64,000 nucleotides of DNA from Streptomyces diastatochromogenes (GTDB lineage: Bacteria; Actinomycetota; Actinomycetes; Streptomycetales; Streptomycetaceae). A program made the position numbers and the translations under genes. Positions 1-64,000 of the stretch are shown in pieces (position 1 is the stretch's first letter; every line of letters begins with the position of its first letter). The notes beneath the pieces are model-generated. The model made no database searches, was not told the origin of the DNA, and saw only the letters and a program-made list of their open reading frames with translations. The stretch covers positions 744,001 to 808,000 of the forward strand of contig JAPTYK010000001.1 in the NCBI GenBank assembly GCA_026913215.1, given 5' to 3'.

Positions 1-135
1 GTCGACGGAGACGTCCGGGCGTGCGAGACGTGCGGCTCCTACCGCGGCTGGGTCGTGATCAGCCTCCGTGACGAGGTGTGGCTCCGCTGCCCCGCCGGCC
101 ACGAGCAGCACGAGCCCCGCCTCGACACCGCGTAG
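1..135 (+). CDS. C-terminal end of an unidentified protein
   Basis: The first reading frame is open from the window edge and stops at TAG 133-135, leaving 44 residues. It holds a CETC pair followed 22 residues later by another Cys and a His-rich tail (CPAGHEQHE), which resembles a small zinc-binding knuckle. The codons are GC-rich at the third position, as expected for a real gene. Too little is present to name the protein. The start lies outside the window. Confidence 0.5.
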   Translation, partial: VDGDVRACETCGSYRGWVVISLRDEVWLRCPAGHEQHEPRLDTA

Positions 136-294
136 TACGACCGGCACAGCGGTCCGGTCACCCACCGGCACGACACCTACGACGACGGCCTGCGAGACCT
201 CGGCCACTAACCCGTCCTCGTCCCGCCGAACCGCCGGAAGAGAGTCCGTTTCGGGCCCGGCGCTGTCAGACCGTCCGACCACCGAAGGATCCCC

Positions 295-987
295 CTGCAC
301 CGTCGTGCCTCCGCCGCTCTGTCCCTTGCCGCTCTTGTCGCCCTCGCCGTTTCGGGCTGTGCGAAGGGCAGCGCCTCCCTGCTTCCTCCGCTTCCGTGCT
401 GGCCGGCGGGGCAAGCCGACTGCCCAGGCAAAGCTCGCAGAGACCCCGCCGTCCTCGGCGACGCTCTCCGAGCGGCTGCTGGACGAGACCGACCTCGGCC
501 AGGACTACACCCGCCAGGCGAAGACCGAGAGCAGCGACCGCAACGATGTCACCATCATCGGCTGCCCCGCGCTGGAGAAGCTCGCCGGCGCCGGCGCCGC
601 CGGCGGGGAGCTGGACTTCCCCACAGTGCGAAGGCCACGTTCTCCTACACCCGTGGCTCCGGATCCGAGGTAACCGAAGAGCTCTACAGCGACACCGTCG
701 CCAAGCTGGCTCCCGGCACCAGGACCGTGTTCGAGGCGATGACCGGCTGTCCGGTGTACCAGGTCGTCGTGGGCGACCGTCCGATCGCCATCACGACGCA
801 GAAGCTCCCGGCGCCTGCCCTCGGCGACGAAGCCTGGAGCCAGCTCCTCACCTTCACCGCGGGCGGTCGCGACACCGTGATGAAGCAGACCGCCGTCCGC
901 GCCGGTTCCGTCCTCGTCGTCGTGTCCGGCTCTCCCGCCCTCGTCGACGCGCACTTGAACCGCGCGGTCGACAAGGCCCGAGGCTGA
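295..987 (+). pseudogene. Lipoprotein gene, broken by frameshifts
   Basis: The reading begins with an arginine-led hydrophobic signal peptide and a lipobox (LAVSGC, about residues 19-24), so the product would be a membrane-anchored lipoprotein. A GAAGGA site at 283-288 precedes a CTG codon at 295, the likely start. The signal peptide is in one frame, a middle part (SERLLDETDLGQDYTRQ) is in a second frame, and the end (VFEAMTGCPVYQVVVGDR) returns to the first frame and stops at TGA 985-987. The parts form one plausible protein of about 230 residues, so at least two indels are present. Whether this is decay or sequencing error cannot be told here. I do not recognise the family; the mature region has a few Cys residues that could pair. 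Confidence 0.6.
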
Positions 988-999
988 CCGAGCGCGCAC

Positions 1000-1044
1000 G
1001 AAGACGGCCCCTGGGCTCCGATGTGGAGCCCAGGGACCGTCTTC
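1000..1044 (+). terminator. Hairpin terminator after the lipoprotein gene
   Basis: Two arms of about 20 bases, GAAGACGG..CTGGGCTCC and its complement, are separated by a 5-base loop 13 bases after the stop codon. The stem has one or two mismatches. There is no T-run, which is usual for high-GC actinomycete terminators. Confidence 0.75.
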
Positions 1045-1647
1045 ATGTCTCGTCGAGCAGCGCCCGCGGCTGTTCAAGGGCAGGTGTGGCGACGGCGCTC
1101 GTCGTCAGTGATCACCTTCGCGGGGACGGCACGGGGCCATCCACACACGCCGGCCGCATCCCATCGGGCCTGGCCGGCGTACCGCAAGGTGCTCGGCACG
1201 CCGCTCATGGTCGTCAGGGCACCGGCGTGGGGCTGCGACCGGGAGCGGTGAGCGACCTGGCAGAGACCCTTCCCGGGTGGAGGGATCAGATCCCTTGCAC
1301 CCTCTCCGGGAAGCACCTGGTGCACCACCGCTGTCCCTCTTCGAGAAGGTGGTCACTGCGCACCTTCCACTTCTGCCCTGGAACGTGAATGCCGTCCTCA
1401 GGGCCATCACTGCAGGACAGACGCTGGAGCTCGTTCTCCACGGGGCCAACGGCCTGGTGCACGGCGCACTCATCCATGCGGGCGTCCGCAGTCCGTACAC
1501 GTTCACTGACAATCCACATTCTCGGGAGTCCTTCTGCCACATCAGACGATGGGAGTTTCCCCTGTGCGACGCCTCCAGGTGCCAGGCGGGGAAGCTGATG
1601 TGGCACGGCAACCTCGTCGAAGAGCGGAATGCCGCGCAGGCGGCAGG
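1045..1647. other. Intergenic stretch without a supported gene
   Basis: Several frames are open by chance because of the GC content, but none shows a ribosome binding site, a coherent protein pattern or a recognisable motif. It lies between the lipoprotein terminator and the end of the leftmost DUF317 gene, and may include the left boundary of the conjugative element. Confidence 0.4.
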
Positions 1648-2369
1648 TCAGACTGCGGGCGTCACGAAGAGACGGCCGGCGGCGCTCTCAGGCGGGTTGC
1701 GACGCAGCACCGGAGTGGGCGCGGCAAGCGATGCGGCGAAAGCAGAGACCAGATCGTGGGGAACGCTCGCGCTGAAGACGGCGGTCCACTGGTAGGGGTC
1801 GCCGATCACGGGCTCGGCCCACGCCTGCCAGCCAGACAGGCCGGGGCGCGGGTCGCCGTCGCGGATCATCTCGGGAAGCTCGGCCCAGGCGAATCCCGCC
1901 GACATGCCCGGGTCCCAGGCTCGGGTGTCGGGGGTGTCGATGTCCCGGGCCCAGCCCTGCGCGCACAGGGCGTCGAGGACGCGACCGTAGTGGTCGTAGT
2001 TGACGGCCGGGTCGGCACGGGCCGCGGTGGCCAGGAGGAAGTCGGCGATGGCCTCGGGGGGTGTGCCGGTGGTGAAGCAGGCGGTCCACTCCATCGCGGC
2101 GCTGGCCGGGTGCGGGCGGGCGGAGACGTGCCAGGCGACCTCGAGGTCGCCGAGGAGGAAGCCGTGGGAGCCGCGCACCCACTCGGCCCCGGCAAGTCCT
2201 CGGGGCCCAGGTACAGCAGGGTGGAGCGGGCCGTCGTCCAAGTCGACCAGTCGGCCTCCACAAGGACCTCGGCCACGCGGTCGGCGAGTTCGTCGTCGTC
2301 GCCGGCCAGATGGCGCGGTCGCACCCAATAGGCGGGGCGGGAGGGATAGAGGGAGTGGTGCGGGTTCAG
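1648..2369 (-). CDS. DUF317 (SPDY) protein, one frameshift
   Basis: The protein opens with a YWVRPRHLAGD motif, the usual N-terminal signature of actinomycete DUF317 proteins (V.PR.LAG), and later has the VAWHVSARP and WTACFTTGTPPEAIADFL pieces that mark each DUF317 unit. The N-terminal 60 residues are in a different frame from the remaining 180; the switch lies near 2190. The start is taken as CTG at 2369, with GGAGG at 2375-2379 on the coding strand and no better start upstream. Function is unknown for the family, which is common on Streptomyces mobile elements. Five more separate DUF317 genes lie in this window. It is the last gene of the leftward gene train. Confidence 0.75.
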
Positions 2370-2397
2370 TGGCGCCTCCAGGCAGTGGTTGCGGGGG

Positions 2398-2673
2398 CTA
2401 CTTCGCGGTGATGTCGGAACGCGAGCGGCGGCGTGCTTCGGTCGGCTCGTGCCAGCCGGCGGCAACGGTGACCTCCGGCGGGACGGGGCCGAACTGCTCA
2501 CCGCTCTCTGTCACGTAGAGCATGGTGCGGCCGAGCGCGTCTTGCGCGGCGATGACCTGGGCAATGCCGTGTTGGCAGGGGAAGAAGGGGTTGACGGCCA
2601 GGCGTACGGGGGTGTCGGGGTCGACCGTAGAGAGTCGGCCGATGAGGTCACGGGCGGTGAGGATGGAGGACAA
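2398..2673 (-). CDS. Small protein of unknown function, 91 aa
   Basis: A compact acidic-to-neutral protein reading MSSILTARDLIGRLSTVDPD at the N-terminus, with a mid-region PFFPCQHGIAQVIAAQDALG and a basic tail. The start is TTG at 2673, chosen because AGGAG lies 7 bases upstream. It sits 28 bases upstream of the leftmost DUF317 gene and 39 bases after another DUF317 gene, so the three are probably cotranscribed. The N-terminal phrase (LI..L...DPDTPVRL) is typical of small proteins that accompany phage and plasmid genes, but I cannot assign a family. Confidence 0.65.
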   Translation of the reverse strand: MSSILTARDLIGRLSTVDPDTPVRLAVNPFFPCQHGIAQVIAAQDALGRTMLYVTESGEQFGPVPPEVTVAAGWHEPTEARRRSRSDITAK

Positions 2674-2712
2674 GAGCGGCTCCTAGCGAATCAGGGGAAG
2701 AGAAGGACCGGG

Positions 2713-3072
2713 TCAGCCGAGGGCGGTGGGGACGGATGTGGCCAGCACGCGGCCGACGGCTGCGACGACGACGGCAGGGGTCTCCTTGTGGAAGGCGACG
2801 CAGTAGCCGGGCGCGTCTGCGGTACCGGTGACGGCGAGCTTCCAGCCCTCCCCGTCGGTGCCGGGTCTGCCGTCGGGGAACCAACCGAGATAGAACCGGC
2901 CGTCTTTGGAGTTGATGTGGACATCGGCGCGGTCGTCGATGACGACCTTGAAGTCGGCTTCGGTGAACAGGTCGATGACGTCCATCGGCTGCCCCGGGCC
3001 GAGTAGCCACGTCCGCAGCCTCAACTCGGCGACGGTGGTGGAGAAGCCTGACCTCGCAGCATCGACGGTCAT
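2713..3072 (-). CDS. Short DUF317-like protein, 119 aa
   Basis: A single-domain version of the DUF317 fold: the strand pattern NSKDGRFYLGWFPDGR, then WKLAVTG and the helix TPAVVVAAVGRVLATSV match the second half of the longer DUF317 proteins at 6578-7458 and 38791-39648. The start is placed at ATG 3072 rather than ATG 3078, because the AGAGAGGTG site would overlap the upstream codon. Function is unknown. It is followed by two more genes on the same strand at short spacing. Confidence 0.65.
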   Translation of the reverse strand: MTVDAARSGFSTTVAELRLRTWLLGPGQPMDVIDLFTEADFKVVIDDRADVHINSKDGRFYLGWFPDGRPGTDGEGWKLAVTGTADAPGYCVAFHKETPAVVVAAVGRVLATSVPTALG

Positions 3073-3194
3073 GAGCATTCACCTCTCTGACCTGGTACTT
3101 TTCGGGAAGGGGTCCACGTTGACATCCCTTCCCGCCTGTCCACCAGTCCTGCCGTGCTTCTTCCTGTCTGCCTCCGGCGAACCGGACAGGTCCT

Positions 3195-4508
3195 CTATGC
3201 AGTGATGGGCACCGTGATCGACCTGGGCATCCAGCCAGGAACTCTTGAGTCCGAGGGACGGATCGGTTCTACGTTCACGCCCGCTCGTTGTGCAGCCGTG
3301 AGCGCCTCTCGCAACGTCCCCTTCTTGAGCGTCTCCGCGTGACACTGCCGACACTCGCCCACAGGCTGGTGTCGAGACTCGATGTCTTCAACGGATGCGC
3401 GCACGTGAGCAAATGCGTCCGTGGGGATGTCTGCGCGGATCGCGTACCACGTCCCGCTCTGCTCAGCTTCGGGAAGTCCAGCTGCAACCTCGGGGCGCTG
3501 GGGTGTGTACAGGGCGTCTCCGTCGTGGCGGACGAGGAAGATTCGGTCGAGATGGTCACAGGTATCGGACGTTGGCGGATTGCTGTCCAGCCACTGGAGT
3601 AGTTCCGCGCGCTTGCCTGGCCCCCAGAGCAGGTCGCAGGGGTACGTTGTGTGCTCGAAGAGGGTGTCGAAGTGGAAGAGCGTGGGGTCCTCGGCCGTGC
3701 CGGGTTCGAAAACGGCCTGGACGATGACGTACTGCCATTCGTCTTCTTCGGCGTCCGTCCGAAGGCTCTCCGCATGGCCGATAGAGACGGAGCCAGTGGC
3801 CGGGTTCCAGGCGATGGCGGTGGTACGACGCTCCACCGGAGCGGGGTAGAGGCGTCCGCCCGGGGTGTCCTGACCCCATAGCCGGTTAATCACCTCGGCC
3901 AGGTTGGACAGAGTGCGAGCCGCCTCAACCGGGCCATGGAGGTGGAAGCTGCTCGGGTGAGCCACCATGTTCCTGAGGTCGGTGACGGCCTTCTCCCAGC
4001 CGCGGTTTCGTTGACCGCGGAGCAAGCCCTCGCGACGGGCCCACCGGTACAAGCCGTCGAGGGTCCCGTTGAAACCGGTCCAGCTCCGGTCCGGGCCCAT
4101 CTGGACTCTGGTGCCTTTGAGTCCCTTGTACCTCTCCATGAAGTCGCCGTAGTTGGTCACATCTTCGAGGACGTGCACCTCACCCTCTTTGGTCCGCAGG
4201 GACACGGCGCCTTCGTGAAAGGCGATGAATCGGTCGCGAAGCGCCTGCTCGAACACCAAGAGTGCCGCGTCGCCAACCATGGTGAACAGGTCATAGCAGA
4301 GCACGCCATAGCGGTAGATATGGCGCAGTTGCTCGAAGCGCTGCCGGGTTCCGTCCGCCACGTTGTCGGCGAGTTCATACTGGGCGATCACGTGCTGCTG
4401 AAACTCCAACGCATCCTCGGCACTCAGCCGTCCCCCGAAACCGTAGGGGTTGAAGGGAAGTACGCGCTCGTCTACCGCTCGCAGGTCGGCCAGTGACAGC
4501 CGGTCCAT
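3195..4508 (-). CDS. HEPN-like domain protein, 437 aa
   Basis: The first 200 residues are mainly helical and include LRNMVAHPSS at about residues 174-183. R-x4-H followed by P is the active-site pattern of HEPN ribonuclease-type domains, so RNA cleavage is possible. The second half is alpha/beta in character (WYAIRADIPTDAFAHV) and ends with a GECRQCH motif that could hold a metal. The start ATG at 4508 has AGGAGG 7 bases upstream. It stands alone between the short DUF317 gene and a terminator. HEPN proteins often serve in toxin-antitoxin or antiphage roles; no partner antitoxin is seen beside it. The HEPN call rests on one motif and the helical context. Confidence 0.5.
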   Translation of the reverse strand: MDRLSLADLRAVDERVLPFNPYGFGGRLSAEDALEFQQHVIAQYELADNVADGTRQRFEQLRHIYRYGVLCYDLFTMVGDAALLVFEQALRDRFIAFHEGAVSLRTKEGEVHVLEDVTNYGDFMERYKGLKGTRVQMGPDRSWTGFNGTLDGLYRWARREGLLRGQRNRGWEKAVTDLRNMVAHPSSFHLHGPVEAARTLSNLAEVINRLWGQDTPGGRLYPAPVERRTTAIAWNPATGSVSIGHAESLRTDAEEDEWQYVIVQAVFEPGTAEDPTLFHFDTLFEHTTYPCDLLWGPGKRAELLQWLDSNPPTSDTCDHLDRIFLVRHDGDALYTPQRPEVAAGLPEAEQSGTWYAIRADIPTDAFAHVRASVEDIESRHQPVGECRQCHAETLKKGTLREALTAAQRAGVNVEPIRPSDSRVPGWMPRSITVPITA

Positions 4509-4613
4509 CCAAGACCTCCTCAGGAATGTGAAGAACCGGCCATCGTATGGCCCGGGGCGTCATATCAGCCTGGGAATTTCCCAATCGTCTGTGCAACGGG
4601 CCCGAAGACATGC

Positions 4614-4649
4614 GAAGGGCTCCAGGAACGCGCGTTCCTGGAGCCCTTC
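4614..4649 (-). terminator. Perfect 18-bp-arm palindrome, terminator
   Basis: GAAGGGCTCCAGGAACGC is followed at once by its exact complement, giving a 36-bp perfect inverted repeat between the end of the SpaA-like gene (4681) and the HEPN-like gene start. Its place just downstream of a stop codon fits a rho-independent terminator for the SpaA-like gene. Confidence 0.7.
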
Positions 4650-4680
4650 GGCAATGTTCAGTTCGTAGCCGCTCTACCGA

Positions 4681-5666
4681 TCAGCTGGTGGTCTGGCTCT
4701 CCTCCTCGCCATCGGCCTTCTTCCGTCGCACCGCGATCAGCGCCCCGCCGCCGACCACGATCAGCAGGCCGCCGGCCGCGAGGAGCCAGGTGTTGGAGTC
4801 CGCCCCGGTGTGCGCGAGGGAACCCTTGGAGGGCGGGGTGCTCGGAATGGTCGGCGGGGGCACCGGTGCGGTGGAGGTGGACTGGCCCGGGGTCGGGGTG
4901 GCCGGCGGGGTCGTCGCAGGTGTGGTGGGCGGAGTGACTGGCGGTGTGGTCGGCGGGGTCGCCGGAGGCGTGGTGGGCGGGGTGGTCGGCGGCTGGGTGG
5001 GCTTGTCCTTCTTGGCGTTGGTGAAGGTGGCGGTGGCCTTCCCGGCGGGCTTCGCGGTGATCTTGACCGGGGTGGTGTCGAGCTCGTAGCCGGTGGGGGC
5101 CTTGGTCTCGGTGCCGGTGTAGACGGTGCCGGTGCGGGAGGCGACCGGGAGCTTGGTGGTGGCGGTGCCATCCTTGCCGGTGGTCAGGGTGATCGCCTTG
5201 CCGGTGCCGATGGCGGGGGCGATGTTGATGACGGCGCCGGCCAGGGGCTTGCCGGTCTTCTTGTCGGTCTTCTTCACCAGCAGGTCGGCGGGCTTGAAGG
5301 TGTCGATGATCGTGAGCTTCACGGTGTGCTCGGGGGTGATGATGACGTCCTGGTCGGGGGCCAGGTCGTGGAGGGGGCTGCCGGAGTCGGTCTCCTTGAG
5401 GCGGTAGGTGCCGGGGTAGACGTTCTCGAAACGCAGGATGCCGTCCGTGCCGGTCTTGCCGGTCAGGGCCTTGGTGCCGTTGAGCGTGTCGAGGAGGGAG
5501 AACGCGGCGCCGGCGAGCAGGACGCCGTCCGGATCCTTCTTGGTGATCTCGATGGCGCCCGGGGAATCTCGGGCGCGTTGGCGAAGGCGGCCGGGGCCCA
5601 GATCAGAGAGCTGGTGGCCAGGGTGGTCGCGGCAACGGTGGCCGCGGCACGGCGGGAGGCGTGCAT
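4681..5666 (-). CDS. Sortase-anchored SpaA-like surface protein
   Basis: An ATG at 5666 with AAGGAG upstream opens a signal peptide (MHASRRAAATVAATTLATSS ending at AFA-NAP). Two prealbumin-like SpaA units follow (DPDGVLLAGAAFSLLD and DKKTGKPLAGAVINIA), each with the K-x-D/K pattern typical of such repeats. Then comes a long Thr/Pro-rich wall-spanning stalk, the sortase motif LAHTGA, a hydrophobic segment and an RRKK tail. LAxTG is the class E sortase signal used in Streptomyces. The signal peptide and the rest are in different frames; the shift is near 5564 in a C/G run. The protein would be covalently attached to peptidoglycan and could aid cell contact during mating, which is inference. Confidence 0.8.
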
Positions 5667-5724
5667 GAAGAAGGAGGTCTCCTTGGTTCTGAGGCCGATG
5701 AGGGGATCTGCCGTGAGGGACGGG

Positions 5725-6564
5725 TCAGGGGGTGCGTACGGCGGACGGGCCGGCAGCGGTGACTGCCGGGGCGACGGGCAGAGTCGCGGGGCGGTTCCGG
5801 CGTGCTGCCAGCGGGGAGAGCTGCCGCCGGAGGGCAGCCTGGACAAGGGTTCGCTGATCGTCGAGCGGCATGGCGTCGATCCGGGCGAGCGCGTCAGCGG
5901 TCTCGGGGCCCAGGCGGCGACCGGTGAGCTGGGTGACGACTGCGGCTTCGGCGAGCATCCCCTGATCGAGCGGGAGCCCGAGCACGTCCATGACGAAGAA
6001 GCGTGCGTTCTTGAGGGTTTCGAGAAGGGGCACGTCCTCGTGAAGGACTCCGCTCTCCACGAGGTTGAGCACGGCCTGCGTGGCCTCGTGCAGGCGGGAG
6101 AGCGTGACCGTGTCGGTCGCCCACAGTTGCTCGTGCCACGAAGTCGACCAACTCAGATGGTTCAGCGATTTCTGCGTGACGAACAGTCCGGGGCACCAGA
6201 GCGTGGCGTGCTCCATGATCGCCGTGCGCAGGTTGGTGAAGTCGGCTCCTTCCCAAGGCACTCCAGCGCTGTGCCAGTCACGGAAAACGTCTCGGCCATC
6301 GCCGCCCCGGCCGGCGTCACGCCGGCTGAAGGTGCCGTACTGGGCGAACTTCAGGTGGACGGTGTCGAGGATGCCTCGCTCAGAGTGGACGACGGACAGG
6401 CGTAGGCCGTCGTACTCCTTGTGCCGGATCGTCTGACTGAAGTCGATCTTCAGAACGAGCGGGTTGTCACCAGCGGCTACGGCGTAGCAGGTTGCACCGG
6501 TGACCTGAGTGGAAGGGAAGGGAAGAGCGAGTTCATCGAAGAACTCCTTTGTGTACAAGGGCAC
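5725..6564 (-). CDS. Unidentified protein, 279 aa
   Basis: I do not recognise this family. The protein starts VPLYTKEFFDELALPFPSTQ, has a central block rich in aromatic residues (LWCPGLFVTQKSLNHLSWST) and a helical C-terminal third ending in a Pro/Ala-rich tail. The start is placed at GTG 6564, 13 bases after the stop of the upstream DUF317 gene; TTG 6558 is an alternative. The reading frame continues open upstream but there it overlaps the DUF317 gene and is not coding in character. It is likely cotranscribed with the DUF317 and MFS/ATP-grasp genes. Confidence 0.55.
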   Translation of the reverse strand: MPLYTKEFFDELALPFPSTQVTGATCYAVAAGDNPLVLKIDFSQTIRHKEYDGLRLSVVHSERGILDTVHLKFAQYGTFSRRDAGRGGDGRDVFRDWHSAGVPWEGADFTNLRTAIMEHATLWCPGLFVTQKSLNHLSWSTSWHEQLWATDTVTLSRLHEATQAVLNLVESGVLHEDVPLLETLKNARFFVMDVLGLPLDQGMLAEAAVVTQLTGRRLGPETADALARIDAMPLDDQRTLVQAALRRQLSPLAARRNRPATLPVAPAVTAAGPSAVRTP

Positions 6565-6577
6565 GTGGAATCCGGGG

Positions 6578-7458
6578 TCAGCGGCGGGCAGGACGGCCCG
6601 CGGGAGGCGTCGCGACTGCGGGGGTCGGCGGAGTGGAGGTGTTCCAGCGGGGCACGCTGCGCGTGGTGATCGCCGGAGGCCGGCGCTGGGCACGCTGGAT
6701 GTCGAGCGGAGTCGGGGCTGGCGGCTTCGGCGGGGTGAGCGGGGTGAGCTGCGCCAGCGCGGCAAGTTCGGGGGCGAGGTCTTCGCGGTAGCGCAGGACC
6801 GGTGCCGGGTCGAGCAGGGCTTCCGCGGTGGCCGCGATCAGATGGGCGGGCGTACGGGAGGTGAAACGGGCTTCGGCTCGGTGCCATCCGGAGGGGCCGG
6901 CCCACAGAAAGACCGTCTCCTCGTCGAGATCTTCGCTGCCGACGTCGATGGACACCCTGCGGTGCCGTCTGGGGCCGTGATCTCGACGAAGGGCCCGTCG
7001 GCGCGGCTGCTGTGTCCGGGGGCGCCGAGGGTGACCGATCCCGGAAACCGCTGCTGCTTCCAGCCCGCGTCGAGCAGCGGCTGTACCAGCGGCGCCCAGG
7101 TGTACGAGGGAGCTTCCTCGAAGGGGTCGTTGTCCTTACGTGCTTCCCAGTGCCTCGCCAGCTCGGCTGTGAAGCCGGCAACGATCTCAGCGGGGAAGGA
7201 GTCGTTGAAGCACGCTGACCAGAGCGTCGGGCACGACGCTCCTTCGCTCGCGGAGATCTTGTAGACGTTGAAGTCGTCGCCGTACCAGCCGATGCGTACG
7301 CGCTGGTCGGGCGAGGTGATGAGCGTCTGGCATGGGCCGTCCTCCAGGTGGAATGTGGGCCAGTGGGCCACTGGTACGAAGGCGGCGTCACCGCACCAGT
7401 CGGGTCCCGCGAGGTAGCGCGGGGAGACGTAGACGTCGCCTTCCGGGGCGTAGGTCAC
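6578..7458 (-). CDS. Two-unit DUF317 (SPDY) protein, one frameshift
   Basis: VSPRYLAGP at residues 11-19 and TSPDQRVRIGWYG near residue 48 are the defining motifs of DUF317 (SPDY) proteins. A second unit follows (ITAPDGTAG, FLWAGPSGWHRAEARFTS). The second half continues in another frame after about 6955, a one-base shift. The start is GTG 7458, overlapping the stop of the MFS/ATP-grasp gene as GTGA, so the two are translationally coupled. Function is unknown; the family recurs on both arms of this element (1648, 2713, 37952, 38791, 40198 and part of 47019). Confidence 0.8.
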
Positions 7459-10229
7459 GCGGCGCCTTCCGTCCGCGCGGCGGGCTGGACGGTGAGGGTG
7501 ATGTGCTGCGCGGTCTCGCCGAGACGTTCTTCGACCTTGGCGGCGTCGTAGCCGGTGACGACGTAGAGGCCGGCGCGGGCGACATCGACGTCGCCCTCCG
7601 GGGGCAGGATGATCTGGTCATCGACGGCGCCGATCCACTGGACGAGGTCGAGCCACCGGGTGCGGTCGGCGAACTCGCGGTCGATGGAGCGGTGGGTGAG
7701 GGTGCCGGAGGTCTCCGGGTAGAGCAGGGTCACACCGGCGGCGCGCAGGCGGGAGTGCTCCAGGCGGGGGTTGGTGCCGCAGGCGAGGTCGGCGGCGATG
7801 CGGGGCAGGTCGAGGCCGGTGGCGAGGCGGACGAGGTGGCCGATGAGGTCGCCGCCGATCCTGCCGTTGACCTCGATGATCCGCGGGCCGGAGGTGGTGA
7901 GGCGCATCTCGACGTGCTGGATGCCGTGGTCGAGGCCGAGTGCGCGGATCGCGGCGGCGGCGATCGGTGCGACTTCGTCGAGCAGCGGGTCGGTGGCGTC
8001 GACGGTGTGGCCGACCTCTTCGAAGTACGGCTCGAAGCCGAGCTTCTTGCGGGTGACGGCGACCGCGTGGGTGTGACCGTGCTGGGTGACGCACTCGACG
8101 CTGATCTCCGGGCCGTCGAGGTACTCCTCGACCAGAACATCCTTATTCTGGCCTCCGTCCAGGCCGGCGCCGGCGGCGGCGAAGCCGAAGGCGCTGGCGA
8201 GGTCCTCGCTGTTGTCGACGCGGATGACGCCGACGCTGCCGGCCTGCCCGGCGGGCTTGAGGACGATCGGGTATCCGATGTCCTCGGCGAGGATGGTGGC
8301 CTCCAGCAGGTTGCGGACGCGGCCGGAGCGCGCGGAGGGGACCTGGTGGGCGGCGAGGAGCCGGCGGGTGGCGTGCTTGTCGCGGCAGTTCTCCATCACG
8401 GCCGGCGGGTTCGTGCGCAGGCCGAGGTACTCGGCGAGCTGGGCGGTGTGGACGAGCAGGTTCTCGTTCCAGGTCAGGACGCCCGCGATGGCGTGCCGGG
8501 CGGTGATCGCCTGTCCGGCGGCGAAGAGCTGGTCGGGGTGGTAGGGGTCGGCGAGTTCGTGGTCGACGACGTGGTCGGCCTCCCAGGTGAGCGGCTGCGG
8601 GGTGATGACGGCGACGTCGTAGGCGGCGGCGACCTGCTTGAGGCAGTAGCCGCGGTACACCTCGTCGCCGGGAGCGACGATCAGGACCGTCGGGCGCCCA
8701 GTGGTCTGCAGGGAAGGGAAGGTCGGGGAGGCGGTCACGGGGAGGTCCTTGTCTTCACGGGTGGCGATGTGGCGGGCGGCGGCGTCCAGCAGGCGGCGCA
8801 TGTCGGTGGCCAGGCCGCCAGGGGTGAGCAGGTGGCCGGCAAGGCCGTTCGCCTCGGCGGCGGGCAGGACAGCGAGTCGGTCGGCCAGGCTGCGGACGAG
8901 GGAGGCGGCGCACAGGGCCTGGTCGGCGCTGAACGGCGAAAGGGGGGTGGTGGTCACGGGGATTCGGGGCTCCAGGCGGTGTATTCGGGTGGGGGCGCGC
9001 ATGGTGGGTTCACGGCGCAGGCGCCAGAAGGCGGTGCTCAGGCCGGCGGCCTGGAGCCCGGCGCAAGCGGTCAGGACGTGGCCGAACGCGGTGGCGGGGG
9101 TGAGGGCGACGAGGAGTCCTGCGACGGGGAAGGGCAGGAGCATCACGAGGATCGTCACCGAGAGGGTGGCGCCGAAGACGCGTTCGGGGATGAGGCGGGA
9201 GCGCAGGGTGCGCAGCACGACGGTCATGCCTCCTTCGCCAGCCATGAGGACGGCGGTCAGGACGAGGAAGTGGGTGTAGTCGCCGGCCTGGGAGACGGCG
9301 AGCCCGGCGAGAGCAGCGACGGCCGCGCTGGCGGTTCCAACGGGCCACAGGCCGAGGCGGTCGATCGCGAAGCGGCACAGCGCGACAGTGAGCAGGGAGG
9401 CTGCTGCTGCGGCGGACCAGATCACGCCGACGGCGGCGCTGGACTGGCCCAGGTGCTGCACGACGATGACCGGGGCTGCGGCCTGCAGGACGCCAGTCGC
9501 CAGGTTGGAGACGGTCAGGCCGGTGATGAGCCAGGCCAGTGCCGGGAGGGAAACGAGGGTCTTCCAACCGGTGCGCAGCCCGGCGAGGGCGGGCGCAGGC
9601 GGCGGGACGAGGCGTGACTCGCGGTGCCAGGGGGCGAGTAGGGCCCCGAGCAGGGAGCAAGCGGCCATCGTCAGCAGAGTTCCGGTGACGCCGACGGCGT
9701 GCAGGAGGAACCCGGCGAGCGCGGGTCCGGCGAGGGTGGCGGTCTGGTCAATGCCGAGGAGGACGGACTGCACCTGGTGCGCGCGGTCGCCGGCATCCTT
9801 GCTCGCGGTCGCGCCGGCGGTCTCGGCGGCGATGTAGGAGAACTCGGTGACGACTCCGGTGATCGCGGCGAGCGCTATCACCGTGATGGTGGCGCCCGTT
9901 CCGCCTGCCTGCGTGGGAAGGATGAAGGCGGCGACGACGACCACCAGGGCGCGCAGGACCGATGCGATGCGGAAGACCCGCTTGGTGCCGTGCCGGTCCA
10001 CCACCTGTCCGGCAAGCGAGAACGCCGCGAGACGGGGCAGCCACTCCAGGGCGAAGGCGAGGCCGGTGAGGGTGGCGGACCGGGTGGTGGCCAGCACGAT
10101 CAGCGGGATGCCGTACGTGGACATCGCGAAGGCGCCGGCGTCGGCCGTACGGGGAAGGTAGATCCGCCGCAGCAGGGACAGCTGGGGCGGCAGAGCGTGC
10201 CGGGGGCCGGCGATCACGAAGTCGGTCAT
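7455..10229 (-). CDS. MFS transporter fused to ATP-grasp ligase, 924 aa
   Basis: One intact reading frame carries an N-terminal major facilitator (about residues 1-410, 12 hydrophobic segments, with DRHGTKRVFR as the cytoplasmic loop after helix 2), a helical linker of about 110 residues, and a C-terminal ATP-grasp domain (about 530-890). In the latter, YPIVLKPAGQAGSVGV is the nucleotide-binding loop and RIIEVNGRIGGDLIGH supplies the acidic and Asn metal ligands of the CPSase-L type. ATP-grasp enzymes of this kind join a carboxylate to an amine. A fused exporter suggests that the ligation product, or a compound modified by it, is pumped out. The start ATG 10229 lies 61 bases after the upstream stop. 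Substrate is unknown. Confidence 0.85.
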   Translation of the reverse strand: MTDFVIAGPRHALPPQLSLLRRIYLPRTADAGAFAMSTYGIPLIVLATTRSATLTGLAFALEWLPRLAAFSLAGQVVDRHGTKRVFRIASVLRALVVVVAAFILPTQAGGTGATITVIALAAITGVVTEFSYIAAETAGATASKDAGDRAHQVQSVLLGIDQTATLAGPALAGFLLHAVGVTGTLLTMAACSLLGALLAPWHRESRLVPPPAPALAGLRTGWKTLVSLPALAWLITGLTVSNLATGVLQAAAPVIVVQHLGQSSAAVGVIWSAAAAASLLTVALCRFAIDRLGLWPVGTASAAVAALAGLAVSQAGDYTHFLVLTAVLMAGEGGMTVVLRTLRSRLIPERVFGATLSVTILVMLLPFPVAGLLVALTPATAFGHVLTACAGLQAAGLSTAFWRLRREPTMRAPTRIHRLEPRIPVTTTPLSPFSADQALCAASLVRSLADRLAVLPAAEANGLAGHLLTPGGLATDMRRLLDAAARHIATREDKDLPVTASPTFPSLQTTGRPTVLIVAPGDEVYRGYCLKQVAAAYDVAVITPQPLTWEADHVVDHELADPYHPDQLFAAGQAITARHAIAGVLTWNENLLVHTAQLAEYLGLRTNPPAVMENCRDKHATRRLLAAHQVPSARSGRVRNLLEATILAEDIGYPIVLKPAGQAGSVGVIRVDNSEDLASAFGFAAAGAGLDGGQNKDVLVEEYLDGPEISVECVTQHGHTHAVAVTRKKLGFEPYFEEVGHTVDATDPLLDEVAPIAAAAIRALGLDHGIQHVEMRLTTSGPRIIEVNGRIGGDLIGHLVRLATGLDLPRIAADLACGTNPRLEHSRLRAAGVTLLYPETSGTLTHRSIDREFADRTRWLDLVQWIGAVDDQIILPPEGDVDVARAGLYVVTGYDAAKVEERLGETAQHITLTVQPAARTEGAA

Positions 10230-10290
10230 GGGCTTTCGTCGGAGATCAGAAGCGGCGCCCGCCGCAGGCGGGTGGAAGAAGGAGGAGCGG

Positions 10291-10716
10291 CTACCGTCCG
10301 CCGCGGCGGGGCGACGGCAGACGGGACGGTGCCGGGGGCGGCTTGGGCGTGCCGCTGAGGTCGGCATAGCTGTTGGTGAGCAGCCGCAGGAGCTGGATGC
10401 CTTCGCCTCTGCGAGCGACGAGCGTGTCGATCTCGGTGCCGAGGGACTGCAGCAGCCCGTCGGTGGAGCCGTGCCGGTAGCGGTCGCGGCCCCGGGTCAC
10501 GGACTGGAGCTGGCTGATGGCCATATCCGCCCGCTGCAGGAGCTTCTGCTGCACCTCGTCGACGTTGTCCGCGGTCTCGCGGATCAGGCCGGTGACCGTG
10601 GCGAGAGCGGTGCCGGGCGGGTGGGAGCGGAGGACGAGGCCGCGGGCGGCGAGGGCGTCGCGGGCGGTCTTCGTCCCCAGGGCCACCACCGGCCGCGGCT
10701 CGGCGGCCTCACTCAC
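10291..10716 (-). CDS. Helical protein of unknown function, 141 aa
   Basis: The protein has a short N-terminal segment, then almost continuous amphipathic helix (DNVDEVQQKLLQRADMAISQ, EIDTLVARRGEGIQLLRLL) and a Pro-rich basic tail. The start GTG 10716 overlaps the stop of the HxlR-type regulator gene as GTGA, so translation is probably coupled. It may be a dimeric coiled coil. Similar helical proteins occur repeatedly in the element (22549, 26837, 37562, 42854), but identity is too low by eye to call them one family. Confidence 0.6.
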   Translation of the reverse strand: MSEAAEPRPVVALGTKTARDALAARGLVLRSHPPGTALATVTGLIRETADNVDEVQQKLLQRADMAISQLQSVTRGRDRYRHGSTDGLLQSLGTEIDTLVARRGEGIQLLRLLTNSYADLSGTPKPPPAPSRLPSPRRGGR

Positions 10717-11559
10717 CGGCGCACGCCTCCCACCGGAGACGCCGGCGCCTTGACCGGACGGGCGACCGGCGGGTGGGAGAAGAGGTCGCCGGACTTCCAC
10801 GAGGGCACGGCCGGGGCCGTCATCAGCACGGCACTGGCAACCCTGGTCTGGGAGGCGGGCTGGGTCGGCACAGCAGCTGGCCGTGCCGGAGCACGGCGGG
10901 CAGGGGGCTGGCCGGTGGCCCAGGCGGTGAGCGCCTGGTAGGCGGGAGCCAGAGCGCGGCCGGCGGCGGTGAGCGTGAACTTCCTTTCGCTGTCCCGCCC
11001 CACGAGGCCCTTACCAACGAGGTGGTTGAGCGGGTAATAGATCGACGTGGGGTAGGTCTCGGGCAGGACGGAGGAGGCGAGGGCAGCGGCGGTGGAGGCG
11101 CCGCGGTCACTCAGCGCCCACAGGATCGCCGTGGTGTGCCGGGGGGGAGATCAGGGCGAGGGCGTCTTCGATCTCCTCGGCCTTGGCCACCGGTCGGGTC
11201 GCCGTCTCCTTGGTGACGGGGTCCTCCACGGTCGGCCGCTCCAGGTGCTTCGTCCCCCACACGGCGAAGTGGTCGAGCACGGGCAGCAGCCCGACGCCCC
11301 GGTCGGTGAGCCCGTAGACCACGTGGCGGCGGCTGTGCTCGGTGCGCCGCACCAGGCCGTCGGCTTGCAGATCGCGAAGTTTCGGGTGGAGCTGGCCATC
11401 GGCCATCCACGGCATGCTTGCCTTGAGGTCGGAGTAGCGGGCGGGGGTCGCCAGGCTCATCAGCACCCAGGCGTTCCACCTCGGCGAGATCGCCTCCAGG
11501 GCCTGGACCACCAGGTCGAGGTCACGGTGCGCGGGGTCGGGCAGGCCGGATGCGGGCAT
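10713..11559 (-). CDS. HxlR/MarR-type regulator with two winged helices
   Basis: The first 110 residues are an HxlR-like winged helix: ISPRWNAWVLMSLATPARYS, LHPKLRDLQADGLVRRTEH and VVYGLTDRGVGLLPVLDHFA. A second winged helix follows (TAILWALSDRGASTAAALAS, YPLNHLVGKGLVGRDSERKF, LTAAGRALAPAYQALTAW). The two halves lie in different frames, broken at a run of seven G at 11141-11147, a classic homopolymer error site; together they make about 281 residues. The start ATG 11559 has AGGAG upstream. It probably binds DNA as a repressor and is a candidate for the palindromes at 12932, 16919 and 33654. Confidence 0.75.
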
Positions 11560-11591
11560 GGAAGTACTCCTGAGGCGTGGTGGTGGGGTGT

Positions 11592-11987
11592 TCAGCGGGT
11601 GCGTGCGGTGGTCGCGGCCGGGGCAGGCGCCTGGGCGACGGGCGTGGCTGCGGGGGCCGGGGCGCGGTAGAGGCTCTGGATCACGGCGGAGGCGAAGCGG
11701 CCCTGGGTGTCGCGGGTGGCGACCGATTCGGCGATCCGACGGCTGCAGTCGAGGAGATGGCCGGGGGTGGCGGGGCCAATGTCACGGCCCGGGTCGGCGA
11801 GCTGGAGAAGCCGCTCGCGCTGGAACTCGATGTTCTTCTCCGCCAGTTCGACATTGGCCAGCGCGTCGAGGAGGGTGGTCAGCATGTTCGGCCGGTCAGT
11901 GGTGGCGATGGCGACAAGCTCGGCCCGGGGCCTGCCGTAGAGCGATTCGATCCGCTCGGCAAGTTGGTCGGATACGGGGTGGGGCAA
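11592..11987 (-). CDS. Small helical protein, 131 aa
   Basis: Reads MPHPVSDQLAERIESLYGRP then two long helices (MLTTLLDALANVELAEKNIE, LLDCSRRIAESVATRDTQG) and an Ala/Pro-rich tail. The TTG start at 11987 immediately follows the TGA of the upstream gene (TGATTG), indicating coupled translation. No family is recognised. It belongs to a run of four small helical proteins between 11.6 and 13.7 kb. Confidence 0.6.
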   Translation of the reverse strand: MPHPVSDQLAERIESLYGRPRAELVAIATTDRPNMLTTLLDALANVELAEKNIEFQRERLLQLADPGRDIGPATPGHLLDCSRRIAESVATRDTQGRFASAVIQSLYRAPAPAATPVAQAPAPAATTARTR

Positions 11988-12407
11988 TCAGCGCCCCTTC
12001 GCCCGGCGGGCCGTCGTCTGCTCCGCCGGTACGGCTCGGGCACTGATCACCGGTTGGTTGAACGTGACCGCAGGCTGGCGCTCGGACGGGGGTTCGGAGC
12101 GCAAGACCTTGTCAAGGGCGGTCAGATAGCCGCGTCGGGCCTGGAGCGCGGCCTCCATCCAGTACGCGTCCATCCGCAGCTCGTCCTCCGACAGGTCGTC
12201 CATCGGGCGGTCCGGGGCGCTGCGGTCGTGGACGCGGCCGCGTACCCAGGCCACCTGCTGTTCGGCTACGGCCAGGAACGCTCGCAGTTCCAGGGCTTCA
12301 CGCAGGTGCCGGGTGGGGTTGGGGGCGGCGAGCAGCTGGTCGAGTGGGGCTCCGAAGACCTCGGCGAAGCGCTCGTCCCGGCTGCTGGGCTTGATGGGGG
12401 TACTCAT
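11988..12407 (-). CDS. Small helical protein, 139 aa
   Basis: The protein reads MSTPIKPSSRDERFAEVFG and then helices rich in Leu/Ala (LREALELRAFLAVAEQQVAW, MDAYWMEAALQARRGYLTAL), with a basic tail. Its ATG at 12407 overlaps the restored stop codon of the upstream gene as ATGA, which supports both the start and the frameshift correction of that neighbour. The pairing of acidic helices with a basic Pro/Ala tail resembles the neighbouring gene at 11592-11987, perhaps an old duplication. No function is known. Confidence 0.6.
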   Translation of the reverse strand: MSTPIKPSSRDERFAEVFGAPLDQLLAAPNPTRHLREALELRAFLAVAEQQVAWVRGRVHDRSAPDRPMDDLSEDELRMDAYWMEAALQARRGYLTALDKVLRSEPPSERQPAVTFNQPVISARAVPAEQTTARRAKGR

Positions 12408-12843
12408 CGGCGGGTCCTTGCGGGTGCAGGGGCGGCCTGCGGGACCGGGGTGGTGGTCAGGACGGGTCCGGTCCGGCGGACGGCGAGGCTGGTGGCCGGC
12501 TGCTCGGGCAGGGGTAGTCCTCCAGGAGGTGGCGCACGGTCAGCGCCCGGCCGTCGCGGATCGTCAGCGCGGTACCGACACGCTGCGCCAGCGTCATGAC
12601 CTGTTCGTCCAGCTCACCGACGGGGGCCGACTGCAGCGCTTCGACCAGCTCGTCCTCGGCGGAGGTGAGCAGGCGCTGGGCTTCTTCGAGCTCCTCGTAC
12701 CAGAGGACGACCGCGCTGGACAGGAACGAGATCGCGCCGCGGGCGGCGGCCACGGTCTCACGCAGCTCACTCACGGGGACGCCGAAGCGATCCTCGATCT
12801 GACGGGCGATGGCGCGCAGGACGTCGTCGGTTTCGTCGGACAC
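12404..12843 (-). CDS. Small helical protein, frameshift near its end
   Basis: Begins VSDETDDVLRAIARQIEDRF (GTG 12843, AGGAG upstream) and is helical for 110 residues. The nominal frame would stop at 12457, but adding one base near 12515 gives the tail EQPATSLAVRRTGPVLTTT and a stop that exactly overlaps the next ATG (ATGA at 12404-12407). I therefore take this longer, corrected form of about 146 residues. The 17-bp palindrome at 12932-12948 lies about 90 bases upstream and may control this small operon. Confidence 0.6.
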
Positions 12844-12931
12844 GGGCAGACTCCTCTCCTTGAAACGGACAGGGGGGGGAGGCCCGGAAGCGGTCGCTCC
12901 GGGCGGGTGATCTCTAGGATCCGGAGAATCC

Positions 12932-12948
12932 CCGGTTCACCTAACCGG
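12932..12948. promoter_or_regulatory. 17-bp palindrome, possible operator
   Basis: CCGGTTCACCTAACCGG has perfect 6-base arms. A copy differing at only two positions lies at 33654-33670, and the half-site CCGGTTnnCC occurs twice, inverted, in the large palindrome at 16919-16991. The site overlaps the restored stop codon of the gene at 12937-13685 and lies about 90 bases before the start at 12843. Confidence 0.5.
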
Positions 12949-13685
12949 CGATTTGCTGGTACCTTCCGCCGCTCCCTCCACCCGGTCAGCGGGTACGCCC
13001 CCGGGCGGAGGGCGGATCCGCAGGCCCTGCTGGGAGGCCGCGGGCAGGGCTGGACGGGGTAGCGGCAGCGGGGTGCCGCGGTCCTCCAACCAGTCACGAG
13101 CGGCCTTTGCGGTCTCGAAGGCGCCCTCCCGTAGCCGGTGGGTGCCTGCCTGGAGGTCGGTGACTTCGAGCAGCAGACGGTAGGGGTGCGACCTCGGGGA
13201 TTCACGACCTCCAGCAGCACCGCGGTCTCCTGCGTCGGATAACCCTCGGCGGCGTAACTCTCCACGAGCGAATAACGGTTGGCAGGATTGCGAAGACGTC
13301 GCTCCAGGACCGTGGTGGTGTCGTCGGCGGGCAGGGTTCCGTAGTCGTCCGGCAGGTAGATGGCCTCATCGCAACAACCGCGCCGGATGAGCCAGGACTG
13401 CGCGAGCACCAGTAGCGGGAGCCGCTCGCTGTCGAACGTGAAGGTCCGGGAGGCGACGTCCCGTGTGAGGTGCAGGGCGACAAGCGGCGAGGCGCCGGGG
13501 ACGCCGAAGACGGTGGAGTCGTCGTGCAAAACGAGGAAGGTGTGGCGGCCGTCGGCCGTGTGGTGCTTGACCAGGGTGGTCAACTCGCACAGCGAGATAC
13601 GGTCGTCGAAGTCGCTTCCGACCTCTGGCGTGGCCGGCCGGTATCCGTTGAGCCGAAAGTCCAGGTCGTACAGGGGATAGGGCAA
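12937..13685 (-). CDS. Unidentified protein, about 249 aa, one frameshift
   Basis: Starts MPYPLYDLDFRLNGYRPATP at TTG 13685 with AAGGA 7 bases upstream. The first 160 residues have a beta-rich pattern (RHTFLVLHDDSTVFGVPGAS, LVALHLTRDVASRTFTFD). Near 13188 the frame shifts by one base; the corrected end runs HPYRLLLEVTDLQAGTHRLR, then a helix, then a Pro-rich tail, and stops at TGA 12937-12939. No family is recognised. It lies between the winged-helix gene and the helical-protein operon, all on the same strand. Confidence 0.55.
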
Positions 13686-13712
13686 ATGGGATCCTTGGGT
13701 GCTGGGAGCGGC

Positions 13713-14439
13713 TCAGCGGCGGGCTTGTGGGGCGGTGGGCCAGGCACCGGGCCGTGGGGCAGGGCTGGCGGCGGCCGGGGCTGCGGGCCGGGTGGTGAGC
13801 GCGGCGCGGCCTGCGTCGGTGAGGGTGACCGGCTGGCCGGCGTGCAGGGCACGGGATGCGTCGCGCTGGACGAGACCCGCCCGTTCCAGCCGCTCGTAGT
13901 CCTGCTGAGTGATCCTCGTACCGGACCCGGTGACCACGGACAGTCGCTGCGTGAGCAGGTGTTGGTGCAGCTTCGCGCCCTGGCTGATCGCCAGGAGCAG
14001 GGCGATCTCGCGGGCCTTCAGGTCGGTGTGGCCGGCCGGGCTCCGGGCGGCGTTCGCTTCCATAGGTTCGAGGACGTCGGACAGGTCCGTCTCGCGGGCG
14101 CCTCGGACGCGGACGGCCTCCTGAGCTGCTCGACCGTGCGGTCGATGCGTGGGAAGAGCGCCGAGTTCATCGGGTACTCGCCGCTCGCGAGGCGCTGGAG
14201 GAACACGCGGTAGAAAGTCACGGACTGCTCGGCGTTGGACAGTGACCGGTGGCGGCGGCGACGCTCGCGGTCTGCTCGTCGAGGAGGCCGCGGTCGTGGT
14301 CGCGCCAGAGCCGGTCGACGGTGAAGCCGAGGGCGGCCTCGACTCGGTGGTCGAGGGATGTCAGGGCCTTGCGGACAGATGTCGTGGATCGGGGCACGGG
14401 CGTGTCCAGCCGGGTTCGGTCACTGCTGTCGGCAGTCAT
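13713..14439 (-). CDS. Winged-helix protein, about 241 aa, two frameshifts
   Basis: Three pieces in three frames read as one protein: MTADSSDRTRLDTPVPRSTT (ATG 14439), VTFYRVFLQRLASGEYPMNS, and a C-terminal winged helix (LLLAISQGAKLHQHLLTQRL, RITQQDYERLERAGLVQRDA, VTLTDAGRAALTT). The joins are near 14235 and 14125. The N-terminal half is helical. The layout (helical half, then winged helix, then Pro/Ala tail) matches the protein at 43496-44308, so the two are probably paralogues that act as DNA-binding regulators of the element. Confidence 0.6.
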
Positions 14440-14803
14440 GCCGCGCTGCGACGTCCTGGTCGCCGGTGTCCTCGACGGCTTCGTAGCGGTCCGGGGAGCA
14501 GCTGTCGGGGGCCTGCGCGCAGGAGGATTCCTCCTGGGCCGCGCAGCAGCAGGGGGCGGACAGCAGGACGGCGAGTTCCTGCCCGGCGGCGAGGCGGTCG
14601 ACGAGGATGTCGGTGCAGGCGTGGGCACCGTCCGGCGAGGTGTCCGGGTGGGGGGCGGTCATGGTCTCCAGCAGGCGGCGCTCCAGCTGCTGGACCTCGA
14701 CGTAGGTCTCCAGCAGGGCGCGGTGGTGGGGGTTCTCGGGCTCGGCGGGGAGCTCCAGGAGGTTCGCGGCGAAGTGGTCGAGGAAGTTCGGGAAGGCTGT
14801 CAA
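14420..14803 (-). CDS. Small helical protein, 127 aa
   Basis: Reads LTAFPNFLDHFAANLLELPA from TTG 14803, which overlaps the stop of the RelE-like gene as TTGA. A central helix (LLETYVEVQQLERRLLETM) is followed by HACTDILVDRLAAGQELAVL and a Cys-rich patch (APCCCAAQEESSCAQAPDSC) that might bind metal. The stop overlaps the next gene by 20 bases. Position directly after a RelE-like toxin could suggest an antitoxin, but the sequence shows no known antitoxin DNA-binding motif. Confidence 0.5.
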   Translation of the reverse strand: MTAFPNFLDHFAANLLELPAEPENPHHRALLETYVEVQQLERRLLETMTAPHPDTSPDGAHACTDILVDRLAAGQELAVLLSAPCCCAAQEESSCAQAPDSCSPDRYEAVEDTGDQDVAARHDCRQQ

Positions 14804-15277
14804 CGTATGGCTTTCGTGGTGAGGACGGCGGGCTGGGCGGGGCGGGGAAGTCCGGGCGGTGGGCCGGGCTTCGGGATCGCGCGGTAGGCGTCGATCTGGG
14901 ATGAGCGGGTGCGGGCAGCGTGGGCGCGGGCGCCGACCGGGCGGCGGGTGATGCCGAGGCGCTGGGCGCGGTGTCGTAGACGTCGTGGTTGGCCCGGGGT
15001 CGGACGGCCACGACGTGGATCTCCATGGGGTGGGCCGAGGTCGCCGGGGCCGGCCGCAGCGCGTAGACGATCCGCCACGCGGCCCGGTGGTCGACGTAGA
15101 GCTTGCGCAGTCCGGCCAGTTCGGCCGTGAGCTTGCTCCCGTGCCGGTCGGCATTGACGACGTCCTGCAGCAGCGCGAGGGACAGGTCGCGGATGTCGCC
15201 CGGGGCCTGGAGCAGGTCGGTCAGGGCGCGCGGGTCGAAGGTGAGGCCGAAGGCGGGCGGCGGCCCTCGGCGGTCAT
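14800..15277 (-). CDS. RelE/ParE-like toxin, two frameshifts
   Basis: The core reads LTFDPRALTDLLQAPGDIRD, then LAGLRKLYVDHRAAWRIVYA and MEIHVVAVRPRANHDVYDTA, the beta-hairpin/helix pattern of RelE/ParE family mRNA interferases and gyrase poisons, with Lys/Arg/Arg residues on the central strands. The start ATG 15277 overlaps the DUF4913 stop as ATGA. Frame changes near 15250 and 14975 are needed to join the N-terminus and the Pro-rich C-terminal tail (about 158 residues in all). No ordinary antitoxin is adjacent; the DUF4913 protein and the helical protein at 14420 are the only coupled partners. RelE-like genes next to DUF4913 on Streptomyces elements may serve plasmid stability. Confidence 0.65.
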
Positions 15278-15899
15278 TCCTCCGCCTGCCCCGTCTCGGC
15301 GTCGCGGGCGACGGCGCGCACGGAGCGGCCGGGACCGCGAAGGAGACGGTGCGAGGGACGCTCGGGGTCGGTCTGGCAGGCGGACAGCGGCCCGCCCGCG
15401 GCCCGGACGGCGGCCATGCAGTGGGTGAGGAAGTCCCGGTGCCAGACGAACGGGCCAGCCGGGCCGGCTTCGGGGTCCTTGTGCTGCAGGTAGGCCATCC
15501 ACAGGGCGTGGAGCCAGGCGACGACGTCGAGGTGCTCCTGCCACTGGTCACACCAGGGGAGGCGGTGGTGACCTCGGTCCCGTACGTGGGCATGAGGAAG
15601 TCCTCCACCCAGTCGGTGAGCAGGTCCAGCTCGCTCTCGTACTCCTCGCCGTCCAGTTCCAGGATCGGCCGCGGCTCCGGCGGCATGATCGACGCAGTGG
15701 GCATCGGCGGCAGGCCGAAGCCGGGCAGCGACGTCGGTCCCGGTGCGGCGGCGAGGTGATCAAGCTGCCGGGCCTGCTCGGCGGAGCGGTCGAGCAGCTT
15801 GCGGACGGTGGCCTGGATGCTGTCCAGGTCGCCTTCCGGGAGGCGCACCGGGTCGAATTCCCCGGCGGCGCCGAATTCTTCCAGAGGGTCAGGCACCAA
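15274..15899 (-). CDS. DUF4913 protein, about 208 aa, one frameshift
   Basis: The DUF4913 pattern is plain: LDLLTDWVEDFLMPTYG, then PWCDQWQEHLDVVAWLHALW and FVWHRDFLTHCMAAVRAAGG. The join between the first and second parts lies near 15555. The start is TTG 15899, preceded by GGAGGAGG at a good distance; the open frame runs a little further upstream but lacks a binding site there. The N-terminal 80 residues are acidic and helical. DUF4913 proteins are typical of actinomycete conjugative plasmids and of unknown function. Confidence 0.75.
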
Positions 15900-16028
15900 G
15901 GAAATCTCCTCCTCCGGCGCACGCGGCAGCCGGAAATTCAAGAATGATCGATGGGCGGCAGGATTCGGCTCCGCGTGAATGTGGAAAACAAGCCATCAGA
16001 AGCTCGCCTTTATGCGGATCCGGCGAGG

Positions 16029-16784
16029 TCAGGCGGTCAGGGTGAGATCGTCCTGGCTGAGGGTCTGGTGGAGCGTGGCGGTGAGGCGGTCGGAGGCGAT
16101 CTCGGCGTAGTGCCGGGTCTTCTCGACGCCGATGAAGTCGCGGCCCTCCAGGAGCGCGGCCACGCCGGTGGAGCCGGAGCCGCAGGTGAAGTCGAGGACG
16201 GTGCCGCCGGGCGGGCAGATCTTCACCAGCTCGCGCATCACCTCGACCGGCTTCTGCGTGATGTGCTGCCGGTTCTTGCCCGAGGGCTGCGAGGCCGAGT
16301 AGAGGCCCGGGAGGTAGACCGGGTTGCGGGAGCCGTCGATCGAACCGTTACTCGCCCACACGATGAACTCGCAGTTCTGCGTGAACCGGCCCTTCTGCGG
16401 GCGGGCCTGTGGCTTGTGCCAGGCCAGGACACCGCGCCACAGCCAGCCGGCCGCCTGGATCGCGTCGGTGGTGACCGGCAGCTGCCGCCAGTCGGTGAAC
16501 AGCAGCGCCGTCCCGCCCGGTTTCGTCAGCCGGTGGGCCTCGGTCATGATCTGGGTCAACCAGAAGCCGTAAGACCTTTGGTCCATGTTCTCGCCGGGGA
16601 AGTCCGCCAGCTCATGGCCGGCGTCGGCGGAGGTGTACTTCTGCCGGGCCGTACGGGAGGTGCGTTCCTTCGCGGTCCGGCCCCCGGAGTTGTACGGCGG
16701 GTCGGTGATGACCGCGTCCACGCAGTCGTCCGGGAGGCCTGCCAGGACGCCGAGGGCATCGCCGTGGTGCAGGGAAAAAGACAA
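16029..16784 (-). CDS. DNA N4/N6 methyltransferase (beta class), 251 aa
   Basis: DPPYNSGG near residue 30 is the catalytic motif IV of adenine-N6/cytosine-N4 methyltransferases, and the later TVLDFTCGSGSTGVAALLEG is the S-adenosylmethionine motif I. That order (IV before I) defines the beta class. QKPVEVMRELVKIC fits motif X. The enzyme would methylate an unknown site on DNA. No restriction nuclease gene is next to it, so it is probably a solitary modification enzyme that marks or protects the element. TTG 16784 is chosen as the start because the extra upstream residues look non-coding; GTG 16835 is possible. It is the first gene of the leftward arm. Confidence 0.85.
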   Translation of the reverse strand: MSFSLHHGDALGVLAGLPDDCVDAVITDPPYNSGGRTAKERTSRTARQKYTSADAGHELADFPGENMDQRSYGFWLTQIMTEAHRLTKPGGTALLFTDWRQLPVTTDAIQAAGWLWRGVLAWHKPQARPQKGRFTQNCEFIVWASNGSIDGSRNPVYLPGLYSASQPSGKNRQHITQKPVEVMRELVKICPPGGTVLDFTCGSGSTGVAALLEGRDFIGVEKTRHYAEIASDRLTATLHQTLSQDDLTLTA

Positions 16785-16918
16785 AGAGGTACCCCGATTC
16801 GGGTCACGGAAAGAAATGGGAATCCCGGCTCGCACGGAAAGTGGGCGCCGCTGCGGCGAATGCGGGCACGGAAGGCCGGCATGCCGAAGGAGGGCGGCGG
16901 GCGAGCGGGGGAAGCCAC

Positions 16919-16991
16919 ACTGTAGGACACGATTCCCGGTTGACCCCCTCCAGACGAGAAATTAGGTCAACCGGGAATCGCGACCTACAGT
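16919..16991. promoter_or_regulatory. 73-bp interrupted palindrome between the two arms
   Basis: The inner arms CGATTCCCGGTTGACC (16930-16945) and its exact complement (16965-16980) are separated by 19 bases. Outer arms ACTGTAGG (16919-16926) and CCTACAGT (16984-16991) extend the symmetry after 3 unmatched bases. So 24 of 27 arm positions pair. It lies 135 bases before the methyltransferase start and about 230-300 bases before the mating genes, the only divergent point in the element. It may be a repressor operator or part of a transfer origin. Confidence 0.7.
16940..16968 (+). promoter_or_regulatory. Putative promoter of the mating operon
   Basis: TTGACC at 16940-16945, a 17-base spacer and TAGGTC at 16963-16968 match the principal sigma factor pattern (TTGACn / TAGrrT) of Streptomyces fairly well. 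The -35 box lies inside the left arm of the palindrome and the -10 box touches the right arm, so a protein bound to the arms would block RNA polymerase. Confidence 0.5.
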
Positions 16992-17288
16992 CTGACAACC
17001 GCCCGGCCCCATCCGCCGAACGGCTTTCCCTCCCCCTGCCCTTCTGGAGGCACAGCCTTGTCCTGACCTCTCACCGACGCCCCCCGAGGACGCCCGACCG
17101 GCGAGCGGCAACTCGCCCCGCGGCTACTCCTCCCAGGCTTTTCGATCACCTCATTCCGGCCCTCGCGCCCTTCTCACCTCGTACCAGCGCGGCCGGACTT
17201 CACCCGAAGGACCACTCGTGACACAGCCGTACCCTCCCCTGCCCCGAACACCGTATAGAGCCCTCGTCTCCTGCGGGGGCGCAGCGGA

Positions 17289-18413
17289 TTGAAGGGCATA
17301 GCCGCCGCTCTCGGCGTCGTCGTCCTCTCTCCGCTTCTCCTGGCCGGCGCCGCCGCCGCGACGGCTGCCGCCAGCAGCTCCGCTTCTCGTGCATCCCAGT
17401 GCGCCGTCGACAACACGGTCGACGCCGATGCCGTCGCCCAGCAGGTCGCCGCCATCCTCGGCGGCGCCGACGCCGCCCCCGGCATCCAGATCGAGGGCCT
17501 GGAGCTGCCCAGCGAGCAGATCCCGCACGCCAAGACGATCGTCGCCACCGGGGTCGCGATGAAGGTCCCCGAGCGCGGCCAGGTCGTCGCCCTCGCGACC
17601 GCGATCCAGGAATCCCGTCTGCGCAACCTCCGCTACGGAGACCGCGACAGCCTGGGCCTGTTCCAGCAGCGGCCCAGCCAGGGTTGGGGCACCCCGGAGG
17701 AGATCCTCGACCCCGTCCACGCCTCCACCCGCTTCTACGAGGGCCTCCTCAAAGTCGCGGGCTGGCAGCAGATGACGGTCACTCAGGCTGCCCAGGCCGT
17801 CCAGCGGTCGGGCTTCCCCGACGCGTACGCGCAGTGGGAGCCGCTCGCCCGCGCCCTGCAGGAGGCGATCGTCAAGACCCTCCCCGCCGGCGGAGGAGAC
17901 ACAGAGGCTCAGGGCGGCACGGCGGGCGGCGGCTGCCGACCCGGCGAGGACGGATCGCAGTGGGGCGAGATCCCCCAGGGCGCCGTCCCGGAGGACTACA
18001 AGATCCCCGCCGACGCCTCTGTGAAGGCCCGCACGGCGATCGAGTGGGCGATGCACCAGCTCGGCACCCTCTACCAGTGGGGCGGGACCTGCAAGGACGC
18101 TGATGGCCCCGACCCGATGGGCCGCTGCGACTGCAGCTCTCTGATGCGGCAGGCGTACGGGCAGGCCGGCGTCACCCTGACCCGCACCACGTACACCCAG
18201 GTCAAGGAGGGCGTCCCGGTCCCGGCGACCAGGCTCAAGCCGGGTGACCTGCTCTTCACCCGCGGCACCGCCGCCGTTCCCGAGCACGTCGGGATGTACA
18301 TGGGCGCAGGTCTCGTGATCAACGCCCCAAAGCCCGGGCGTCCGGTGCGGATCGAGAAGGTCGCCGACTGGCAGATCCTCGCCATCCGCCGCATCCCCGC
18401 CCTCAACTCCTAG
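17289..18413 (+). CDS. Secreted NlpC/P60 hydrolase with lysozyme-like domain
   Basis: A hydrophobic N-terminal segment (IAAALGVVVLSPLLLAG) anchors or exports the protein. Residues about 50-200 resemble a lytic transglycosylase (ALATAIQESRLRNL, GLFQQRPSQGWG). The C-terminal 140 residues are an NlpC/P60 peptidase: catalytic Cys in CDCSSLMRQAYG (near 278) and His in PEHVGMYMG (near 331). This VirB1-like enzyme would open peptidoglycan for the mating channel. TTG 17289 starts the open frame, but GTG 17218 has a much better AAGGA site and would join the same protein after a one-base change near 17260, so the true N-terminus may be 24 residues longer. Confidence 0.85.
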   Translation: MKGIAAALGVVVLSPLLLAGAAAATAAASSSASRASQCAVDNTVDADAVAQQVAAILGGADAAPGIQIEGLELPSEQIPHAKTIVATGVAMKVPERGQVVALATAIQESRLRNLRYGDRDSLGLFQQRPSQGWGTPEEILDPVHASTRFYEGLLKVAGWQQMTVTQAAQAVQRSGFPDAYAQWEPLARALQEAIVKTLPAGGGDTEAQGGTAGGGCRPGEDGSQWGEIPQGAVPEDYKIPADASVKARTAIEWAMHQLGTLYQWGGTCKDADGPDPMGRCDCSSLMRQAYGQAGVTLTRTTYTQVKEGVPVPATRLKPGDLLFTRGTAAVPEHVGMYMGAGLVINAPKPGRPVRIEKVADWQILAIRRIPALNS

Positions 18414-18538
18414 CGCTCCCCGCCCGCTTCACGGGCCACGGGCCGCTTCCCAGGCCGCCGCGCGCCACCCGCCACGCGCCTTCCCCTCTCCCTCTTTCCC
18501 GCTGGGCCATCTGGCCTGCGCCCGCAAGGAGTTCGACC

Positions 18539-18868
18539 ATCCCCACCCTCGCTTCCCTCCAGCAGTTCGCCGACCGCTTCACGTATCTGGCCTACGACCC
18601 CGGTGTCTCCCCGAAGGGCGGCTTCCTGCCGGGCCTGGACCTGTTGCGCAACGTCGTCAGCTCGCTCAACCTCGCCGCGATCATCGCCGTCGTCGGCGCC
18701 CTCGCCGTCTCCCTCGGCGTGTGGGCCTGGGGCCACCACACCGGCGGCCACCAGGCCGAGGCCAACGGGAAGAAGGGCGCCCTCGTTTCCGCAGGCGCCG
18801 CGCTTGGGCTCGGCGCGGCGAACGGCATCATCGCGTTCTTCTCCACGCTCGGCACCCAGGTCCGCTGA
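18539..18868 (+). CDS. Small membrane protein, VirB2/DUF6112-like, 109 aa
   Basis: Two hydrophobic helices (SLNLAAIIAVVGALAVSLGV and GALVSAGAALGLGAANGIIA) flank a short polar loop with GHHTGG. Size, topology and position right after the NlpC/P60 gene match the DUF6112-type, VirB2-like subunit of actinomycete conjugation clusters. AAGGAG at 18526-18531 is 7 bases before an ATC codon at 18539, from which the frame reads IPTLASLQQFADRFTYLAYD; no ATG, GTG or TTG lies at the right distance, so ATC seems to be the start. The alternative is TTG 18644, which would remove the conserved-looking N-terminus. Confidence 0.65.
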   Translation: MPTLASLQQFADRFTYLAYDPGVSPKGGFLPGLDLLRNVVSSLNLAAIIAVVGALAVSLGVWAWGHHTGGHQAEANGKKGALVSAGAALGLGAANGIIAFFSTLGTQVR

Positions 18869-19554
18869 TGGGCAAGCGTTCCCGCCCACGCGTCGGCGTC
18901 CTGACCTCGCACTGGTCCATCGGTCGGCGCGTCGCCGTCCTCGCCGCCGTCCTGGCCCTGCTGCTGGCCGGCGCCGGCCTCGCCGCCTACCTCACCACGA
19001 GCGGCGGCCGGGGCTCCGCCCCTCCGGCAAGCCGTCCGCCAGCGCTCCGGCCGCCCGTCCGGGCACGTCCGCACCCGCCTCGGGAACGGCGACGGGGTCG
19101 GTCTCCCCGCCGCCGAGGCTGTCCGATCCCTCGCCTACGGCCGCGCCGCGCCGTGATGCTCTGGTCCTACAACACCCGCGCCACCACCCGCGATCAGCAG
19201 CTCGCCGGCATGCACGCCTGGATGACGGCCGAACCCAAGTACACCGACTGGACCTCGATCCAGGCCCAGGTCCCCGACCCGCTGCTGTGGTCGCGCATGC
19301 GCGACCAGGCCCAGTACGCCACCGCGACCGTCTCCGCAGCGCACTTCCCTTCGGCTTTCAAGCAGGCCCTGGCCGAGGACCCGGCCGCTCTGACCGAGGC
19401 GTACATCTATGCCGTCACCGTCACCGGCAAGCAGGCCATCGCCTGGAAGGACGGCGGGGGCGGCGCCGAGGACCGCTCGGTCACCCTCGCCGTCCAGTGC
19501 CGGCCCAGCGCCGACTGCGCCCTGGTCGCCATCGCGCCGAACACCGCCCCCTGA
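18868..19554 (+). CDS. Membrane-anchored conjugation accessory protein
   Basis: The ATG shares its A with the TGA of the upstream gene. One transmembrane helix (VAVLAAVLALLLAGAGLAAY) near residues 22-42 is followed by a Ser/Pro/Ala linker and a globular C-terminal domain (MLWSYNTRATTRDQQLAGMH, TATVSAAHFPSAFKQALAED). The linker reads sensibly only in another frame (APAARPGTSAPASGTATGSV), so two compensating one-base shifts flank it, near 19020 and 19145. The fold cannot be named; topology fits a VirB8-like or TcpC-like anchored component facing the cell wall. Confidence 0.6.
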   Translation: MGKRSRPRVGVLTSHWSIGRRVAVLAAVLALLLAGAGLAAYLTTSGGRGSAPPASRPPALRPPVRARPHPPRERRRGRSPRRRGCPIPRLRPRRAVMLWSYNTRATTRDQQLAGMHAWMTAEPKYTDWTSIQAQVPDPLLWSRMRDQAQYATATVSAAHFPSAFKQALAEDPAALTEAYIYAVTVTGKQAIAWKDGGGGAEDRSVTLAVQCRPSADCALVAIAPNTAP

Positions 19555-19582
19555 CCCGCTGAACAGATAGGAGGAGTCCACC

Positions 19583-20936
19583 GTGGACTTCTGCGCTCTT
19601 CCGGTCGCGGGCCAGCTGTGCGACGCGGCCGACGCGATCGACTTCGCCTCCGACCCGGGCAAAGCGATCACCGAAGGCATCGGCAACTGGATCGCCAAAT
19701 CCTGCGGCGAACTCGCCGCCGCAGCAGCCGACCTGGCAGCCGAGGCCGTCAACACGACCACCAAGATCGACCTCGGCACCACTTGGTTCCGGGACAACTA
19801 CGAGATGCTGCTACCGATCGGGCTGACCCTCCTGGTCGCCACGTTCTGCGCCCAGCTCGTCCGGGCCGCGATGAAGCGCGACGGACAGGCCCTGGCGCAG
19901 GCGTTCACCGGCACCGTCGGCGGCGTGATCTTCAGCTTCGCGGCCATCGCCCTGACCACGATGGCGATCGAAGTCGTCGACGCCTTGTCCGACTCGCTGT
20001 TCGCGGCGGCCGGCACCCCGATCGAGGACGCCGTCCGCCGCATGGTGAAGGTCTCCCAGATCGCCGCCATCTCCCCGCTCGGCTGGCTGGTGGCCGCCCT
20101 CGCGGCCCTCGGCGCCGCCACCGGCGCGGTCCTCTACTGGTGCGTCATGATGGTGAGAAGGTCGGCGTCCTCGTGCTCGTGACGCTGGCCGTGTTCGCCG
20201 GGGCGGGCGGCGGATGGGAAGCAGCCCGCCGCTGGCGGCGCGGCTGGATCGAGGCGACCGCCACCCTGATCGTCTCCAAGCTCCTGATGACCGTGATCTT
20301 CCTCCTCGGCATCTCCGCCCTGGGCAAGACCGACGCGGACGGCGGGATCGCCGCGCTCGCCGACATCATGGCCGGCATCGTCATCATGCTGCTGGTCATG
20401 CTGTGCCCCTACGCCACCTTCAAGTTCGTGCACTGGGCAGCGGAGTCCACCGACGGCGAGACGCTGCACCGCTCCGGCGGCGCCGGAGCCCAGCTCGCCA
20501 AGCAGCATGCCGAGAACGCCACCCGCAAGGCGACAGCCGCGGCAGCGACCGCGGGAACCGGCGGTGCTGCCGCCGGAGCCGGGCTGCATCACCCCAGGGA
20601 CCGGCCTCGGGCTCCGGCGGGTTCCCCGGCGACATCGCCGCCAGTCCGTCCGGCAGCGGCGGCGGCACCGGAGCCTCGCCGGCCATGGACAAGGTCAAGA
20701 GCGGCCTGGACAAGTCGGTCCGCTCCATGCCGGTCAGCCCGGTGGCCCAGGACTCGGGCAACTCTGCCGGGAACAGCAACGCCTCCGGCGGCCCGGCCGC
20801 AGGTGCCACACCGCGCAGCACGCAGGACGCGCCGCCCCAGAGCACTGGTGCTGTCGGCGTCGGCGCCGCGCATGGCTCCGGGCCCGCGACGGGCGGCAGC
20901 CCGTTCACGACGCCGCCGTCCCCGACCGGTTCCTGA
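19583..20936 (+). CDS. VirB6/TrbL-like channel protein, two frameshifts
   Basis: GTG 19583 follows AGGAGG. The N-terminal 60 residues are soluble, then at least five hydrophobic helices follow (YEMLLPIGLTLLVATFCAQL, GVIFSFAAIALTTMAIEVVD, WLVAALAALGAATGAVLYWC, LLMTVIFLLGISAL, AGIVIMLLVMLCPYATFKFV). A soluble Gly/Ser-rich C-terminal tail ends at TGA 20934-20936. Frames change near 20150 and 20590. Polytopic core plus soluble tail is the layout of VirB6/TrbL inner-membrane channel proteins. Position between the anchored protein and the SCO6880-like gene supports this. Confidence 0.75.
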
Positions 20937-21024
20937 CACCCGATCCTGCCCCCGGCATCCGGGGCGGGACACCATCACCGTGTCCCGCCCGGGGCCGCCG
21001 CCCTCGCCGCCGAAAGCCCCTGCC

Positions 21025-22497
21025 TTGTCTGACCTCACGATCACCCCGCCGATGACGGTCAAGTTCCCGTCCAGGTCCCGGCGCGGGATCCTGCTCGGCC
21101 TCTCCTGCCCCAGCTCGTCCTGGCCTCCGCCGCGCTCGCCCTGCTCATGGTCACCGTCGTGACCACCGGCCTGCCCGGCGCCCTGATCCTCACCCCGTTG
21201 TGGGCAGCGGTCGCCGCCCTGGTCGCCGTCCGCCGCCGCGGCCGGTCTCTGATCGACTGGGCACCGATCGTCGCCCGGTACGCGCAGCGCCGCCGCACCG
21301 GGCAGACGCTGTGGCTCGCCCGTCCGGCCACCCGCCCGCGTGCCGAGGGCACACTGCATCTGCCGGGAACGGCCGCCTCGATCAGGGTGGTCACCCCGGC
21401 CGACGGGCAGGCCGCCGCCCTGCACGATCCGCACCAGCAGACCCTCACGGCCGTCGCCCGGGTCACCAGCCGGGCCTTCGCCCTGCTGGACCCCGCCACC
21501 CAGAACTCCCACGTGAGCGCGTGGGGTCGGGCACTGGCCGGGATCGCCCGCACCGGGCACGTCGCCACCGTCCAGGTCCTGGAGCGCACCGTCCCCGACT
21601 CCGGCGACACCCTCACCCGGCACTGGAACACCCACGGCCGGCCCGACGCCCAGCTCGCCGGCCAGGTGTACAGCGACCTCGTCGCCTCCGCCGGCCAGCC
21701 GCCGCCCCGCACGAGACCTACCTGGCGATCTCCCTCGATCTGAAGGCCGCCAAGCGGCTGATCAGCCAGGCCGGCGGCGGACTGCCCGGTGCCTTCACGG
21801 TGCTCGGCCAAGCCACCTCCTCCCTCACCCAGGCCGCCCGCAACGCCGGGCTGACCGTGAACGGCTGGCTGACCGCGCGAGAGATCGCCGCCGTCATCCG
21901 AACCGCCTACGACCCGATGGCCCTGGCCGGGCTGCAGCAGTGGTCGGACACCGGCCGCGCGGAAGCCGACCCCGCCGCCGCCGGGCCCGTCGTCCAGGTC
22001 GAGGAACACGACCGGCTCATCACCGACACCGCCCGCCACGCCACCTACTGGGTCGAGAACTGGCCCCGGACCGAGAGCCACGCCGGCTTCCTCCACCAGC
22101 TGCTCTTCACCGCCGGAGTCCGCAGGACCTTCTCCCTCCTCTACGTCCCCCAGGGCTTCGAGTCCGCGCTCCGCGACGTCCAGCGCACCAAGGCGACGAT
22201 CATCGCCGACGCCAACGAGCGCGCCCGCCGCGGGCAAGTCGACTCCGAGGCCGACGTCGTCGAGTACGGCGACGTCAAGGAACGCGAGCGGCAGCTGATC
22301 GCCGGGCACGCCGACGTCTCCATGACCGGGCTGCTCACCGTCTCCGCCGATACCGACCAGGCCCTGGATGCCGCCTGCGCCCAGATCGAGACCGCCGCCG
22401 TCACCGCGCAGGTCGACCTGCGCCGCCTTCTCTACCAGCAGCCCCAGGCGTTCGCCCTGGCCGCACTCCCCTCGCCCGCACCACCCAGGAGAAGTAG
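21025..22497 (+). CDS. SCO6880-like conjugation protein, three frameshifts
   Basis: TTG 21025 opens LSDLTITPPMTVKFPSRSRR, followed by two hydrophobic segments (ALALLMVTVVTTGLPGALIL, WAAVAALVAV). The remaining 380 residues match the SCO6880 family of actinomycete conjugation clusters: TVPDSGDTLTRHWNTHGRP, TYLAISLDLKAAKRLISQAG, GLTVNGWLTAREIAAVIRTA and LLRRLLYQQPQAFALA. The family is thought to work beside VirB4, perhaps as its membrane-bound N-terminal partner. Frames change near 21110, 21712 and 22460; the last gives the natural end LARTTQEK and TAG at 22495-22497. Confidence 0.75.
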
Positions 22498-22548
22498 GGC
22501 CCCGCCGCCTGACCCGATCCAGGCTCCCGCAGAAAGATCCTTCCGCTC

Positions 22549-22957
22549 TTGGCCATCACCACCGCGACCGACCCGACCGACGCCCACCCGTTCCTGAGGG
22601 CCGCGACGGCCGGCATCCGCCACCACGCCCGCGCCCTCGCCCCTGGAACACCGGCCGACCGCCGCCATCTGGACAACCTGCACGAGCACGTCACCCGCCT
22701 GCACCTGCTCATCGATCAGCTCGCCGACGCCGTACGACCCGAACACCCCACCGCCGGAAGGCACCTGGCCACCGCACACCTGCGGCTGTGGCAGGCCACC
22801 GCCAGCCTCCACGACGCCTTCCACACCCTGCCGGCCGCGCCCGCCTGCACCCCGACCGGCTCCCGGACGGCCCCTCGTCCTCACCATCTGCCAACGTCAC
22901 CTCGCCTCCGGCCACGCCGTCCGCCGCAAGACCACCCCGGCCGACCACGGCACCGCC
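22549..22957 (+). CDS. Small helical protein before VirB4, one frameshift
   Basis: TTG 22549 follows AGAAAGA. The first 100 residues are His/Leu-rich helices (HLDNLHEHVTRLHLLIDQLA, HLRLWQATASLHDAFHTLPA). A shift near 22850 gives the end PLVLTICQRHLASGHAVRR and TGA 22955-22957. It lies between the SCO6880-like and VirB4 genes. No known family; it may be a small cytoplasmic adaptor. Similar helical proteins occur at 34724 and 42854. Confidence 0.5.
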
Positions 22958-22989
22958 TGAACCACCCGCGCAGAATCGATCCGCCACCC

Positions 22990-24496
22990 ATGTCCCGACA
23001 CCGCCCCGGACGCCGGGCCCGCCGCGCCTCCGCCAGCCCCTGTTCACCCCGCACGGCAACGACCGCACCACCCGCCGCGCCGCCCGCAAGCAACTCGCCG
23101 AAGCCCGCGCCAAGGCCCACGCCGCAACCCTGGAAACCACCGGCACCACGGTGGCCGAAGCCGAGATGCCCGCGCCGCTCTACCCTCCCGCCGGACGCCC
23201 CGGCCCCGCCTCCGCCCGCGGCAACCGCCTACGCCTGCCCGCCCACCGCATGACCACCGCCACCGCGTCCGGCGCCTACCCTTCCTCGCCGAAGGCGGCC
23301 TCGGAGCCGAAGGCATCTACATCGGCCGCAACGTCCACGCCGAGGGAAGCTTCGTCTTCGACCCGTTCTCCCTGTACGGAAAGGTCGAGGGCTTCACCAA
23401 CCCGAACATCTTGCTCGCAGGGGTCATCGGGCAGGGCAAGAGCGCGCTCGCGAAGTCCTTCGCGCTCCGCTCGGTCGCCTTCGGCTACCGCGTCTATGTC
23501 CCCTGCGACCCGAAGGGCGAATGGACACCGGTCGCCGCCGCACTCGGCGGCACCTCCATCGCCCTCGGTCCCGGGCTGCCCGGACGCCTCAACCCCTCGA
23601 CGCCGCGCCCAGGCCCCATCCGTCCCGGAGGCGGACTGGGCGGGTGAGGTGCAAGCGCCGCCTGCTCTTGCTCGGCTCCCTCGCCCGCACCGTCCTCGGC
23701 CGCGACCTGCTCCCCATGGAGCACACCGCCCTCGACATCGCCCTCGACGGCGTCGTCCGAGCCGCGACCGCCGCCGGCCGGGCCCCGCTGCTGGGCGACA
23801 TCGCCCACACCCTCGCCCAGCCGCACCTCCTCGACGCCGCCGCCGGCACCGTCTCCGGCCACCTCGGGGACGCCGCCCGCGACCTCTCCCACGCCCTGCG
23901 CCGCCTCGTCCACGGCGACCTCGCCGGCATGTTCGACGCCCCTCCACAGTGGCCTTCGACCCGGCCAGCCCGATGCTCTCCATCGACTTGTCCCGGCTCG
24001 GCGGCTCCGGAGACGACACCGCCCTGGTGCTGGCCATGACCTGTGCCTCCGCGTGGATGGAGGCAGCGCTCACCGACCCCGACGGTGGCCGGCGGTGGAT
24101 CGTCTACGACGAGGCATGGAGATTGATGCGCCACCCCGGCCTACTGCAGCGCATGCAGGCCCAGTGGAAGCTGTCCGCGGCCTGGGCATCGCCAACTTGA
24201 TGGTCATCCACCGCCTCAGCGACCTGCTCACCGCGGGCGACGCCGGATCCCAGGGCCGGGCCCTTGCCGAAGGACTCCTGGCCGACTGCTCCACCCGCAT
24301 CATCTACCGCCAGGAAACCGACCAGATCCAGGCCGCCGCCACCCTCCTCGGCCTCACCGCCGTCGAGACCGGGGCCATCTCCCACCTCACCCGCGGACGC
24401 GGCCTGTGGCGCGTCGCCGGCCGGAGCTTCGTCGTCCAGCACCTCCTCCACCCCACCGAGAAGTCGCTCTTCGACACCGACTCCCGCATGCACTGA
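22990..24496 (+). CDS. VirB4-like conjugation ATPase, about seven frameshifts
   Basis: Pieces in all three frames assemble into the standard actinomycete VirB4-like protein: FTPHGNDRTTRRAARKQLAE near the start, AYPFLAEGG, Walker A GVIGQGKSALAKS (near 23418), YVPCDPKGEWTPVAAALGG, MEHTALDIALDGVVRAATAA, Walker B RWIVYDEAWRLM (near 24092), IANLMVIHRLSDLLTAGDAG and the end LFDTDSRMH. All catalytic motifs are intact, so the roughly seven one-base shifts (near 23035, 23280, 23600, 23640, 23945, 24187) look like sequence errors more than decay. It would energise the secretion channel at the inner membrane. ATG 22990 is the likely start although its binding site is weak. Confidence 0.8.
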
Positions 24497-24573
24497 AAGC
24501 GCGCCGAGTTCACTTCAACTGACCGACATCCCGCGTCCTGCCGCCGCCCTCCACCCTCACCTAGGAGCACTCC

Positions 24574-25413
24574 ATCGAGTTCCATCCCACCATCATGCTC
24601 TTCCCCGAGCTCGACGAGGACGACCTCAATGCCCTCGCCGACGACATCAAGGAAAACGGCCTGCTGCACCCCATCGTTCGCGACCGCAGCGGCCGGATCA
24701 TCGACGGACGCAACCGTCTAAAGGCATGCGAGATCGCAGACATCCAGCCCTCGTACACCACGTACGAGGGCGACGACCCCGACGGCTACGCCTTGTCCGC
24801 GAACATCCACCGCCGAAACCTCACCAAGGGCCAGCTCGCCATGATTACCGCCAAAGCCTGTCCACTGAATGGACAGAGCGGCCGTCCATCAAGTGGACAA
24901 AGCGAGCGTCCACTGAATGGACAGACTTCCCGTTCACTGAGCCGCCGGCTGGGAATCTCACGAGGCATCGTTGGCAATGCATACATCGTGCTCCAGCACG
25001 CGCCCGACCTCGTGGGGCCAGTGATCAGCGGCGCCACGGGGCTCAACGAGGCGTACGCCATCGCCCAGGAGAACAAGGCCAAAGCCAACTCCGCTGAGGC
25101 CCAGCTCGCCAAGCTCCGCGCCGAAGACCCTCAGCTCGCAAACCGTGTCGTGGAAGGTGAGCTCACCGTCCAGGGCGCATGGGCGGAGCGGAAGGCGCGC
25201 CTGGAAGAGGACCTGCGGCAGCGCCGAGTAGCCACCAACCTGCTCTGCGAGATTCTCCCCGCCCTCGCCCAGATACGCGGTAGTCGCACCTTCGACCAGT
25301 ACGACCCCGATCTCGCCCCGCCCGGCCGAGCCGTCACCCGCGAAGTAATCGAGCACGCCGCCACCGCACTGGCCGAAATGGCCACCATATGGAAGGACCG
25401 CGACCTCCCGTGA
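24574..25413 (+). CDS. ParB-like DNA-binding protein, 279 aa
   Basis: The N-terminal domain has the ParB/Srx pattern (LFPELDEDDLNALADDIKEN, GLLHPIVRDRSGRIIDGRNR, SANIHRRNLTKGQLAMI), followed by a helix-turn-helix (SLSRRLGISRGIVGNAYIVL) and a helical C-terminal half. AGGAG at 24563-24567 is 6 bases before ATC 24574; the first in-frame ATG (24595) has no binding site, so ATC appears to be the start. Between the ParB and HTH segments lies a three-fold 8-residue repeat encoded by palindromic 24-bp units. It could regulate transfer or partition the element. No ParA gene is next to it, which favours a regulatory role. Confidence 0.8.
   Translation: MEFHPTIMLFPELDEDDLNALADDIKENGLLHPIVRDRSGRIIDGRNRLKACEIADIQPSYTTYEGDDPDGYALSANIHRRNLTKGQLAMITAKACPLNGQSGRPSSGQSERPLNGQTSRSLSRRLGISRGIVGNAYIVLQHAPDLVGPVISGATGLNEAYAIAQENKAKANSAEAQLAKLRAEDPQLANRVVEGELTVQGAWAERKARLEEDLRQRRVATNLLCEILPALAQIRGSRTFDQYDPDLAPPGRAVTREVIEHAATALAEMATIWKDRDLP
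24860..24922 (+). repeat. Three 24-bp iteron-like palindromic repeats inside parB-like gene
   Basis: GTCCACTGAATGGAC, GTCCATCAAGTGGAC and GTCCACTGAATGGAC begin at 24860, 24884 and 24908, exactly 24 bases apart. Each has GTCCA and TGGAC arms around 5 bases. The 9-base spacers also match (AGAGCGGCC, AAAGCGAGC). A weaker fourth start (GTTCACTGAG) follows. Because 24 is a multiple of 3 the repeat also yields an 8-residue protein repeat (PLNGQSGR, PSSGQSER, PLNGQTSR). Confidence 0.85.
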
Positions 25414-25922
25414 AGAACTCCTCCGACCCCCAGCTGCGCAAGCTCGCCCTCGAAGCTGCCCAGCACGTCACCACCGACGTCGGCCGCATGCGCAAGGACG
25501 ACATCGTCGACGACCTGTGCGCCCGGATCCGCGAACGCGACGACCTGGAGGGCGCCGTCCTGAGGAAGGCCGCCCAGAGCCTGATGCGGGACCTCGGCGA
25601 GCGCCGCAGCCCGCGCCGTAACCGGCGGACCGGCGGCCTTTACCACCCCGAGAGCATCATCAAGCTCGGCAACGGAATCTGGGTGTGGATGAAGCACACG
25701 ACCCCGACGGACATGACGCAGTGGGGCCTGATCTCCTCCCGCAACACCGTCCGCAGCGTCACCGCCGACGCGGAAAAGCAGCAGTACATCCACGAACGCA
25801 CCGACGCCTTCCGCCTCAACCCCGGACTCTCCAGCCTCCACCCGCTGGAGGAGGCCGTCTTCCACTACCGGCAGGCCACCCTCGATGACGCCGACTGGGA
25901 GGCGGATCACGAGGACCTGTAG
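25410..25922 (+). CDS. Unidentified basic protein after the ParB-like gene, 170 aa
   Basis: GTG 25410 overlaps the upstream stop as GTGA, so it is coupled to the ParB-like gene. The N-terminal half (LRKLALEAAQHVTTDVGRMR, LCARIRERDDLEGAVLRKAA) is helical and basic with an RRSPRRNRRTGG patch that could touch nucleic acid. The C-terminal half has aromatic residues (GIWVWMKHTTPTDMTQWGLI) and an acidic end. Coupling suggests the two proteins work together. No family is recognised. Confidence 0.6.
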   Translation: MKNSSDPQLRKLALEAAQHVTTDVGRMRKDDIVDDLCARIRERDDLEGAVLRKAAQSLMRDLGERRSPRRNRRTGGLYHPESIIKLGNGIWVWMKHTTPTDMTQWGLISSRNTVRSVTADAEKQQYIHERTDAFRLNPGLSSLHPLEEAVFHYRQATLDDADWEADHEDL

Positions 25923-25973
25923 GCACCCCAGTCTCGTACCTCGACCGGCCATGCCCACCACATATCGGAGACC

Positions 25974-26801
25974 ATGCTGCGGAATCCACCCCCGCTCGAA
26001 ACCTTCGCCCTGGAGATCGCAGCCCGGCTCCCGGGTGGCTGGACAAGCGAGTTTCACCCCCACCCCTCCTACAGCGATCAGTTCCCGACCGCTGATCGGC
26101 TGTGGGACAACGGTCATGTCGACTGGGCTGTCAGCGAGTTCGTCCTCGGCCACCACGCGGTCCTCACCGGCCCGGCCGGACAAGAGCTCTACATCATCGA
26201 GCGGCCCCTCTACCGCAACCAGTTCCTCGTCGCCGCGCTGGAGCCACCCGGCTGCCTGCCGCATCACTTCCGCGGTGTACCCGAGCCGAACGGCATCGCA
26301 GTCGACGCCGATCCCGTACGGGCCTCCGCCGCGATCACCCATCGGCTCCTCCCCCGGTACGCCCGCGCCGTGGAGACCGTACGCGAGCAGGCCCGGCAGC
26401 GGCCCGCCCCGCCGGCCCATCGCCAGGCCCCGGCCGAGACGAGCGCCGTCACCCTCGTCCGCTACGAGGACGGGCTCCTCGGCGCCCCGTACGGAAGCGT
26501 CCCCGCTGAGGCCCACGATGCCCTGTGCCTGTCCGGATTCCGAAGCGTCCCGGATCAGGGCGCTTTCCTCCTGCCGCACGAGTCCGGGTCCGTCGCCACA
26601 GCCGTACGGATCCAGGTCCTCGCAAACCGGCTCGCCAAGATCGGCATCGGGCTCAACTACCGGCACGCTGCGACAGCACCGGGCGCGAACGTGGTCACCA
26701 CGGCCCGTACTCCCAGGCCCCGGACGAGCCGGACCGCGACAGAGACGGCCCTGCCCTTCCCCGTGGCTCCTGCCCCAGCCCCGTCTCTGCGCCCTCGGTA
26801 A
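25974..26801 (+). CDS. LPGxWT-family protein, 275 aa
   Basis: The first of three related proteins in this element (with 29490-30581 and 35700-36442). Shared features are LPGGWTSEFHPHPSYSD near residue 20, a GHVDWAVSEFVLGHHAVL block, and VDADPVRASAAITHRLLPRY near residue 115. A second domain shared with the 35700 protein reads LVRYEDGLLGAPYG, LCLSGFRSVPDQGAFLLPH and LANRLAKIGIGLNYRHA, an alternating alpha/beta pattern. ATG 25974 is 51 bases after the previous stop. No known family or catalytic motif; the domains look structural or binding. Confidence 0.6.
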   Translation: MLRNPPPLETFALEIAARLPGGWTSEFHPHPSYSDQFPTADRLWDNGHVDWAVSEFVLGHHAVLTGPAGQELYIIERPLYRNQFLVAALEPPGCLPHHFRGVPEPNGIAVDADPVRASAAITHRLLPRYARAVETVREQARQRPAPPAHRQAPAETSAVTLVRYEDGLLGAPYGSVPAEAHDALCLSGFRSVPDQGAFLLPHESGSVATAVRIQVLANRLAKIGIGLNYRHAATAPGANVVTTARTPRPRTSRTATETALPFPVAPAPAPSLRPR

Positions 26802-26836
26802 CTTCCCGGGCCCTGCCGCTGTAGAAGGGATCCTCC

Positions 26837-27370
26837 CTGCCTCACCGACTCCTTCCTTCCGACCGTGTCCCGGAGACGGTCCGCCCGAACGGCTCGGCTC
26901 CGGACAGCGCCGATCTGCCTGACGGACGCTTCCCCTACGGCAACCTGCTGCACACCCTGAGCACCGCCGTCGGCGCGAGTGCGGACGTGCGGGAGACCGC
27001 CGCGGTGCTGCACCAGCTCATAGACAGCGGCGACGGCCTGCTCGCCCGGCTCGCCGAGCTCTTCGACGCCACTGCCGACCGGGCCCGCGCGTACGACCGG
27101 GACGACGGGGACGACGGGGACGACGACGCCTTCTACCTGGCCAAGGGTCTCGCCGACGCCGCCGTCCGGGTGCGGCAGCTCGGCGAAGACCTTCACGTCG
27201 CCCCCGAGCGTATGGCCAGCCTCTCCCGCTCCCGTCGTCGCGCCGCCACCGTCTCACGCCCCGCCGCGACCGCCGGTGCCCACCGCGCCCCCGCCCGGGC
27301 GCGTCCCGTAGCCACTTCCCTCTGGAGCCTTCTTGGGATCTCCCGCCTTCATTGCCCGCCCCACCGCTGA
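26837..27370 (+). CDS. Helical protein with acidic Asp/Gly repeat, 177 aa
   Basis: A GAAGGGA site lies 6 bases before CTG 26837, the only usable start in this frame. The core is helical (NLLHTLSTAVGASADVRETA, GLLARLAELFDATADRARAY, LADAAVRVRQLGEDLHVAPE) and resembles the C-terminal helical domain of the proteins at 28365 and 34990. In the middle is an acidic stretch made of repeats of GACGACGGG (27091-27129), reading DDGDDGDDD. The basic tail overlaps the next gene by 38 bases. Confidence 0.5.
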   Translation: MPHRLLPSDRVPETVRPNGSAPDSADLPDGRFPYGNLLHTLSTAVGASADVRETAAVLHQLIDSGDGLLARLAELFDATADRARAYDRDDGDDGDDDAFYLAKGLADAAVRVRQLGEDLHVAPERMASLSRSRRRAATVSRPAATAGAHRAPARARPVATSLWSLLGISRLHCPPHR

Positions 27371-27587
27371 CGGATACGCCGGCGTGCACCTTCAGTTCGA
27401 CAGCAGCCCACCGAACATGGTCCCGCTGCTGCTGGCCGCCTCCCAGTTCCGCTTCGGCCGGGACCTGGAAGCCCTCAGCCAATACCTCGTGGACGACGTC
27501 GTCTTCGCCTGGGACGAGATCGGGACTGATCTCCTCGACGGATCACCGCCCGGCCTGCTCCAGCGGCTGACCGGCGGCGAGCAGTGA
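27333..27587 (+). CDS. Small protein of unknown function, 84 aa
   Basis: TTG 27333 follows CTGGAG at 8 bases. It reads MGSPAFIARPTADGYAGVHL, then a strand/helix pattern (MVPLLLAASQFRFGRDLEAL, QYLVDDVVFAWDEIGTDLLD). Size and layout resemble a single small alpha/beta domain; distant kinship to the 80-residue domain of the neighbouring genes is possible but not clear. Its stop lies 13 bases before the next ATG, and GTG 27584 overlaps it. Confidence 0.6.
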   Translation: MGSPAFIARPTADGYAGVHLQFDSSPPNMVPLLLAASQFRFGRDLEALSQYLVDDVVFAWDEIGTDLLDGSPPGLLQRLTGGEQ

Positions 27588-27599
27588 CCCAGCCCCGAG

Positions 27600-27914
27600 A
27601 TGACCGGCGTCGTGAACCTCGACGGGACACCCGCCAAACGGGAGGTCATCACCCGGGACAACTCCGGCCATCACCAATGGGGTTACGTCCTCCATCCGGC
27701 CGGCATCGAAGTCATCAGCCGCCAGAACGACCCCTGCGGCCCGGTCATCTCCTGGGACACCGACCCGCGTGCCCAGTTCAGCGAGGCGATGGCGCCGTGG
27801 ATGGCGGACGGCCCGCCGCCGATGTCCCTGCCGCGCGATCTGCCGAAGCTCGCCCCTGCCCCCGCACCACCCTCAGCTCCGGCACGGACCGCCACCCGGC
27901 CGCCACGCCGCTGA
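27600..27914 (+). CDS. Small protein of unknown function, 104 aa
   Basis: The N-terminal 60 residues (VVNLDGTPAKREVITRDNSG, WGYVLHPAGIEVISRQND) form a compact beta pattern, followed by a helix (AQFSEAMAPWMADG) and a Pro/Arg tail. ATG 27600 is used. GTG 27584, which overlaps the previous stop as GTGA, would be a more typical coupled start and reaches the same frame if one base is missing near 27597. No family is recognised. Confidence 0.55.
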   Translation: MTGVVNLDGTPAKREVITRDNSGHHQWGYVLHPAGIEVISRQNDPCGPVISWDTDPRAQFSEAMAPWMADGPPPMSLPRDLPKLAPAPAPPSAPARTATRPPRR

Positions 27915-27936
27915 CCACTCGCCCCAAGGAGTCCTT

Positions 27937-28368
27937 CTGAATCAGCACTTCACCTTCGGCCGACACCCCGACTTCGGGTTCGTGGCCGCCCCCACCGCCA
28001 ACACGCCGCCGCACTTGGGCCATTGGTATCTCACGGCCGAGCAGTTCGAGCCCGTCCCCGGCTTCCAGGGGCTGTACCGGCTGGCCAACCCGGAGTACGA
28101 CGGTGTGCGCCGCACCCGGCAGGCCGTGCACGACCTGCGCCGGCACGGCTTCGACGTCCACGCCGACTACACGCTCGACCCCGCCCAGAGCGCCGGTCCG
28201 CCCCGGATCCAGCCCCGGGCCGGGCTGATGGAACGCCGCTCCCGGATCGCGCAGGCCGCCGGGATCCGCTCCTCGCAGTACCGGCCGGCCGTCACCGTCC
28301 AGGCCACACCCACGTCCCCACGGCCGGCCAGTCCACTCGCCGCTTCCGGACAGGGACGGGCCCGGTGA
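27937..28368 (+). CDS. Alpha/beta repeat-domain protein, 143 aa
   Basis: AAGGAG at 27926-27931 precedes CTG 27937 by 5-6 bases, giving LNQHFTFGRHPDFGFVAAPT. The domain continues through FEPVPGFQGLYRLANPEYD, then TRQAVHDLRRHGFDVHADYT and LDP. This beta-helix-beta-helix pattern, with a GF in the middle and RxxGFxVxxDxxLDP at the end, recurs in six other genes up to 48.3 kb, most clearly in the N-terminus of 47019-48312. The C-terminal 50 residues are basic and unstructured. Role unknown. Confidence 0.6.
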   Translation: MNQHFTFGRHPDFGFVAAPTANTPPHLGHWYLTAEQFEPVPGFQGLYRLANPEYDGVRRTRQAVHDLRRHGFDVHADYTLDPAQSAGPPRIQPRAGLMERRSRIAQAAGIRSSQYRPAVTVQATPTSPRPASPLAASGQGRAR

Positions 28369-29096
28369 CCAAGACCCCGATCAGCATCGTCCGTGGCCGG
28401 GGCGGTGAGGTCGAGGCGGAAGGGCCGATCGACTCGCTCGCCTCCGACCTGCTCTCCCAGGCCGGGTTCGTCCATCAGTACACCCTGAGCGGGACCTGGC
28501 ACCGCCTCCCCTTCGATATGGGCGAGGAATGGGAGAACGTCCACGCCTCCCACGCCGCCGAGGTGCTGCGCGCCGCCCGCTACCCGGTCCAGCTCGATCC
28601 CTCCCTCGCTCCCACCGCCCCGCCACGGGAGACCGTCGGGGACGGTTCCCCGCGCCCTATGCGGGCAGCGGCCCAGACCCTGAAGAGCTGGGCGCAGAAC
28701 ACCAACGGTCTGCGGCAGCCGTACGCGGCGGGGCGTACACTCGCCGCCCTCGCCCAGGGCGACGACAGTCTTCTGCGGCCCGTCGCCGACCTGCTGCTCG
28801 GCACGGCCTCTGCCGTCTCCGCGCTCCCTGGCCCCGCGCATGACCGGGACGCGCGGCGCCTGGCCGAACTCGCCGGAGTCCTGCGGGTGGTGGAGATCGA
28901 GGTCGACCGGATCGCCCTGCGCCTGCAAGCGACCCCTGACCTCGTGTCCTCCGCCGCCCGGCAGCACGCTCACGCAGCGGTCGAGGCTCCGCCGAAGCTG
29001 CAGGCCCTCGTCCATCGCCTCAGCGAACGACGAGCGCGGGAGTACGAGGCCCACCTGCCCCCGCCGGCACCGAGCAGCGGAGGTAGGGGCCGGTGA
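28365..29096 (+). CDS. Alpha/beta domain plus helical domain protein, 243 aa
   Basis: GTG 28365 overlaps the upstream stop as GTGA. Residues 1-95 carry the element's 80-residue alpha/beta domain (ISIVRGRGGEVEAEG, LLSQAGFVHQYTLSGTWHRL, AAEVLRAARYPVQLDPSLAP). Residues 105-220 are helical (SLLRPVADLLLGTASAVSAL, ELAGVLRVVEIEVDRIALRL), matching the second halves of the proteins at 34990 and 36439. No catalytic motif is visible. Coupling to both neighbours suggests they act as one set. Confidence 0.6.
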   Translation: MTKTPISIVRGRGGEVEAEGPIDSLASDLLSQAGFVHQYTLSGTWHRLPFDMGEEWENVHASHAAEVLRAARYPVQLDPSLAPTAPPRETVGDGSPRPMRAAAQTLKSWAQNTNGLRQPYAAGRTLAALAQGDDSLLRPVADLLLGTASAVSALPGPAHDRDARRLAELAGVLRVVEIEVDRIALRLQATPDLVSSAARQHAHAAVEAPPKLQALVHRLSERRAREYEAHLPPPAPSSGGRGR

Positions 29097-29503
29097 GCCC
29101 GGACCGTCCGCAGGCGCCATCCGGCACCGAGCTACGCAGGCGGGCCCGAGCCGAAGCCCTTCCTTTCTTCTCCGCTCTCGCGCTTGCCGACCCGGCCGAC
29201 CTGGTACGGGCCTGGACGCGCCAGCTGACCCTCGCGGGCTCTGCCGCCCAGGTCCACGTCCTCGTCGACACCCTGACCGGCACCGAAACCAGCACGCTCC
29301 TCGCCCTGCGGGACTTCCTTCACGCCACCGCCACCTGGTGCCACGACCGCGGCCAGCCGGCGCTCGCCGAGCGCTACCTGCGCACCGGCGACCTCTTCGA
29401 CATCGCCGACCGGCAGCTCTACCAGCTCGGCATCGACCACCTCACCGCCCTCCACCCCCAAGCCGCTCCGACCGAAAAGGAGGCCATCCCTGAATCCCAC
29501 TGA
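29093..29503 (+). CDS. Small helical protein, 136 aa
   Basis: GTG 29093 overlaps the upstream stop. The protein is nearly all helix: LRRRARAEALPFFSALALAD, LVRAWTRQLTLAGSAAQVHV, TLLALRDFLHATATWCHDRG and LAERYLRTGDLFDIADRQLY. The final 14 bases overlap the next gene, whose binding site lies within this gene's 3' end. A helical bundle of unknown role. Confidence 0.6.
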   Translation: MSPDRPQAPSGTELRRRARAEALPFFSALALADPADLVRAWTRQLTLAGSAAQVHVLVDTLTGTETSTLLALRDFLHATATWCHDRGQPALAERYLRTGDLFDIADRQLYQLGIDHLTALHPQAAPTEKEAIPESH

Positions 29504-30581
29504 CCTGGCTTTGTTCGCCCAAGCGGCCGGCAGCGCCGCCGGCCGCTCCTCCACCGAGATCACGTTGTTCACGAGCGAGCACGACGGCGTCGTCGGGCTC
29601 GTCGACGGTGCCAACTGGCGCTGGGCCCATACCGCGATGGAGCTCGCCGGGTTCGAGAAGACCGAAGACGGCAACAAGGCCGTTCCGCTGAGCGATCTCG
29701 ACCACGCCCGCGAGGCCCTGCTCACCCTGGGCGTGGTCGCCCAGCTCGCCGGCATCACCGTCACCGCGAGCGGTGAGACCTACGTCGGGGACTTCGCCCG
29801 CGACCTGGTGGAGCACCTCCCCGGCAGGTGGACGGTGAAGGTCGAGAACTACGCGATGAAGCTATGGCAAGGGGACCTCGCCGACTGCCTGTGGAGCACC
29901 GGGCACGTGGCGAGCACTCTGGAGAATCACCGTGTCGCGCGGGTGGCAATTCTCCGGCGCGACGACGGAGCAGAACTCACCGTCCTGCGGGACCCCCGGC
30001 AGGACCTGTACCACGTGGGCGCCCTGCATCCACGCGACATCGCCCCCGACGGGCTCGTGACTCCTCCCCCGGGCGTGAGCGTGCAGCCGACACCGTCCTC
30101 GGCCGCCGACGTAGTCAACACGCGCCTGTTGCCGGCCTACGCGCGGGCCGTTCTGCACTGCCGGGTCAACTCCCTGGAAGAGGACCTGTCCTGGACACGC
30201 GAGGCGTATGAGGCGGGCACCATCCCCGAGCCGCCTCCGGCAGATCTGGTGGATTCTTTCGCACGGTTCGCCACGACCGCGCCGCTCGTCATCGCCACCG
30301 TGCGCGCCCTGGGCACGCTCAACGAGCACGAGACGGCCTTCCTCCGGGAGGTGGAGAGCATCGCCGTGGCACCGGTCTCCGGCACCGGCCCGGCCCCTGT
30401 CGTGGCGCATCCCGATCCCCTGGGCTGGTGGTTGATCGAGGGCGGCGACGGACTGGTCGAGCTGGCGCTGCGCACCGTCGAGAACGCCGAACCCGCCGCC
30501 GCGAAGACCTCCCTTGTCGTCGGCCCGGTGCGGGCGTTGCCTCCCGTACCCCGCTCTCCCTCCCCAGCACCACGCCGGTGA
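29490..30581 (+). CDS. Two-domain alpha/beta and LPGxWT protein, 363 aa
   Basis: AAAAGGAGG at 29475-29483 is 6 bases before CTG 29490. Residues 20-95 are the 80-residue alpha/beta domain (EITLFTSEHDGVVGLVDGA, HTAMELAGFEKTEDGNKAVP). Residues 100-240 are the LPGxWT domain (LVEHLPGRWTVKVENYAMKL, LWSTGHVASTLENHRVARVA, VVNTRLLPAYARAVLHCRVN). A helical and then strand-rich C-terminal part follows. It therefore fuses the two domain types found separately in neighbouring genes. No enzyme motif is visible. Confidence 0.6.
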   Translation: MNPTDLALFAQAAGSAAGRSSTEITLFTSEHDGVVGLVDGANWRWAHTAMELAGFEKTEDGNKAVPLSDLDHAREALLTLGVVAQLAGITVTASGETYVGDFARDLVEHLPGRWTVKVENYAMKLWQGDLADCLWSTGHVASTLENHRVARVAILRRDDGAELTVLRDPRQDLYHVGALHPRDIAPDGLVTPPPGVSVQPTPSSAADVVNTRLLPAYARAVLHCRVNSLEEDLSWTREAYEAGTIPEPPPADLVDSFARFATTAPLVIATVRALGTLNEHETAFLREVESIAVAPVSGTGPAPVVAHPDPLGWWLIEGGDGLVELALRTVENAEPAAAKTSLVVGPVRALPPVPRSPSPAPRR

Positions 30582-31761
30582 CCCGGATCCCTTCTGCCTC
30601 TGGAGATTCCATCGGCTCACCGTCTGCCGCCGATGCGGCGATCGACGCCCTGACCACCTACGCCAGCCGGTACGCGGAGCTCACGGCCCGCGCCGACAAA
30701 GCCGCCCGGCAGGCCCGGCACGGCATCGGCTGGCCCGACTGCATCGCCGTGGAGCGGAAGATCGAGGCCGAACGGCACCGGGAGCAGACCGAGGCGTTCG
30801 CCGAACTGCTCCCGCACACCGCTCTCCTCATCGGCCGTGCTCGCGCCGCCCTGCTGTTCCAGCCTCCGGCCCGGCACCTCGCCGGGTGGGGCTTGCTCGT
30901 GGACGACCTGGAGGTCGCCGCGGACCTGGCCCGCGACCGCCTCGCTCGCCAGACGGGCGACGGCACCGCGGTCCTTCGCCATTGCCAGGTCACCTGGGCC
31001 GAGCGGGCGCGGTTCCTCAAGGACCTCGCCGTCCAGGACGCGCCGCCGCTTCCCGGGCCCGAACTCCCGCCTGCGGAGGAAGCACGGTGGACCGCCCATG
31101 CCAAGGACGTCCGGCACCGCCACATGATGTACCTGTACGAGTTCCGGTACGACGCCGCGGGCCGGCAGCTCACCGTCGTCGGCGTCCCGGACCTCGACGA
31201 TCCCATCGACGACTGCGCGCTGATCGTGGCCGGGGACGTCGACAGCCCCACGATGCGGGTCCTGGGCCGGTACGACACCTACGACCAGGCCCTGGCCGCC
31301 CTGCCGCCGCCCGTCCAGCCCGGTGTCCTGCACCCGCGCGGACGATTCCCCCAAGGCGCGGGCGCGATTCCGGCGCTGGCCGATCTCATCGAGGACGTCG
31401 CCGGCGCCACGCACAGCCAGACGGTCGCCGAGGTACTCGGCCATGTGGCCAGCAATGGCACCGGCCCCTGCCACCTGTCCCAGCTCTCCGACCTCCTGGG
31501 CGAGTGCGCCGACTTCGCCCTCGCCACCGAGACGGTCGCAGGTAGGGACCTGTCGGTGCGGCTACGGGAACTGACCGTCCAGACCGATCTCCTCGATCAC
31601 CAGCTCCGGCAGGCGCTCTTCGCCTTCGAGGACACCGTCGCCGTCCTGCCCCGCACCGCACCCCGCGGCCCCGGCACATCAAGCCCCCGCCCCCGGTGCG
31701 GACCACCCCGCCGCCCGCGCCCGCCCAGGCCACGCTGCCCCGCGTCCCGCGCCGCCTCTAA
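30578..31761 (+). CDS. Large helical protein, about 394 aa, one frameshift
   Basis: GTG 30578 overlaps the upstream stop. The protein is rich in long helices (LTTYASRYAELTARADKAAR, LLVDDLEVAADLARDRLARQ, FEDTVAVLPRTAPRG) with a beta insert (LYEFRYDAAGRQLTVVGVPD, MRVLGRYDTYDQALAALPPP). The frame shifts near 31676, giving a Pro-rich end (IKPPPPVRTTPPPAPAQATL) and a TAA stop at 31759-31761, unusual in such GC-rich DNA. Without the correction the frame would run on into the next gene. No family is recognised. Confidence 0.55.
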
Positions 31762-31814
31762 CTCCAGCGGGCCGCGGGCGAACCTTCGCCTCCTCCCGGA
31801 AAGTCCCCGCCTCC

Positions 31815-33109
31815 TTGCTCCTGGCCGAACGCCCTCTCGCCCCACCGCCCGTGACCTACCGGGCCGTTCTGGGCACACGCCACGTCCTGCGCCTGCTGGC
31901 CGGCACCCTGACCGGCCGGATACCCAGCGGCATGGTCGCCGTCTCCCTGGTCCTGTGGGTCACCGGCGGCGGAGGGTCGCTGACGACGGCCAGCACGCTC
32001 GCCGCCGTCTACGGGCTGGCCGCCAGCGTCACCCAGCCGGTGAAGGGCGGCTCATGGACCGGCACGGGCAGACCCGCGTGAGCGCGCCGGCCGCCGTCAT
32101 CGCCAGCGGTAGCCTGCTCGCCCTGCCCGTCATCGGGCCGGGCGGCAGCAGGTGGGCGATCGGCGCCGCCGTCGCGCTCGCCGGCCTTGCCACCCCGCCG
32201 CTGGAGTCGGGGCTGAGGTCGCTGTGGCCGAGCGTCGTCACCGACCCGGGGCAGCGGAAGGTCATCCAGGCTCTCGACACCGGATCCCAGGGCCTGATGT
32301 ACGTCACTGGCCCGCTCCTGGCCACCTGGCTCGCCGCCACGTTCGGCGCCGATACCGCTCTGACCGCGGCCTCCGCGCTCGGTCTCTTCGGCACCGCCGC
32401 CGTCCTCACCTCCAGGCCCTCGCGCACCTGGCGCCCCCACCGCGAGGAGACCGTCGGGATCACCGGGCCTGCGAAGCGGCAGCGGCTCGCCAGCGGCGGC
32501 ATGGTCCTGGTGTGCACCGGGCTCGCTGCCCTCGGCGTGTCCTTGGGAGGGCTGGGCGTCTGGGCCGCCGCCCTCGCCGAGACGCACCTCACCGCCTGGC
32601 TGACCGGTGTACTGCCCGCCGCGTTCTCCACCGGCTCGTTCCTCGGCGGCCTGCTCTTCGCCCGCCTCCCCGCCGCGCCGCACCCGCCACCCAACTCGGC
32701 TGCACGGCAGCGCTGTTCGCTGCCGGGTGGCTGGGGCTGCTGACCCAGCCGGGACCCCAGGCGGCGATCGTCGCCGCCGCCCTGCCGGGACTGTTCCTCA
32801 CCATGGTCATCACCTGCGGATTCGAGACCATCGACGCTCTCGCCCCGCCTCGCGGACCACCGAGGCGTACTCGTGGCTGATCCTCGCCGTCGGCACCGGG
32901 CAGGCCGCGGGCACCGTCCTCGCCGGCACCCTCGCCGACCGCCTCCTCGGCCTGTCAGCGCTTCCTGCCGCCGGCGCCATCCTCGCCACCGCCGTCTTCA
33001 CGCTCTCCCGGCCCGTACTCGGGCCCCGCCGCCGACCCGGCCGGCACCGCCGGACCTCCACCCCACCGACCCGTCCTCTCGACAAAGGAGAAACGTTCAT
33101 GCCCGTTAA
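31815..33109 (+). CDS. MFS transporter, several frameshifts
   Basis: TTG 31815 opens LLAERPLAPPPVTYRAVLGT and then successive hydrophobic helices: MVAVSLVLWVTGGGGSLTTA, VALAGLATPPLESGLRSLWP, YVTGPLLATWLAATFGADTA, MVLVCTGLAALGVSLGGLGV, LGCTAALFAAGWLGLLTQ and AYSWLILAVGTGQAAGTVLA. LMDRHGQTR is the usual loop between helices 2 and 3 of a major facilitator. The pieces sit in three frames, with shifts near 32050, 32690, 32740 and 32860. About 12 helices can be counted, so this is an exporter-type MFS protein of about 430 residues. The end is uncertain and may overlap the next gene. It is unrelated in detail to the fused transporter at 7455. Confidence 0.65.
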
Positions 33110-33596
33110 GACCGTCTGGACCGTCATCCATACCTGCGGACACGAGGTCACCCACAACCTCGCCGACCGGGCAGCCGACCGCCGGGCCGGCTTCGCCCGC
33201 TGGCTCACCGGCCGCGAGTGCACCGACTGCTGGAAGACCGCCCGCGACGCCGACACCGTCGCGAAGAACCAGTGGCTCGCCGCCCGACGCGCGGAAGAGC
33301 AGGCCGCAGCCGCCCAGTGGGCCGAGCAGTTCGACATGCCGCCGCTGGAGGGGCCCGAGCGGGCCCTGGCCTGGGGCGAACGCTCCCGGTTCCAGCTGGT
33401 CACCGCCGCATACACGGCCCTGGTCAGCGAAGGCACCTGGGACGAGGCGGACTGGGCGGTCCTGGAGGAGAAGATCCGCACGATCAGCCGCGCCGGGTGG
33501 TGGATCGACCAGCGAGACGCCGAAGGCACCGACCTCCCCGAGCTGCTCGACGCCGCCACGAGCGACGACATCGGCACCGAGAACCCGCACCACTGA
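33099..33596 (+). CDS. Zinc-finger-like protein, 165 aa
   Basis: ATG 33099 follows AAAGGAG at the normal distance. The N-terminus has TCGHEV and, 30 residues later, ECTDCWK, a CxH/CxxC arrangement that could hold one zinc ion. The middle is a charged helix (ADTVAKNQWLAARRAEEQAA), and the C-terminal half is helical with Trp residues (EGTWDEADWAVLEEKIRTIS). Similar CGH..CxxC proteins are common on Streptomyces mobile elements; function is unknown. A terminator follows directly. Confidence 0.65.
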   Translation: MPVKTVWTVIHTCGHEVTHNLADRAADRRAGFARWLTGRECTDCWKTARDADTVAKNQWLAARRAEEQAAAAQWAEQFDMPPLEGPERALAWGERSRFQLVTAAYTALVSEGTWDEADWAVLEEKIRTISRAGWWIDQRDAEGTDLPELLDAATSDDIGTENPHH

Positions 33597-33600
33597 CACC

Positions 33601-33632
33601 CGGCTTCGCGGCCCCGCCCCGGGGCGAAGCCG
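33601..33632 (+). terminator. Hairpin terminator
   Basis: CGGCTTCGC (33601-33609) pairs with GCGAAGCCG (33624-33632) around a C/G-rich loop that can extend the stem. It lies four bases after the stop of the zinc-finger-like gene and before a possible operator, so it probably ends the first plus-strand operon. Confidence 0.7.
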
Positions 33633-33653
33633 CACACATATAGCGCACGTCCG

Positions 33654-33670
33654 CCGGTTAGCCTAACCGG
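33654..33670. promoter_or_regulatory. 17-bp palindrome, possible operator
   Basis: CCGGTTAGCCTAACCGG has 8-base arms around a single central base. It differs from the 12932-12948 site at two positions and also shares the following GATTT. It sits between a terminator and the gene starting at 33736, where a new transcript would be expected to begin. Confidence 0.55.
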
Positions 33671-33735
33671 CCGATTTCCAGACCATGGAGTCCTGCCCCC
33701 AACACCACCTGCGGCTTTCTACGGAAGGACTCACC

Positions 33736-34154
33736 GTGCCCGAACCCACCCGTCCCGCGTTCGCACCCGCCGACACGATCACCGCCGATCGCGACATCAC
33801 CCATACCCACTTCGCCCCCGGTGACCAGGTCGTGGTGATCAAGGGCGTCGCCGACGGCGAACTGTGGGGCGACGCGATGACCGTCGTGGCGCCCTCCTGG
33901 CACATCCCGACCGACGAGGACGGATGGCGGGTGCGCAACCCCCTCGGCGGCGCGCAGTCGTTCACCACCGCGCACCCCGTTACCTCGTCCACCTATCCAA
34001 GCGGTGCCCCGACTGCCTGATCTATCTGCGCGCCCTGGAGGACTACCTGCTCCCGAAGATCGTCGGCACGGAGCAGGTCGACCTCGGCTGGTACCGGGTG
34101 ACCGACCGCGGCCAGCTCCTCCACGTCTCGGACACGAAGGCGGCCGGCCGATGA
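33736..34154 (+). CDS. Unidentified protein, about 139 aa, one frameshift
   Basis: GTG 33736 follows GGAAGGA. The first part is beta-rich (GDQVVVIKGVADGELWGDAM, VVAPSWHIPTDEDGW). After a one-base shift near 33972 it continues YLVHLSKRCPDCLIYLRALE and WYRVTDRGQLLHVSDTKAA, stopping at 34152-34154 so that the next ATG overlaps the stop. RCPDC is a potential metal site. First gene after the 33654 palindrome; coupled to the relaxase-like gene. Confidence 0.55.
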
Positions 34155-34711
34155 TCATCCGCATCCACGAGCGGGCTACCGACGTCGGGCCCGTGCTCGG
34201 CGACGACGTTCTCGGCACCCCGCTCCCCTATGAGGAGAAGCTCGCCGCCGGCACGATCGTGGCCTACTGGCCGGGGCTGGACGCGTACACGGCCGCCGGT
34301 GAACCGGAGTCGTGGACAGTGCTGAACTGGGCCGAGCACCTCTCCGATCCGCTGCACGAGCATCCCTTCGCGGAGAGCCCCGCAGGCGACCGGCGGGCCG
34401 TGTTCCGCCTGGCCGTCCGCCTGGCGCCCGAAGACCGGACGCTGACCAGGCAGGAGTGGGCCGAGGTCGCTCACCGCATCGCCCGCGCCGCCGGCATCGA
34501 GATCCCCGGCGACGACCAGGGCTGCCGGTGGGTCGCCCTCCAGCTCCGTCCACACCGTCTCGACCTGATCGCCAACCTCATCCGGCTCGACGGCACCTGG
34601 CAGCGACAGCCCACCGGCCTTCCGCACCGCCTGGCCACCGAAACCCGGCGGCTAGAGGGCGAGCTCGGCCTCCTCACCCCGGCACGCTCGCCGTCCCCAC
34701 CGACCGCATGA
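34151..34711 (+). CDS. Relaxase-like protein lacking the HUH histidines, 186 aa
   Basis: It aligns by eye with the N-terminal domain of Streptomyces relaxase/mobilisation nucleases: an MIxKIH-type opening (MIIRIHERATDVGPVL), then APEDRTLTRQEWAEVAHRIA, CRWVALQLRPHRLDLIANLI and RLDG. In active family members the last block carries the HxDHxHLV metal-binding histidines; here RPHRLDLI stands in its place, keeping at most one His. It would therefore bind but probably not nick DNA, perhaps as a regulator of transfer. ATG 34151 overlaps the upstream stop as ATGA. No full-length relaxase is seen elsewhere in the window. Confidence 0.6.
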   Translation: MIIRIHERATDVGPVLGDDVLGTPLPYEEKLAAGTIVAYWPGLDAYTAAGEPESWTVLNWAEHLSDPLHEHPFAESPAGDRRAVFRLAVRLAPEDRTLTRQEWAEVAHRIARAAGIEIPGDDQGCRWVALQLRPHRLDLIANLIRLDGTWQRQPTGLPHRLATETRRLEGELGLLTPARSPSPPTA

Positions 34712-34723
34712 CCCCTGACAGAG

Positions 34724-34977
34724 GTGACCGCCCCGCTGGCCGACGCCCGCGGCGTCGTCGAGCTGCACGCCCAGCTCCTCGCCGGACATCCGCAGGCCCA
34801 CCGCCGCGAGGCTGGCCACCGCCTGGAGTGGGTCGCCCGCCGCATGCACGACCTCCAGCAGGACCTCACCACCACCGCCGCAGAACTCCGCCGCCCGCCG
34901 GCACCCCGCGGGCCACGGCACCGAGCCAGCCGGCCCGGCTCCCGGCGGCACGAACGGGAGCACGGCCCCTCGTATAA
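34724..34977 (+). CDS. Small helical protein, about 84 aa, one frameshift
   Basis: GTG 34724 begins VTAPLADARGVVELHAQLLA, followed by helix LEWVARRMHDLQQDLTTTAA. A one-base shift near 34895 gives a basic tail (TAPSQPARLPAARTGARPLV) and TAA at 34975-34977, just before the binding site of the next gene. Without the shift the frame runs through the next gene, which is clearly coding in another frame. Role unknown. Confidence 0.5.
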
Positions 34978-34989
34978 GGAGATCCCTGT

Positions 34990-35679
34990 TTGGCGCTCAG
35001 CGACCGCCACATCGAACTGCGCCGCGATCCGCACTCCGGCGAAGTCCTCGCCCACGGAGGCGACCCGGAAGCCCACAGCATCCTGCAGCGCACCGGCTTC
35101 ATCCACGTGCTCCGCCAGCACGAGCAGTACCACCGCGCCCCCACCGGCCTCAACCAGACGGCCGAAGAGGTCCTCGCCACCACCGCGGTCTCCGCGCTCC
35201 GCTCGGTTGGCTACTGGGTCGCCTGCGACGAGACCTTCGACACCGACCGGCACACCACCCACGAACTACCCCTCGGCGCGCAGGTCGCCGCCCTCGCCGA
35301 CAGCCTCCGCCGTGCCACCACCACCCAGGACGCAGCCACCATCCTGACCGAGCTGACCGCCGCCCACGACGGCGTGCTCGCCGCCCTCGGTCAAGTACTC
35401 GACGCGACGGCCGAGTTCCTCGACATCTTCGACCAAGGCTTCGACCGACATACCGCCGCCACCCTCCGTAGCCTGAGCGGCCACCACCTCGCGATCGTCG
35501 CCACCCAGCTCCACCAGCTACGCACCGAACTCGCCGACCGGCACGAAAACCATCCCTCGCGCCGCCCCTGCCCGAGCGAAGTCGCGGACAACGAACGCGA
35601 AGCGTCCGTCCACTGCCCCTGCCCCATCCCCGCCCTGCCGCCCCGGCCGCCCGCCCCTCCGCCGGCCCGGCGCCTGTGA
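34990..35679 (+). CDS. Alpha/beta domain plus helical domain protein, 229 aa
   Basis: TTG 34990 follows ATAAGGAG. Residues 8-90 form the 80-residue alpha/beta domain (IELRRDPHSGEVLAHGG, ILQRTGFIHVLRQHEQYHRA, VSALRSVGYWVACDETFDTD). Residues 95-190 are helical (AHDGVLAALGQVLDATAEFL, HHLAIVATQLHQLRTELADR), as in 28365 and 36439. The tail is Pro- and Cys-containing. The protein is clearly paralogous to 36439-37091: RDPxxxxVLAxGGD and the YHR motif are shared. Confidence 0.65.
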   Translation: MALSDRHIELRRDPHSGEVLAHGGDPEAHSILQRTGFIHVLRQHEQYHRAPTGLNQTAEEVLATTAVSALRSVGYWVACDETFDTDRHTTHELPLGAQVAALADSLRRATTTQDAATILTELTAAHDGVLAALGQVLDATAEFLDIFDQGFDRHTAATLRSLSGHHLAIVATQLHQLRTELADRHENHPSRRPCPSEVADNEREASVHCPCPIPALPPRPPAPPPARRL

Positions 35680-35699
35680 CCCACGCACCAAGGACCGTC

Positions 35700-36442
35700 T
35701 TGCACGACACCGACCCCAGCGACCTCGAATCCTTCGCCACCATTCTGGCCGGCGAGCTGCCTGGCCGGTGGACCAGCCAGTACCACCCGACCACGGCGGC
35801 GGTACGGACTACGACCACCTCACCACCGCCGTGTGGGACATGGACCAGACCGCCCACGCCATCGCCACCCACGGCATGGCCCACTGCTCGATCCTCACCC
35901 GCACCGACGACGACACCCGCCTGCTCGTCATCGACCACCTCGGCCAGCCCGAAGGGTTCCTCATCTCCGCCCTGGCCCCCGCCGACCTCCCCACCGCCGC
36001 GTACACGGGAGTCCGCGAACCCGACGGACTCGCCGTCCCCGCCGACCCCTTCCACGCCGCCGAGGCCACCACCCTGCACCTGCTGCCCCGGTACGCCGAC
36101 GCCTTGGCTCATGCCCGCCGCAACGCCGCCGCGCTCGCCGCCCCGCTGCCCAAGCAGATCGACCTCACCTGGGCGGACGCTGCCCTGACCACCCCGGTCC
36201 CCGACTCCGTGGCACTGGCCAAGCTGCTGACCGAGCACGGATTCATCCGCGACGCCCGTCAGGACCTGCTTGTCCTGCCGGGCGATGACACGGCCGTGCA
36301 GGCGCAGTCCGTCCGGGCCCTCGGCGCCCGGCTCGCCGACCTCGGCGTCGGCATCGGAATGCGGCACCCACCTCGTCGGCACCCGCCGCGGCGCGCCCGC
36401 TACCCGCCCGCGCGACGATGTCCAGCGCGCGCAGCCGAGTGA
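35700..36442 (+). CDS. LPGxWT-family protein, about 247 aa, one frameshift
   Basis: TTG 35700 follows AAGGA. It matches 25974-26801 along its whole length: GELPGRWTSQYHPT, AVWDMDQTAHAIATHGMAHC, GLAVPADPFHAAEATTLHLL and PRYADALAHARR in the first domain, then LAKLLTEHGFIRDARQDLLV and LGARLADLGVGIGMRHPPR in the second. A one-base shift near 35790 separates the first 32 residues from the rest. GTG 35676 overlapping the previous stop is an alternative start. Unknown function. Confidence 0.6.
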
Positions 36443-37091
36443 GCTCCCCACCTCGGAGCCCGAGTTCCTGCTCCCCAACTACGTGACGATCATGCGTGAT
36501 CCGCGCACCCAGCTCGTCCTCGCGATCGGCGGGGACCAGCGCGCGGCCGGCATCCTGCAGACGGCCGGAGGCTTCACCCGCCACCCCGACCCCAGCACCC
36601 ACTACCACCGCCAGCCCGTCACCATGCCCGTCGAGCAGCAGCGCCTCAGGGCGACCGCCGCCTCCTACGCGCTGATGGCCTGCGGATACAGCACCTTCCT
36701 GGACCCCAGCCTCAACGTCTTCGCCACCCACGACAGCGACCGGGAAGCCGCCCACCGCTACCTCACGTACCTGACGGAACTCGCCCGCAAAACCGACGAA
36801 GGACCGGTACGCGCCGCCGTCCTCGCCGAGATCGCCGCACCCGAGACCGGAGTACTGCCCCGGCTGCGCGAGGTGCTGGTCTCCGTCTGGACGTCCTGGG
36901 GCAACCAGGTGCCCGCAGATCCCATGGACGGCGGGCCGGTCCAGCGCCTGATGGACATCACCACCGTGCTGTCGAGGAAGGCCCGGAAGATCGAAGAGCT
37001 GCGCACGCACGCAACCCGCTCACCGTCGTCCGCCGCCCCGGCCGCCCCGCCCGCCGCGAGCGCGAAGAAGTCCTCGCGCCCCCGCCCCTGA
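36439..37091 (+). CDS. Alpha/beta domain plus helical domain protein, about 217 aa
   Basis: GTG 36439 overlaps the upstream stop; one base must be added near 36444 to enter the main frame, otherwise GTG 36480 is the start. The alpha/beta domain reads YVTIMRDPRTQLVLAIGGDQ, ILQTAGGFTRHPDPSTHYHR and ASYALMACGYSTFLDPSLNV. The helical half (YLTYLTELARKTDEGPVRAA, LREVLVSVWTSWGNQVPADP, MDITTVLSRKARKIEELRTH) resembles 34990 and 28365. Ala/Lys-rich tail. Closest paralogue in the window is 34990-35679. Confidence 0.6.
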
Positions 37092-37115
37092 CCCCATCCT
37101 CTCCTGGAGCACGTC

Positions 37116-37565
37116 TTGAACCTCGCGGACAAGAACAGCACAGACGTAGAGATCTACCGCAAGTCGGGCCATCCCGACCGTCTCCACATCGTCACCAGGA
37201 CCGGCGCCCCTGAGGAACTCCTCGCCCGGCTCGACGCCTCCGGTCTGGAGCGTCGACAAGAAGCGACCGACGGGCCCGTCTACACCTGGCACGAGACCCC
37301 CGACGGCCTGGGTCAGAAGGCCCAGCGGCAGCTCACTACCCGCGCGATCCTCCCGCTCCTGATCGCCGGGTTCAACGTCAACATCGACCCCGACGAACTC
37401 GACGTCACCGCCTGGGCCCAGAGCATGCTGGCCCACCGCACCTCGCAGAAGCCGAACGCGAATCCCTCCCAGCCTCCGCCACCCCGGCCACCGGCCCGCC
37501 CCGCCCCGGCGCTGACCGCACCCCAGGCTCGCACCGATCCGCCGTCCCCTGGAGCCTTGCCCTGA
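37116..37565 (+). CDS. Alpha/beta repeat-domain protein, 149 aa
   Basis: TTG 37116 follows CTGGAG. The domain is VEIYRKSGHPDRLHIVTRTG, LLARLDASGLERRQEATDGP, VYTWHETPDG and ILPLLIAGFNVNIDPDELDV, with the GFxVxxDPxxLD end typical of the element's 80-residue domain. The C-terminal 50 residues are Pro/Ala-rich. It stands alone without a helical partner domain, but the next gene is a helical protein whose start overlaps this stop. Confidence 0.6.
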   Translation: MNLADKNSTDVEIYRKSGHPDRLHIVTRTGAPEELLARLDASGLERRQEATDGPVYTWHETPDGLGQKAQRQLTTRAILPLLIAGFNVNIDPDELDVTAWAQSMLAHRTSQKPNANPSQPPPPRPPARPAPALTAPQARTDPPSPGALP

Positions 37566-37955
37566 ACAAACACCCGCCCCCGCACCTACGGCGCCTACCA
37601 GGCCCGCAGCATCGCCACCCGGCTCGCCCACCTCAACGAGTACCTGACCCAGCCCGGCATCACACCACCCGACACCGTGGCCGTCCTGGCCGACGCCTTC
37701 GACCCCGAACACGGCGCCCTCGCAGGGTTCGCCACCCTGGCCGCCACCGCCAGCCACTTCGCCCAACAGCAGGCCACGCAGGGACTGTTGCCGCCGGAGG
37801 TACGGCTCGCCCTGGGGCGCGCCGCCAACGAACTGCACGACATCGGCCTCGACCTCGAAGAGCACCTCGACACCCTCGCCGCAGCCCGCACACCCTCCAC
37901 CCTGGGAGTCAAGCCCCCAGCGCCGGTACCTCTCGTCGTACGGAGGCACCGGTGA
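37562..37955 (+). CDS. Helical protein, about 131 aa, frameshift at its start
   Basis: The main frame has no start codon until GTG 37677, yet coding pattern begins earlier (TYGAYQARSIATRLAHLNEY). CTG 37562, overlapping the previous stop as CTGA and preceded by TGGAG, becomes its start if one base is missing in the C-run at 37573-37582. The protein is helical (AGFATLAATASHFAQQQATQ, LALGRAANELHDIGLDLEEH). It is coupled on both sides, and the next gene overlaps its stop as GTGA. Confidence 0.5.
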
Positions 37956-38767
37956 GCCGTCGGCAGCACCCCACCTGGGGCGCCGGCGACCAGGCCGAGC
38001 AGCACTACCTCGTCGAGCCCCGACATCTGGCCGGAGGCGGCGACATCCGGCACGTGACCGAGGTCCTGCGCGCCTCCGGCTGGACGGACCGCTCCGTCGC
38101 CGGCGGACCGCTCGTCTTCGACCGTTCCGACCACCTGGTGCGTGTCGCCTACGACCCCGCCGGGCAGCCAGGCGGCTGGCACATCCAGGGCCAGCCCACC
38201 GCGACCGAGCCCGGCTGGCAGACCACGTTCACCCGGCAGACCCCTGTGGAGATCGTCGCCGGCTTCACCGACGCCCTCACCCGCGAACGCTCCGCCCACG
38301 CCCCCAACCCATGGGCCCCGCTCCAGCAGCAGCAGTGGGAGACCGAGCGCGAGCAGCACTTCACCGCCATCAGCCCCGACCGCAACGCGTGGCTGCAGTT
38401 CCACCAGAACGGCCCCGGTCAGGCCCACTGGTGGGCCGGCGCCCGGACCGAGCACGGCCGGACCTGGGACGCCGTCTTCTCGGCCACGACGCCGATGCAC
38501 CTGATCGAGAGCTTCTCCGCAGCGCTCGCCGACCCGCAGCCGGCCATGCGTCCCCGCGGACACGTCCCGCCCTCGAAGTGGATCCAGGTCACCTCCGTGT
38601 CCGTACGGCCATCAGAGGTCAGCTCCTGGCAGCAGGCCCGGATCACCGCAGCCCGCGCCGCGACCTGGGGCCGAAATTCCTGGGCCGCCGCCCGGCCCCG
38701 CCCCCGCAAGCCGGCCCCGGCTCGCCCGTACGCCACGGCGGGCGGCGCCGCCCGCGCACGCCGATAA
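37952..38767 (+). CDS. Two-unit DUF317 (SPDY) protein, 271 aa
   Basis: VEPRHLAGGGDIRHVTEVLR marks the N-terminal DUF317 signature; RSDHLVRVAYDPAGQPGGWH is the first core and ISPDRNAWLQFHQNG with WDAVFSATTPMHLIESFSAA the second. The tail is Ala/Arg-rich. GTG 37952 overlaps the previous stop. It is the first of three DUF317 genes in 3 kb, interleaved with a helical-protein gene, so local duplication is likely. Confidence 0.8.
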   Translation: MSRRQHPTWGAGDQAEQHYLVEPRHLAGGGDIRHVTEVLRASGWTDRSVAGGPLVFDRSDHLVRVAYDPAGQPGGWHIQGQPTATEPGWQTTFTRQTPVEIVAGFTDALTRERSAHAPNPWAPLQQQQWETEREQHFTAISPDRNAWLQFHQNGPGQAHWWAGARTEHGRTWDAVFSATTPMHLIESFSAALADPQPAMRPRGHVPPSKWIQVTSVSVRPSEVSSWQQARITAARAATWGRNSWAAARPRPRKPAPARPYATAGGAARARR

Positions 38768-38790
38768 CCCACCCATGTAAGGAGGACCTC

Positions 38791-39648
38791 GTGGTCAGCG
38801 AGCGACAGCTCCGGGCCTTCGCCCAGGACCACCACAGGTACGGGTCCGCCGTCAGCCCGCGCTATCTGGCCGGACCGGGAGACCCCTGGCACGTCACCCA
38901 TGCCCTGCGCGCCGCAGGCTGGAAGGCCGACTCCGACCCTCTCCACCCCACGGTCGTCATGACGAGCCCCGACCATTCTCACTGGCTCACGATCGCCCCC
39001 GGCTCCCGGAGGACCTGCTGGCACGTCTCCGGTCGTGGCAAGCCCAGCTGGTCGATGTGGTTCAGCGGCAGCGCGCCGGTGGAGATCGTAGCCGCTGTGA
39101 CCGACGCCCTCGTCCGGCCCGTCCCCCAGGAGGATGCCCCGACGACCTTCGGCCTCCTCACCGACGCACACTGGCAGCACACCCCGGACAAGTCCGGCGA
39201 CGAGCACTTGCTGTCTCCGGACGGCACCATCGTGGTCAGCCTTCGCCTCTCTGACGTATCCGCCCTGCACTACTGGTCTATCGACGTCGCTGGCCATCAC
39301 GACCAGTACGGTCCGCAGCAACGGCTCTGGAGCGCGAGCCTCGACGGAGACGCTCCCGCGCATCTCCTGGCAGCCCTCGCAGGAGCGCTGATCGACCCGG
39401 CCCCCGTGCTGCGCACCCGCTTCGACATCCCAAGCAACCAGCACCTGGACGTGGGCGCCGAGTTCGAGATCCACGACCAGGCCGTCACCGCGCACACCAG
39501 ACGCCTGGCCGAGGCCCGCCGGCACCGCCCCAAGAACCTTCCGGTCACGAGCCTTCCAACCCCGAACACCTCCGCAGCCGCTCGTCTGGCAAGCCGCCGC
39601 TGGCCCTCACCTCTGCACTCAAGGAGCCATCCTGAGCACACCGTCTGA
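38791..39648 (+). CDS. Two-unit DUF317 (SPDY) protein, 285 aa
   Basis: GTG 38791 follows AGGAGG at an ideal distance. AVSPRYLAGPGDPWHVTHAL, VVMTSPDHSHWLTIAPGSRR and WHVSGRGKPSWSMWFSGSAP form unit one; LLSPDGTIVVSLRLSDVSAL and RLWSASLDGDAPAHLLAALA form unit two. Both contain the SPD signature. The reading frame is intact. Closest relative here is 40198-40953. Function of the family is unknown; a role in regulation or exclusion is only speculation. Confidence 0.85.
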   Translation: MVSERQLRAFAQDHHRYGSAVSPRYLAGPGDPWHVTHALRAAGWKADSDPLHPTVVMTSPDHSHWLTIAPGSRRTCWHVSGRGKPSWSMWFSGSAPVEIVAAVTDALVRPVPQEDAPTTFGLLTDAHWQHTPDKSGDEHLLSPDGTIVVSLRLSDVSALHYWSIDVAGHHDQYGPQQRLWSASLDGDAPAHLLAALAGALIDPAPVLRTRFDIPSNQHLDVGAEFEIHDQAVTAHTRRLAEARRHRPKNLPVTSLPTPNTSAAARLASRRWPSPLHSRSHPEHTV

Positions 39649-40201
39649 CAGACACGCCCTCCTGCTCAAGCAGCTGAAGCTGTTCCTCGTCGAGAGCGAG
39701 GAGACCCTCGCCGCCTGGGACACCTACTCCGGCGAGAACACCGATACCGAAGGCTGGCCCTACGACGAGGTGTCGTACGGCTGGCGCATGGTTCAGCGGG
39801 ACTCCGAGACATGGCGCGCGTTCCTGCCTGTCCGGTCCGGTGCCCGCCAGCTCCTCGCCACGGCCGCCGTCCAGCTCCAGCACCTACCCGCGGGCGACAT
39901 CGCACCCCACTGGGCACTTCACCTGCGCGAACTGAACGAAGCCTTCGACCGACTGGAAGAACTGCGCCACGGCCATGCCGAGGTCCGCGAGGCCCACCGC
40001 GCCACACCCGTTTCGCCGGAGGAGGTCGTCGACTCCGTCGCCGAGCGCAACGAGGAGGCGTGGGGCTACCTGGACACCTGGGCCGTCAAGGGACACGTCC
40101 TCCTCGACCTCCACGCCGCGGCGTACAAGATGCCCGTTCGATGGGTGCCGGCCCCGGCTCCGGCCCCGACCTCCGCCCGACGGACCGGGAGGCGCGGATG
40201 A
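39632..40201 (+). CDS. Helical protein, 189 aa
   Basis: AAGGAG at 39621-39626 is 5 bases before CTG 39632, and the gene overlaps the previous stop by 17 bases. It reads LSTPSDRHALLLKQLKLFLV, then LAAWDTYSGENTDTEGWPYD, and helices such as GARQLLATAAVQLQHLPAGD and LRELNEAFDRLEELRHGHAE. The acidic C-terminal half ends in a basic Pro/Ala tail. No family recognised. Its stop overlaps the ATG of the third DUF317 gene. Confidence 0.6.
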   Translation: MSTPSDRHALLLKQLKLFLVESEETLAAWDTYSGENTDTEGWPYDEVSYGWRMVQRDSETWRAFLPVRSGARQLLATAAVQLQHLPAGDIAPHWALHLRELNEAFDRLEELRHGHAEVREAHRATPVSPEEVVDSVAERNEEAWGYLDTWAVKGHVLLDLHAAAYKMPVRWVPAPAPAPTSARRTGRRG

Positions 40202-40953
40202 GGGTCGCGAAGGTCGAGCAGGCGCTCGTCTCGCCTCGGTACCTCGCCGGTCCGGGCAACCTGGCGTGGGTGACCGCCGCTCTGCACGCTGGCGCCGGAT
40301 GGAGCCACGGGCAGGACCCGCTCATGCCGCGGGTCGTCCTGACCAGCCCGGACCATAAGTCGATGCTCCGTCTGGAGCCGACGCTGAACCAGCCGTGGTG
40401 GCACCTGTCTCACCGCGACGGCCGCACCGGTGCGCAGTGGGCAGCGTCGTTCGACGGCGCCACGCCTGTCGAGCTGATCGCTGCGGTCACCGACGCGCTC
40501 ACCCACCCCGACTACAACGCCCGGGAGATGGCCGAGCCGTACAAGCTGCTGATGCGGGCCGGGTGGGATGTCGCGTCCAGCAGCGACTTCCGTTCGCCGG
40601 ACGGCCGTGTGCGGGGTGAGCGCCACAACTTCTCCGGCAGCACCGACTGGCGCATCACAGCAAGCCTCTACGAGGACGACCCCGTGTGGAAGGCCAAGTT
40701 CTCCAGCGCTACGCCCCGGGTGCTCGTGGCCGCGTTCCTCACGGCGCTCGCCGATCCGGAGCCGGTACGCCGCTCCCACGAACAGACCCAGGGTCTGTCC
40801 CTCCATCGGATCACCATGCAGTGGCAGGAACGGCCGGCGGAGAGCGTGGCCCGGGCGCTGCCGGAGCGGATCGAGCACCTCGCCGCCCGCCGCGCGAGCC
40901 TGCCGCCGCCCGCGCCACCGGCACCGCCGTCGACGCGACGCCACACCCGCTGA
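40198..40953 (+). CDS. Two-unit DUF317 (SPDY) protein, 251 aa
   Basis: ATG 40198 overlaps the upstream stop as ATGA. ALVSPRYLAGPGNLAWVTAA, VLTSPDHKSMLRLEPTLNQP and WWHLSHRDGRTGAQWAASFD make up unit one; DFRSPDGRVRGERHNFSGST and VWKAKFSSATPRVLVAAFLT unit two. The frame is intact. Both SPD motifs and the PRYLAGP signature are well conserved, so the assignment is firm even though the role is unknown. The coupling-protein gene follows after 36 bases. Confidence 0.85.
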   Translation: MRVAKVEQALVSPRYLAGPGNLAWVTAALHAGAGWSHGQDPLMPRVVLTSPDHKSMLRLEPTLNQPWWHLSHRDGRTGAQWAASFDGATPVELIAAVTDALTHPDYNAREMAEPYKLLMRAGWDVASSSDFRSPDGRVRGERHNFSGSTDWRITASLYEDDPVWKAKFSSATPRVLVAAFLTALADPEPVRRSHEQTQGLSLHRITMQWQERPAESVARALPERIEHLAARRASLPPPAPPAPPSTRRHTR

Positions 40954-40989
40954 CACTCTCTCTTCCCGTACCGCCCAAGGACCCTCCGC

Positions 40990-42783
40990 TTGCGATCCGC
41001 CCCCTCCTCCAGCTCCGACGGCTATGACATAGCCCTGAAGGTGCTCCTCGCCGCCCTCGCCGTCGGCCTTCCCGCCGCCTCCATCGCCTGGCTGAGTGGC
41101 AACATCGCCGCCTGGGCGACAGGCACCGACCCCTGGGTGCCCTACCGTCCAGGCGACGCGCTCCTACGTCCCGAACAGCTCTGGCCAGCAGCGGGCGAAA
41201 CGCTTCTTCTCGTCGCCACCCGTATCGTCCCTGCCCTGCTGACGCTGGCCCTCGCTGTCGGCGCGGGCGTCCTGTGGCTCCGACACAAGAACCGGGCCGG
41301 CGGCAGGAAGAAGGCCGTCGAGGGGATGGCGACGGCCCGCGACATCCAGCCGCTGCTCGCCAAGGCCGTCGAGGCCAAGGCCCGCTCCCTGCGGCCGAGT
41401 CTGAAGAACGCCAAGCACATCGCCCCCCGCGACGCCGGCATCCTGGTCGGCAACCTCGCCGGGACCCGCCACGAGGTCCGCATGGGCTTCGAGGACGTCG
41501 CCGTCGCGATCATGGCCCCGCGATCCGGCAAGACCACCAGCCTCGCCATCCCCTCGATCCTCGCCGCACCGGGACCGGTCCTGCTCACGTCTAACAAGGC
41601 GGCAGGTGACGCCTACACCACCACGTACGACGCGCGCTCCGCCGTGGGGCGGGTGTGGTCGATGGACCCGCAGCAGATCGCCCACGCCGAGCGGAGCATG
41701 TGGTGGAATCCGCTCGCCGACGCCAAAACGCTCGACGGCGCGGGACGGCTCGCCGGGCACTTCCTCGCCGCGAGCGTGGACGCGAGCCAGCAGGGCGACT
41801 TCTGGTCCAAGGCTGGATCCAACATCTTGTCGCAGCTGTTCCTGGCCGCCGCGTTGGACGAGCGGCCGATCACGGATGTGATGGGGTGGCTCGCCTTCCC
41901 GGCGGACCGTACTCCGCTGGACATCCTGCGCGACCACAAGTTCACCGCGGTCGCTTCCCAGCTGAAGGGGACCGTGGAAGGGCCGCCGGAGACCCGTGAC
42001 GGGATCTTTGAGACCGCGCGCCAGTACGCCTCCGCCCTCCTCAACAGCGAGATCGCCGCCTGGGTCACCCCGCAGGAGAATGTCGACGAGTTCCGCCCCG
42101 CCGACTTCGTCACCTCCAACGACAGCCTCTTCCTGCTGTCGAAAGACGGCGGAGGCGGAGCCAGCGCGCTGATCGCGGCGTGCGCAGACTCCGTGATGCG
42201 GGCCGCAACCGCCCAGGCCGAGCGCACCGGCGGGCGACTCGACCCGCCGATGCTCGCGATCCTCGACGAGGCCGCCAACGTGTGCAAAATCTCGGACCTT
42301 CCGGATCTGTACTCCCACCTCGGCAGCCGCGGGATCATCCCGATCACCATCCTCCAGTCCTACCGCCAGGGACAGAAGGTCTGGGGCGACGCGGGCATGG
42401 ACGCCATGTGGAGCGCGGCCACCGTGAAAATCATCGGCTCCGGCATCGACGATCCCGACTTCGCCGACAAGCTGAGCAGGATGGTCGGCGACCACGACGT
42501 CGAGACCACCTCTACCTCGCACTCCGAGTCCGGCAAGTCGACTTCGGTGTCGATGCGGCAGGAACGGATCCTGCCCGCCGACGCGATCCGCGCACTGCCC
42601 AAGGGTTCCGCCCTGTGCCTGGCCACCGGCATGCGCGTCGCGATGCTGACCCTCCGCCCCTGGTACGCCGAGCCCGGCGCCGACAAGCTCGGAGCCGCCT
42701 CCGCCCGCGCTTCGAAGGCCATCACCGCCCGCGCCGTCGCCAAACAGCCGCTGTTCCAAAGCGACTTCGACCAGGCCGCGTAA
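40990..42783 (+). CDS. VirD4/TraG-type coupling protein, 597 aa
   Basis: TTG 40990 follows AAGGA. Two transmembrane helices (VLLAALAVGLPAASIAWLSG and IVPALLTLALAVGAGVLWL) lead into a TraG/VirD4 ATPase: Walker A MAPRSGKTTS near residue 176, PQQIAHAERSMWWNPLADAK, Walker B LAILDEAANV near residue 420, and IPITILQSYRQGQKVWGDAG. The frame is unbroken. It would sit at the inner membrane and hand the DNA substrate to the VirB4/VirB6 channel. It lies 16 kb from the other mating genes, separated by the array of unknown genes. Confidence 0.9.
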   Translation: MRSAPSSSSDGYDIALKVLLAALAVGLPAASIAWLSGNIAAWATGTDPWVPYRPGDALLRPEQLWPAAGETLLLVATRIVPALLTLALAVGAGVLWLRHKNRAGGRKKAVEGMATARDIQPLLAKAVEAKARSLRPSLKNAKHIAPRDAGILVGNLAGTRHEVRMGFEDVAVAIMAPRSGKTTSLAIPSILAAPGPVLLTSNKAAGDAYTTTYDARSAVGRVWSMDPQQIAHAERSMWWNPLADAKTLDGAGRLAGHFLAASVDASQQGDFWSKAGSNILSQLFLAAALDERPITDVMGWLAFPADRTPLDILRDHKFTAVASQLKGTVEGPPETRDGIFETARQYASALLNSEIAAWVTPQENVDEFRPADFVTSNDSLFLLSKDGGGGASALIAACADSVMRAATAQAERTGGRLDPPMLAILDEAANVCKISDLPDLYSHLGSRGIIPITILQSYRQGQKVWGDAGMDAMWSAATVKIIGSGIDDPDFADKLSRMVGDHDVETTSTSHSESGKSTSVSMRQERILPADAIRALPKGSALCLATGMRVAMLTLRPWYAEPGADKLGAASARASKAITARAVAKQPLFQSDFDQAA

Positions 42784-42853
42784 CCGTTCCCGCCCCCTGT
42801 CTCTGACGGGCACTGGCCCTGTCCCGCACACCATCCCCTCGCCGGAGAGACCA

Positions 42854-43420
42854 GTGAAGAGCATCAACCTCGCCGAACAGACCCGGCTCCTGGGACTCGT
42901 ACCGGGCGAGCTGGGAGACCTGCGCGCCGAGATCGACGGCGCACGGGCCGGCGACATCGCCCGGCCCGTCCGGGAAATCGCCCCCATCGCCGTACGCACC
43001 CACCAGCTGTCCATCAGGTGCCTGCAGCAGCTCGACACCCTCTCGACCAGCCAGTACGCCGTCATGAAGAACGGGCCCGAGAACCTCGCCCGCCTGTCGG
43101 AGGCCGCCCTGCGGATCTCCGTCGCCGCCTCCCTGTGCACCTACGGCATCACCGGACGCACCGACGTCCTCCTCTACGAGGACGGCGACCGGACGGCAGA
43201 CACCAGCCGCGGCTACCTGTCCGAGGCGATCGAGGAACTCGACCGCGCTGCCGGCACGTACCGCGTGCTCGCCCAGTACCTCTCCCGGCGGCTGGCCTCC
43301 GCCGCCGCCCGTGCCGAGGACCAGCTCCTGATCGGCCGTGTTACCGCCGAGCGCACGGTAACAGCCACGAAAGTGTCGACCGCACCCGCAGCTCCGGCGG
43401 CCCGTGTCCGCCGCCAGTAG
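42854..43420 (+). CDS. Helical protein after the coupling ATPase, 188 aa
   Basis: GTG 42854 follows CGGAGAGA. Nearly all helix: LGLVPGELGDLRAEIDGARA, QLSIRCLQQLDTLSTSQYAV, LSEAALRISVAASLCTYGIT and YLSEAIEELDRAAGTYRVLA, then an Ala/Pro tail. It may form a coiled-coil bundle. Its position between the coupling ATPase and a winged-helix gene is suggestive of transfer control, but there is no motif to name it. Confidence 0.6.
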   Translation: MKSINLAEQTRLLGLVPGELGDLRAEIDGARAGDIARPVREIAPIAVRTHQLSIRCLQQLDTLSTSQYAVMKNGPENLARLSEAALRISVAASLCTYGITGRTDVLLYEDGDRTADTSRGYLSEAIEELDRAAGTYRVLAQYLSRRLASAAARAEDQLLIGRVTAERTVTATKVSTAPAAPAARVRRQ

Positions 43421-43495
43421 CACCCTTCGAATCCTCCTCCGGGCAGGTCCTCGCACCCCGCCGCCGGACTCGCCCAACGAACCCTGGACTCCACC

Positions 43496-44308
43496 TTGGA
43501 CTCTCCCCACAGCTCGGTCCCGAGCCCCGACGACCTCAACTCCCTCACCCGACACCTGCTGGTCAGCATGGACAGCCTCGACGCGCTCCGGCTCCAGCGC
43601 GGCCCTGCGGCCGACCGGCTCACGGACACGGTCCGGACCGCAGGCTTGATACACCAGACCTCGCTCCTCGCCGGCAGGCTCCTGGCCCAGACCGCGCTGA
43701 GCAATGCTCCCACCACCTCGGACGGGCTCCACGCCGTCGCTCTTCTGCGCCGCCTCGCGGAGGCGACCACCAGCGCCGCCGGGCACGCAGCGAACACCAT
43801 CTCCGCCCTCGCGCACGACGACGCCGAAGCATCGAAGCAACTGCTAAGGCAGGCCAGAAACGCCCTGGCGAGAACTCCCGTAGCCGTTCAAGATGTCGGC
43901 GCTGCCCTCCTGCGGCACGACGGATTCCTCTACGCCCAGCATCGCGCGGCCCGAGACCAGACCGTGCCGGGCAGCATGGCCATCAAGGTCAGCGAGGCCC
44001 AGCGCAAGGGGCTGGCGTCCTTCGCCCGCGGCGACGCAGTCGTCCGGGACGCGTATTCCGGGCGCCGGGAGGTCGTCACACCCCTGGGTACTCAGCTGCG
44101 AGCCGCGACCATCGACGCGCTCGTCGACAAGAAGCTGGTCGGCCTCGCTCCGCTGCCGGGCCAGCCGGGCCGGTACGGCGCGCGCCTCACCTCCAGCGGC
44201 GTCCGGACCCTGCTGGAAGCCCACCCTGTTCCCGCCCCGCCCACCACCGCCCCGAGCCCCACCACGGCGCGCCCGGGCATACCGCGGCCGGCAGGCACCC
44301 GGCGCTAG
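43496..44308 (+). CDS. Winged-helix protein, 270 aa
   Basis: TTG 43496 starts LDSPHSSVPSPDDLNSLTRH. Residues 20-140 are helical (LLVSMDSLDALRLQRGPAAD, ALLRRLAEATTSAAGHAANT). Residues 160-245 form a winged helix (KVSEAQRKGLASFARGDAVV, LRAATIDALVDKKLVGLAPL, YGARLTSSGVRTLLEAHPV), followed by a Pro/Thr-rich tail. The same plan is found at 13713-14439 on the other arm, so the pair may control the two arms. The frame is intact. Confidence 0.65.
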   Translation: MDSPHSSVPSPDDLNSLTRHLLVSMDSLDALRLQRGPAADRLTDTVRTAGLIHQTSLLAGRLLAQTALSNAPTTSDGLHAVALLRRLAEATTSAAGHAANTISALAHDDAEASKQLLRQARNALARTPVAVQDVGAALLRHDGFLYAQHRAARDQTVPGSMAIKVSEAQRKGLASFARGDAVVRDAYSGRREVVTPLGTQLRAATIDALVDKKLVGLAPLPGQPGRYGARLTSSGVRTLLEAHPVPAPPTTAPSPTTARPGIPRPAGTRR

Positions 44309-44351
44309 GCCGGCCTGCCACCTGACCCCTCTCAAAAAGGAAGGCCCCACC

Positions 44352-44576
44352 ATCGGTTCCCCCACCACGGCCGAGATCCCGCTGCAGCTCTCCCAGGCCC
44401 TGACCTCCGTATCCACCAACTACGCCATCACTCGCGACCGGGTCCGCCAGCTGAAGGACTCAGGCAGGGAGGACGCCGCAGCCGAGGTGGAGCAGGGCGT
44501 CGTCAACGGCTGCTCCCCCTGGGCCTGCCGCGATGAGGCCTATGCGGTTCAGGCCGACTTCGGGCTGACGGCGTGA
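44352..44576 (+). CDS. Small protein coupled to the C5 methyltransferase, 74 aa
   Basis: AAAAAGGAAGG lies just before ATC 44352, and the frame reads IGSPTTAEIPLQLSQALTSV, ITRDRVRQLKDSGREDAAAE and VNGCSPWACRDEAYAVQADF. There is no ATG, GTG, TTG or CTG in this frame at a suitable distance, so ATC is the third apparent ATC start in the element. The stop overlaps the GTG of the methyltransferase, so it may set its translation level. Confidence 0.5.
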   Translation: MGSPTTAEIPLQLSQALTSVSTNYAITRDRVRQLKDSGREDAAAEVEQGVVNGCSPWACRDEAYAVQADFGLTA

Positions 44577-45862
44577 TCACGAGCCGCGATCTCGTGGTCG
44601 ACCTGTTCGCGGGACCGGGCGGCTGGAGTGTCCCCCTGCACCGCTTCGGGATCCGGGACGTGGGCCTGGAGTGGGACGAATGGGCCTGCAAGACGAGGGC
44701 GGCGGCCGGGCTGCTGACCATCCGCACGGACGTAGCCCTGTATCCGTGCCGGGTCTTCGCCGGCCGCACGCGCGGCTTCATCGCCTCGCCGCCCTGCCAG
44801 GCGTGGAGCAGGGCCGGCAAGCGTCTCGGTCTCGTCGACCAGCCGCTCGTCCACCAGGCGGTCGCCGACCTAGCCGCCGGCCTCGACACCCGCAAGAAGC
44901 TCCTGGCAGCCTGCCGCGACGAGCGTTCCCTGCTCGCGGCCGAACCGATGCGCTACCTCCATGCCCTGAACACCGTGGGTGAACCGGAGTGGGTGACGAT
45001 GGAGGAGGTCCCCGACGTCCTGCCGCTGTGGCGCCAGTACGCGGCGATCCTGCGCGGCTGGGGATTCTCCGTGTGGACCGGCATCCTCAACGCGGCCGAC
45101 TACGGCGTCCCGCAGACGCGCAAGCGGGCCATCCTGCTCGCCTCCCGCGTCCGGACAGCCGTGCCTCCGGCGCCGACGCACGCCCGTCTCGCCGAGCCGG
45201 AGAACCTGTTCGGGCCGGGCCGCGCGAGGTGGGTGTCGATGGCCGAGGCTCTCGGCTGGGGCGCGACCGACCGGCCCGTGCCGACGGTCTGCGCCGGCGG
45301 CGGGCCCGGCGGCGGGCCCGAACCGTTCCCGTCCGGCGCGCGCAAGACGCTGACCGACGCCCGCGAGCGCGGAACCTGGGCAGCTGCGCCGGTAGGCGAG
45401 GGCCTCGTCCTCAAGCCCCAGCCCCGCGGGACGAGCTGGAACGCCCGGCACGGCACAAGCGGCAACAGCCCGGCCTCCGGGCCTGCCCCGACGTTCACCA
45501 GCAAGGCGACTCACTGGACATGGGCCCTGCGCAGCAACAACCAGACCAACGCCACCGTTCGGTCGCTCACCGAGCCCGCGGGCACGCTGTTCTTCGGGCA
45601 CCGCGCGAACGAGTGCACCTGGGTCGCCCGGCCGACCGCCGCCGCGCAGGACCAAGAGAGCCCGCCGCCGGATCCGATCCGGATCACCGCCGCCGAGGCC
45701 GGCATCCTGCAGACCTTCCCCGCCGACTACCCCTGGGCCGGGAACAAGGGCCAGCAGTTCTCCCAGATCGGCAACGCCGTCCCCCCGCGTCTCGCCGCGC
45801 ACCTCCTCGCCCCGCACCTCGACCGCACCCTCTGCGCCGACGACTTCACCCTGGCTGCCTGA
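44573..45862 (+). CDS. DNA C5-cytosine methyltransferase, 429 aa
   Basis: All core motifs are present in the normal order: DLFAGPGGWS (motif I, residues 9-18), SPPCQAWS with the catalytic Cys (motif IV, near 72), MEEVPDVL (motif VI, near 142), QTRKRAI (motif VIII, near 180) and GNAVPP (motif X, near 400). The target-recognition part lies between residues 230 and 370 and is unlike the common short domains. The frame is intact. GTG 44573 overlaps the preceding stop. No restriction endonuclease is adjacent, so it is probably a solitary enzyme that guards the element against host cleavage. Confidence 0.9.
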   Translation: MITSRDLVVDLFAGPGGWSVPLHRFGIRDVGLEWDEWACKTRAAAGLLTIRTDVALYPCRVFAGRTRGFIASPPCQAWSRAGKRLGLVDQPLVHQAVADLAAGLDTRKKLLAACRDERSLLAAEPMRYLHALNTVGEPEWVTMEEVPDVLPLWRQYAAILRGWGFSVWTGILNAADYGVPQTRKRAILLASRVRTAVPPAPTHARLAEPENLFGPGRARWVSMAEALGWGATDRPVPTVCAGGGPGGGPEPFPSGARKTLTDARERGTWAAAPVGEGLVLKPQPRGTSWNARHGTSGNSPASGPAPTFTSKATHWTWALRSNNQTNATVRSLTEPAGTLFFGHRANECTWVARPTAAAQDQESPPPDPIRITAAEAGILQTFPADYPWAGNKGQQFSQIGNAVPPRLAAHLLAPHLDRTLCADDFTLAA

Positions 45863-47004
45863 TGCCCCACGCTTCCGACCCCTCCAACGAGGAACCGCCG
45901 TACGAGCCGCACGAACGCGAACCGGTCTACTACGCCGAGCAGGCGCTGCTCGGCGCCCTGCTCCTGCGGCCCGAACACCTCTCCCAGACGGACGCGTTGG
46001 AGAACGACGCCTTCTCCCACCCGGCGCACGGTGCTCTCTTCGCCGCCATGCGGACCGTGCGGGCGCCGGGGCTCCCGCGACCGCCGGACGGCCTGGACTG
46101 GCTGCGGGCCGTCCTGGAAGAAGCCCGCCAGGAAGCGCCGGCCCTGACCGCCGCCCACCTCCACCTGCTGATCTCCGCCTGCCCCCGCCCCGAGCACGCC
46201 GGCGCGTACGCGGCGATGGTGCGCTCCGGGCACGCTCGGCGCTCCATCCGCATCCACGCCGAAGCCCTCGCCCAGGCCGCCCAGGACGTCACCGTGCCCG
46301 ACCAGCCGGTACACGTCCTCGCCGCGGCCGACGCGCTCGCCCGCCACCTCGACACCCTCTCCCGTACCGTTCCCACCCACCCCGGCTCGCTGCCCCGCAC
46401 CCCTCTGCCGCCCCCGCCCGTGTCACCGCAGGACGACGAAACGGAGGACCATGAACGGATGCTGCTGGCCAGCGCCGTGTCCGGGCCGGCCTCCGTAGGC
46501 CAGATGCGCTGGCTCGCACCGGAGGACTTCACCGACCCGCTGCACGCTGGGCTGTGGCAGTGCGTGTCCGCGCTCGCCCACCGCGGCGAGCCGCTCGATC
46601 CGGTCACCGTCATGTGGGAGGCGCAGCACCGTGGGCTCCTTGCGGCAGGCGTCACCGCTGCCGACCTGGTCGTCCTGCTGTCGACGGCCGCTCTTCCCCC
46701 GGAGCACTGGGGCATCCAGATCGTCGAACGGGCCCTGCTCGCCCGTGCCCGGCAGACGGCCGGCCGGATCACCGCTTACGCCGAGGACCCGGCGAACACC
46801 GTCCACCAGTTGATCACGGGTGGACGCAGGGCCCTGGCCGACCTCACCGCGGTCCGCCGCCGCTGGCAGCAGGCCACCCGCCCGCTCTCCGAACCGGACG
46901 CATCCGTCACCTCACGCGCCGGCCCCGCCAGCCGCGCCCCCGTCACCTCGCCGCCGCCCGCGCGCCCCGCCGCCGTACGGGCCGCCGCCGGCCGAACCCC
47001 ATAA
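45862..47004 (+). CDS. Protein with two DnaB N-terminal domains, 380 aa
   Basis: ATG 45862 shares its A with the upstream TGA. Two copies of the DnaB-helicase N-terminal pattern are seen: AEQALLGALLLRPEHLSQTD with NDAFSHPAHGALFAAMR, and HERMLLASAVSGPASVGQMR with PEDFTDPLHAGLWQCVSALA. Each ends in helices (HARRSIRIHAEALAQAAQDV and RARQTAGRITAYAEDPANTV). There is no Walker motif or RecA-like ATPase, so it cannot unwind DNA itself; it may bind the host DnaB or DnaG and steer replication of the element. The C-terminus is Pro/Ala-rich. Confidence 0.8.
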   Translation: MPHASDPSNEEPPYEPHEREPVYYAEQALLGALLLRPEHLSQTDALENDAFSHPAHGALFAAMRTVRAPGLPRPPDGLDWLRAVLEEARQEAPALTAAHLHLLISACPRPEHAGAYAAMVRSGHARRSIRIHAEALAQAAQDVTVPDQPVHVLAAADALARHLDTLSRTVPTHPGSLPRTPLPPPPVSPQDDETEDHERMLLASAVSGPASVGQMRWLAPEDFTDPLHAGLWQCVSALAHRGEPLDPVTVMWEAQHRGLLAAGVTAADLVVLLSTAALPPEHWGIQIVERALLARARQTAGRITAYAEDPANTVHQLITGGRRALADLTAVRRRWQQATRPLSEPDASVTSRAGPASRAPVTSPPPARPAAVRAAAGRTP

Positions 47005-47018
47005 CCGAAGGACTCCCG

Positions 47019-48312
47019 ATGCCGTACGCCCCGCCGACGCCCACATCCGCTTCACCCTGCACCCGGACCACCATCCCGCCGTCATCGCGACCACGTCCGG
47101 GCCGACGGGCGACGCCGCCCGCTCCCACCTTCACGACCTCGGCTTCCGCAGCACCGGCCCGACCACGATGATCCTGGCCCGCATCGACCGTGAGGAGCCC
47201 TACTACGCCGGCCTCGCCGCCGAGCAACTCCGGCGGTACGGCTTCACCACCGAGATCGACCCCGTCCTCCAGGAGGAGGTCGACACCGAGTGGACCTGGG
47301 CGAACTACCCCATGCCCTGGTGCACCCGCGACGAGATTCGCGAGGTCAGCGCTGAGGCCCAGCGCATCCACGATGACATCGCCGAAGGCAAGCTGGTCAT
47401 CCACCTGCATGCCGACGACGGCCAGAACACCGTGGCCGTCGGCTCCTACGCCACGGGCGTGCGCCGGCACGTGCACCTCCACGGCGAGAACCACCTGCGG
47501 CAGGAGACCGACGCCGCGTTCGACACCGAGGCCGAGGCCGTCGCCGAGTTCCACCGGCTCTACTCCGTCGCCGTCCGCCCCGGCCCCGCCCCGCTCACCG
47601 ACCTCGAACAGGCCGTACGCCAGCTCCTCTCGGGCACACCTCCGGCCACCACCGAGCAGACCTCCGCGCCCGCGGCCGAGCCGCCGGTCGCAGGGCCCGG
47701 CGAGCACGAGGCGTTCCTCGCGACCCTGTTCGACGAGGAGCGCCAGTGGGAGAAGTACCGTCCCTTCGACGAGACGACCATCGCCTCGCACGAATCCCTC
47801 ACCGTACGAGTCGAGTTCGACCACGAGGCCCGGCACAGCAGCGACGTCGCCTGGACCATCGCCGAATACGACGGCCCGGTGGGCGAACGCCTCTGGCACG
47901 CCACCCTCACCGCCGGCACGCCCGTGCCCCTCATCCGCGCGATACTCCAGTACCTCGACGCCCCGCCCCTCACGACCGCCGACGGCCCGGACGACGTCCT
48001 CCACGACGCTGCCTGGCGCCCGGCGAGTCACCCCGCCCGCACCACGTGGTCGGCACCGGGCCGGAGCGTCGTCTTCGAGTCCACCCCGCACGCCGTAGCG
48101 GACCGATGGACGCTGTACGGCGGGGACAACCTCGACCGAGCGACGTGGACCATCCGCCTCTCCCCGGCGTCTCCACCGACCTGCTGTCCCAGCTCGCTGG
48201 CACCGTCGCCGGCCTCCTCCCCGCGCCCGCGCCGACGGTCCCGAAGCCGCTCCCGGCGCCCGCCCACCGGCTCCCCGCAGCCGCGCCGGCGATGCCCTCC
48301 CGAGGTCGGTAA
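47019..48312 (+). CDS. Fused alpha/beta and DUF317-like protein, about 431 aa
   Basis: ATG 47019 follows GAAGGA. After one missing base near 47033 the frame reads ADAHIRFTLHPDHHPAVIAT, the element's 80-residue domain ending RRYGFTTEIDPVL. A middle domain follows (KLVIHLHADDGQNTVAVGSY, AFDTEAEAVAEFHRLYSVAV). The last 180 residues resemble DUF317 (VAWTIAEYDGPVGERLWHAT, RATW..PGRSVVFESTP). A second shift near 48165 leads to the natural end at TAA-free TGA 48310-48312. This fusion ties the two unknown protein families together and is the last gene of the element's plus arm. Confidence 0.6.
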
Positions 48313-48496
48313 CCGATCCTTCGGCCCGGCCGACGCTAGCGCTCTGCGCCACATTCTTTCGAGGACGATCCCGTCTCCGTTGCCGAACGCCGGTACACCA
48401 AGCGGTACAAGACGCCTCGGGAAAACACCAATCGGGTCGTCATCGATATCACGGTCACACGTATCCTGGGCCCCACCAAGCCCACTGAATGGTGAT

Positions 48497-48518
48497 CCGC
48501 CCGCCTCGACGCGGGCGG
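48497..48518. terminator. Hairpin, probable terminator
   Basis: CCGCCCGC and GCGGGCGG flank a 6-base loop. It lies between the converging genes ending at 48312 (plus) and 48626 (minus), as expected for a shared terminator. Confidence 0.6.
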
Positions 48519-48529
48519 GCTATAAGCGA

Positions 48530-48558
48530 GGATCCCCGGTTTTCGAAACCAGAGATCC
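48530..48558. terminator. Second hairpin between converging genes
   Basis: GGTTT-TCG-AAACC forms a stem inside an outer GGATC/GATCC pairing with three unmatched bases on each side. With the hairpin at 48497 it forms a double terminator or a protein-binding site. Confidence 0.45.
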
Positions 48559-48625
48559 TGCGGAGGATGGACGACACCACCGCCACTCCCCGCCCCTTCA
48601 TCGAAAGGCACACCCTTCCGCCCTG

Positions 48626-49519
48626 CTACGCCGCGGCGTACGACAGCCGGAACAGCTCCAGCGCCCTCTCCACGTCCTTCTCGGAGCGCAGCTGGACCTC
48701 CAGGTCACCCGTGCCGTGATGGCCCAGCCCCGTCACGTCCCGGGTGAACCCCGGCACGAGTTCCACCGTGGCCGGCGCGACCTTGAGGTACACCAGCAGC
48801 TTGTCCTGCCGTCCGGTGACGCAGGCGAAGTTCCGCAGCCGCTGGTAGGCGTCGTACTGCTTGCGCCCGACCTTCGTCACGCCCTCATCCAAACCCAGCA
48901 GCGTCTCGTCGACCAGGGCCGCCAAATCCGCGATGGCGTCGGTCCGCCGACGCGGTGATGATGCCCTCCCGCTACGGAGGCGCTCTCGGCGCGTCCCGCT
49001 GCCCTGGGCGGCGACCGACGCGACCGTCTCCAGCGCGATGTGGTGCTCGCCGAGCATGGTGTAGCGCACCAGGTCGATGGACCGTCGGTGCTCGCGTACC
49101 GCGTGCAGGTCGTAGCGCGTGAAGCCGCCGGCCACGCAGATCAGCCGCGGCGTGCTCCACAGAACGCCGGCGGCTGCCGCCGGCCCGAGCCGCTCGCGGA
49201 CCAAGGCCTCGAACTCCTCCCGGTGGTCCATCAGCCAGGCCACGTAGAACAGGCCCTGCGACAACACGCCGGGATCGGTCGCCCGCTTGTACTCGACGAT
49301 CACGGGCGAGCCGTTCTCGTCGAGCCCGAGCGAGTCGATGCGCCCGCCGTGGACGGGGCCGGTGCTGTACTCGGTGGCCAGGAAGCGGACCCCGAGCATG
49401 GGCTCCATCGCGCTCTCGACGAGCGCCTGCACATCGGCCTCAGCCTCAGCCAACCACGGCGTGACCTCGGTCACGCCGCTTGTCGTGTCGAACAGTTTCA
49501 GATCCAGCCACCCCCTCAT
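48626..49519 (-). CDS. DUF5655 protein with PD-(D/E)xK-like N-terminus, 297 aa
   Basis: The sequence matches the actinomycete DUF5655 protein along its length: LDLKLFDTTSGVTEVTPWL, MLGVRFLATEYSTGP, GRIDSLGLDENGSPVIVEYK, then LICVAGGFTRYDLHAVREHR and the DUF5655 end VTGRQDKLLVYLKVAPATVE, GFTRDVTGLGHHGTGDLEVQ. R-I-D..(V-I-V)-E-Y-K is a PD-(D/E)xK nuclease arrangement like that of NucS/EndoMS-type enzymes, so DNA binding or cleavage is plausible. ATG 49519 is given as the start; CTG 49507, 6 bases after GAGGGGG, would match the usual start of the family better. The extension further upstream is unlike the family. Confidence 0.75.
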   Translation of the reverse strand: MRGWLDLKLFDTTSGVTEVTPWLAEAEADVQALVESAMEPMLGVRFLATEYSTGPVHGGRIDSLGLDENGSPVIVEYKRATDPGVLSQGLFYVAWLMDHREEFEALVRERLGPAAAAGVLWSTPRLICVAGGFTRYDLHAVREHRRSIDLVRYTMLGEHHIALETVASVAAQGSGTRRERLRSGRASSPRRRTDAIADLAALVDETLLGLDEGVTKVGRKQYDAYQRLRNFACVTGRQDKLLVYLKVAPATVELVPGFTRDVTGLGHHGTGDLEVQLRSEKDVERALELFRLSYAAA

Positions 49520-50368
49520 CACTTGCCGAGCGGAAACACCGTAGGACGCCGGGAATATTTCCCGATGGGCCGCCATCAAGGGATAGTTCGGGGCGGGGGG
49601 GCCGTGCTGAAAGAGGCGAAGGCTCGTCCACCTGCCTCCCCAAACGGGCGATTCGTGCGGGGCGAACCAACGGCTAGCAAGCTCGTGCACAGTTAGGGGT
49701 GAGACGTCGAACCACGGTCTTGAATCTTACTCGCCCCTCCGAAGCGCAAGGTCGAACCAAAGGCCACAGGTGACCGCCCGCCTCGGCCGCTCCCCGGACC
49801 GAGGCGACGCCGTCGCGATGACCTGTAGGCGGAGCGCCTGCCTCGACCGTCATCGGGCCCCTGACCGCCCGCACACCGCGCCGACCAAGCCCTGGTGCTG
49901 CCCGCTACGGCCGTGACATCACCGCCGACGGTTCCGGCAAGTCCCGGACCCGCTGACCGGCTCCAGGTGAGCCCGGCTGCGGGTGTGCATGCCTGCCTAC
50001 GGCGCGCAGACCCAATGCTGCCGCTTCGGATCCGGGCGCCGGGCCGTCGTCCCGGGGCGAGCGGCGGGCCGGGAGCCTGCTCCAGGGGCGAGAATCGGTC
50101 ATCCTGTGCAGCCGTGCCCAACTTTCCAATGGGAAAGTTGGGCAAAGTCCCAGGTCAACGCTGTGAACTCTTATGTGTCAAGCACTTGACGAACGCCCCC
50201 TACCCGCCAACTACCTTCAGTATAAATGAAGTTGCTCAATGGCTGACCGCAGCCCCTGCTGCCACCGGCCCACCTACTGTCGGGACAAGACGACGGAGGC
50301 CGCCCCGGCAGGCGGCCTCCGAATTCGTCCGACCTGCACCTGCGACAGCACAAGAGAAGGACAAGCAC
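49520..50368. other. Long intergenic region with two palindromes
   Basis: No gene is supported here. At 50116-50143 GCCCAACTTTCC and its complement enclose 4 bases, and TATAAAT at about 50221 resembles a -10 box. A terminator-like hairpin is at 50294-50321. A 32-residue Cys-containing reading frame from ATG 50239 (ADRSPCCHRPTYCRDKTT) runs through that hairpin and could be a leader peptide. The GC content dips around 50150-50240, consistent with a promoter region. Confidence 0.4.
50294..50321 (+). terminator. Hairpin upstream of the small membrane protein gene
   Basis: CGGAGGCCGCC and GGCGGCCTCCG are exact complements around a 6-base loop. It lies 48 bases before the gene at 50369, so it could act as an attenuator for that gene or end an upstream short transcript. 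Confidence 0.6.
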
Positions 50369-50548
50369 ATGGAACCACAGCCCTGGGAAGGCATCAGCGT
50401 TCGTTGGACACGGCCGACCGTGCCCGACATCGCGGTCGCCCTGACCCTCGGATACCTGCTCTACCAGCAGCCCGGCGTCCCTGAGTGGCTCAGCGCACTG
50501 GCAATGATCATCGCCCTGCGCTGCATTCACGTCACCCGGACTGTCTGA
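50369..50548 (+). CDS. Small membrane protein, 59 aa
   Basis: ATG 50369 follows AGAAGGA at 8 bases. The protein reads MEPQPWEGISVRWTRPTVPD, then a hydrophobic pair of segments (IAVALTLGYLLYQQ and WLSALAMIIALRCIHV) separated by a PGVPE turn. It would sit in the cell membrane as a helical hairpin. It is flanked by an upstream hairpin and a strong terminator, so it is transcribed alone. No family recognised. Confidence 0.6.
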   Translation: MEPQPWEGISVRWTRPTVPDIAVALTLGYLLYQQPGVPEWLSALAMIIALRCIHVTRTV

Positions 50549-50552
50549 AATA

Positions 50553-50583
50553 GGGCCCCAGTCGCATCGATCGACTGGGGCCC
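50553..50583 (+). terminator. Perfect hairpin terminator
   Basis: GGGCCCCAGTCG and its complement flank the loop CATCGAT, 5 bases after the stop of the small membrane protein gene. It can also serve the PIN-protein gene that ends at 50658 on the other strand. Confidence 0.8.
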
Positions 50584-50657
50584 ATCCGCGTTCACGCCGC
50601 GGGCTTCCGGGCACCGCTGCCGGACGGGCCGGAGCGTTCCGTCCCTCAGCGCGAGCG

Positions 50658-51901
50658 CTACAGCTCCAGTTCGCTGCGCGCGGCCCCTCGCGGCTGAGCC
50701 GGCATGTACTGGGTCAGGTCCACCCGCTCCCGGACGCTGGGGAACGCGATCATGCTGGCGAGGAAGACCTCTGGCCACGACACCTTCCGCCCCTCCCGTT
50801 CGGCCTGCTCGGCGAGGTACCGCGCGTACTCCAGGCCCGTCGGAGGCATCGGCCAATCAACCTCGGAAGGGTCTCCCGCGAGCTTCACCGGCCCGGACTT
50901 CATGACGCGAGGCGCGTGCTCGTCTCCAGCGTTGAGCGGTACGAGAACGGTGGCCTCCCACTCACACGCGGCGAGCTGAAGGACAGGGGTGGGGAAGGCG
51001 CCCGACTGCGTGGTGAACATCGACACGAACGCCGTGCCGGCGAACTGCCAGCGGGTGACGGCGAGACACCACTCCTGGTCCCCCAACCGGAAGCCCTGGA
51101 TGTCGCGCACTTCCAGGAGGTGGGCTGCGGGGTCTTCGTAGGGTGCCCAGTACCGGCCGAAGGCCACGCTGCCGTCCTGAAGCCTGACGTTGAACGGCGT
51201 CTCGCCCGACGCCCAGCTCGAAAGGCCGGCCTCGATGATGAAGTCCGAGCTCTTCACCAAGACGTCGTGGGCCGTGTCCGGGGCGACGGCCACGGGCGGC
51301 GCGACGGTCTCCAGCAGTTCACCCACGTTGGTCAGGTGGACGAACCGGTCGCCCAGGCCGACAACGTCCTCGTCCATGGGCCACCGGTACCCGCCTGTGC
51401 CCTTGGTGAAGTCCCGGTGGTTCTCGCTCACGAAGTACACCGTCTCCTCCGGGTGCTCCCGGGCGTACTCTACGGCCGTGAGCCAGACCGCGACGTCACG
51501 AGCGCCGACCTTGACCGACTTCCCGTCCTCGCCCTTCGTCGTCGCGGGTGGCAGGACGTTGGCCTCACGGTACACCCCTGACGGAGGGCGTTCTCGCTCG
51601 TCGGGAGCACTTCCACGAGGGCGGCGTACCTCGCACGCCACATCTCCCGCACACCCTCCGGGTCAGGATCACCGATCGTCGGCACTGCCCGGTGACTCCG
51701 GTTCTTGAGCTGCCGCAGAGCCCGGGCCGCGGCCCGATGGTACTCCAAGTAGTCCAACGCCTTCTGCGCGACCAGCTCCTCCATCGCCATCCAGGAGACG
51801 GCGATCCTCTCCGTGCTCGTGGCCTTGATGGCGCGGAGGACTTCCGCGTCACTGCCATCCAGGCGCAGACCTCGGATGACGCAGGTATCCAGAATGATCA
51901 A
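50658..51901 (-). CDS. PIN-domain protein with C-terminal extension, one frameshift
   Basis: The N-terminus IILDTCVIRGLRLDGSD is a PIN strand with the first catalytic Asp; VSWMAMEELVAQKALDYLEY gives the Glu, and VKVGARDVAVWLTAVEYARE plus VYFVSENHRDFTKG the last acidic residues. PIN proteins are metal-dependent ribonucleases, here of the DUF4935-like type with an insert. A 210-residue C-terminal part (LLETVAPPVAVAPDTAHDVL onward) is beta-rich and unknown. The frame shifts once near 51590. TTG 51901 has GGAG upstream. It has no antitoxin partner, which favours a stand-alone defence or RNA-processing role over a VapC-type toxin. Confidence 0.7.
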
Positions 51902-52130
51902 GGTGGGTGGCTCCGTCCCTCAAGCCCGATTCGTACAGGCAGCAGCCTTTCAAGTCCTGATCATGGGGCGCAGCAAGATTTCAGGATCGTGCTCTTGCCG
52001 AGACGGTCAGGGCCGGTGATCAGCTCGTTTCCTCGTCCCCGACGAAGACCGCTACGGTGATCAATCTTCCGCCCGCGCGGCGACGCCCTGCGGTCACTGA
52101 CCGCCCTGAGCAACCTGAGCTGAGGCAGAC

Positions 52131-52520
52131 ATGGCAGAGACAGCCAACCTGACCGACGTAGTGACCCTGGCGGATCTGGCAGCCCTGCTGAAGCGGCTGG
52201 GCCTGGAAGAGCTGTGGGACTACGCGGTGCTCACCAAGGAGGCATCCCTGCTCGGCGGTCCCGAGGCGCTCCGGCGCTTCCACCAGACGGCCGGCGCGCA
52301 GGCCGCCGAAGCCGCCCTCCGCGCCGCGTTCGCCGAAGCCGCGGCCCGCGCAGCCGCTGCCCACCGCACGAACCTGGTCGGGACTTCCATCGTCGGCGTG
52401 ACCGTGGGCGGCCTCCTGGTCTTCGCCTACGGCAAGTGGAGCGCCCGGCGCACTGCTGCCCAGGCCGCCACGGAGGCGCTGGCCTCCGAGCAGATCGAGC
52501 AGGCTCAGGACGGCCGTTAG
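52131..52520 (+). CDS. Small membrane-tethered helical protein, 129 aa
   Basis: ATG 52131 follows GAGGCAG. The first 85 residues are helical (LTDVVTLADLAALLKRLGLE, RRFHQTAGAQAAEAALRAAF), then one transmembrane helix (LVGTSIVGVTVGGLLVFAYG) and a cytoplasmic Ala/Gln-rich tail. No family recognised. It stands alone with 230 bases of upstream DNA and is transcribed away from the PIN gene. The Ala-rich helix before the membrane segment could form a coiled coil with a partner. Confidence 0.6.
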   Translation: MAETANLTDVVTLADLAALLKRLGLEELWDYAVLTKEASLLGGPEALRRFHQTAGAQAAEAALRAAFAEAAARAAAAHRTNLVGTSIVGVTVGGLLVFAYGKWSARRTAAQAATEALASEQIEQAQDGR

Positions 52521-53131
52521 AGCCCGCCGCGCAGCCCGCCTCCCGGTAGCACACTGCCCTCATGCCGCCGGATTCCTCGGCCTGGCCGACGCCCCCTTAC
52601 CCGATGGCGATGAGTCTTTGCTGCTGACGCCGAGGGAAGGACAGTCGCGACCGAGACGGAGGCCCGCCGAGGGGCAGGTTTCATCAGGGACCTCTGCCGG
52701 CTGCCGCCTACGCGCCCGACCACGCAACAGTCTTCGGCTGCAAACCCCCGAGGCGGCTACGCTGCGCGATGGGAGCAGCACCCCGAATCCCACCCTCTGG
52801 CCAGCCACGATCCACCCCCACCCCTACCTGCCTCTGGGGAGAATCTGGGGAGAATCAAGGCCTGTTGGGGAGCGGCTGGGGAATCGACCGCGTAAAACCG
52901 CGTCATCGTGAAAGCTCCAGAAAGGAGCAAAGCCTCAGGTCAGGCCAGCTCGTGGAGCTATCTGCGCAGGTCAGCCCTTCATGGACGAGGACTTCAAGAA
53001 GATCTTTTCCTGGCCTCGCAGACCGAGCCCACAGCCGTGTCTAGCGCGAAGGGACTTTCGACGTGAATTGGGCAGCGTTCCCGCCAGCCAGCCCCTGAGC
53101 CGTCACGAGCCAAAGTGGACCTTCAAGTCCA
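52521..53131. other. Intergenic region with short direct repeat
   Basis: No gene is supported. The region is less GC-rich than its surroundings and lies between the ends of converging genes. It contains TCTGGGGAGAA twice in direct succession (52833-52854) and two further CTGGGGA/TTGGGGA copies up to 52885. Confidence 0.4.
52833..52854 (+). repeat. Tandem 11-bp direct repeat
   Basis: TCTGGGGAGAA occurs twice without a gap, followed by the related TTGGGGAGC and CTGGGGAAT at 52865-52884. This could be a protein-binding array or an arm site for a recombinase; no integrase gene is near. Confidence 0.4.
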
Positions 53132-54139
53132 TTACTGGAAGCTGAGCTGATGAGGATGGAAGGGATCCGTGGGGCAGGTGTGGATCCGCAGGTAGCCGCG
53201 CCCCAGGTACACGCCGGTAGGGGTGATGACGTGCCGGAGCAAATCGGGGCGGAGGTCCTCCCGGGGGGCCCAGCTCGCTGATGCGGGGTCCCACTCGACG
53301 TAGTGCGCGGTCAGGAGCGGTGGCATGGGGGTGCCGCAAACGGTGCAGTCGATCGGGCGGGGGTCGGTGAGATGCCAGGTGGCGAAGCCGCCGACCTTCC
53401 AGCCGGGTGCGAGGGACAGATCGCTGGCGTACTCAGTGGGGAAGTCCGCCTCCGCCTCCTCTTCGTCCTCGTCGAGGAGCTCTTCCTCCCATGTCGCAAT
53501 GGCTTCCTGGAGGTCTTCGGGGAGCAGGCCGAGGTATTCGTGCTCGGTGATCTGCTCGGGGTGGAGTTCGCAGGGCTGGGGCACGCACTCAGGTGAGCCG
53601 ACCACAAGCGGTTCGGGCTGTTCGTCGAGGATGGTTCCGATGTCGTCGCTGCGGCGCCACTTCAGGACGACGTCGACGCTTTGGTCGGGGCCGTGTGCTT
53701 CGAAGGGGCACCAGAAGACCTGGAGGAGGTCGTGTCCCTCGGGTCCGGTGAGGTCGGGGATGTCGCGTGCCCACAGCTGGGCGACGGCCAGCATGGGGAT
53801 GGGGTCCGCGTCGCCGATCGGGAGGTCGTGCGGACCGGCCTGGAAGGTGGCGAGGAGTGCGATTTCCTCGTCGGTCTTCTTCCGTCCCTCCGAGGCGGCG
53901 TGGATGCGGCGCGCGTGGCGGACGTCGGTCAGCAGGTGTCCGGTCGTCTTGGGGTGGACGGCGGTGCACACCGGCCAGGGTTCGTCGGCCGGCCAGAGCA
54001 TGGGGCCGGCGACGGAGCTGTCGTGTGCCTTCGGGTCGCCGGGGCGGGGGTGCAGTCGCGTCGCCGTACGCCGGTAATCGGCGAGGGCGGGAAACAGCGC
54101 TTCGACGTCGTAGGGACGGGGTGGTGTAGTGCGGGTCAT
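53132..54139 (-). CDS. DUF1963-like protein next to Rhs toxin, 335 aa
   Basis: VAGPMLWPADEPWPVC, MLAVAQLWARDIPDL and DLLQVFWCPFEAHG match the DUF1963 (YwqG-like) pattern of a WPxxEPWP loop and a LAQLW strand, and the end has PGWKVGGFATWHLTDPRPID with CTVCG. An acidic stretch (LLDEDEEEAEADFPTEYASD) separates the halves. It lies 30 bases after the Rhs toxin stop on the same strand, the usual place for an immunity gene, so it may neutralise the toxin; that role is inferred from position only. The start is ATG 54139. Confidence 0.7.
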   Translation of the reverse strand: MTRTTPPRPYDVEALFPALADYRRTATRLHPRPGDPKAHDSSVAGPMLWPADEPWPVCTAVHPKTTGHLLTDVRHARRIHAASEGRKKTDEEIALLATFQAGPHDLPIGDADPIPMLAVAQLWARDIPDLTGPEGHDLLQVFWCPFEAHGPDQSVDVVLKWRRSDDIGTILDEQPEPLVVGSPECVPQPCELHPEQITEHEYLGLLPEDLQEAIATWEEELLDEDEEEAEADFPTEYASDLSLAPGWKVGGFATWHLTDPRPIDCTVCGTPMPPLLTAHYVEWDPASASWAPREDLRPDLLRHVITPTGVYLGRGYLRIHTCPTDPFHPHQLSFQ

Positions 54140-54169
54140 ACGGTTCTCCGGTGCGAGTCGTCGTGGGCG

Positions 54170-57100
54170 CTAGACGCCGGTTCGGACGTAGGCGGCGGGG
54201 TTCTCCAGAATGTAGGTGAAAGTGAACCCCTTGCTTCCGTACGCCGTGAAGTGGATCTCGTGGGGTATCGGGTTGTTGCCCGCGTACTTGGGGACGACGT
54301 TGTACTGGACGATCTCGTCGTTGTTCTTCACCTGGTCGTAGATCACCGCCTCCACCTGGACGCGCTGCTCGGGCGTGTTGGTGGGGTTCTGGGTCTCGGT
54401 CACCAGGTTCTGATGGGCAAACCTCCCTTCCCGTGACCGCCGAGCCGGTTGGCGTAGAGGTGGCCGCGGGCCTCGTTGAAGGCGACGCCGTCCCCACGCC
54501 ATCCCGGTGTCCGCACCGAGCCCGCCTCAGTTCCCGTGTTGAGCATCTCGGGCCGGATCTGGGCGTAGACGCCGGTGGGACGCCCCAGGTGGTCCAGGCG
54601 CCCGTAGCGCACGCTGCCTCCGAACCCGCTCGTCGCATCACCCCAGTCGTAGGCGTCGAAGCTGCAGCGCTTGGGGGCGAGCCCCAGGGGATCGGCGGAG
54701 GCCCAGGGGTTGGCGACGTAGGTGGCCGGGTTGGGAGCGGGTGAGAGGCCGAGGGGGTCGAGGCTGGTGTAGCGGGCGGTGTCGGGGTCGTAGTGGCGGA
54801 AGAAGTTGTAGTGCAGGCCGGTTTCCGGGTCGGCGTACTGACCGGGGAAGCGCAGGGGCGTGTAGGCGGTGGCGTCGCGGTTCCACCCGGTGGTTCCCCA
54901 GGTGGTCGAGCGGCTGCGCCAGGCCGTCTCGCCGGTGGCGGAGACGAGTTCGGTGGGGGTTCCGGCGAGGTCGGTGACGATGGCGAAGAAACGGGCGTCG
55001 GTCTCGGCCTCGTCGAGGATCCTGCGCTCGTACTGAACGAGAGGGCGGTGTCCTTCGTACTCCCAGGTCAAGGCGGTGGCAGTGGCTTCGTCGACCTGCT
55101 CGACGAGGAGGGTGCCGTCCCAGGTGTAGCGGATAGTCTCCAGCGGCGTTCGTCCGTCGTCGGCCATGCGGTACTTGGCGATGCGGCGGCCGAGGGGGTC
55201 GTAGACGTAGGTCCACAGAGTGCCGTCGGGGTGGTGCAGGAGGCCAGCCGGTCCCGCGCGTCGTAGCTGTAGCGCCATTGCTCGGGCTTGCGGGAAGGGC
55301 GGGTGCGGCGGCGTACGACGACCCGGCCGGCCGCGTCGTGCTCATAGTGGAGCGACCCCGCCGTGAGGAGGCGGGTGCCGGCGTAGGTCCTGGGGCCGCG
55401 GGCCTCGCCGTGTCCGGCTCGGGCCGGCCAGGTGGCCGTGGCCTGGTTTCCGGCCCGGTCGTAGCCGTAGCTCTCCTCCCAGCCGGTGCCAGTGACGGCC
55501 AGTGGCCTACCCATGGGGTCGAGGGTGATCCGCTTGGTGCCGCGTTCGGCGCCTGCGGCCTGTTCGCCGATGGTGAGGGGGAAGCCGTCGGCCCGGTAGG
55601 CGTAGTCGCGCGTCACGACGGGAGTGGGGGCGGTCCCGGCAGTGAGGCTCTGCGTCGTCGGCCTGCTGACGCTGTCCCAGGTGGTGGTCAGGGTCACCGG
55701 GGTGCCTGGGGCGCCCCAGACGCGGGTGATCTCGCGGCCGAGCAGGTCGTGCCCGAAGGTGAGGGTGTGCCCGTCGACGGCCAGGGAGGAGCGGTGTCCC
55801 GCGGGGTCGTAGGCGAGGTTCGTGACGGCGCCCGTGGGCGTGGTGCGGGCGATGCGCCGGCCGGCCACGTCGTACGCGTACCGGAGGGTGCGGCCGTCGA
55901 CGGTCTCGCTGAGCGGCCGGCCCATGACGTCCCGTTCGATGCTCAGTGTCGAGGTGGCGGTGCGTGCCTCGACGAGTGCGCCGGTGACGTCGTACGCGTA
56001 GTGGGTGAGATCTCCGTCGGCGTCGTCGGACGTCAGCCGGCCCATGGCGTCCCAGGTGTAGCCGACCGTCTGTCCGGCAGGGTTGGTGCGTCGGGTGATC
56101 CGGTTGGCCGCGTCGTAGCGGTAGTGGCTGGTGCGTCCTTCGAAGTCGGTCTCGGCCGTGAGGTTTCCGGCGGCATCGTACGTGTACTGCCAGTTCTGCC
56201 CGAGGGGGTTGGTGACTTCGACGAGGCGCAGTTCGGTGTCGTAGCGCAGCTGGTGGCGGGCGCCGTCCGGGTCGAGCCGGACCAGGGGCTTGTCGAAGGG
56301 CCCGTACTCGGTGCCCCACACGCCGCCGGCGGCATCGGTGTAGGCCGCGCAGTTGCCTTCCGCGTCCCACGTCCAGGTTTCGCGACTGCCGTCGGCAGCG
56401 GTGCGGGCGAGCAGGCGGTCGTCGCCGTCCCAGACGAAGTCCTGGACGCCCCCTGCCGGGTCGACGATCCGGAGGGGGCGCCCGCGATGGTCCCGCTCGA
56501 CGCGCGTGACGCCTCGCCCGTCGTCGCTCACCTCCAGGGCGAGGCCGGCGCCGTCGGATCGTATGCGGAGCGTGCTGCCCACGGCGTCGGTCATGGTCGC
56601 GATGGCGCCGGTACGGTCGTGCGTGAAGCGCCGCACCGTCCCGTCCGGGGCCTGGACCCCGGTGCAGTTGCCGAGGTCGTCGAAGGTCTGCCGCCACATG
56701 GTGCCGTCGGCTCCGGTGACTTCGACGGGCAGGTGTCGCTCGTCGTAGCGGGCCGTGGCCGTGCTGCCGTCGGGCAGGCGCACCGCGACGAGGTTGCCGT
56801 CCTCGCTCCAGGTGAGTGCGGTGGTGTGACCGAGCGGGTCGGTGCGGGTGAGCGGGCGGTCGTACGCGTCCCAGGTCAGCCGGGTGGTGTGGCCGAGGGG
56901 ATCGGTCTCGGCCACGACCTGGAGGCGGTCGTTCAGGTGCAGGACGGTGGTTGCGCCGGTGGAGTCGGTATACCGGGTGATGGGGTCTCCGGTCTCCGGG
57001 TGGGTCTCGTAGGCGAAGCTCGACGACAGGGTCCCTTCCGGGCCGATCGTGCGGGCGACCCGGCCCTGTCCGTCATACACGTACTGGAACGTGAAGCCGT

Positions 57101-58964
57101 TGCGGTCGGTCCAGGAGGTGACCCGCCCGTCGCCGTCGTAGGTGAAGCGCATGGCGGGCCCGTCCGGTCCTTGCGGGCCGGTCAGGGCCGTGAGGTGCCC
57201 GGCGGTGTCGTAGCCGTAGCCGACTACCGTGGCGGGGCCCCCGGGGCCGCGGACGGCCAGGTCCGTCACCCGTGACGCGGTGGCCTTGATCTGGACGACG
57301 TAGCCGCCCGAGTGGGACACGGCGGTCGGCGCGCCGTCGGGACGGCGGGAGAAAGCGATCCGGTTGCCGTTGCGGTCCTCGAGGGCGGACAGCCAGTAGG
57401 CGGTGGAGGCGCGGTAGGGGCTGCCGGTGAAGGACCGGACCTGCCCGCCGTGCGGATCACGCACCTCGTACGTGGTCTCGTCGCCATCCACTCCGCCGTG
57501 GACCAGGGGGAGCCGGTCGCCTTCCACCGGCAGGACGTGCTCTCCGTCGGGGCGGGGCAAGCGGGGGTAGATCAGCACGGAGCCGTCCTCGCGGGCCCAG
57601 ATCGCTCCGCCGCCGAAAGCGTCGACCTCGATGCGTTCGTCGAGGGTGGAGGCCCAACTGGGCCCGAACCAGTGCCCGTAGCGGTAGGTCGAGACGTGGG
57701 TGCGGCGCAGCGCGAGCGGGAGGACGCCGGGCAGGACGAGGTCCGTCTGCGGGAGGAGCATCTTGCCCGTGGCGACGTCGACGGGGTCGTTCTTGCAGAC
57801 GGTCTTGTCCAGGGACACGCTGTTGGCACGCGGGTCATCCTTGGCGTCGCTGACCGAGTTGGGCCTCGTGTGAGCGTCGTCGCCGGAGTTCCCGCGGTGC
57901 GGCGTCCCGCCCTTGCCCCCGTTGTCATGGTCGCCCTTGCGCTGGCGGGCGAAGCGGTCGCGCAGGGCATCGTCGGTGTTCTTGTGGTCCACCGAGATCT
58001 GCTTGACGACCTTCGGCAGCGTCTGGCCGACGTGGTCACCCATCGACTTCGCCGCCTTGGTCAGCGCCTCCAGCGCCTTGTCCGCGACTGGATCGATCGC
58101 GTCCGCGATCGAGTCACGCCCCCGGGTGCGGCCGTGCGCAGTCTTCGCCTTCGTGAGTTTGCCCGTCGTCTTCCCGTGGATGCGCACGCTGACGCCGTTG
58201 AGCTGGGTGGAGGCGTGGGTGTGCTCGGCGTGCTCGATGTGCAGGTTCTTCAGTCCGCTGCCCTTCGCGCCACCGCTCCCGCCGCCGGCCGAGGCCAGGT
58301 TCAGGCTCTCCTTGCCGGACTGCACCCCGTCCTTGAAGCCGTCCGTACCGGCCTTCTTGGTCTGGTCGAGGTCCACCCCGTCCTGCAGTCCGATCGCCAT
58401 CGCGCCCAGCTGCACCACCAGGTCCGCCGCCATGCCCTCCAGGGCCGCCACCGCCGGCTCGGTCAGCGCCGAGACGATATACCCGACGACCTCGTCCGCG
58501 CACTCCTTGATCAGCCGCTTGATCGCCTCCTGGGCAAACCGAATCGAAGCGCCACCGATCAGCGCCGACAGGCCACCGGTGACCGGGATCAAGGACAGCG
58601 CGATGCCGGCCTCGCCCGCCAGCCACGTAAGCTGCCCCAGCGCCACGCCCTTCATCGTGGTAATGGCGCCGGCCGCCGTGTCCAGCGCGCCCGCGATCAT
58701 CCGGGCCGCACCAGCGATGTCCTTGAAGTGCTTGCCCTTGACCTTCTGCCAGTGCTCGTCGAGGGCATCGATCGCCTCGCCCTGGCCCGAGGACAACAAC
58801 CGCTCGAAGTGGTTGTTCGCGAGCTGACCGTCGTCCTCCAGGTCGTCCGCGAACTCCCTGAGCGCGTCCGCCATCTCCCGGTACGCGTCCTCGTCAACGT
58901 TCGGCCACGCCACCCCGATCAGATCCAGCAGTGTGTCGGCCCAGCCCGGAACCGTGACAGCCAT
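54170..58964 (-). CDS. Rhs toxin with DUF6531 and nonspecific nuclease tip
   Basis: About 1597 residues from ATG 58964 (GGGGGCGAG upstream). Residues 1-230 are helical (WXG-like opening MAVTVPGWADTLLDLIGVAW). DUF6531 follows near 400-480 (DPVDVATGKMLLPQTDLVLP, GPSWASTLDERIEVD), then about 25 YD/Rhs repeats (for example YRYDAANRITRRTNPAGQTV) and the core end GLHYNFFRHYDPDTARYTSL with DPLGL twice. The C-terminal 150 residues contain ARGHLYANRLGG and HQNLVTETQNPTN, the RGH and N residues of DNA/RNA nonspecific endonucleases. Frames change near 55250 and 54425. It would be released on cell contact to cut nucleic acid in rivals. Confidence 0.85.
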
Positions 58965-59352
58965 CTCGCCCCCCGCATCGCACAGTCTTTGCAGACCCAA
59001 AGATTCTAGTCCGTCTGGATCAACCGAGATCAGGCACCCACACGCCAATCCCAGGCTCACCGCGCCGTCGACCATCGACCGCCAACTCACCAGCGTCGTC
59101 GTCACCGCCGGCCACCGACTCGAGCCGCAACTGGTCCAGGGCATCGCTCGGTTGCCCCGCTCAAGCACAAGAACCCCGAGGTGCTGGGCCACTACAGCTT
59201 CACCCCGTCCATTCCAGCGGGTGGGGTGCGGTCCCTACCTGGCCCGGACGCGATCGAGCTCGACGAGAGCGAGGGCGTCGACCAGGAGCAGCAGGCCGGG
59301 CGGAAGGTGGTACGGGAGGGGGACAGGCCGCTCAGAGCGCCGGGCGGACCGT
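58965..59352. other. Intergenic region upstream of the Rhs gene
   Basis: It holds the Rhs promoter, not clearly seen. On the plus strand a short coding-like stretch (KNPEVLGHYSFTPSIPAGGV, about 59170-59225) may be a remnant of an older gene. No complete gene is supported. Confidence 0.35.
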
Positions 59353-59646
59353 TCACAGGCGTGGTGCGCCGACGGCGGGGCGGCGGGTGTGGGGGACGTC
59401 TGCCGCCTCCGTGGCGCCCGGCGCTACGGGAGTCGGTGTCACCTCGATCACGTCGACGAGCCTGCGCAGCTTGTGCTGGGCGCGCAGGGCCTCTGACTGC
59501 GCCACGCATACGACGACTGTGGCCGTGTTCGCCGGTGCGGTGGTGTAGGTCAGGTCCAGCACGTGATGGTCGTTGAGCGTGGCGGTCAGCCGCGCGAGTG
59601 TTCCGTGGCCGGGCTGGAGCGTGACGGTGAGCCGGGTGTGTTCCAT
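59353..59646 (-). CDS. ACT-domain-like small protein, 97 aa
   Basis: The pattern TRLTVTLQPGHGTLARLTAT, LNDHHVLDLTYTTAPANTAT and VVVCVAQSEALRAQHKLRRL with DVIEV at the end is the beta-alpha-beta-beta-alpha-beta fold of an ACT domain, close in layout to the regulatory subunit of acetohydroxyacid synthase. It stands alone without a catalytic subunit, so it may sense an amino acid or regulate another enzyme. ATG 59646 is the start. A terminator-like hairpin 45 bases upstream could act as an attenuator. Confidence 0.65.
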   Translation of the reverse strand: MEHTRLTVTLQPGHGTLARLTATLNDHHVLDLTYTTAPANTATVVVCVAQSEALRAQHKLRRLVDVIEVTPTPVAPGATEAADVPHTRRPAVGAPRL

Positions 59647-59690
59647 GGGTGGTGGTCCTGTTCATGGGGGCCGTGGTGGGGCCGGGAAAT

Positions 59691-59722
59691 GGAAAAGACC
59701 CCTCGCAAGGTGCGAGAGGTCT
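59691..59722 (-). terminator. Rho-independent terminator or attenuator
   Basis: On the minus strand AGACCTCTCGCA pairs with TGCGAGGGGTCT around CCT and is followed by TTTTCC. The stem with its T-run is a strong intrinsic terminator. It lies just before the ACT-like gene in the same direction, so it could be an attenuator for it. Confidence 0.7.
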
Positions 59723-59922
59723 GCGTGCGGGCGGTGAGCGCAGGGAGGATCATCTCCTTGGGCTCGGTTCCGGCACGCTGCCGCTGATAATCAGCTGCTG
59801 CTGCATGCCCGGCATGCTGGCACAATCCGGCCGCGGCCCGGAAGGCCATCTCATACTGCGGGCGGCCCGACAAAAGGCCTTGCGCTGAAGGGGCCCTTCA
59901 CGGCGGCGCTGGTTCAGCCTCT

Positions 59923-60045
59923 TGGCGCTGGCAGGCCCAGACGGCCATCGTGGATTTCAATGACCTCGTCGAGGCGGCCCAGATCATCCAGTTCGCCAAC
60001 CTGATGCCGCGCCAGGCCGACCAGGCCCGGACCAGGCACAGCTGA
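59923..60045 (+). pseudogene. Gene fragment, C-terminal 40 residues
   Basis: The frame reads WRWQAQTAIVDFNDLVEAAQ, then IIQFANLMPRQADQARTRHS and TGA at 60043-60045. The helical pattern and codon use look like the end of a real gene, but there is no start codon or upstream continuation. The source gene is not recognised. Confidence 0.35.
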
Positions 60046-60088
60046 GGAGAAGCCCCGGCCCCGGCATTGTCGAACTTGCGAACAGAGC

Positions 60089-60113
60089 GGGCGCCCCCCC
60101 CGGCCGGGCGCCC
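60089..60113. terminator. GGGCGCCC repeat hairpin
   Basis: GGGCGCCC at 60089-60096 and again at 60106-60113 is self-complementary and can pair around a C/G loop. It lies next to the end of the HNH remnant and probably served as its terminator. Confidence 0.5.
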
Positions 60114-60117
60114 ACGA

Positions 60118-60400
60118 TCATGCGGCGGGCGTGAAGTGCACGACGGTGCTCTCACACGCCTCGGCATACACGTTCAGCGCGTCGACCTCGGCCTAGTCCG
60201 CGGTCAGGCCCCAGCGCAGCTTCGTCGCGGTCCACTCCCCGATGTACCGGCAGTGCGCGTCCAGCAGCGGCGGCATCGAGGTCGACGGGTCCTGATCAGC
60301 CTTACTGCGGTTGGTGCGGGCCGTCACGGCGACCAGACTGGTGGGGGCGTCCTATTCGTTGGCATACGCTTCGCATCCCAGTTCGAGGCCCCAGCTGGCG
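60118..60400 (-). pseudogene. Remnant of a secreted HNH (DUF1524) nuclease
   Basis: The reading TSLVAVTARTNRSKADQDP and MPPLLDAHCRYIGEWTATKL, followed by RWGLTAD and ALNVYAEAC, is the C-terminal half of the secreted HNH/DUF1524 nucleases of Streptomyces, including the NRSKxDxDP motif. Two stop codons interrupt it (after YANE and after GLTAD), and the N-terminal half with the HNH His is absent. It is therefore a decayed fragment that ends at 60118. A downstream hairpin remains. Confidence 0.7.
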
Positions 60401-60466
60401 GGAAGCGTCGTTCGAACCGTGCGGTACTCCCAGCTTCGGAGTACCTGATACGCCAAGGCCGGAGCG

Positions 60467-61735
60467 TCAGGGGCGGTCACGGCGCCACTCGTATCGCCAC
60501 GCCGCCTCGAGGTAGCCCTCCTCTTCCAGGGAACCGCGCTGCGGCGGGCCGAGGAGGCGTGCCGCTTCCACGCACCGTTCGTCGTTGTGGAGGGCGAGTC
60601 CGTAGACGGCGGCAAGCTGTACCAGGCGGTCCGTGTCGTTCAGCGCAGCGGCCATGGCATCCGTGTAGACGGGATCGTGGTGCTGGCCCACGGCGACCGT
60701 GCAGCAGGCGGTCTTCCGTACTGCCGCGTCCGGATCGGCCATCAGCCGCAGCAGTGCCGTGCGGGCGTCGCCGGAAAACGCCGGCGGCGAGGACCACACG
60801 CTGAATCCCTGCGCCACCGCACGCCGCACTCGGGCATCGGGATGGCCGGCATGGGGCAGAAGGGCCGTCTCCGCACGGGGGTCGCTGTGTTCTCCAAGAG
60901 CGACCAGCACCTCGGTGAGGACGGCGACGTCCGTCTCTGCGGCCGCCCAGCCGGCGAACAGGTCCAGAGCGGGACCAGCGAACGCGGCCTCGTCACTGTC
61001 GTCGAACAGATGAATAAGGCGGAGCACCTCGGCACCGAACAATCGGCGGGATGGGTCCGGGCTCGTACGCAGTACCGCCGCAGTGGTCCAGATCGCCTCC
61101 TCTCGCCGTCCACCCAGCTGGAGGCTGGAGCGGGTCCACGTTGCATGGTCCTGCCGATCGACCTGGGCCAACGCGCGGTCCATCAGCTCCTCGAACGAGG
61201 TTCTTACCCCGAGCAGTTCCTCGACGTACGTGAGGATCGCCCCATGGCCGTCCCGCACAGTCATGCCACCAAGGGTGAACTCGACGACGCTGTCGTACTC
61301 GCCGTCTTGAACCCGCTTACGGGCGACAGCGTCCTGGGATCCGGTACGGCGTCGCAGCTCGGCCTCGACCTCCGTCTCGTGCCAGCGGAGCGCACAGTCC
61401 TGGGCCTCCAGGAGTTCGATTTCGGGATACCTGCCGCGGATCTTGTCGTCCAGGAGCGCCTCGAACAGAGCGGGTGAACCCGACTCGACCGCCTCACTCA
61501 AGGGGATGAGGTCATCGGGGCTGCTCTGGCCCGAATTCGCACCGTACTGGAGCAGCAGTTGGGCGATGCGTCCGGCGTGCATCCGGACCGCCAAGCAGAA
61601 CGCGGCGTCCAGGTAGCCGGAGTCGCTGTCCTCGTGGAGAAGGATCCTCACCAGGTCCGTGTCTCCAGCCTGGACCGCGGAGATCAGGGCGGACTGACCA
61701 TCCACCGCATGGCTTGTCCCCGTACCCACGCCCAT
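60467..61735 (-). CDS. Ankyrin and HEAT repeat protein, 422 aa
   Basis: Residues 10-110 hold ankyrin-like repeats (SALISAVQAGDTDLVRILLH, AGRIAQLLLQYGANSGQSSP, SEAVESGSPALFEALLDDKI). Residues 240-400 are HEAT-like helix pairs (LVALGEHSDPRAETALLPHA, DARVRRAVAQGFSVW, TALLRLMADPDAAVRKTACC, TDRLVQLAAVYGLALHNDER). Both are protein-binding scaffolds with no enzyme activity of their own. The start ATG 61735 is 266 bases from the divergent six-HTH gene. It is transcribed alone. The family is widespread in Streptomyces with unknown partner. Confidence 0.75.
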   Translation of the reverse strand: MGVGTGTSHAVDGQSALISAVQAGDTDLVRILLHEDSDSGYLDAAFCLAVRMHAGRIAQLLLQYGANSGQSSPDDLIPLSEAVESGSPALFEALLDDKIRGRYPEIELLEAQDCALRWHETEVEAELRRRTGSQDAVARKRVQDGEYDSVVEFTLGGMTVRDGHGAILTYVEELLGVRTSFEELMDRALAQVDRQDHATWTRSSLQLGGRREEAIWTTAAVLRTSPDPSRRLFGAEVLRLIHLFDDSDEAAFAGPALDLFAGWAAAETDVAVLTEVLVALGEHSDPRAETALLPHAGHPDARVRRAVAQGFSVWSSPPAFSGDARTALLRLMADPDAAVRKTACCTVAVGQHHDPVYTDAMAAALNDTDRLVQLAAVYGLALHNDERCVEAARLLGPPQRGSLEEEGYLEAAWRYEWRRDRP

Positions 61736-62000
61736 GACCCTGTTCCCCCGTAGCGTTTTCGCAGCTCAGTGTAGATCTGCCTAATCGGCCCGACGGGGCG
61801 GAGCAAAGCTGGCACGGCTTGGCGGACTTGCCCGCGGCCGAATCAGGGCCTGGTTATGGAGGCCCGTCGGTAAGGGCACGCTGCCTGAAGGTAGAAAGAC
61901 GCACCGCGTCGCTGTACAGCGCATCCTGTGCCATCCCTCCTGGACATCGGCGCATCCCTCGCCAGGGCTTTGTCGTTGGCCGGGAGGGAGGTGCAGGGAA

Positions 62001-62999
62001 GTGGTGAGGGATTCGAAGGCGCTGCCTGCGTTGATTCGGCGCCGGTACCGTGAGGGCGCCAGTATCGCCGTGGTGGCCAGGGAGCTGGGGGTGTCGAAGG
62101 GCACCGTCCAGCGGCACGTGCCCGCTCAGGAACGGCGCGATGCGGCGGCCGCCGCTCGGCAGCGGCACCAGAACCGAGCTGAGCAACCGTACGAGAAGGC
62201 TCTGCGTGCCCAGGTCGTGCGTCTCTACCGGTCGGGGATGCCGCAGCAGCGTGTTGCGGCCACGCTCAAGATCTCGGTCCAGGCGGTGACCGCACGGCTT
62301 GACCCGTCCCAGCGCCGCTCGCGGCAGGAAGCGGCACGGCTTGCTGTCCGGCAGCAGGGTGAGCTTCTGCCGCAGGACGAGATCATCGCCCGGTACCTGG
62401 AGGGTGCCACCATCGCCGAGCTCGGACAGCTCTATCAGGTTCACCCCTCCACGGTCCGCCGCCGGATCCCCGGCAATCTGATCCGCCCCCGTGGCCAAAC
62501 CCCGAAACCCCGGCCCCGGCCCCGGCGGATGCTTGCGGACGAGGAGATCCGCCGCCGCTACCGGGCCGGGGAGAGCTCCTATGCGCTCGCGCGCGAGTTC
62601 GGCGTATCGCCCCACACCATCCGGGCACGGATCCCCGACGCCGACTGGCGCGGCCGCCCGGCCAGGAAAGTCCCGCCCCCGCCACCCCGTCCCCTGAAGC
62701 CGAGGACGGCACGCAACCGGATGACGCTGCCGATCCCGGACGAGGAGATCCTCGCCCGCTACCGGAGCGGGCGTTCCGCATCGGCCATCGCCCGCGAGCT
62801 CGGCGTGGACTGCAGGACGATCCTGCGCCGCATTCCCCAAGCCGAACGGCGCACCCATCTCCAGGCCCTGCAGCTGAACCGGCCGGCCCCCGGCATCGAT
62901 GCGGCATCCATCCAGGCTCTGCGATCCCGGGGCCTGACCTGGGTCGCGATCGCCGCCGAAGTCGGCCTGTCAGTGAAAACGGTCCGTGCCCGCGGGTGA
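62001..62999 (+). CDS. Protein of six tandem helix-turn-helix units, 332 aa
   Basis: Six copies of a resolvase/IS30-like helix-turn-helix follow one another: RRRYREGASIAVVARELGVS (near 12), VRLYRSGMPQQRVAATLKIS (70), IARYLEGATIAELGQLYQVH (125), IRRRYRAGESSYALAREFGV (178), LARYRSGRSASAIARELGVD (250) and IQALRSRGLTWVAIAAEVGL (300). Each ends with TVRxR-type recognition helices and RIP. Linkers are Arg/Pro-rich. There is no catalytic domain, so it should bind a long DNA stretch, perhaps like an architectural protein or transposition regulator. GTG 62001 (or 62004) follows a GGGAGGGAGG site. Truncated IS110 DNA lies just downstream. Confidence 0.75.
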   Translation: MVRDSKALPALIRRRYREGASIAVVARELGVSKGTVQRHVPAQERRDAAAAARQRHQNRAEQPYEKALRAQVVRLYRSGMPQQRVAATLKISVQAVTARLDPSQRRSRQEAARLAVRQQGELLPQDEIIARYLEGATIAELGQLYQVHPSTVRRRIPGNLIRPRGQTPKPRPRPRRMLADEEIRRRYRAGESSYALAREFGVSPHTIRARIPDADWRGRPARKVPPPPPRPLKPRTARNRMTLPIPDEEILARYRSGRSASAIARELGVDCRTILRRIPQAERRTHLQALQLNRPAPGIDAASIQALRSRGLTWVAIAAEVGLSVKTVRARG

Positions 63000-63132
63000 A
63001 ACGGTCCTGGAGCCGTATCAAGCTCGGCCAGCTGCGCGGCTTCGCCTGAGCGGGAAGAGCTTTCCGTAACGTGGATGTGGCGGCTCGGTGCCGTGGCAAG
63101 GCCGGACGAACGCGTGATGGAGGGGCTGGCAC

Positions 63133-63243
63133 GTGATAGACACCGGCGGCATCGACGTCTTCCTCGGCCTGGACGTCGGCAAGGGCAAGCACCACGCCAC
63201 TGCCGTCACCCCGGCCGGGAAGGAGGCGTTCGACAAGCGGATC
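63133..63243 (+). pseudogene. Truncated IS110-family transposase N-terminus
   Basis: GTG 63133 starts VIDTGGIDVFLGLDVGKGKH and continues HATAVTPAGKEAFDKRI. The GLDVGKxxHxA motif carries the first Asp of the DEDD catalytic set of IS110 transposases. Only about 36 of the roughly 400 residues are left; after that the sequence matches an unrelated surface-protein end. The element is therefore dead. Confidence 0.75.
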
Positions 63244-63245
63244 AG

Positions 63246-63539
63246 CTTCGTGGCCACGACAGGCTGCCCCTGGCGGCGGCTGCCGTCAGGGCCGACAGCG
63301 ACCCCGCCACCATCCCTCCCTCCCTGCCGGACGACGCCGGCCCGGTCGGCTTCCCCGCGAACACCGGACCCAGCATTATCGGCCTGCTTATCGGCGGGGC
63401 AGCCCTCCTGGCCGGCGGGGTCGCAACTTTCCGCTTCTCCTGCCTCCGCATGACGAGGGGCGGCGCACAGAGGGCCGCCGGTACCGGCGGGCAATGGATG
63501 CCGCCCCAGCAGCAACTGCCCCAAGCCCGACCGAAGTGA
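63246..63539 (+). pseudogene. C-terminal end of a sortase-anchored surface protein
   Basis: The frame reads SDPATIPPSLPDDAGPVGF and then PANTG followed by a hydrophobic segment (IIGLLIGGAALLAGGVATFR) and a basic tail, the layout of a sortase sorting signal (FPANTG). The N-terminal part of the gene is missing, replaced by the IS110 fragment. The stop is at 63537-63539 and a perfect terminator follows, so the 3' end of the original gene is intact. Confidence 0.6.
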
Positions 63540-63572
63540 AAGGCCCCGAGAACCGGCAGTTCTCGGGGCCTT
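63540..63572 (+). terminator. Perfect 14-bp-stem terminator
   Basis: AAGGCCCCGAGAAC and its complement flank the loop CGGCA, directly after the stop of the surface-protein remnant, and are followed by TCGG. A strong terminator. Confidence 0.8.
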
Positions 63573-63739
63573 CGGCATGCTCGACAGCGAGACCTGCAGT
63601 GCCGCAGCAGGAGGCAGGGCGCGCGGTGGTGTTCGGCACGGCCGAGTACACGCCCCCCGGGGGGCAAAACGGCAACAGCCCCCTGAGGTGTGCGTGTGAG
63701 GGGTGCTGGTCGATGCGGTGTTCTCAGCCGTGCGGGGGG

Positions 63740-63766
63740 GAAGGTCTTCACGGGGTGAAGACCTTC
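63740..63766 (-). terminator. Hairpin at the end of the rightmost gene
   Basis: GAAGGTCTTCAC and its exact complement flank GGG. The stem overlaps the last five codons and the stop codon of the minus-strand gene ending at 63748, an economical terminator. Confidence 0.65.
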
Positions 63767-64000
63767 ACGGAGTCGTCTGCCCCGTCGTTTCGGTTGATGC
63801 CGATGAAGAAGTCGCTCCCGATGTGGGTAATGTCTTCGATCTCGTCGAGCAGGTCTCTGCCTGGAATGCCGATATCGCTCTCCACGTCACCTCCGGACCA
63901 GTTGTACTGGTACACCCAGTTCCACCCGGTCACGGGCGTCGAGCTGTTGATGGACTTGGTGTTCCAGATGTAGTTCTCGGAGCAGTCAGTGCCCTGGTCG
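63748..64000 (-). CDS. C-terminal part of an unidentified protein
   Basis: The frame is open from the right edge and stops at 63748. It reads DCSENYIWNTKSINSSTPVT, GWNWVYQYNWSGGDVESDIG and IEDITHIGSDFFIGINRNDG. The many Trp, Tyr and Asn residues and the GxNxN pattern resemble a secreted beta-rich protein, but 83 residues are too few to name it. It is less GC-rich than its neighbours (Asp/Asn/Ile-rich), hinting at separate acquisition. The start lies outside the window. Confidence 0.55.
   Translation of the reverse strand, partial: DQGTDCSENYIWNTKSINSSTPVTGWNWVYQYNWSGGDVESDIGIPGRDLLDEIEDITHIGSDFFIGINRNDGADDSVKVFTP

Follow-up and report, generated by a model that had tools for sequence, protein, structure and literature searches.

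A repeated domain and a recurrent C-terminal arginine tail in a Streptomyces type IV gene cluster suggest proteins destined for transfer with DNA

In a stretch of 64,000 nucleotides from Streptomyces diastatochromogenes (the window), the genes for a repeated domain appear to belong to the non-machine part of a conserved type IV gene cluster, whose arginine-tagged proteins would be handed to the secretion channel and are predicted to enter the recipient hypha with the DNA, a reading to which we assign a probability of about 0.55. From the protein ends we infer that the tag would be a C-terminal translocation signal read by the coupling protein and that the tagged proteins would cross. The coupling protein of the cluster would recognise the tag, composed of a proline/alanine-rich linker and R-x-R or RR, and pass the tagged proteins to the channel, through which they would travel into the recipient hypha together with the DNA. 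The role of the domain after arrival is a guess; perhaps it acts on the DNA as it enters or on proteins of the recipient that meet this DNA. To the wider claim that a class of conjugative elements injects more than 25 different proteins with its DNA, all tagged R-x-R-COOH for the coupling protein, with the domain as the commonest payload module establishing the element in the recipient, we give slightly less than an even chance. Protein transfer during conjugation has been described for a few Gram-negative systems, and the literature searched, with most subscription journals outside it, held no Streptomyces report of conjugative protein transfer, of this domain or of the tag. If the reading is true, elements across the genus deliver many proteins along with DNA, and a three-residue motif would allow prediction of the payload from sequence, giving a first handle on many Streptomyces 'hypothetical proteins', of which gene 34990 alone has 310 homologues (E 0.01).

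The domain was searched with a profile of 102 copies from other genomes, recruited by iteration seeded with the window copies and excluding rows from the window genome and its close relative L025. Run on the 144 kb containing the window (1599 stop-to-stop ORFs, minimum length 50 aa), it recovered eight copies (E 2.7e-26 to 2.3e-11; Table 1), with the next match at E 0.055 and the top match in reversed sequences at 0.23. Seven copies expected to find one another in profile searches had originally been predicted; six are among these eight, two (at 26442 and 36149) had been overlooked, and the seventh, in gene 29490, lies at the expected position and is taken as a probable copy only because it groups (support 99/98) with orthologues from four other loci in which the domain is better preserved. 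The frames named at 36439 and 47019 contain stops and are off by one, the copies residing in the overlapping ORFs listed in Table 1. Genes were called by our own codon-usage script, so starts are less certain than ends. The domain occurs alone, with a helical bundle, before or after an LPGxWT domain, or with DUF317 (Pfam SPDY), which are the architectures that had been described, and the family comprises 115 copies, spread over 17 of the 18 loci groups.

Table 1. Domain-bearing genes, machine genes and other element genes of the window
Feature	Position	Strand	Match	C-terminus
275-aa gene: LPGxWT domain, then copy 1 (26442-26675)	25974..26801	+	E 2.3e-11; AF2 model	...APSLRPR, strict tail
Gene with copy 2 (27940-28185)	27937..28368	+	E 4.3e-21	...GQGRAR, strict tail
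243-aa gene: copy 3 (28374-28619), helical part	28365..29096	+	E 1.7e-18	...SSGGRGR, final Arg, outside strict rule
Gene with divergent copy 4 (29553-29768), then LPGxWT domain	29490..30581	+	E 0.49 alone	...SPAPRR, outside strict rule
229-aa gene: copy 5 (35002-35247), helical bundle	34990..35679	+	E 2.7e-26; AF2 model	...PPARRL, strict tail
ORF: partial LPGxWT domain, then copy 6 (36149-36379); N-terminally shorter than 254-aa L025 orthologue	35768..36442	+	E 4.0e-12	no Arg end in window
ORF: copy 7 (36474-36716), helical bundle; true start inside ORF	36270..37091	+	E 8.4e-22	...KKSSRPRP, strict tail
149-aa gene: copy 8 (37137-37394)	37116..37565	+	E 1.3e-18	Pro-rich tail, no final Arg here
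ORF: copy 9 (47036-47278), long middle, DUF317 (SPDY)	46820..48958	+	E 3.3e-15; SPDY E 7.2e-10	
Left-arm genes F35, F36, F37, F29	11592..14063	-		strict tail in 3 of 4
N4/N6 DNA methylase, left-arm start	16029..16784	-	PF01555 E 2.3e-32	tailless
NlpC/P60 cell-wall hydrolase of machine	17289..18413	+	E 4.5e-19	tailless
Two small machine genes, families F10 (DUF6112-like) and F11	18644..19554	+		
SCO6881- and SCO6880-family gene remains, several short ORFs	19583..22597	+		
VirB4-like ATPase split over two short ORFs	23644..24496	+		
DUF317 protein	37952..38767	+	SPDY E 1e-35	...GAARARR, strict tail
DUF317 protein	38791..39648	+	SPDY E 1.5e-20	tailless copy
DUF317 protein	40198..40953	+	SPDY E 2.6e-36	...STRRHTR, strict tail
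Coupling protein (T4CP, VirD4/TraD type)	40990..42783	+	TraG-D_C E 6.8e-35; T4SS-DNA_transf E 5.6e-23	tailless
C5 cytosine DNA methylase of element	44573..45862	+	PF00145 E 8.3e-29	tailless
DnaB-like N-terminal domain protein	45862..47004	+	PF00772 E 5e-23	Pro/Ala-rich end ...AAAGRTP

Several machine genes are broken in the window, and the VirB4-type ATPase, fragmentary here, is intact in relatives. Genome G013 encodes intact SCO6881 and SCO6880 members (E 1.8e-173 and 2e-129), a VirB4 member matching the VirB4-like CD1110 family (2e-18) and an F10 member matching DUF6112 (E 1.6e-6); families F10, F11 and F13, the last containing the VirB4 member, are each found in 12 loci groups. The cluster resembles actinobacterial type IV secretion ICEs and plasmids in its C40 peptidase, DUF6112, SCO6881, SCO6880, VirB4 and coupling proteins, and it shares with pNO33 and NZ_CP109484.1 the peptidase, SCO6880, a VirB4-like protein and the coupling protein. 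SLP2 genes of the SCO6880, SCO6881, VirB4 and VirD4 kind are needed for conjugal transfer according to PMC2782261, but SLP2, pNO33 and cmdABCDEF-like clusters are without the domain array. On a plasmid copy, genes annotated as relaxase and MobC lie at a distance of about 15 kb from that for the coupling protein. Tyrosine integrases lie at most 6 kb from the right end of element G057a, and at G057b, whose left arm falls outside the fetched sequence, 17-20 kb to the left of the fetched part. Since TrwC and Replic_Relax relaxases were absent from the chromosomal elements of ten genomes and an integrase near the element is certain in one case only, mobility of the elements is something that we infer.

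The order of the domain copies is preserved across most of 16 mapped loci, with the SCO6880/SCO6881/VirB4/coupling protein machine as conserved neighbours, and each of the nine copy types forms its own group in a tree, a grouping that is partly circular because copy types were set by best BLAST match to the window copies (8 of 114 tree rows fitted no type, and domain pieces below 70 aa were left out). Local amplification and shuffling, proposed originally as the source of the array, gives way to paralogues whose order is shared by other genomes; a recent local amplification was rejected on this retained order and on the separate grouping of each copy type. The companion suggestion that the array is no random cargo is borne out by the same conservation and by the tie to one coupling-protein group. 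Among the matches listed, 43 genomes have a coupling protein of this type and 42 of them carry the domain, which occurred in none of 18 genomes with only divergent coupling proteins and in 1 of 89 without one. Likewise among the matches listed, 41 of 50 domain clusters lay within 20 kb of such a coupling protein gene on the same contig; of the other nine, two (in G012) are megabases away from it, one (G055) has none and six are on different contigs.

In a scan of 396 genomes of the phylum, firm domain matches were found in five, all of the same genus. Ten weaker matches (E 1.6e-5 to 8.4e-4) were fetched and look like chance, resembling, as read from sequence, HemW, peptide-binding proteins, serine hydroxymethyltransferase and similar proteins. 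Gene 34990 matched one weak plasmid record and no phage in the plasmid and phage collections, and a scan of a contig collection found the single locus L025. The restriction to mycelial bacteria that had been proposed is thus retained in part, as firm matches in one genus among these genomes. This confinement, together with the adjoining conjugation-type machine, fits the accompanying idea that the array serves mycelial bacteria for recognition, entry exclusion or spore transfer, but domain proteins read by eye show no membrane or secretion signal and the common tag points elsewhere, and we regard this idea as extremely improbable.

Arginine is the last residue of half or more of the members in 28 out of 44 recurrent element families, a count independent of any division into machine and other proteins; the usual form is R-x-R or RR following a stretch rich in proline and alanine. 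Under a strict tail rule, defined after the pattern had been noticed, 206 of 516 element proteins of these families carry the ending (513 without the C5 contig; proteins below 80 aa excluded) versus none of 207 core proteins, the core sample, domain-less clusters and relaxases having been fetched after the rule was set. Relatives are treated as independent observations, which makes p-values too small. By family, 17 of the 44 are tailed in at least half of their members and 20 in at most one tenth. With families equally weighted, the last residue is arginine at a frequency of 0.77 in 29 non-machine families, 0.08 in 15 machine families and 0.15 in core proteins, and the third-last residue at 0.47, 0.11 and 0.11, respectively, the machine families having been assigned by us after the tail counts and including some of unknown function. 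A charge measure adapted from PMC11288057, asking for a hydrophilic stretch with a net charge above 1 over the last 25 residues (Hopp-Woods values were substituted here), selected 284 of the 365 non-machine proteins, 48 of the 151 machine proteins, 43 of the 207 core proteins and 98 of 114 domain-bearing ORFs; the bodies of non-machine proteins are acidic (-3.6 per 100 aa).

Only four of the nine domain ORFs of the window carry it in strict form, and the DnaB-like family F19 is tailed in 7 of 10 members, the untailed ones including that of the window, compared with 42 of 51 members of the DUF317 family F0. G067 has a compact element with the domain, in which 9 of 37 proteins are tailed and only 16 of 37 pass the charge measure. 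Tailed proteins are very rare in six chromosomal loci that lack the domain and whose coupling protein is distantly related, at 2 of 190 (one of these domain-less loci, G107x, showed of the machine only the coupling protein and a peptidase, without VirB4), and number 1 of 43 and 2 of 32 on the two plasmids. That the arginine endings are a functionless by-product of how genes end, through ribosome-binding sites or GC-rich 3' ends, would be in line with the dense gene packing, 42 of 200 tailed genes overlapping the next gene; however, the next gene starts more than 30 nt away for 107 of the 200, the terminal arginine codons are much like those of the body (AGG 0.07 versus 0.04, CGC 0.53 versus 0.53) and the ending is missing from machine and core genes, which leaves this explanation very improbable. 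Its specific form, terminal arginine as a ribosome-binding-site artefact, was rejected on codon usage and gene spacing.

Relaxases are exported and are the classic substrates of such conjugation machines. On related plasmids, 8 of 10 relaxases show the arginine ending, versus 14 of 207 core proteins, the ten consisting of seven chosen among 30 listed rows (234 records in all) together with the query, pNO33 and p1; a related coupling protein was seen on only some of these plasmids. The two without the ending are L099 and L108, one of which sits on a plasmid carrying domain proteins. According to PMC8525350, Agrobacterium effectors bear an arginine-rich C-terminal signal. Like the C-terminal signals of VirB/D4 systems (Agrobacterium effectors and F-system substrates), the ends seen here are hydrophilic, rich in arginine and net positive on unrelated proteins; the putative signal differs in its strict R-x-R or RR terminus after a proline/alanine-rich stretch and in its spread over many families of one actinomycete element. 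The same tag could be a docking peptide on the donor coupling protein or relaxosome, worn by proteins that help to load DNA and stay unexported. The tie to the coupling protein and the tag fit this too, as do the cooperation of TraB with Spd membrane proteins in Streptomyces plasmids (PMC12857230) and the RSR or RTR ends of AAA and VWA proteins, which look more like donor-side assembly factors and show that the tag is not confined to small proteins. Given the ending on exported relaxases and a number of families, above 25, that we judge large for a donor-side complex, we consider docking without export unlikely, though worth weighing, and favour transfer into the recipient.

The copies had been expected to share one fold, and the AF2 models of two different copies (genes 34990 and 25974) indeed agree, with high confidence, in their sequence of secondary-structure elements, beta-beta-alpha-beta-beta-alpha-beta. 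The domain has no family match in Pfam, NCBIfam or PHROG. Its nearest relative found is the N-terminal domain of DUF3560 proteins, with a profile-profile probability of 93.5 for the 102-row profile (reversed target 0.1; 60 column shuffles at most 0.6) and 95.5 for A2, in a comparison using just four DUF3560-type sequences chosen for a look-alike motif. A DUF3560 protein was also the top match outside the genus in the 396 genomes (E 7.1e-6), but chance-like matches reach about 1e-5 in that scan and the relationship therefore leans mainly on the profile comparison. At E 10, a search with 26 members listed six families, and the Pfam DUF3560 model was absent from this listing, from which program filters remove most matches above about 0.1. 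DUF3560 has matches in 4 of 41 genomes, and its N-terminal stretch gave two matches in 246. The two domains have different partners, and the repeated domain is acidic on average.

A relationship to the XPB damage-recognition domain had been anticipated from a motif ahead of the fold search. The domain might be a branched-DNA or single-stranded-DNA-binding module of this kind, on proteins that process transferred DNA wherever they act. With one of the models, the entries that VIA-align ranked highest for the domain were those of XPB, a weak structural likeness to the XPB domain and the N-terminal domain of T4 UvsW; in contrast to these, the repeated domain is acidic, has no joined helicase and shows no sequence match. 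Its negative mean net charge (-2.87) argues against plain DNA binding, and we hold a DNA-processing module of this type to be improbable, though it merits a hearing. As a family assignment XPB/UvsW was dropped and kept as a lead: Foldseek gave nothing at E 0.001, a PDB sequence search returned chance-like rows only (best E 0.093), XPB_DRD was absent from the families listed for the 26 members, profile comparison with UvsW gave 0.1-0.3 %, and XPB_DRD (PF18458) occurred in none of 21 related genomes. Membership of DUF317 (SPDY) was likewise rejected on a profile-profile probability of 0.5; dissimilar as the domains are, DUF317 proteins reside in the same elements, often bear the same tail and in one ORF are joined to the repeated domain.

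A profile built from a first alignment of the nine candidate window copies of the repeated domain returned, on the same genome, these nine, which are themselves part of it, plus one further copy, located on contig C5 (E 1.5e-6). A stricter profile comprised 102 copies, all from other genomes and none from this genome or the fetched locus L025, its rows having been gathered by an iteration started from the window copies; it found eight window copies at E values of 2.7e-26 to 2.3e-11, with the next match at 0.055 and a best score of 0.23 on reversed ORFs. The original prediction that the copies, then counted as seven, find one another by profile holds for these eight; the copy at 29490 reached 0.49 and is accepted only because recognisable orthologues from four other loci group with it (99/98). 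The domain has no family in Pfam, NCBIfam or PHROGs, and 26 diverse members searched against Pfam at E 10 matched six families, each with one member only (best E 0.0031). Its relation to DUF3560 and a weak match to the XPB damage-recognition domain suggest that it may touch DNA; simple binding to DNA is made less likely by its acidic charge. Elsewhere in this genome, two genes resembling 37116 lie at 118576-119149 of contig C5 (L031/L032), without the remaining array.

The window lies at 744001-808000 on a contig of 7.72 Mb; the genome has 9.27 Mb in 7 contigs and a completeness of 88.96 %. The named homologues of gene 34990, among the 120 matches listed, are from Streptomyces, on which basis the genome is taken to be a Streptomyces.

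Layout of the window and of genes flanking the domain array
Feature	Position	Strand	Remark
Left arm of the element	leftmost part of array stretch	-	
MFS transporter and ATP-grasp enzyme fused in one protein	7455-10229	-	parts resembled by families F59 and F60, separate genes in genomes G013, G038 and G091
N4/N6 methylase	16029-16784		right of left-arm genes
NlpC/P60 hydrolase, small machine genes, remains of SCO6881-/SCO6880-family and VirB4-like ATPase genes	after methylase	+	
Machine genes	19583-24496		split or fused relative to relatives' genes
Domain genes, three DUF317 genes	following the machine genes	+	
Helical/MFS genes	30578-33596		split or fused relative to relatives' genes
VirD4-type coupling protein	40990-42783	+	after the DUF317 genes
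C5 methylase, DnaB-N-terminal protein, long domain-plus-DUF317 ORF	right of coupling protein	+	
RHS-repeat protein, 1298 aa	55068-58964	-	DUF6531, WXG100-like start; polymorphic-toxin kind; outside the element
302-aa protein	62091-62999	+	38 family matches, the 25 shown mostly helix-turn-helix, in several stretches

Among the matches listed, the domain is present in 43 of 150 genomes of the genus, several with many clustered copies on the same strand, and G057, G110 and G116 carry more than one cluster each. Families were mapped around 14 fetched clusters, the window locus and L025, and a common order emerged: methylase, hydrolase, F10, F11, SCO6881, SCO6880, F14 and VirB4; then the LPGxWT-domain gene, the 27937- and 28365-type genes and the 29490-type gene, with AAA and VWA genes in some loci; and finally the block 34990/35768/36270/37116, DUF317 genes, coupling protein, C5 methylase, DnaB-N and the 46820-type gene. 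The G012 locus is truncated past the 34990-37116 block, while G091 shows the array in a compact form. A 4-base overlap between the second and third block genes is present in 7 of the 9 loci compared for it. Grouping across genomes keeps the nine copy types apart from one another, which is partly circular since types were assigned by best BLAST to the window copies.

The domain goes with one group of coupling proteins. Coupling proteins with at least 60 % identity to the window protein over the matched part occur in 43/150 genomes, 42 of which carry the domain, compared with 0/18 genomes having only more distant coupling proteins and 1/89 without a match (all among the matches listed). Of 50 listed domain clusters, 41 share a contig with such a coupling protein and lie at most 20 kb from it; the remaining nine comprise six on other contigs, two (G012) far from it and one (G055) without it. 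Open frames of about 6300-6550 aa lie near divergent type IV coupling proteins at L071 (G095:C7) and L095 (G141:C2), one of the two containing a DUF3560-N-like stretch.

Plasmid p1 of S. angustmyceticus is a plasmid copy with machine genes and two tailed domain proteins (2.9e-30, 1.4e-17); roughly 15 kb separate its coupling protein from a relaxase and MobC, both annotated. TrwC and Replic_Relax relaxases were absent within the chromosomal elements of ten genomes. Tyrosine integrases are found near one element (G057a), at its right end, and may sit past the left arm of another (G057b), which lies outside the fetched part. Streptomyces is known to harbour T4SS-type ICEs, one of which reportedly excised under genotoxic stress, its transfer not being observed (PMC9513070).

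Like endings of unrelated proteins were noticed on reading, and the tail rule was set afterwards: R or K at two or more of the last four positions in a protein of at least 80 aa, the preceding 30 residues being at least half P/A/S/T with at most 20 % large hydrophobics. Such tails occur in 206/516 proteins of the element set (44 families, each found in at least five loci groups) versus 0/207 core proteins (sampled from 12 chromosome-interior stretches, 20 kb each). The tail goes by family, with at least half of the members tailed in 17/44 families and at most a tenth in 20/44; the latter include both methylase families and the transporter, and the counts are 0/15 for the coupling protein, 0/13 for SCO6880, 0/11 for SCO6881 and 0/12 for VirB4. 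With families weighted once and divided by us into machine and non-machine, Arg is the last residue in 0.77 of non-machine, 0.08 of machine and 0.15 of core proteins, and the third-last in 0.47, 0.11 and 0.11; in the non-machine set the second-last residue is S/T in 0.38, and Pro reaches about 0.3 at -11 to -14. The commonest endings among the 206 are RTR (31), RSR (27), RRR (18), ARR (17) and RAR (12). Non-machine bodies have an acidic net charge of -3.6 per 100 residues, and their last 25 residues average +3.0. In the six families compared, conservation is lower in the linker ahead of the end than in the body, clearly in some (F3, 0.51 vs 0.29) and barely in one (F20, 0.48 vs 0.46). A ribosome-binding-site effect as source of the Arg ends was rejected because the terminal Arg codons are close to body usage and the next gene lies more than 30 nt away in 107 of 200 tailed genes.

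The split persists under a criterion drawn from PMC11288057, which selects 284/365 non-machine, 48/151 machine and 43/207 core proteins; it also selects 98/114 domain-bearing ORFs, 73/114 being tailed by the strict rule. In the window, the strict rule picks 4/9 domain ORFs (25974, 27937, 34990, 36270); 28365 and 29490 have a final Arg without the strict tail, 35768 and 37116 have neither, and the terminal stretch of 46820 is of doubtful reading.

Loci without the domain served as controls. Six with a distant coupling protein (five with VirB4) had 2/190 tailed proteins versus 9/37 in the compact domain-bearing element of G067, and two related plasmids lacking the domain had 1/43 and 2/32 versus 5/40 in p1. 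The substrates classically handled by conjugative coupling proteins are relaxases, and ten of them, all from actinomycete plasmids, were compared: the query, the pNO33 and p1 relaxases, and seven chosen by us from 30 rows listed out of 234. Eight have Arg as the final residue and two or more basic residues among the last four, the exceptions being p1's own and one from Arthrobacter. R/K endings of that kind occur in 14/207 core proteins and in 2/35 of those of at least 450 aa. Only part of the ten relaxases have a Pro-rich stretch before the end, and a related coupling protein was seen for only some of their plasmids. At locus L106, a relaxase gene adjoins an annotated FxSxx-COOH system gene.

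The simplest reading of these sequences is that the element marks its payload, domain proteins among it, with a putative C-terminal transport signal. In Agrobacterium, VirB/D4 substrates that are otherwise unrelated bear a hydrophilic, Arg-rich signal at the C-terminus (PMC8525350), and an F-type system transfers many plasmid-encoded proteins, positive C-termini there being able to carry Cre (PMC11288057). The tailed element proteins share with the VirB/D4 substrates an Arg-rich C-terminus on unrelated proteins, and the payload would be marked in the same manner. The main rival is a role of the tag in docking on the donor side.

The window's own copy of the element may be non-functional because its SCO6881, SCO6880 and VirB4 genes are broken into pieces and, among the 30 genes it has from element families, 4 fall below 70 % of the family median length (0-3 in nine other loci). 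The broken genes may reflect decay or, given the low genome completeness, sequencing error; one 20-kb core stretch of this genome has a coding fraction of 0.76, within the range of the others (0.68-0.89).
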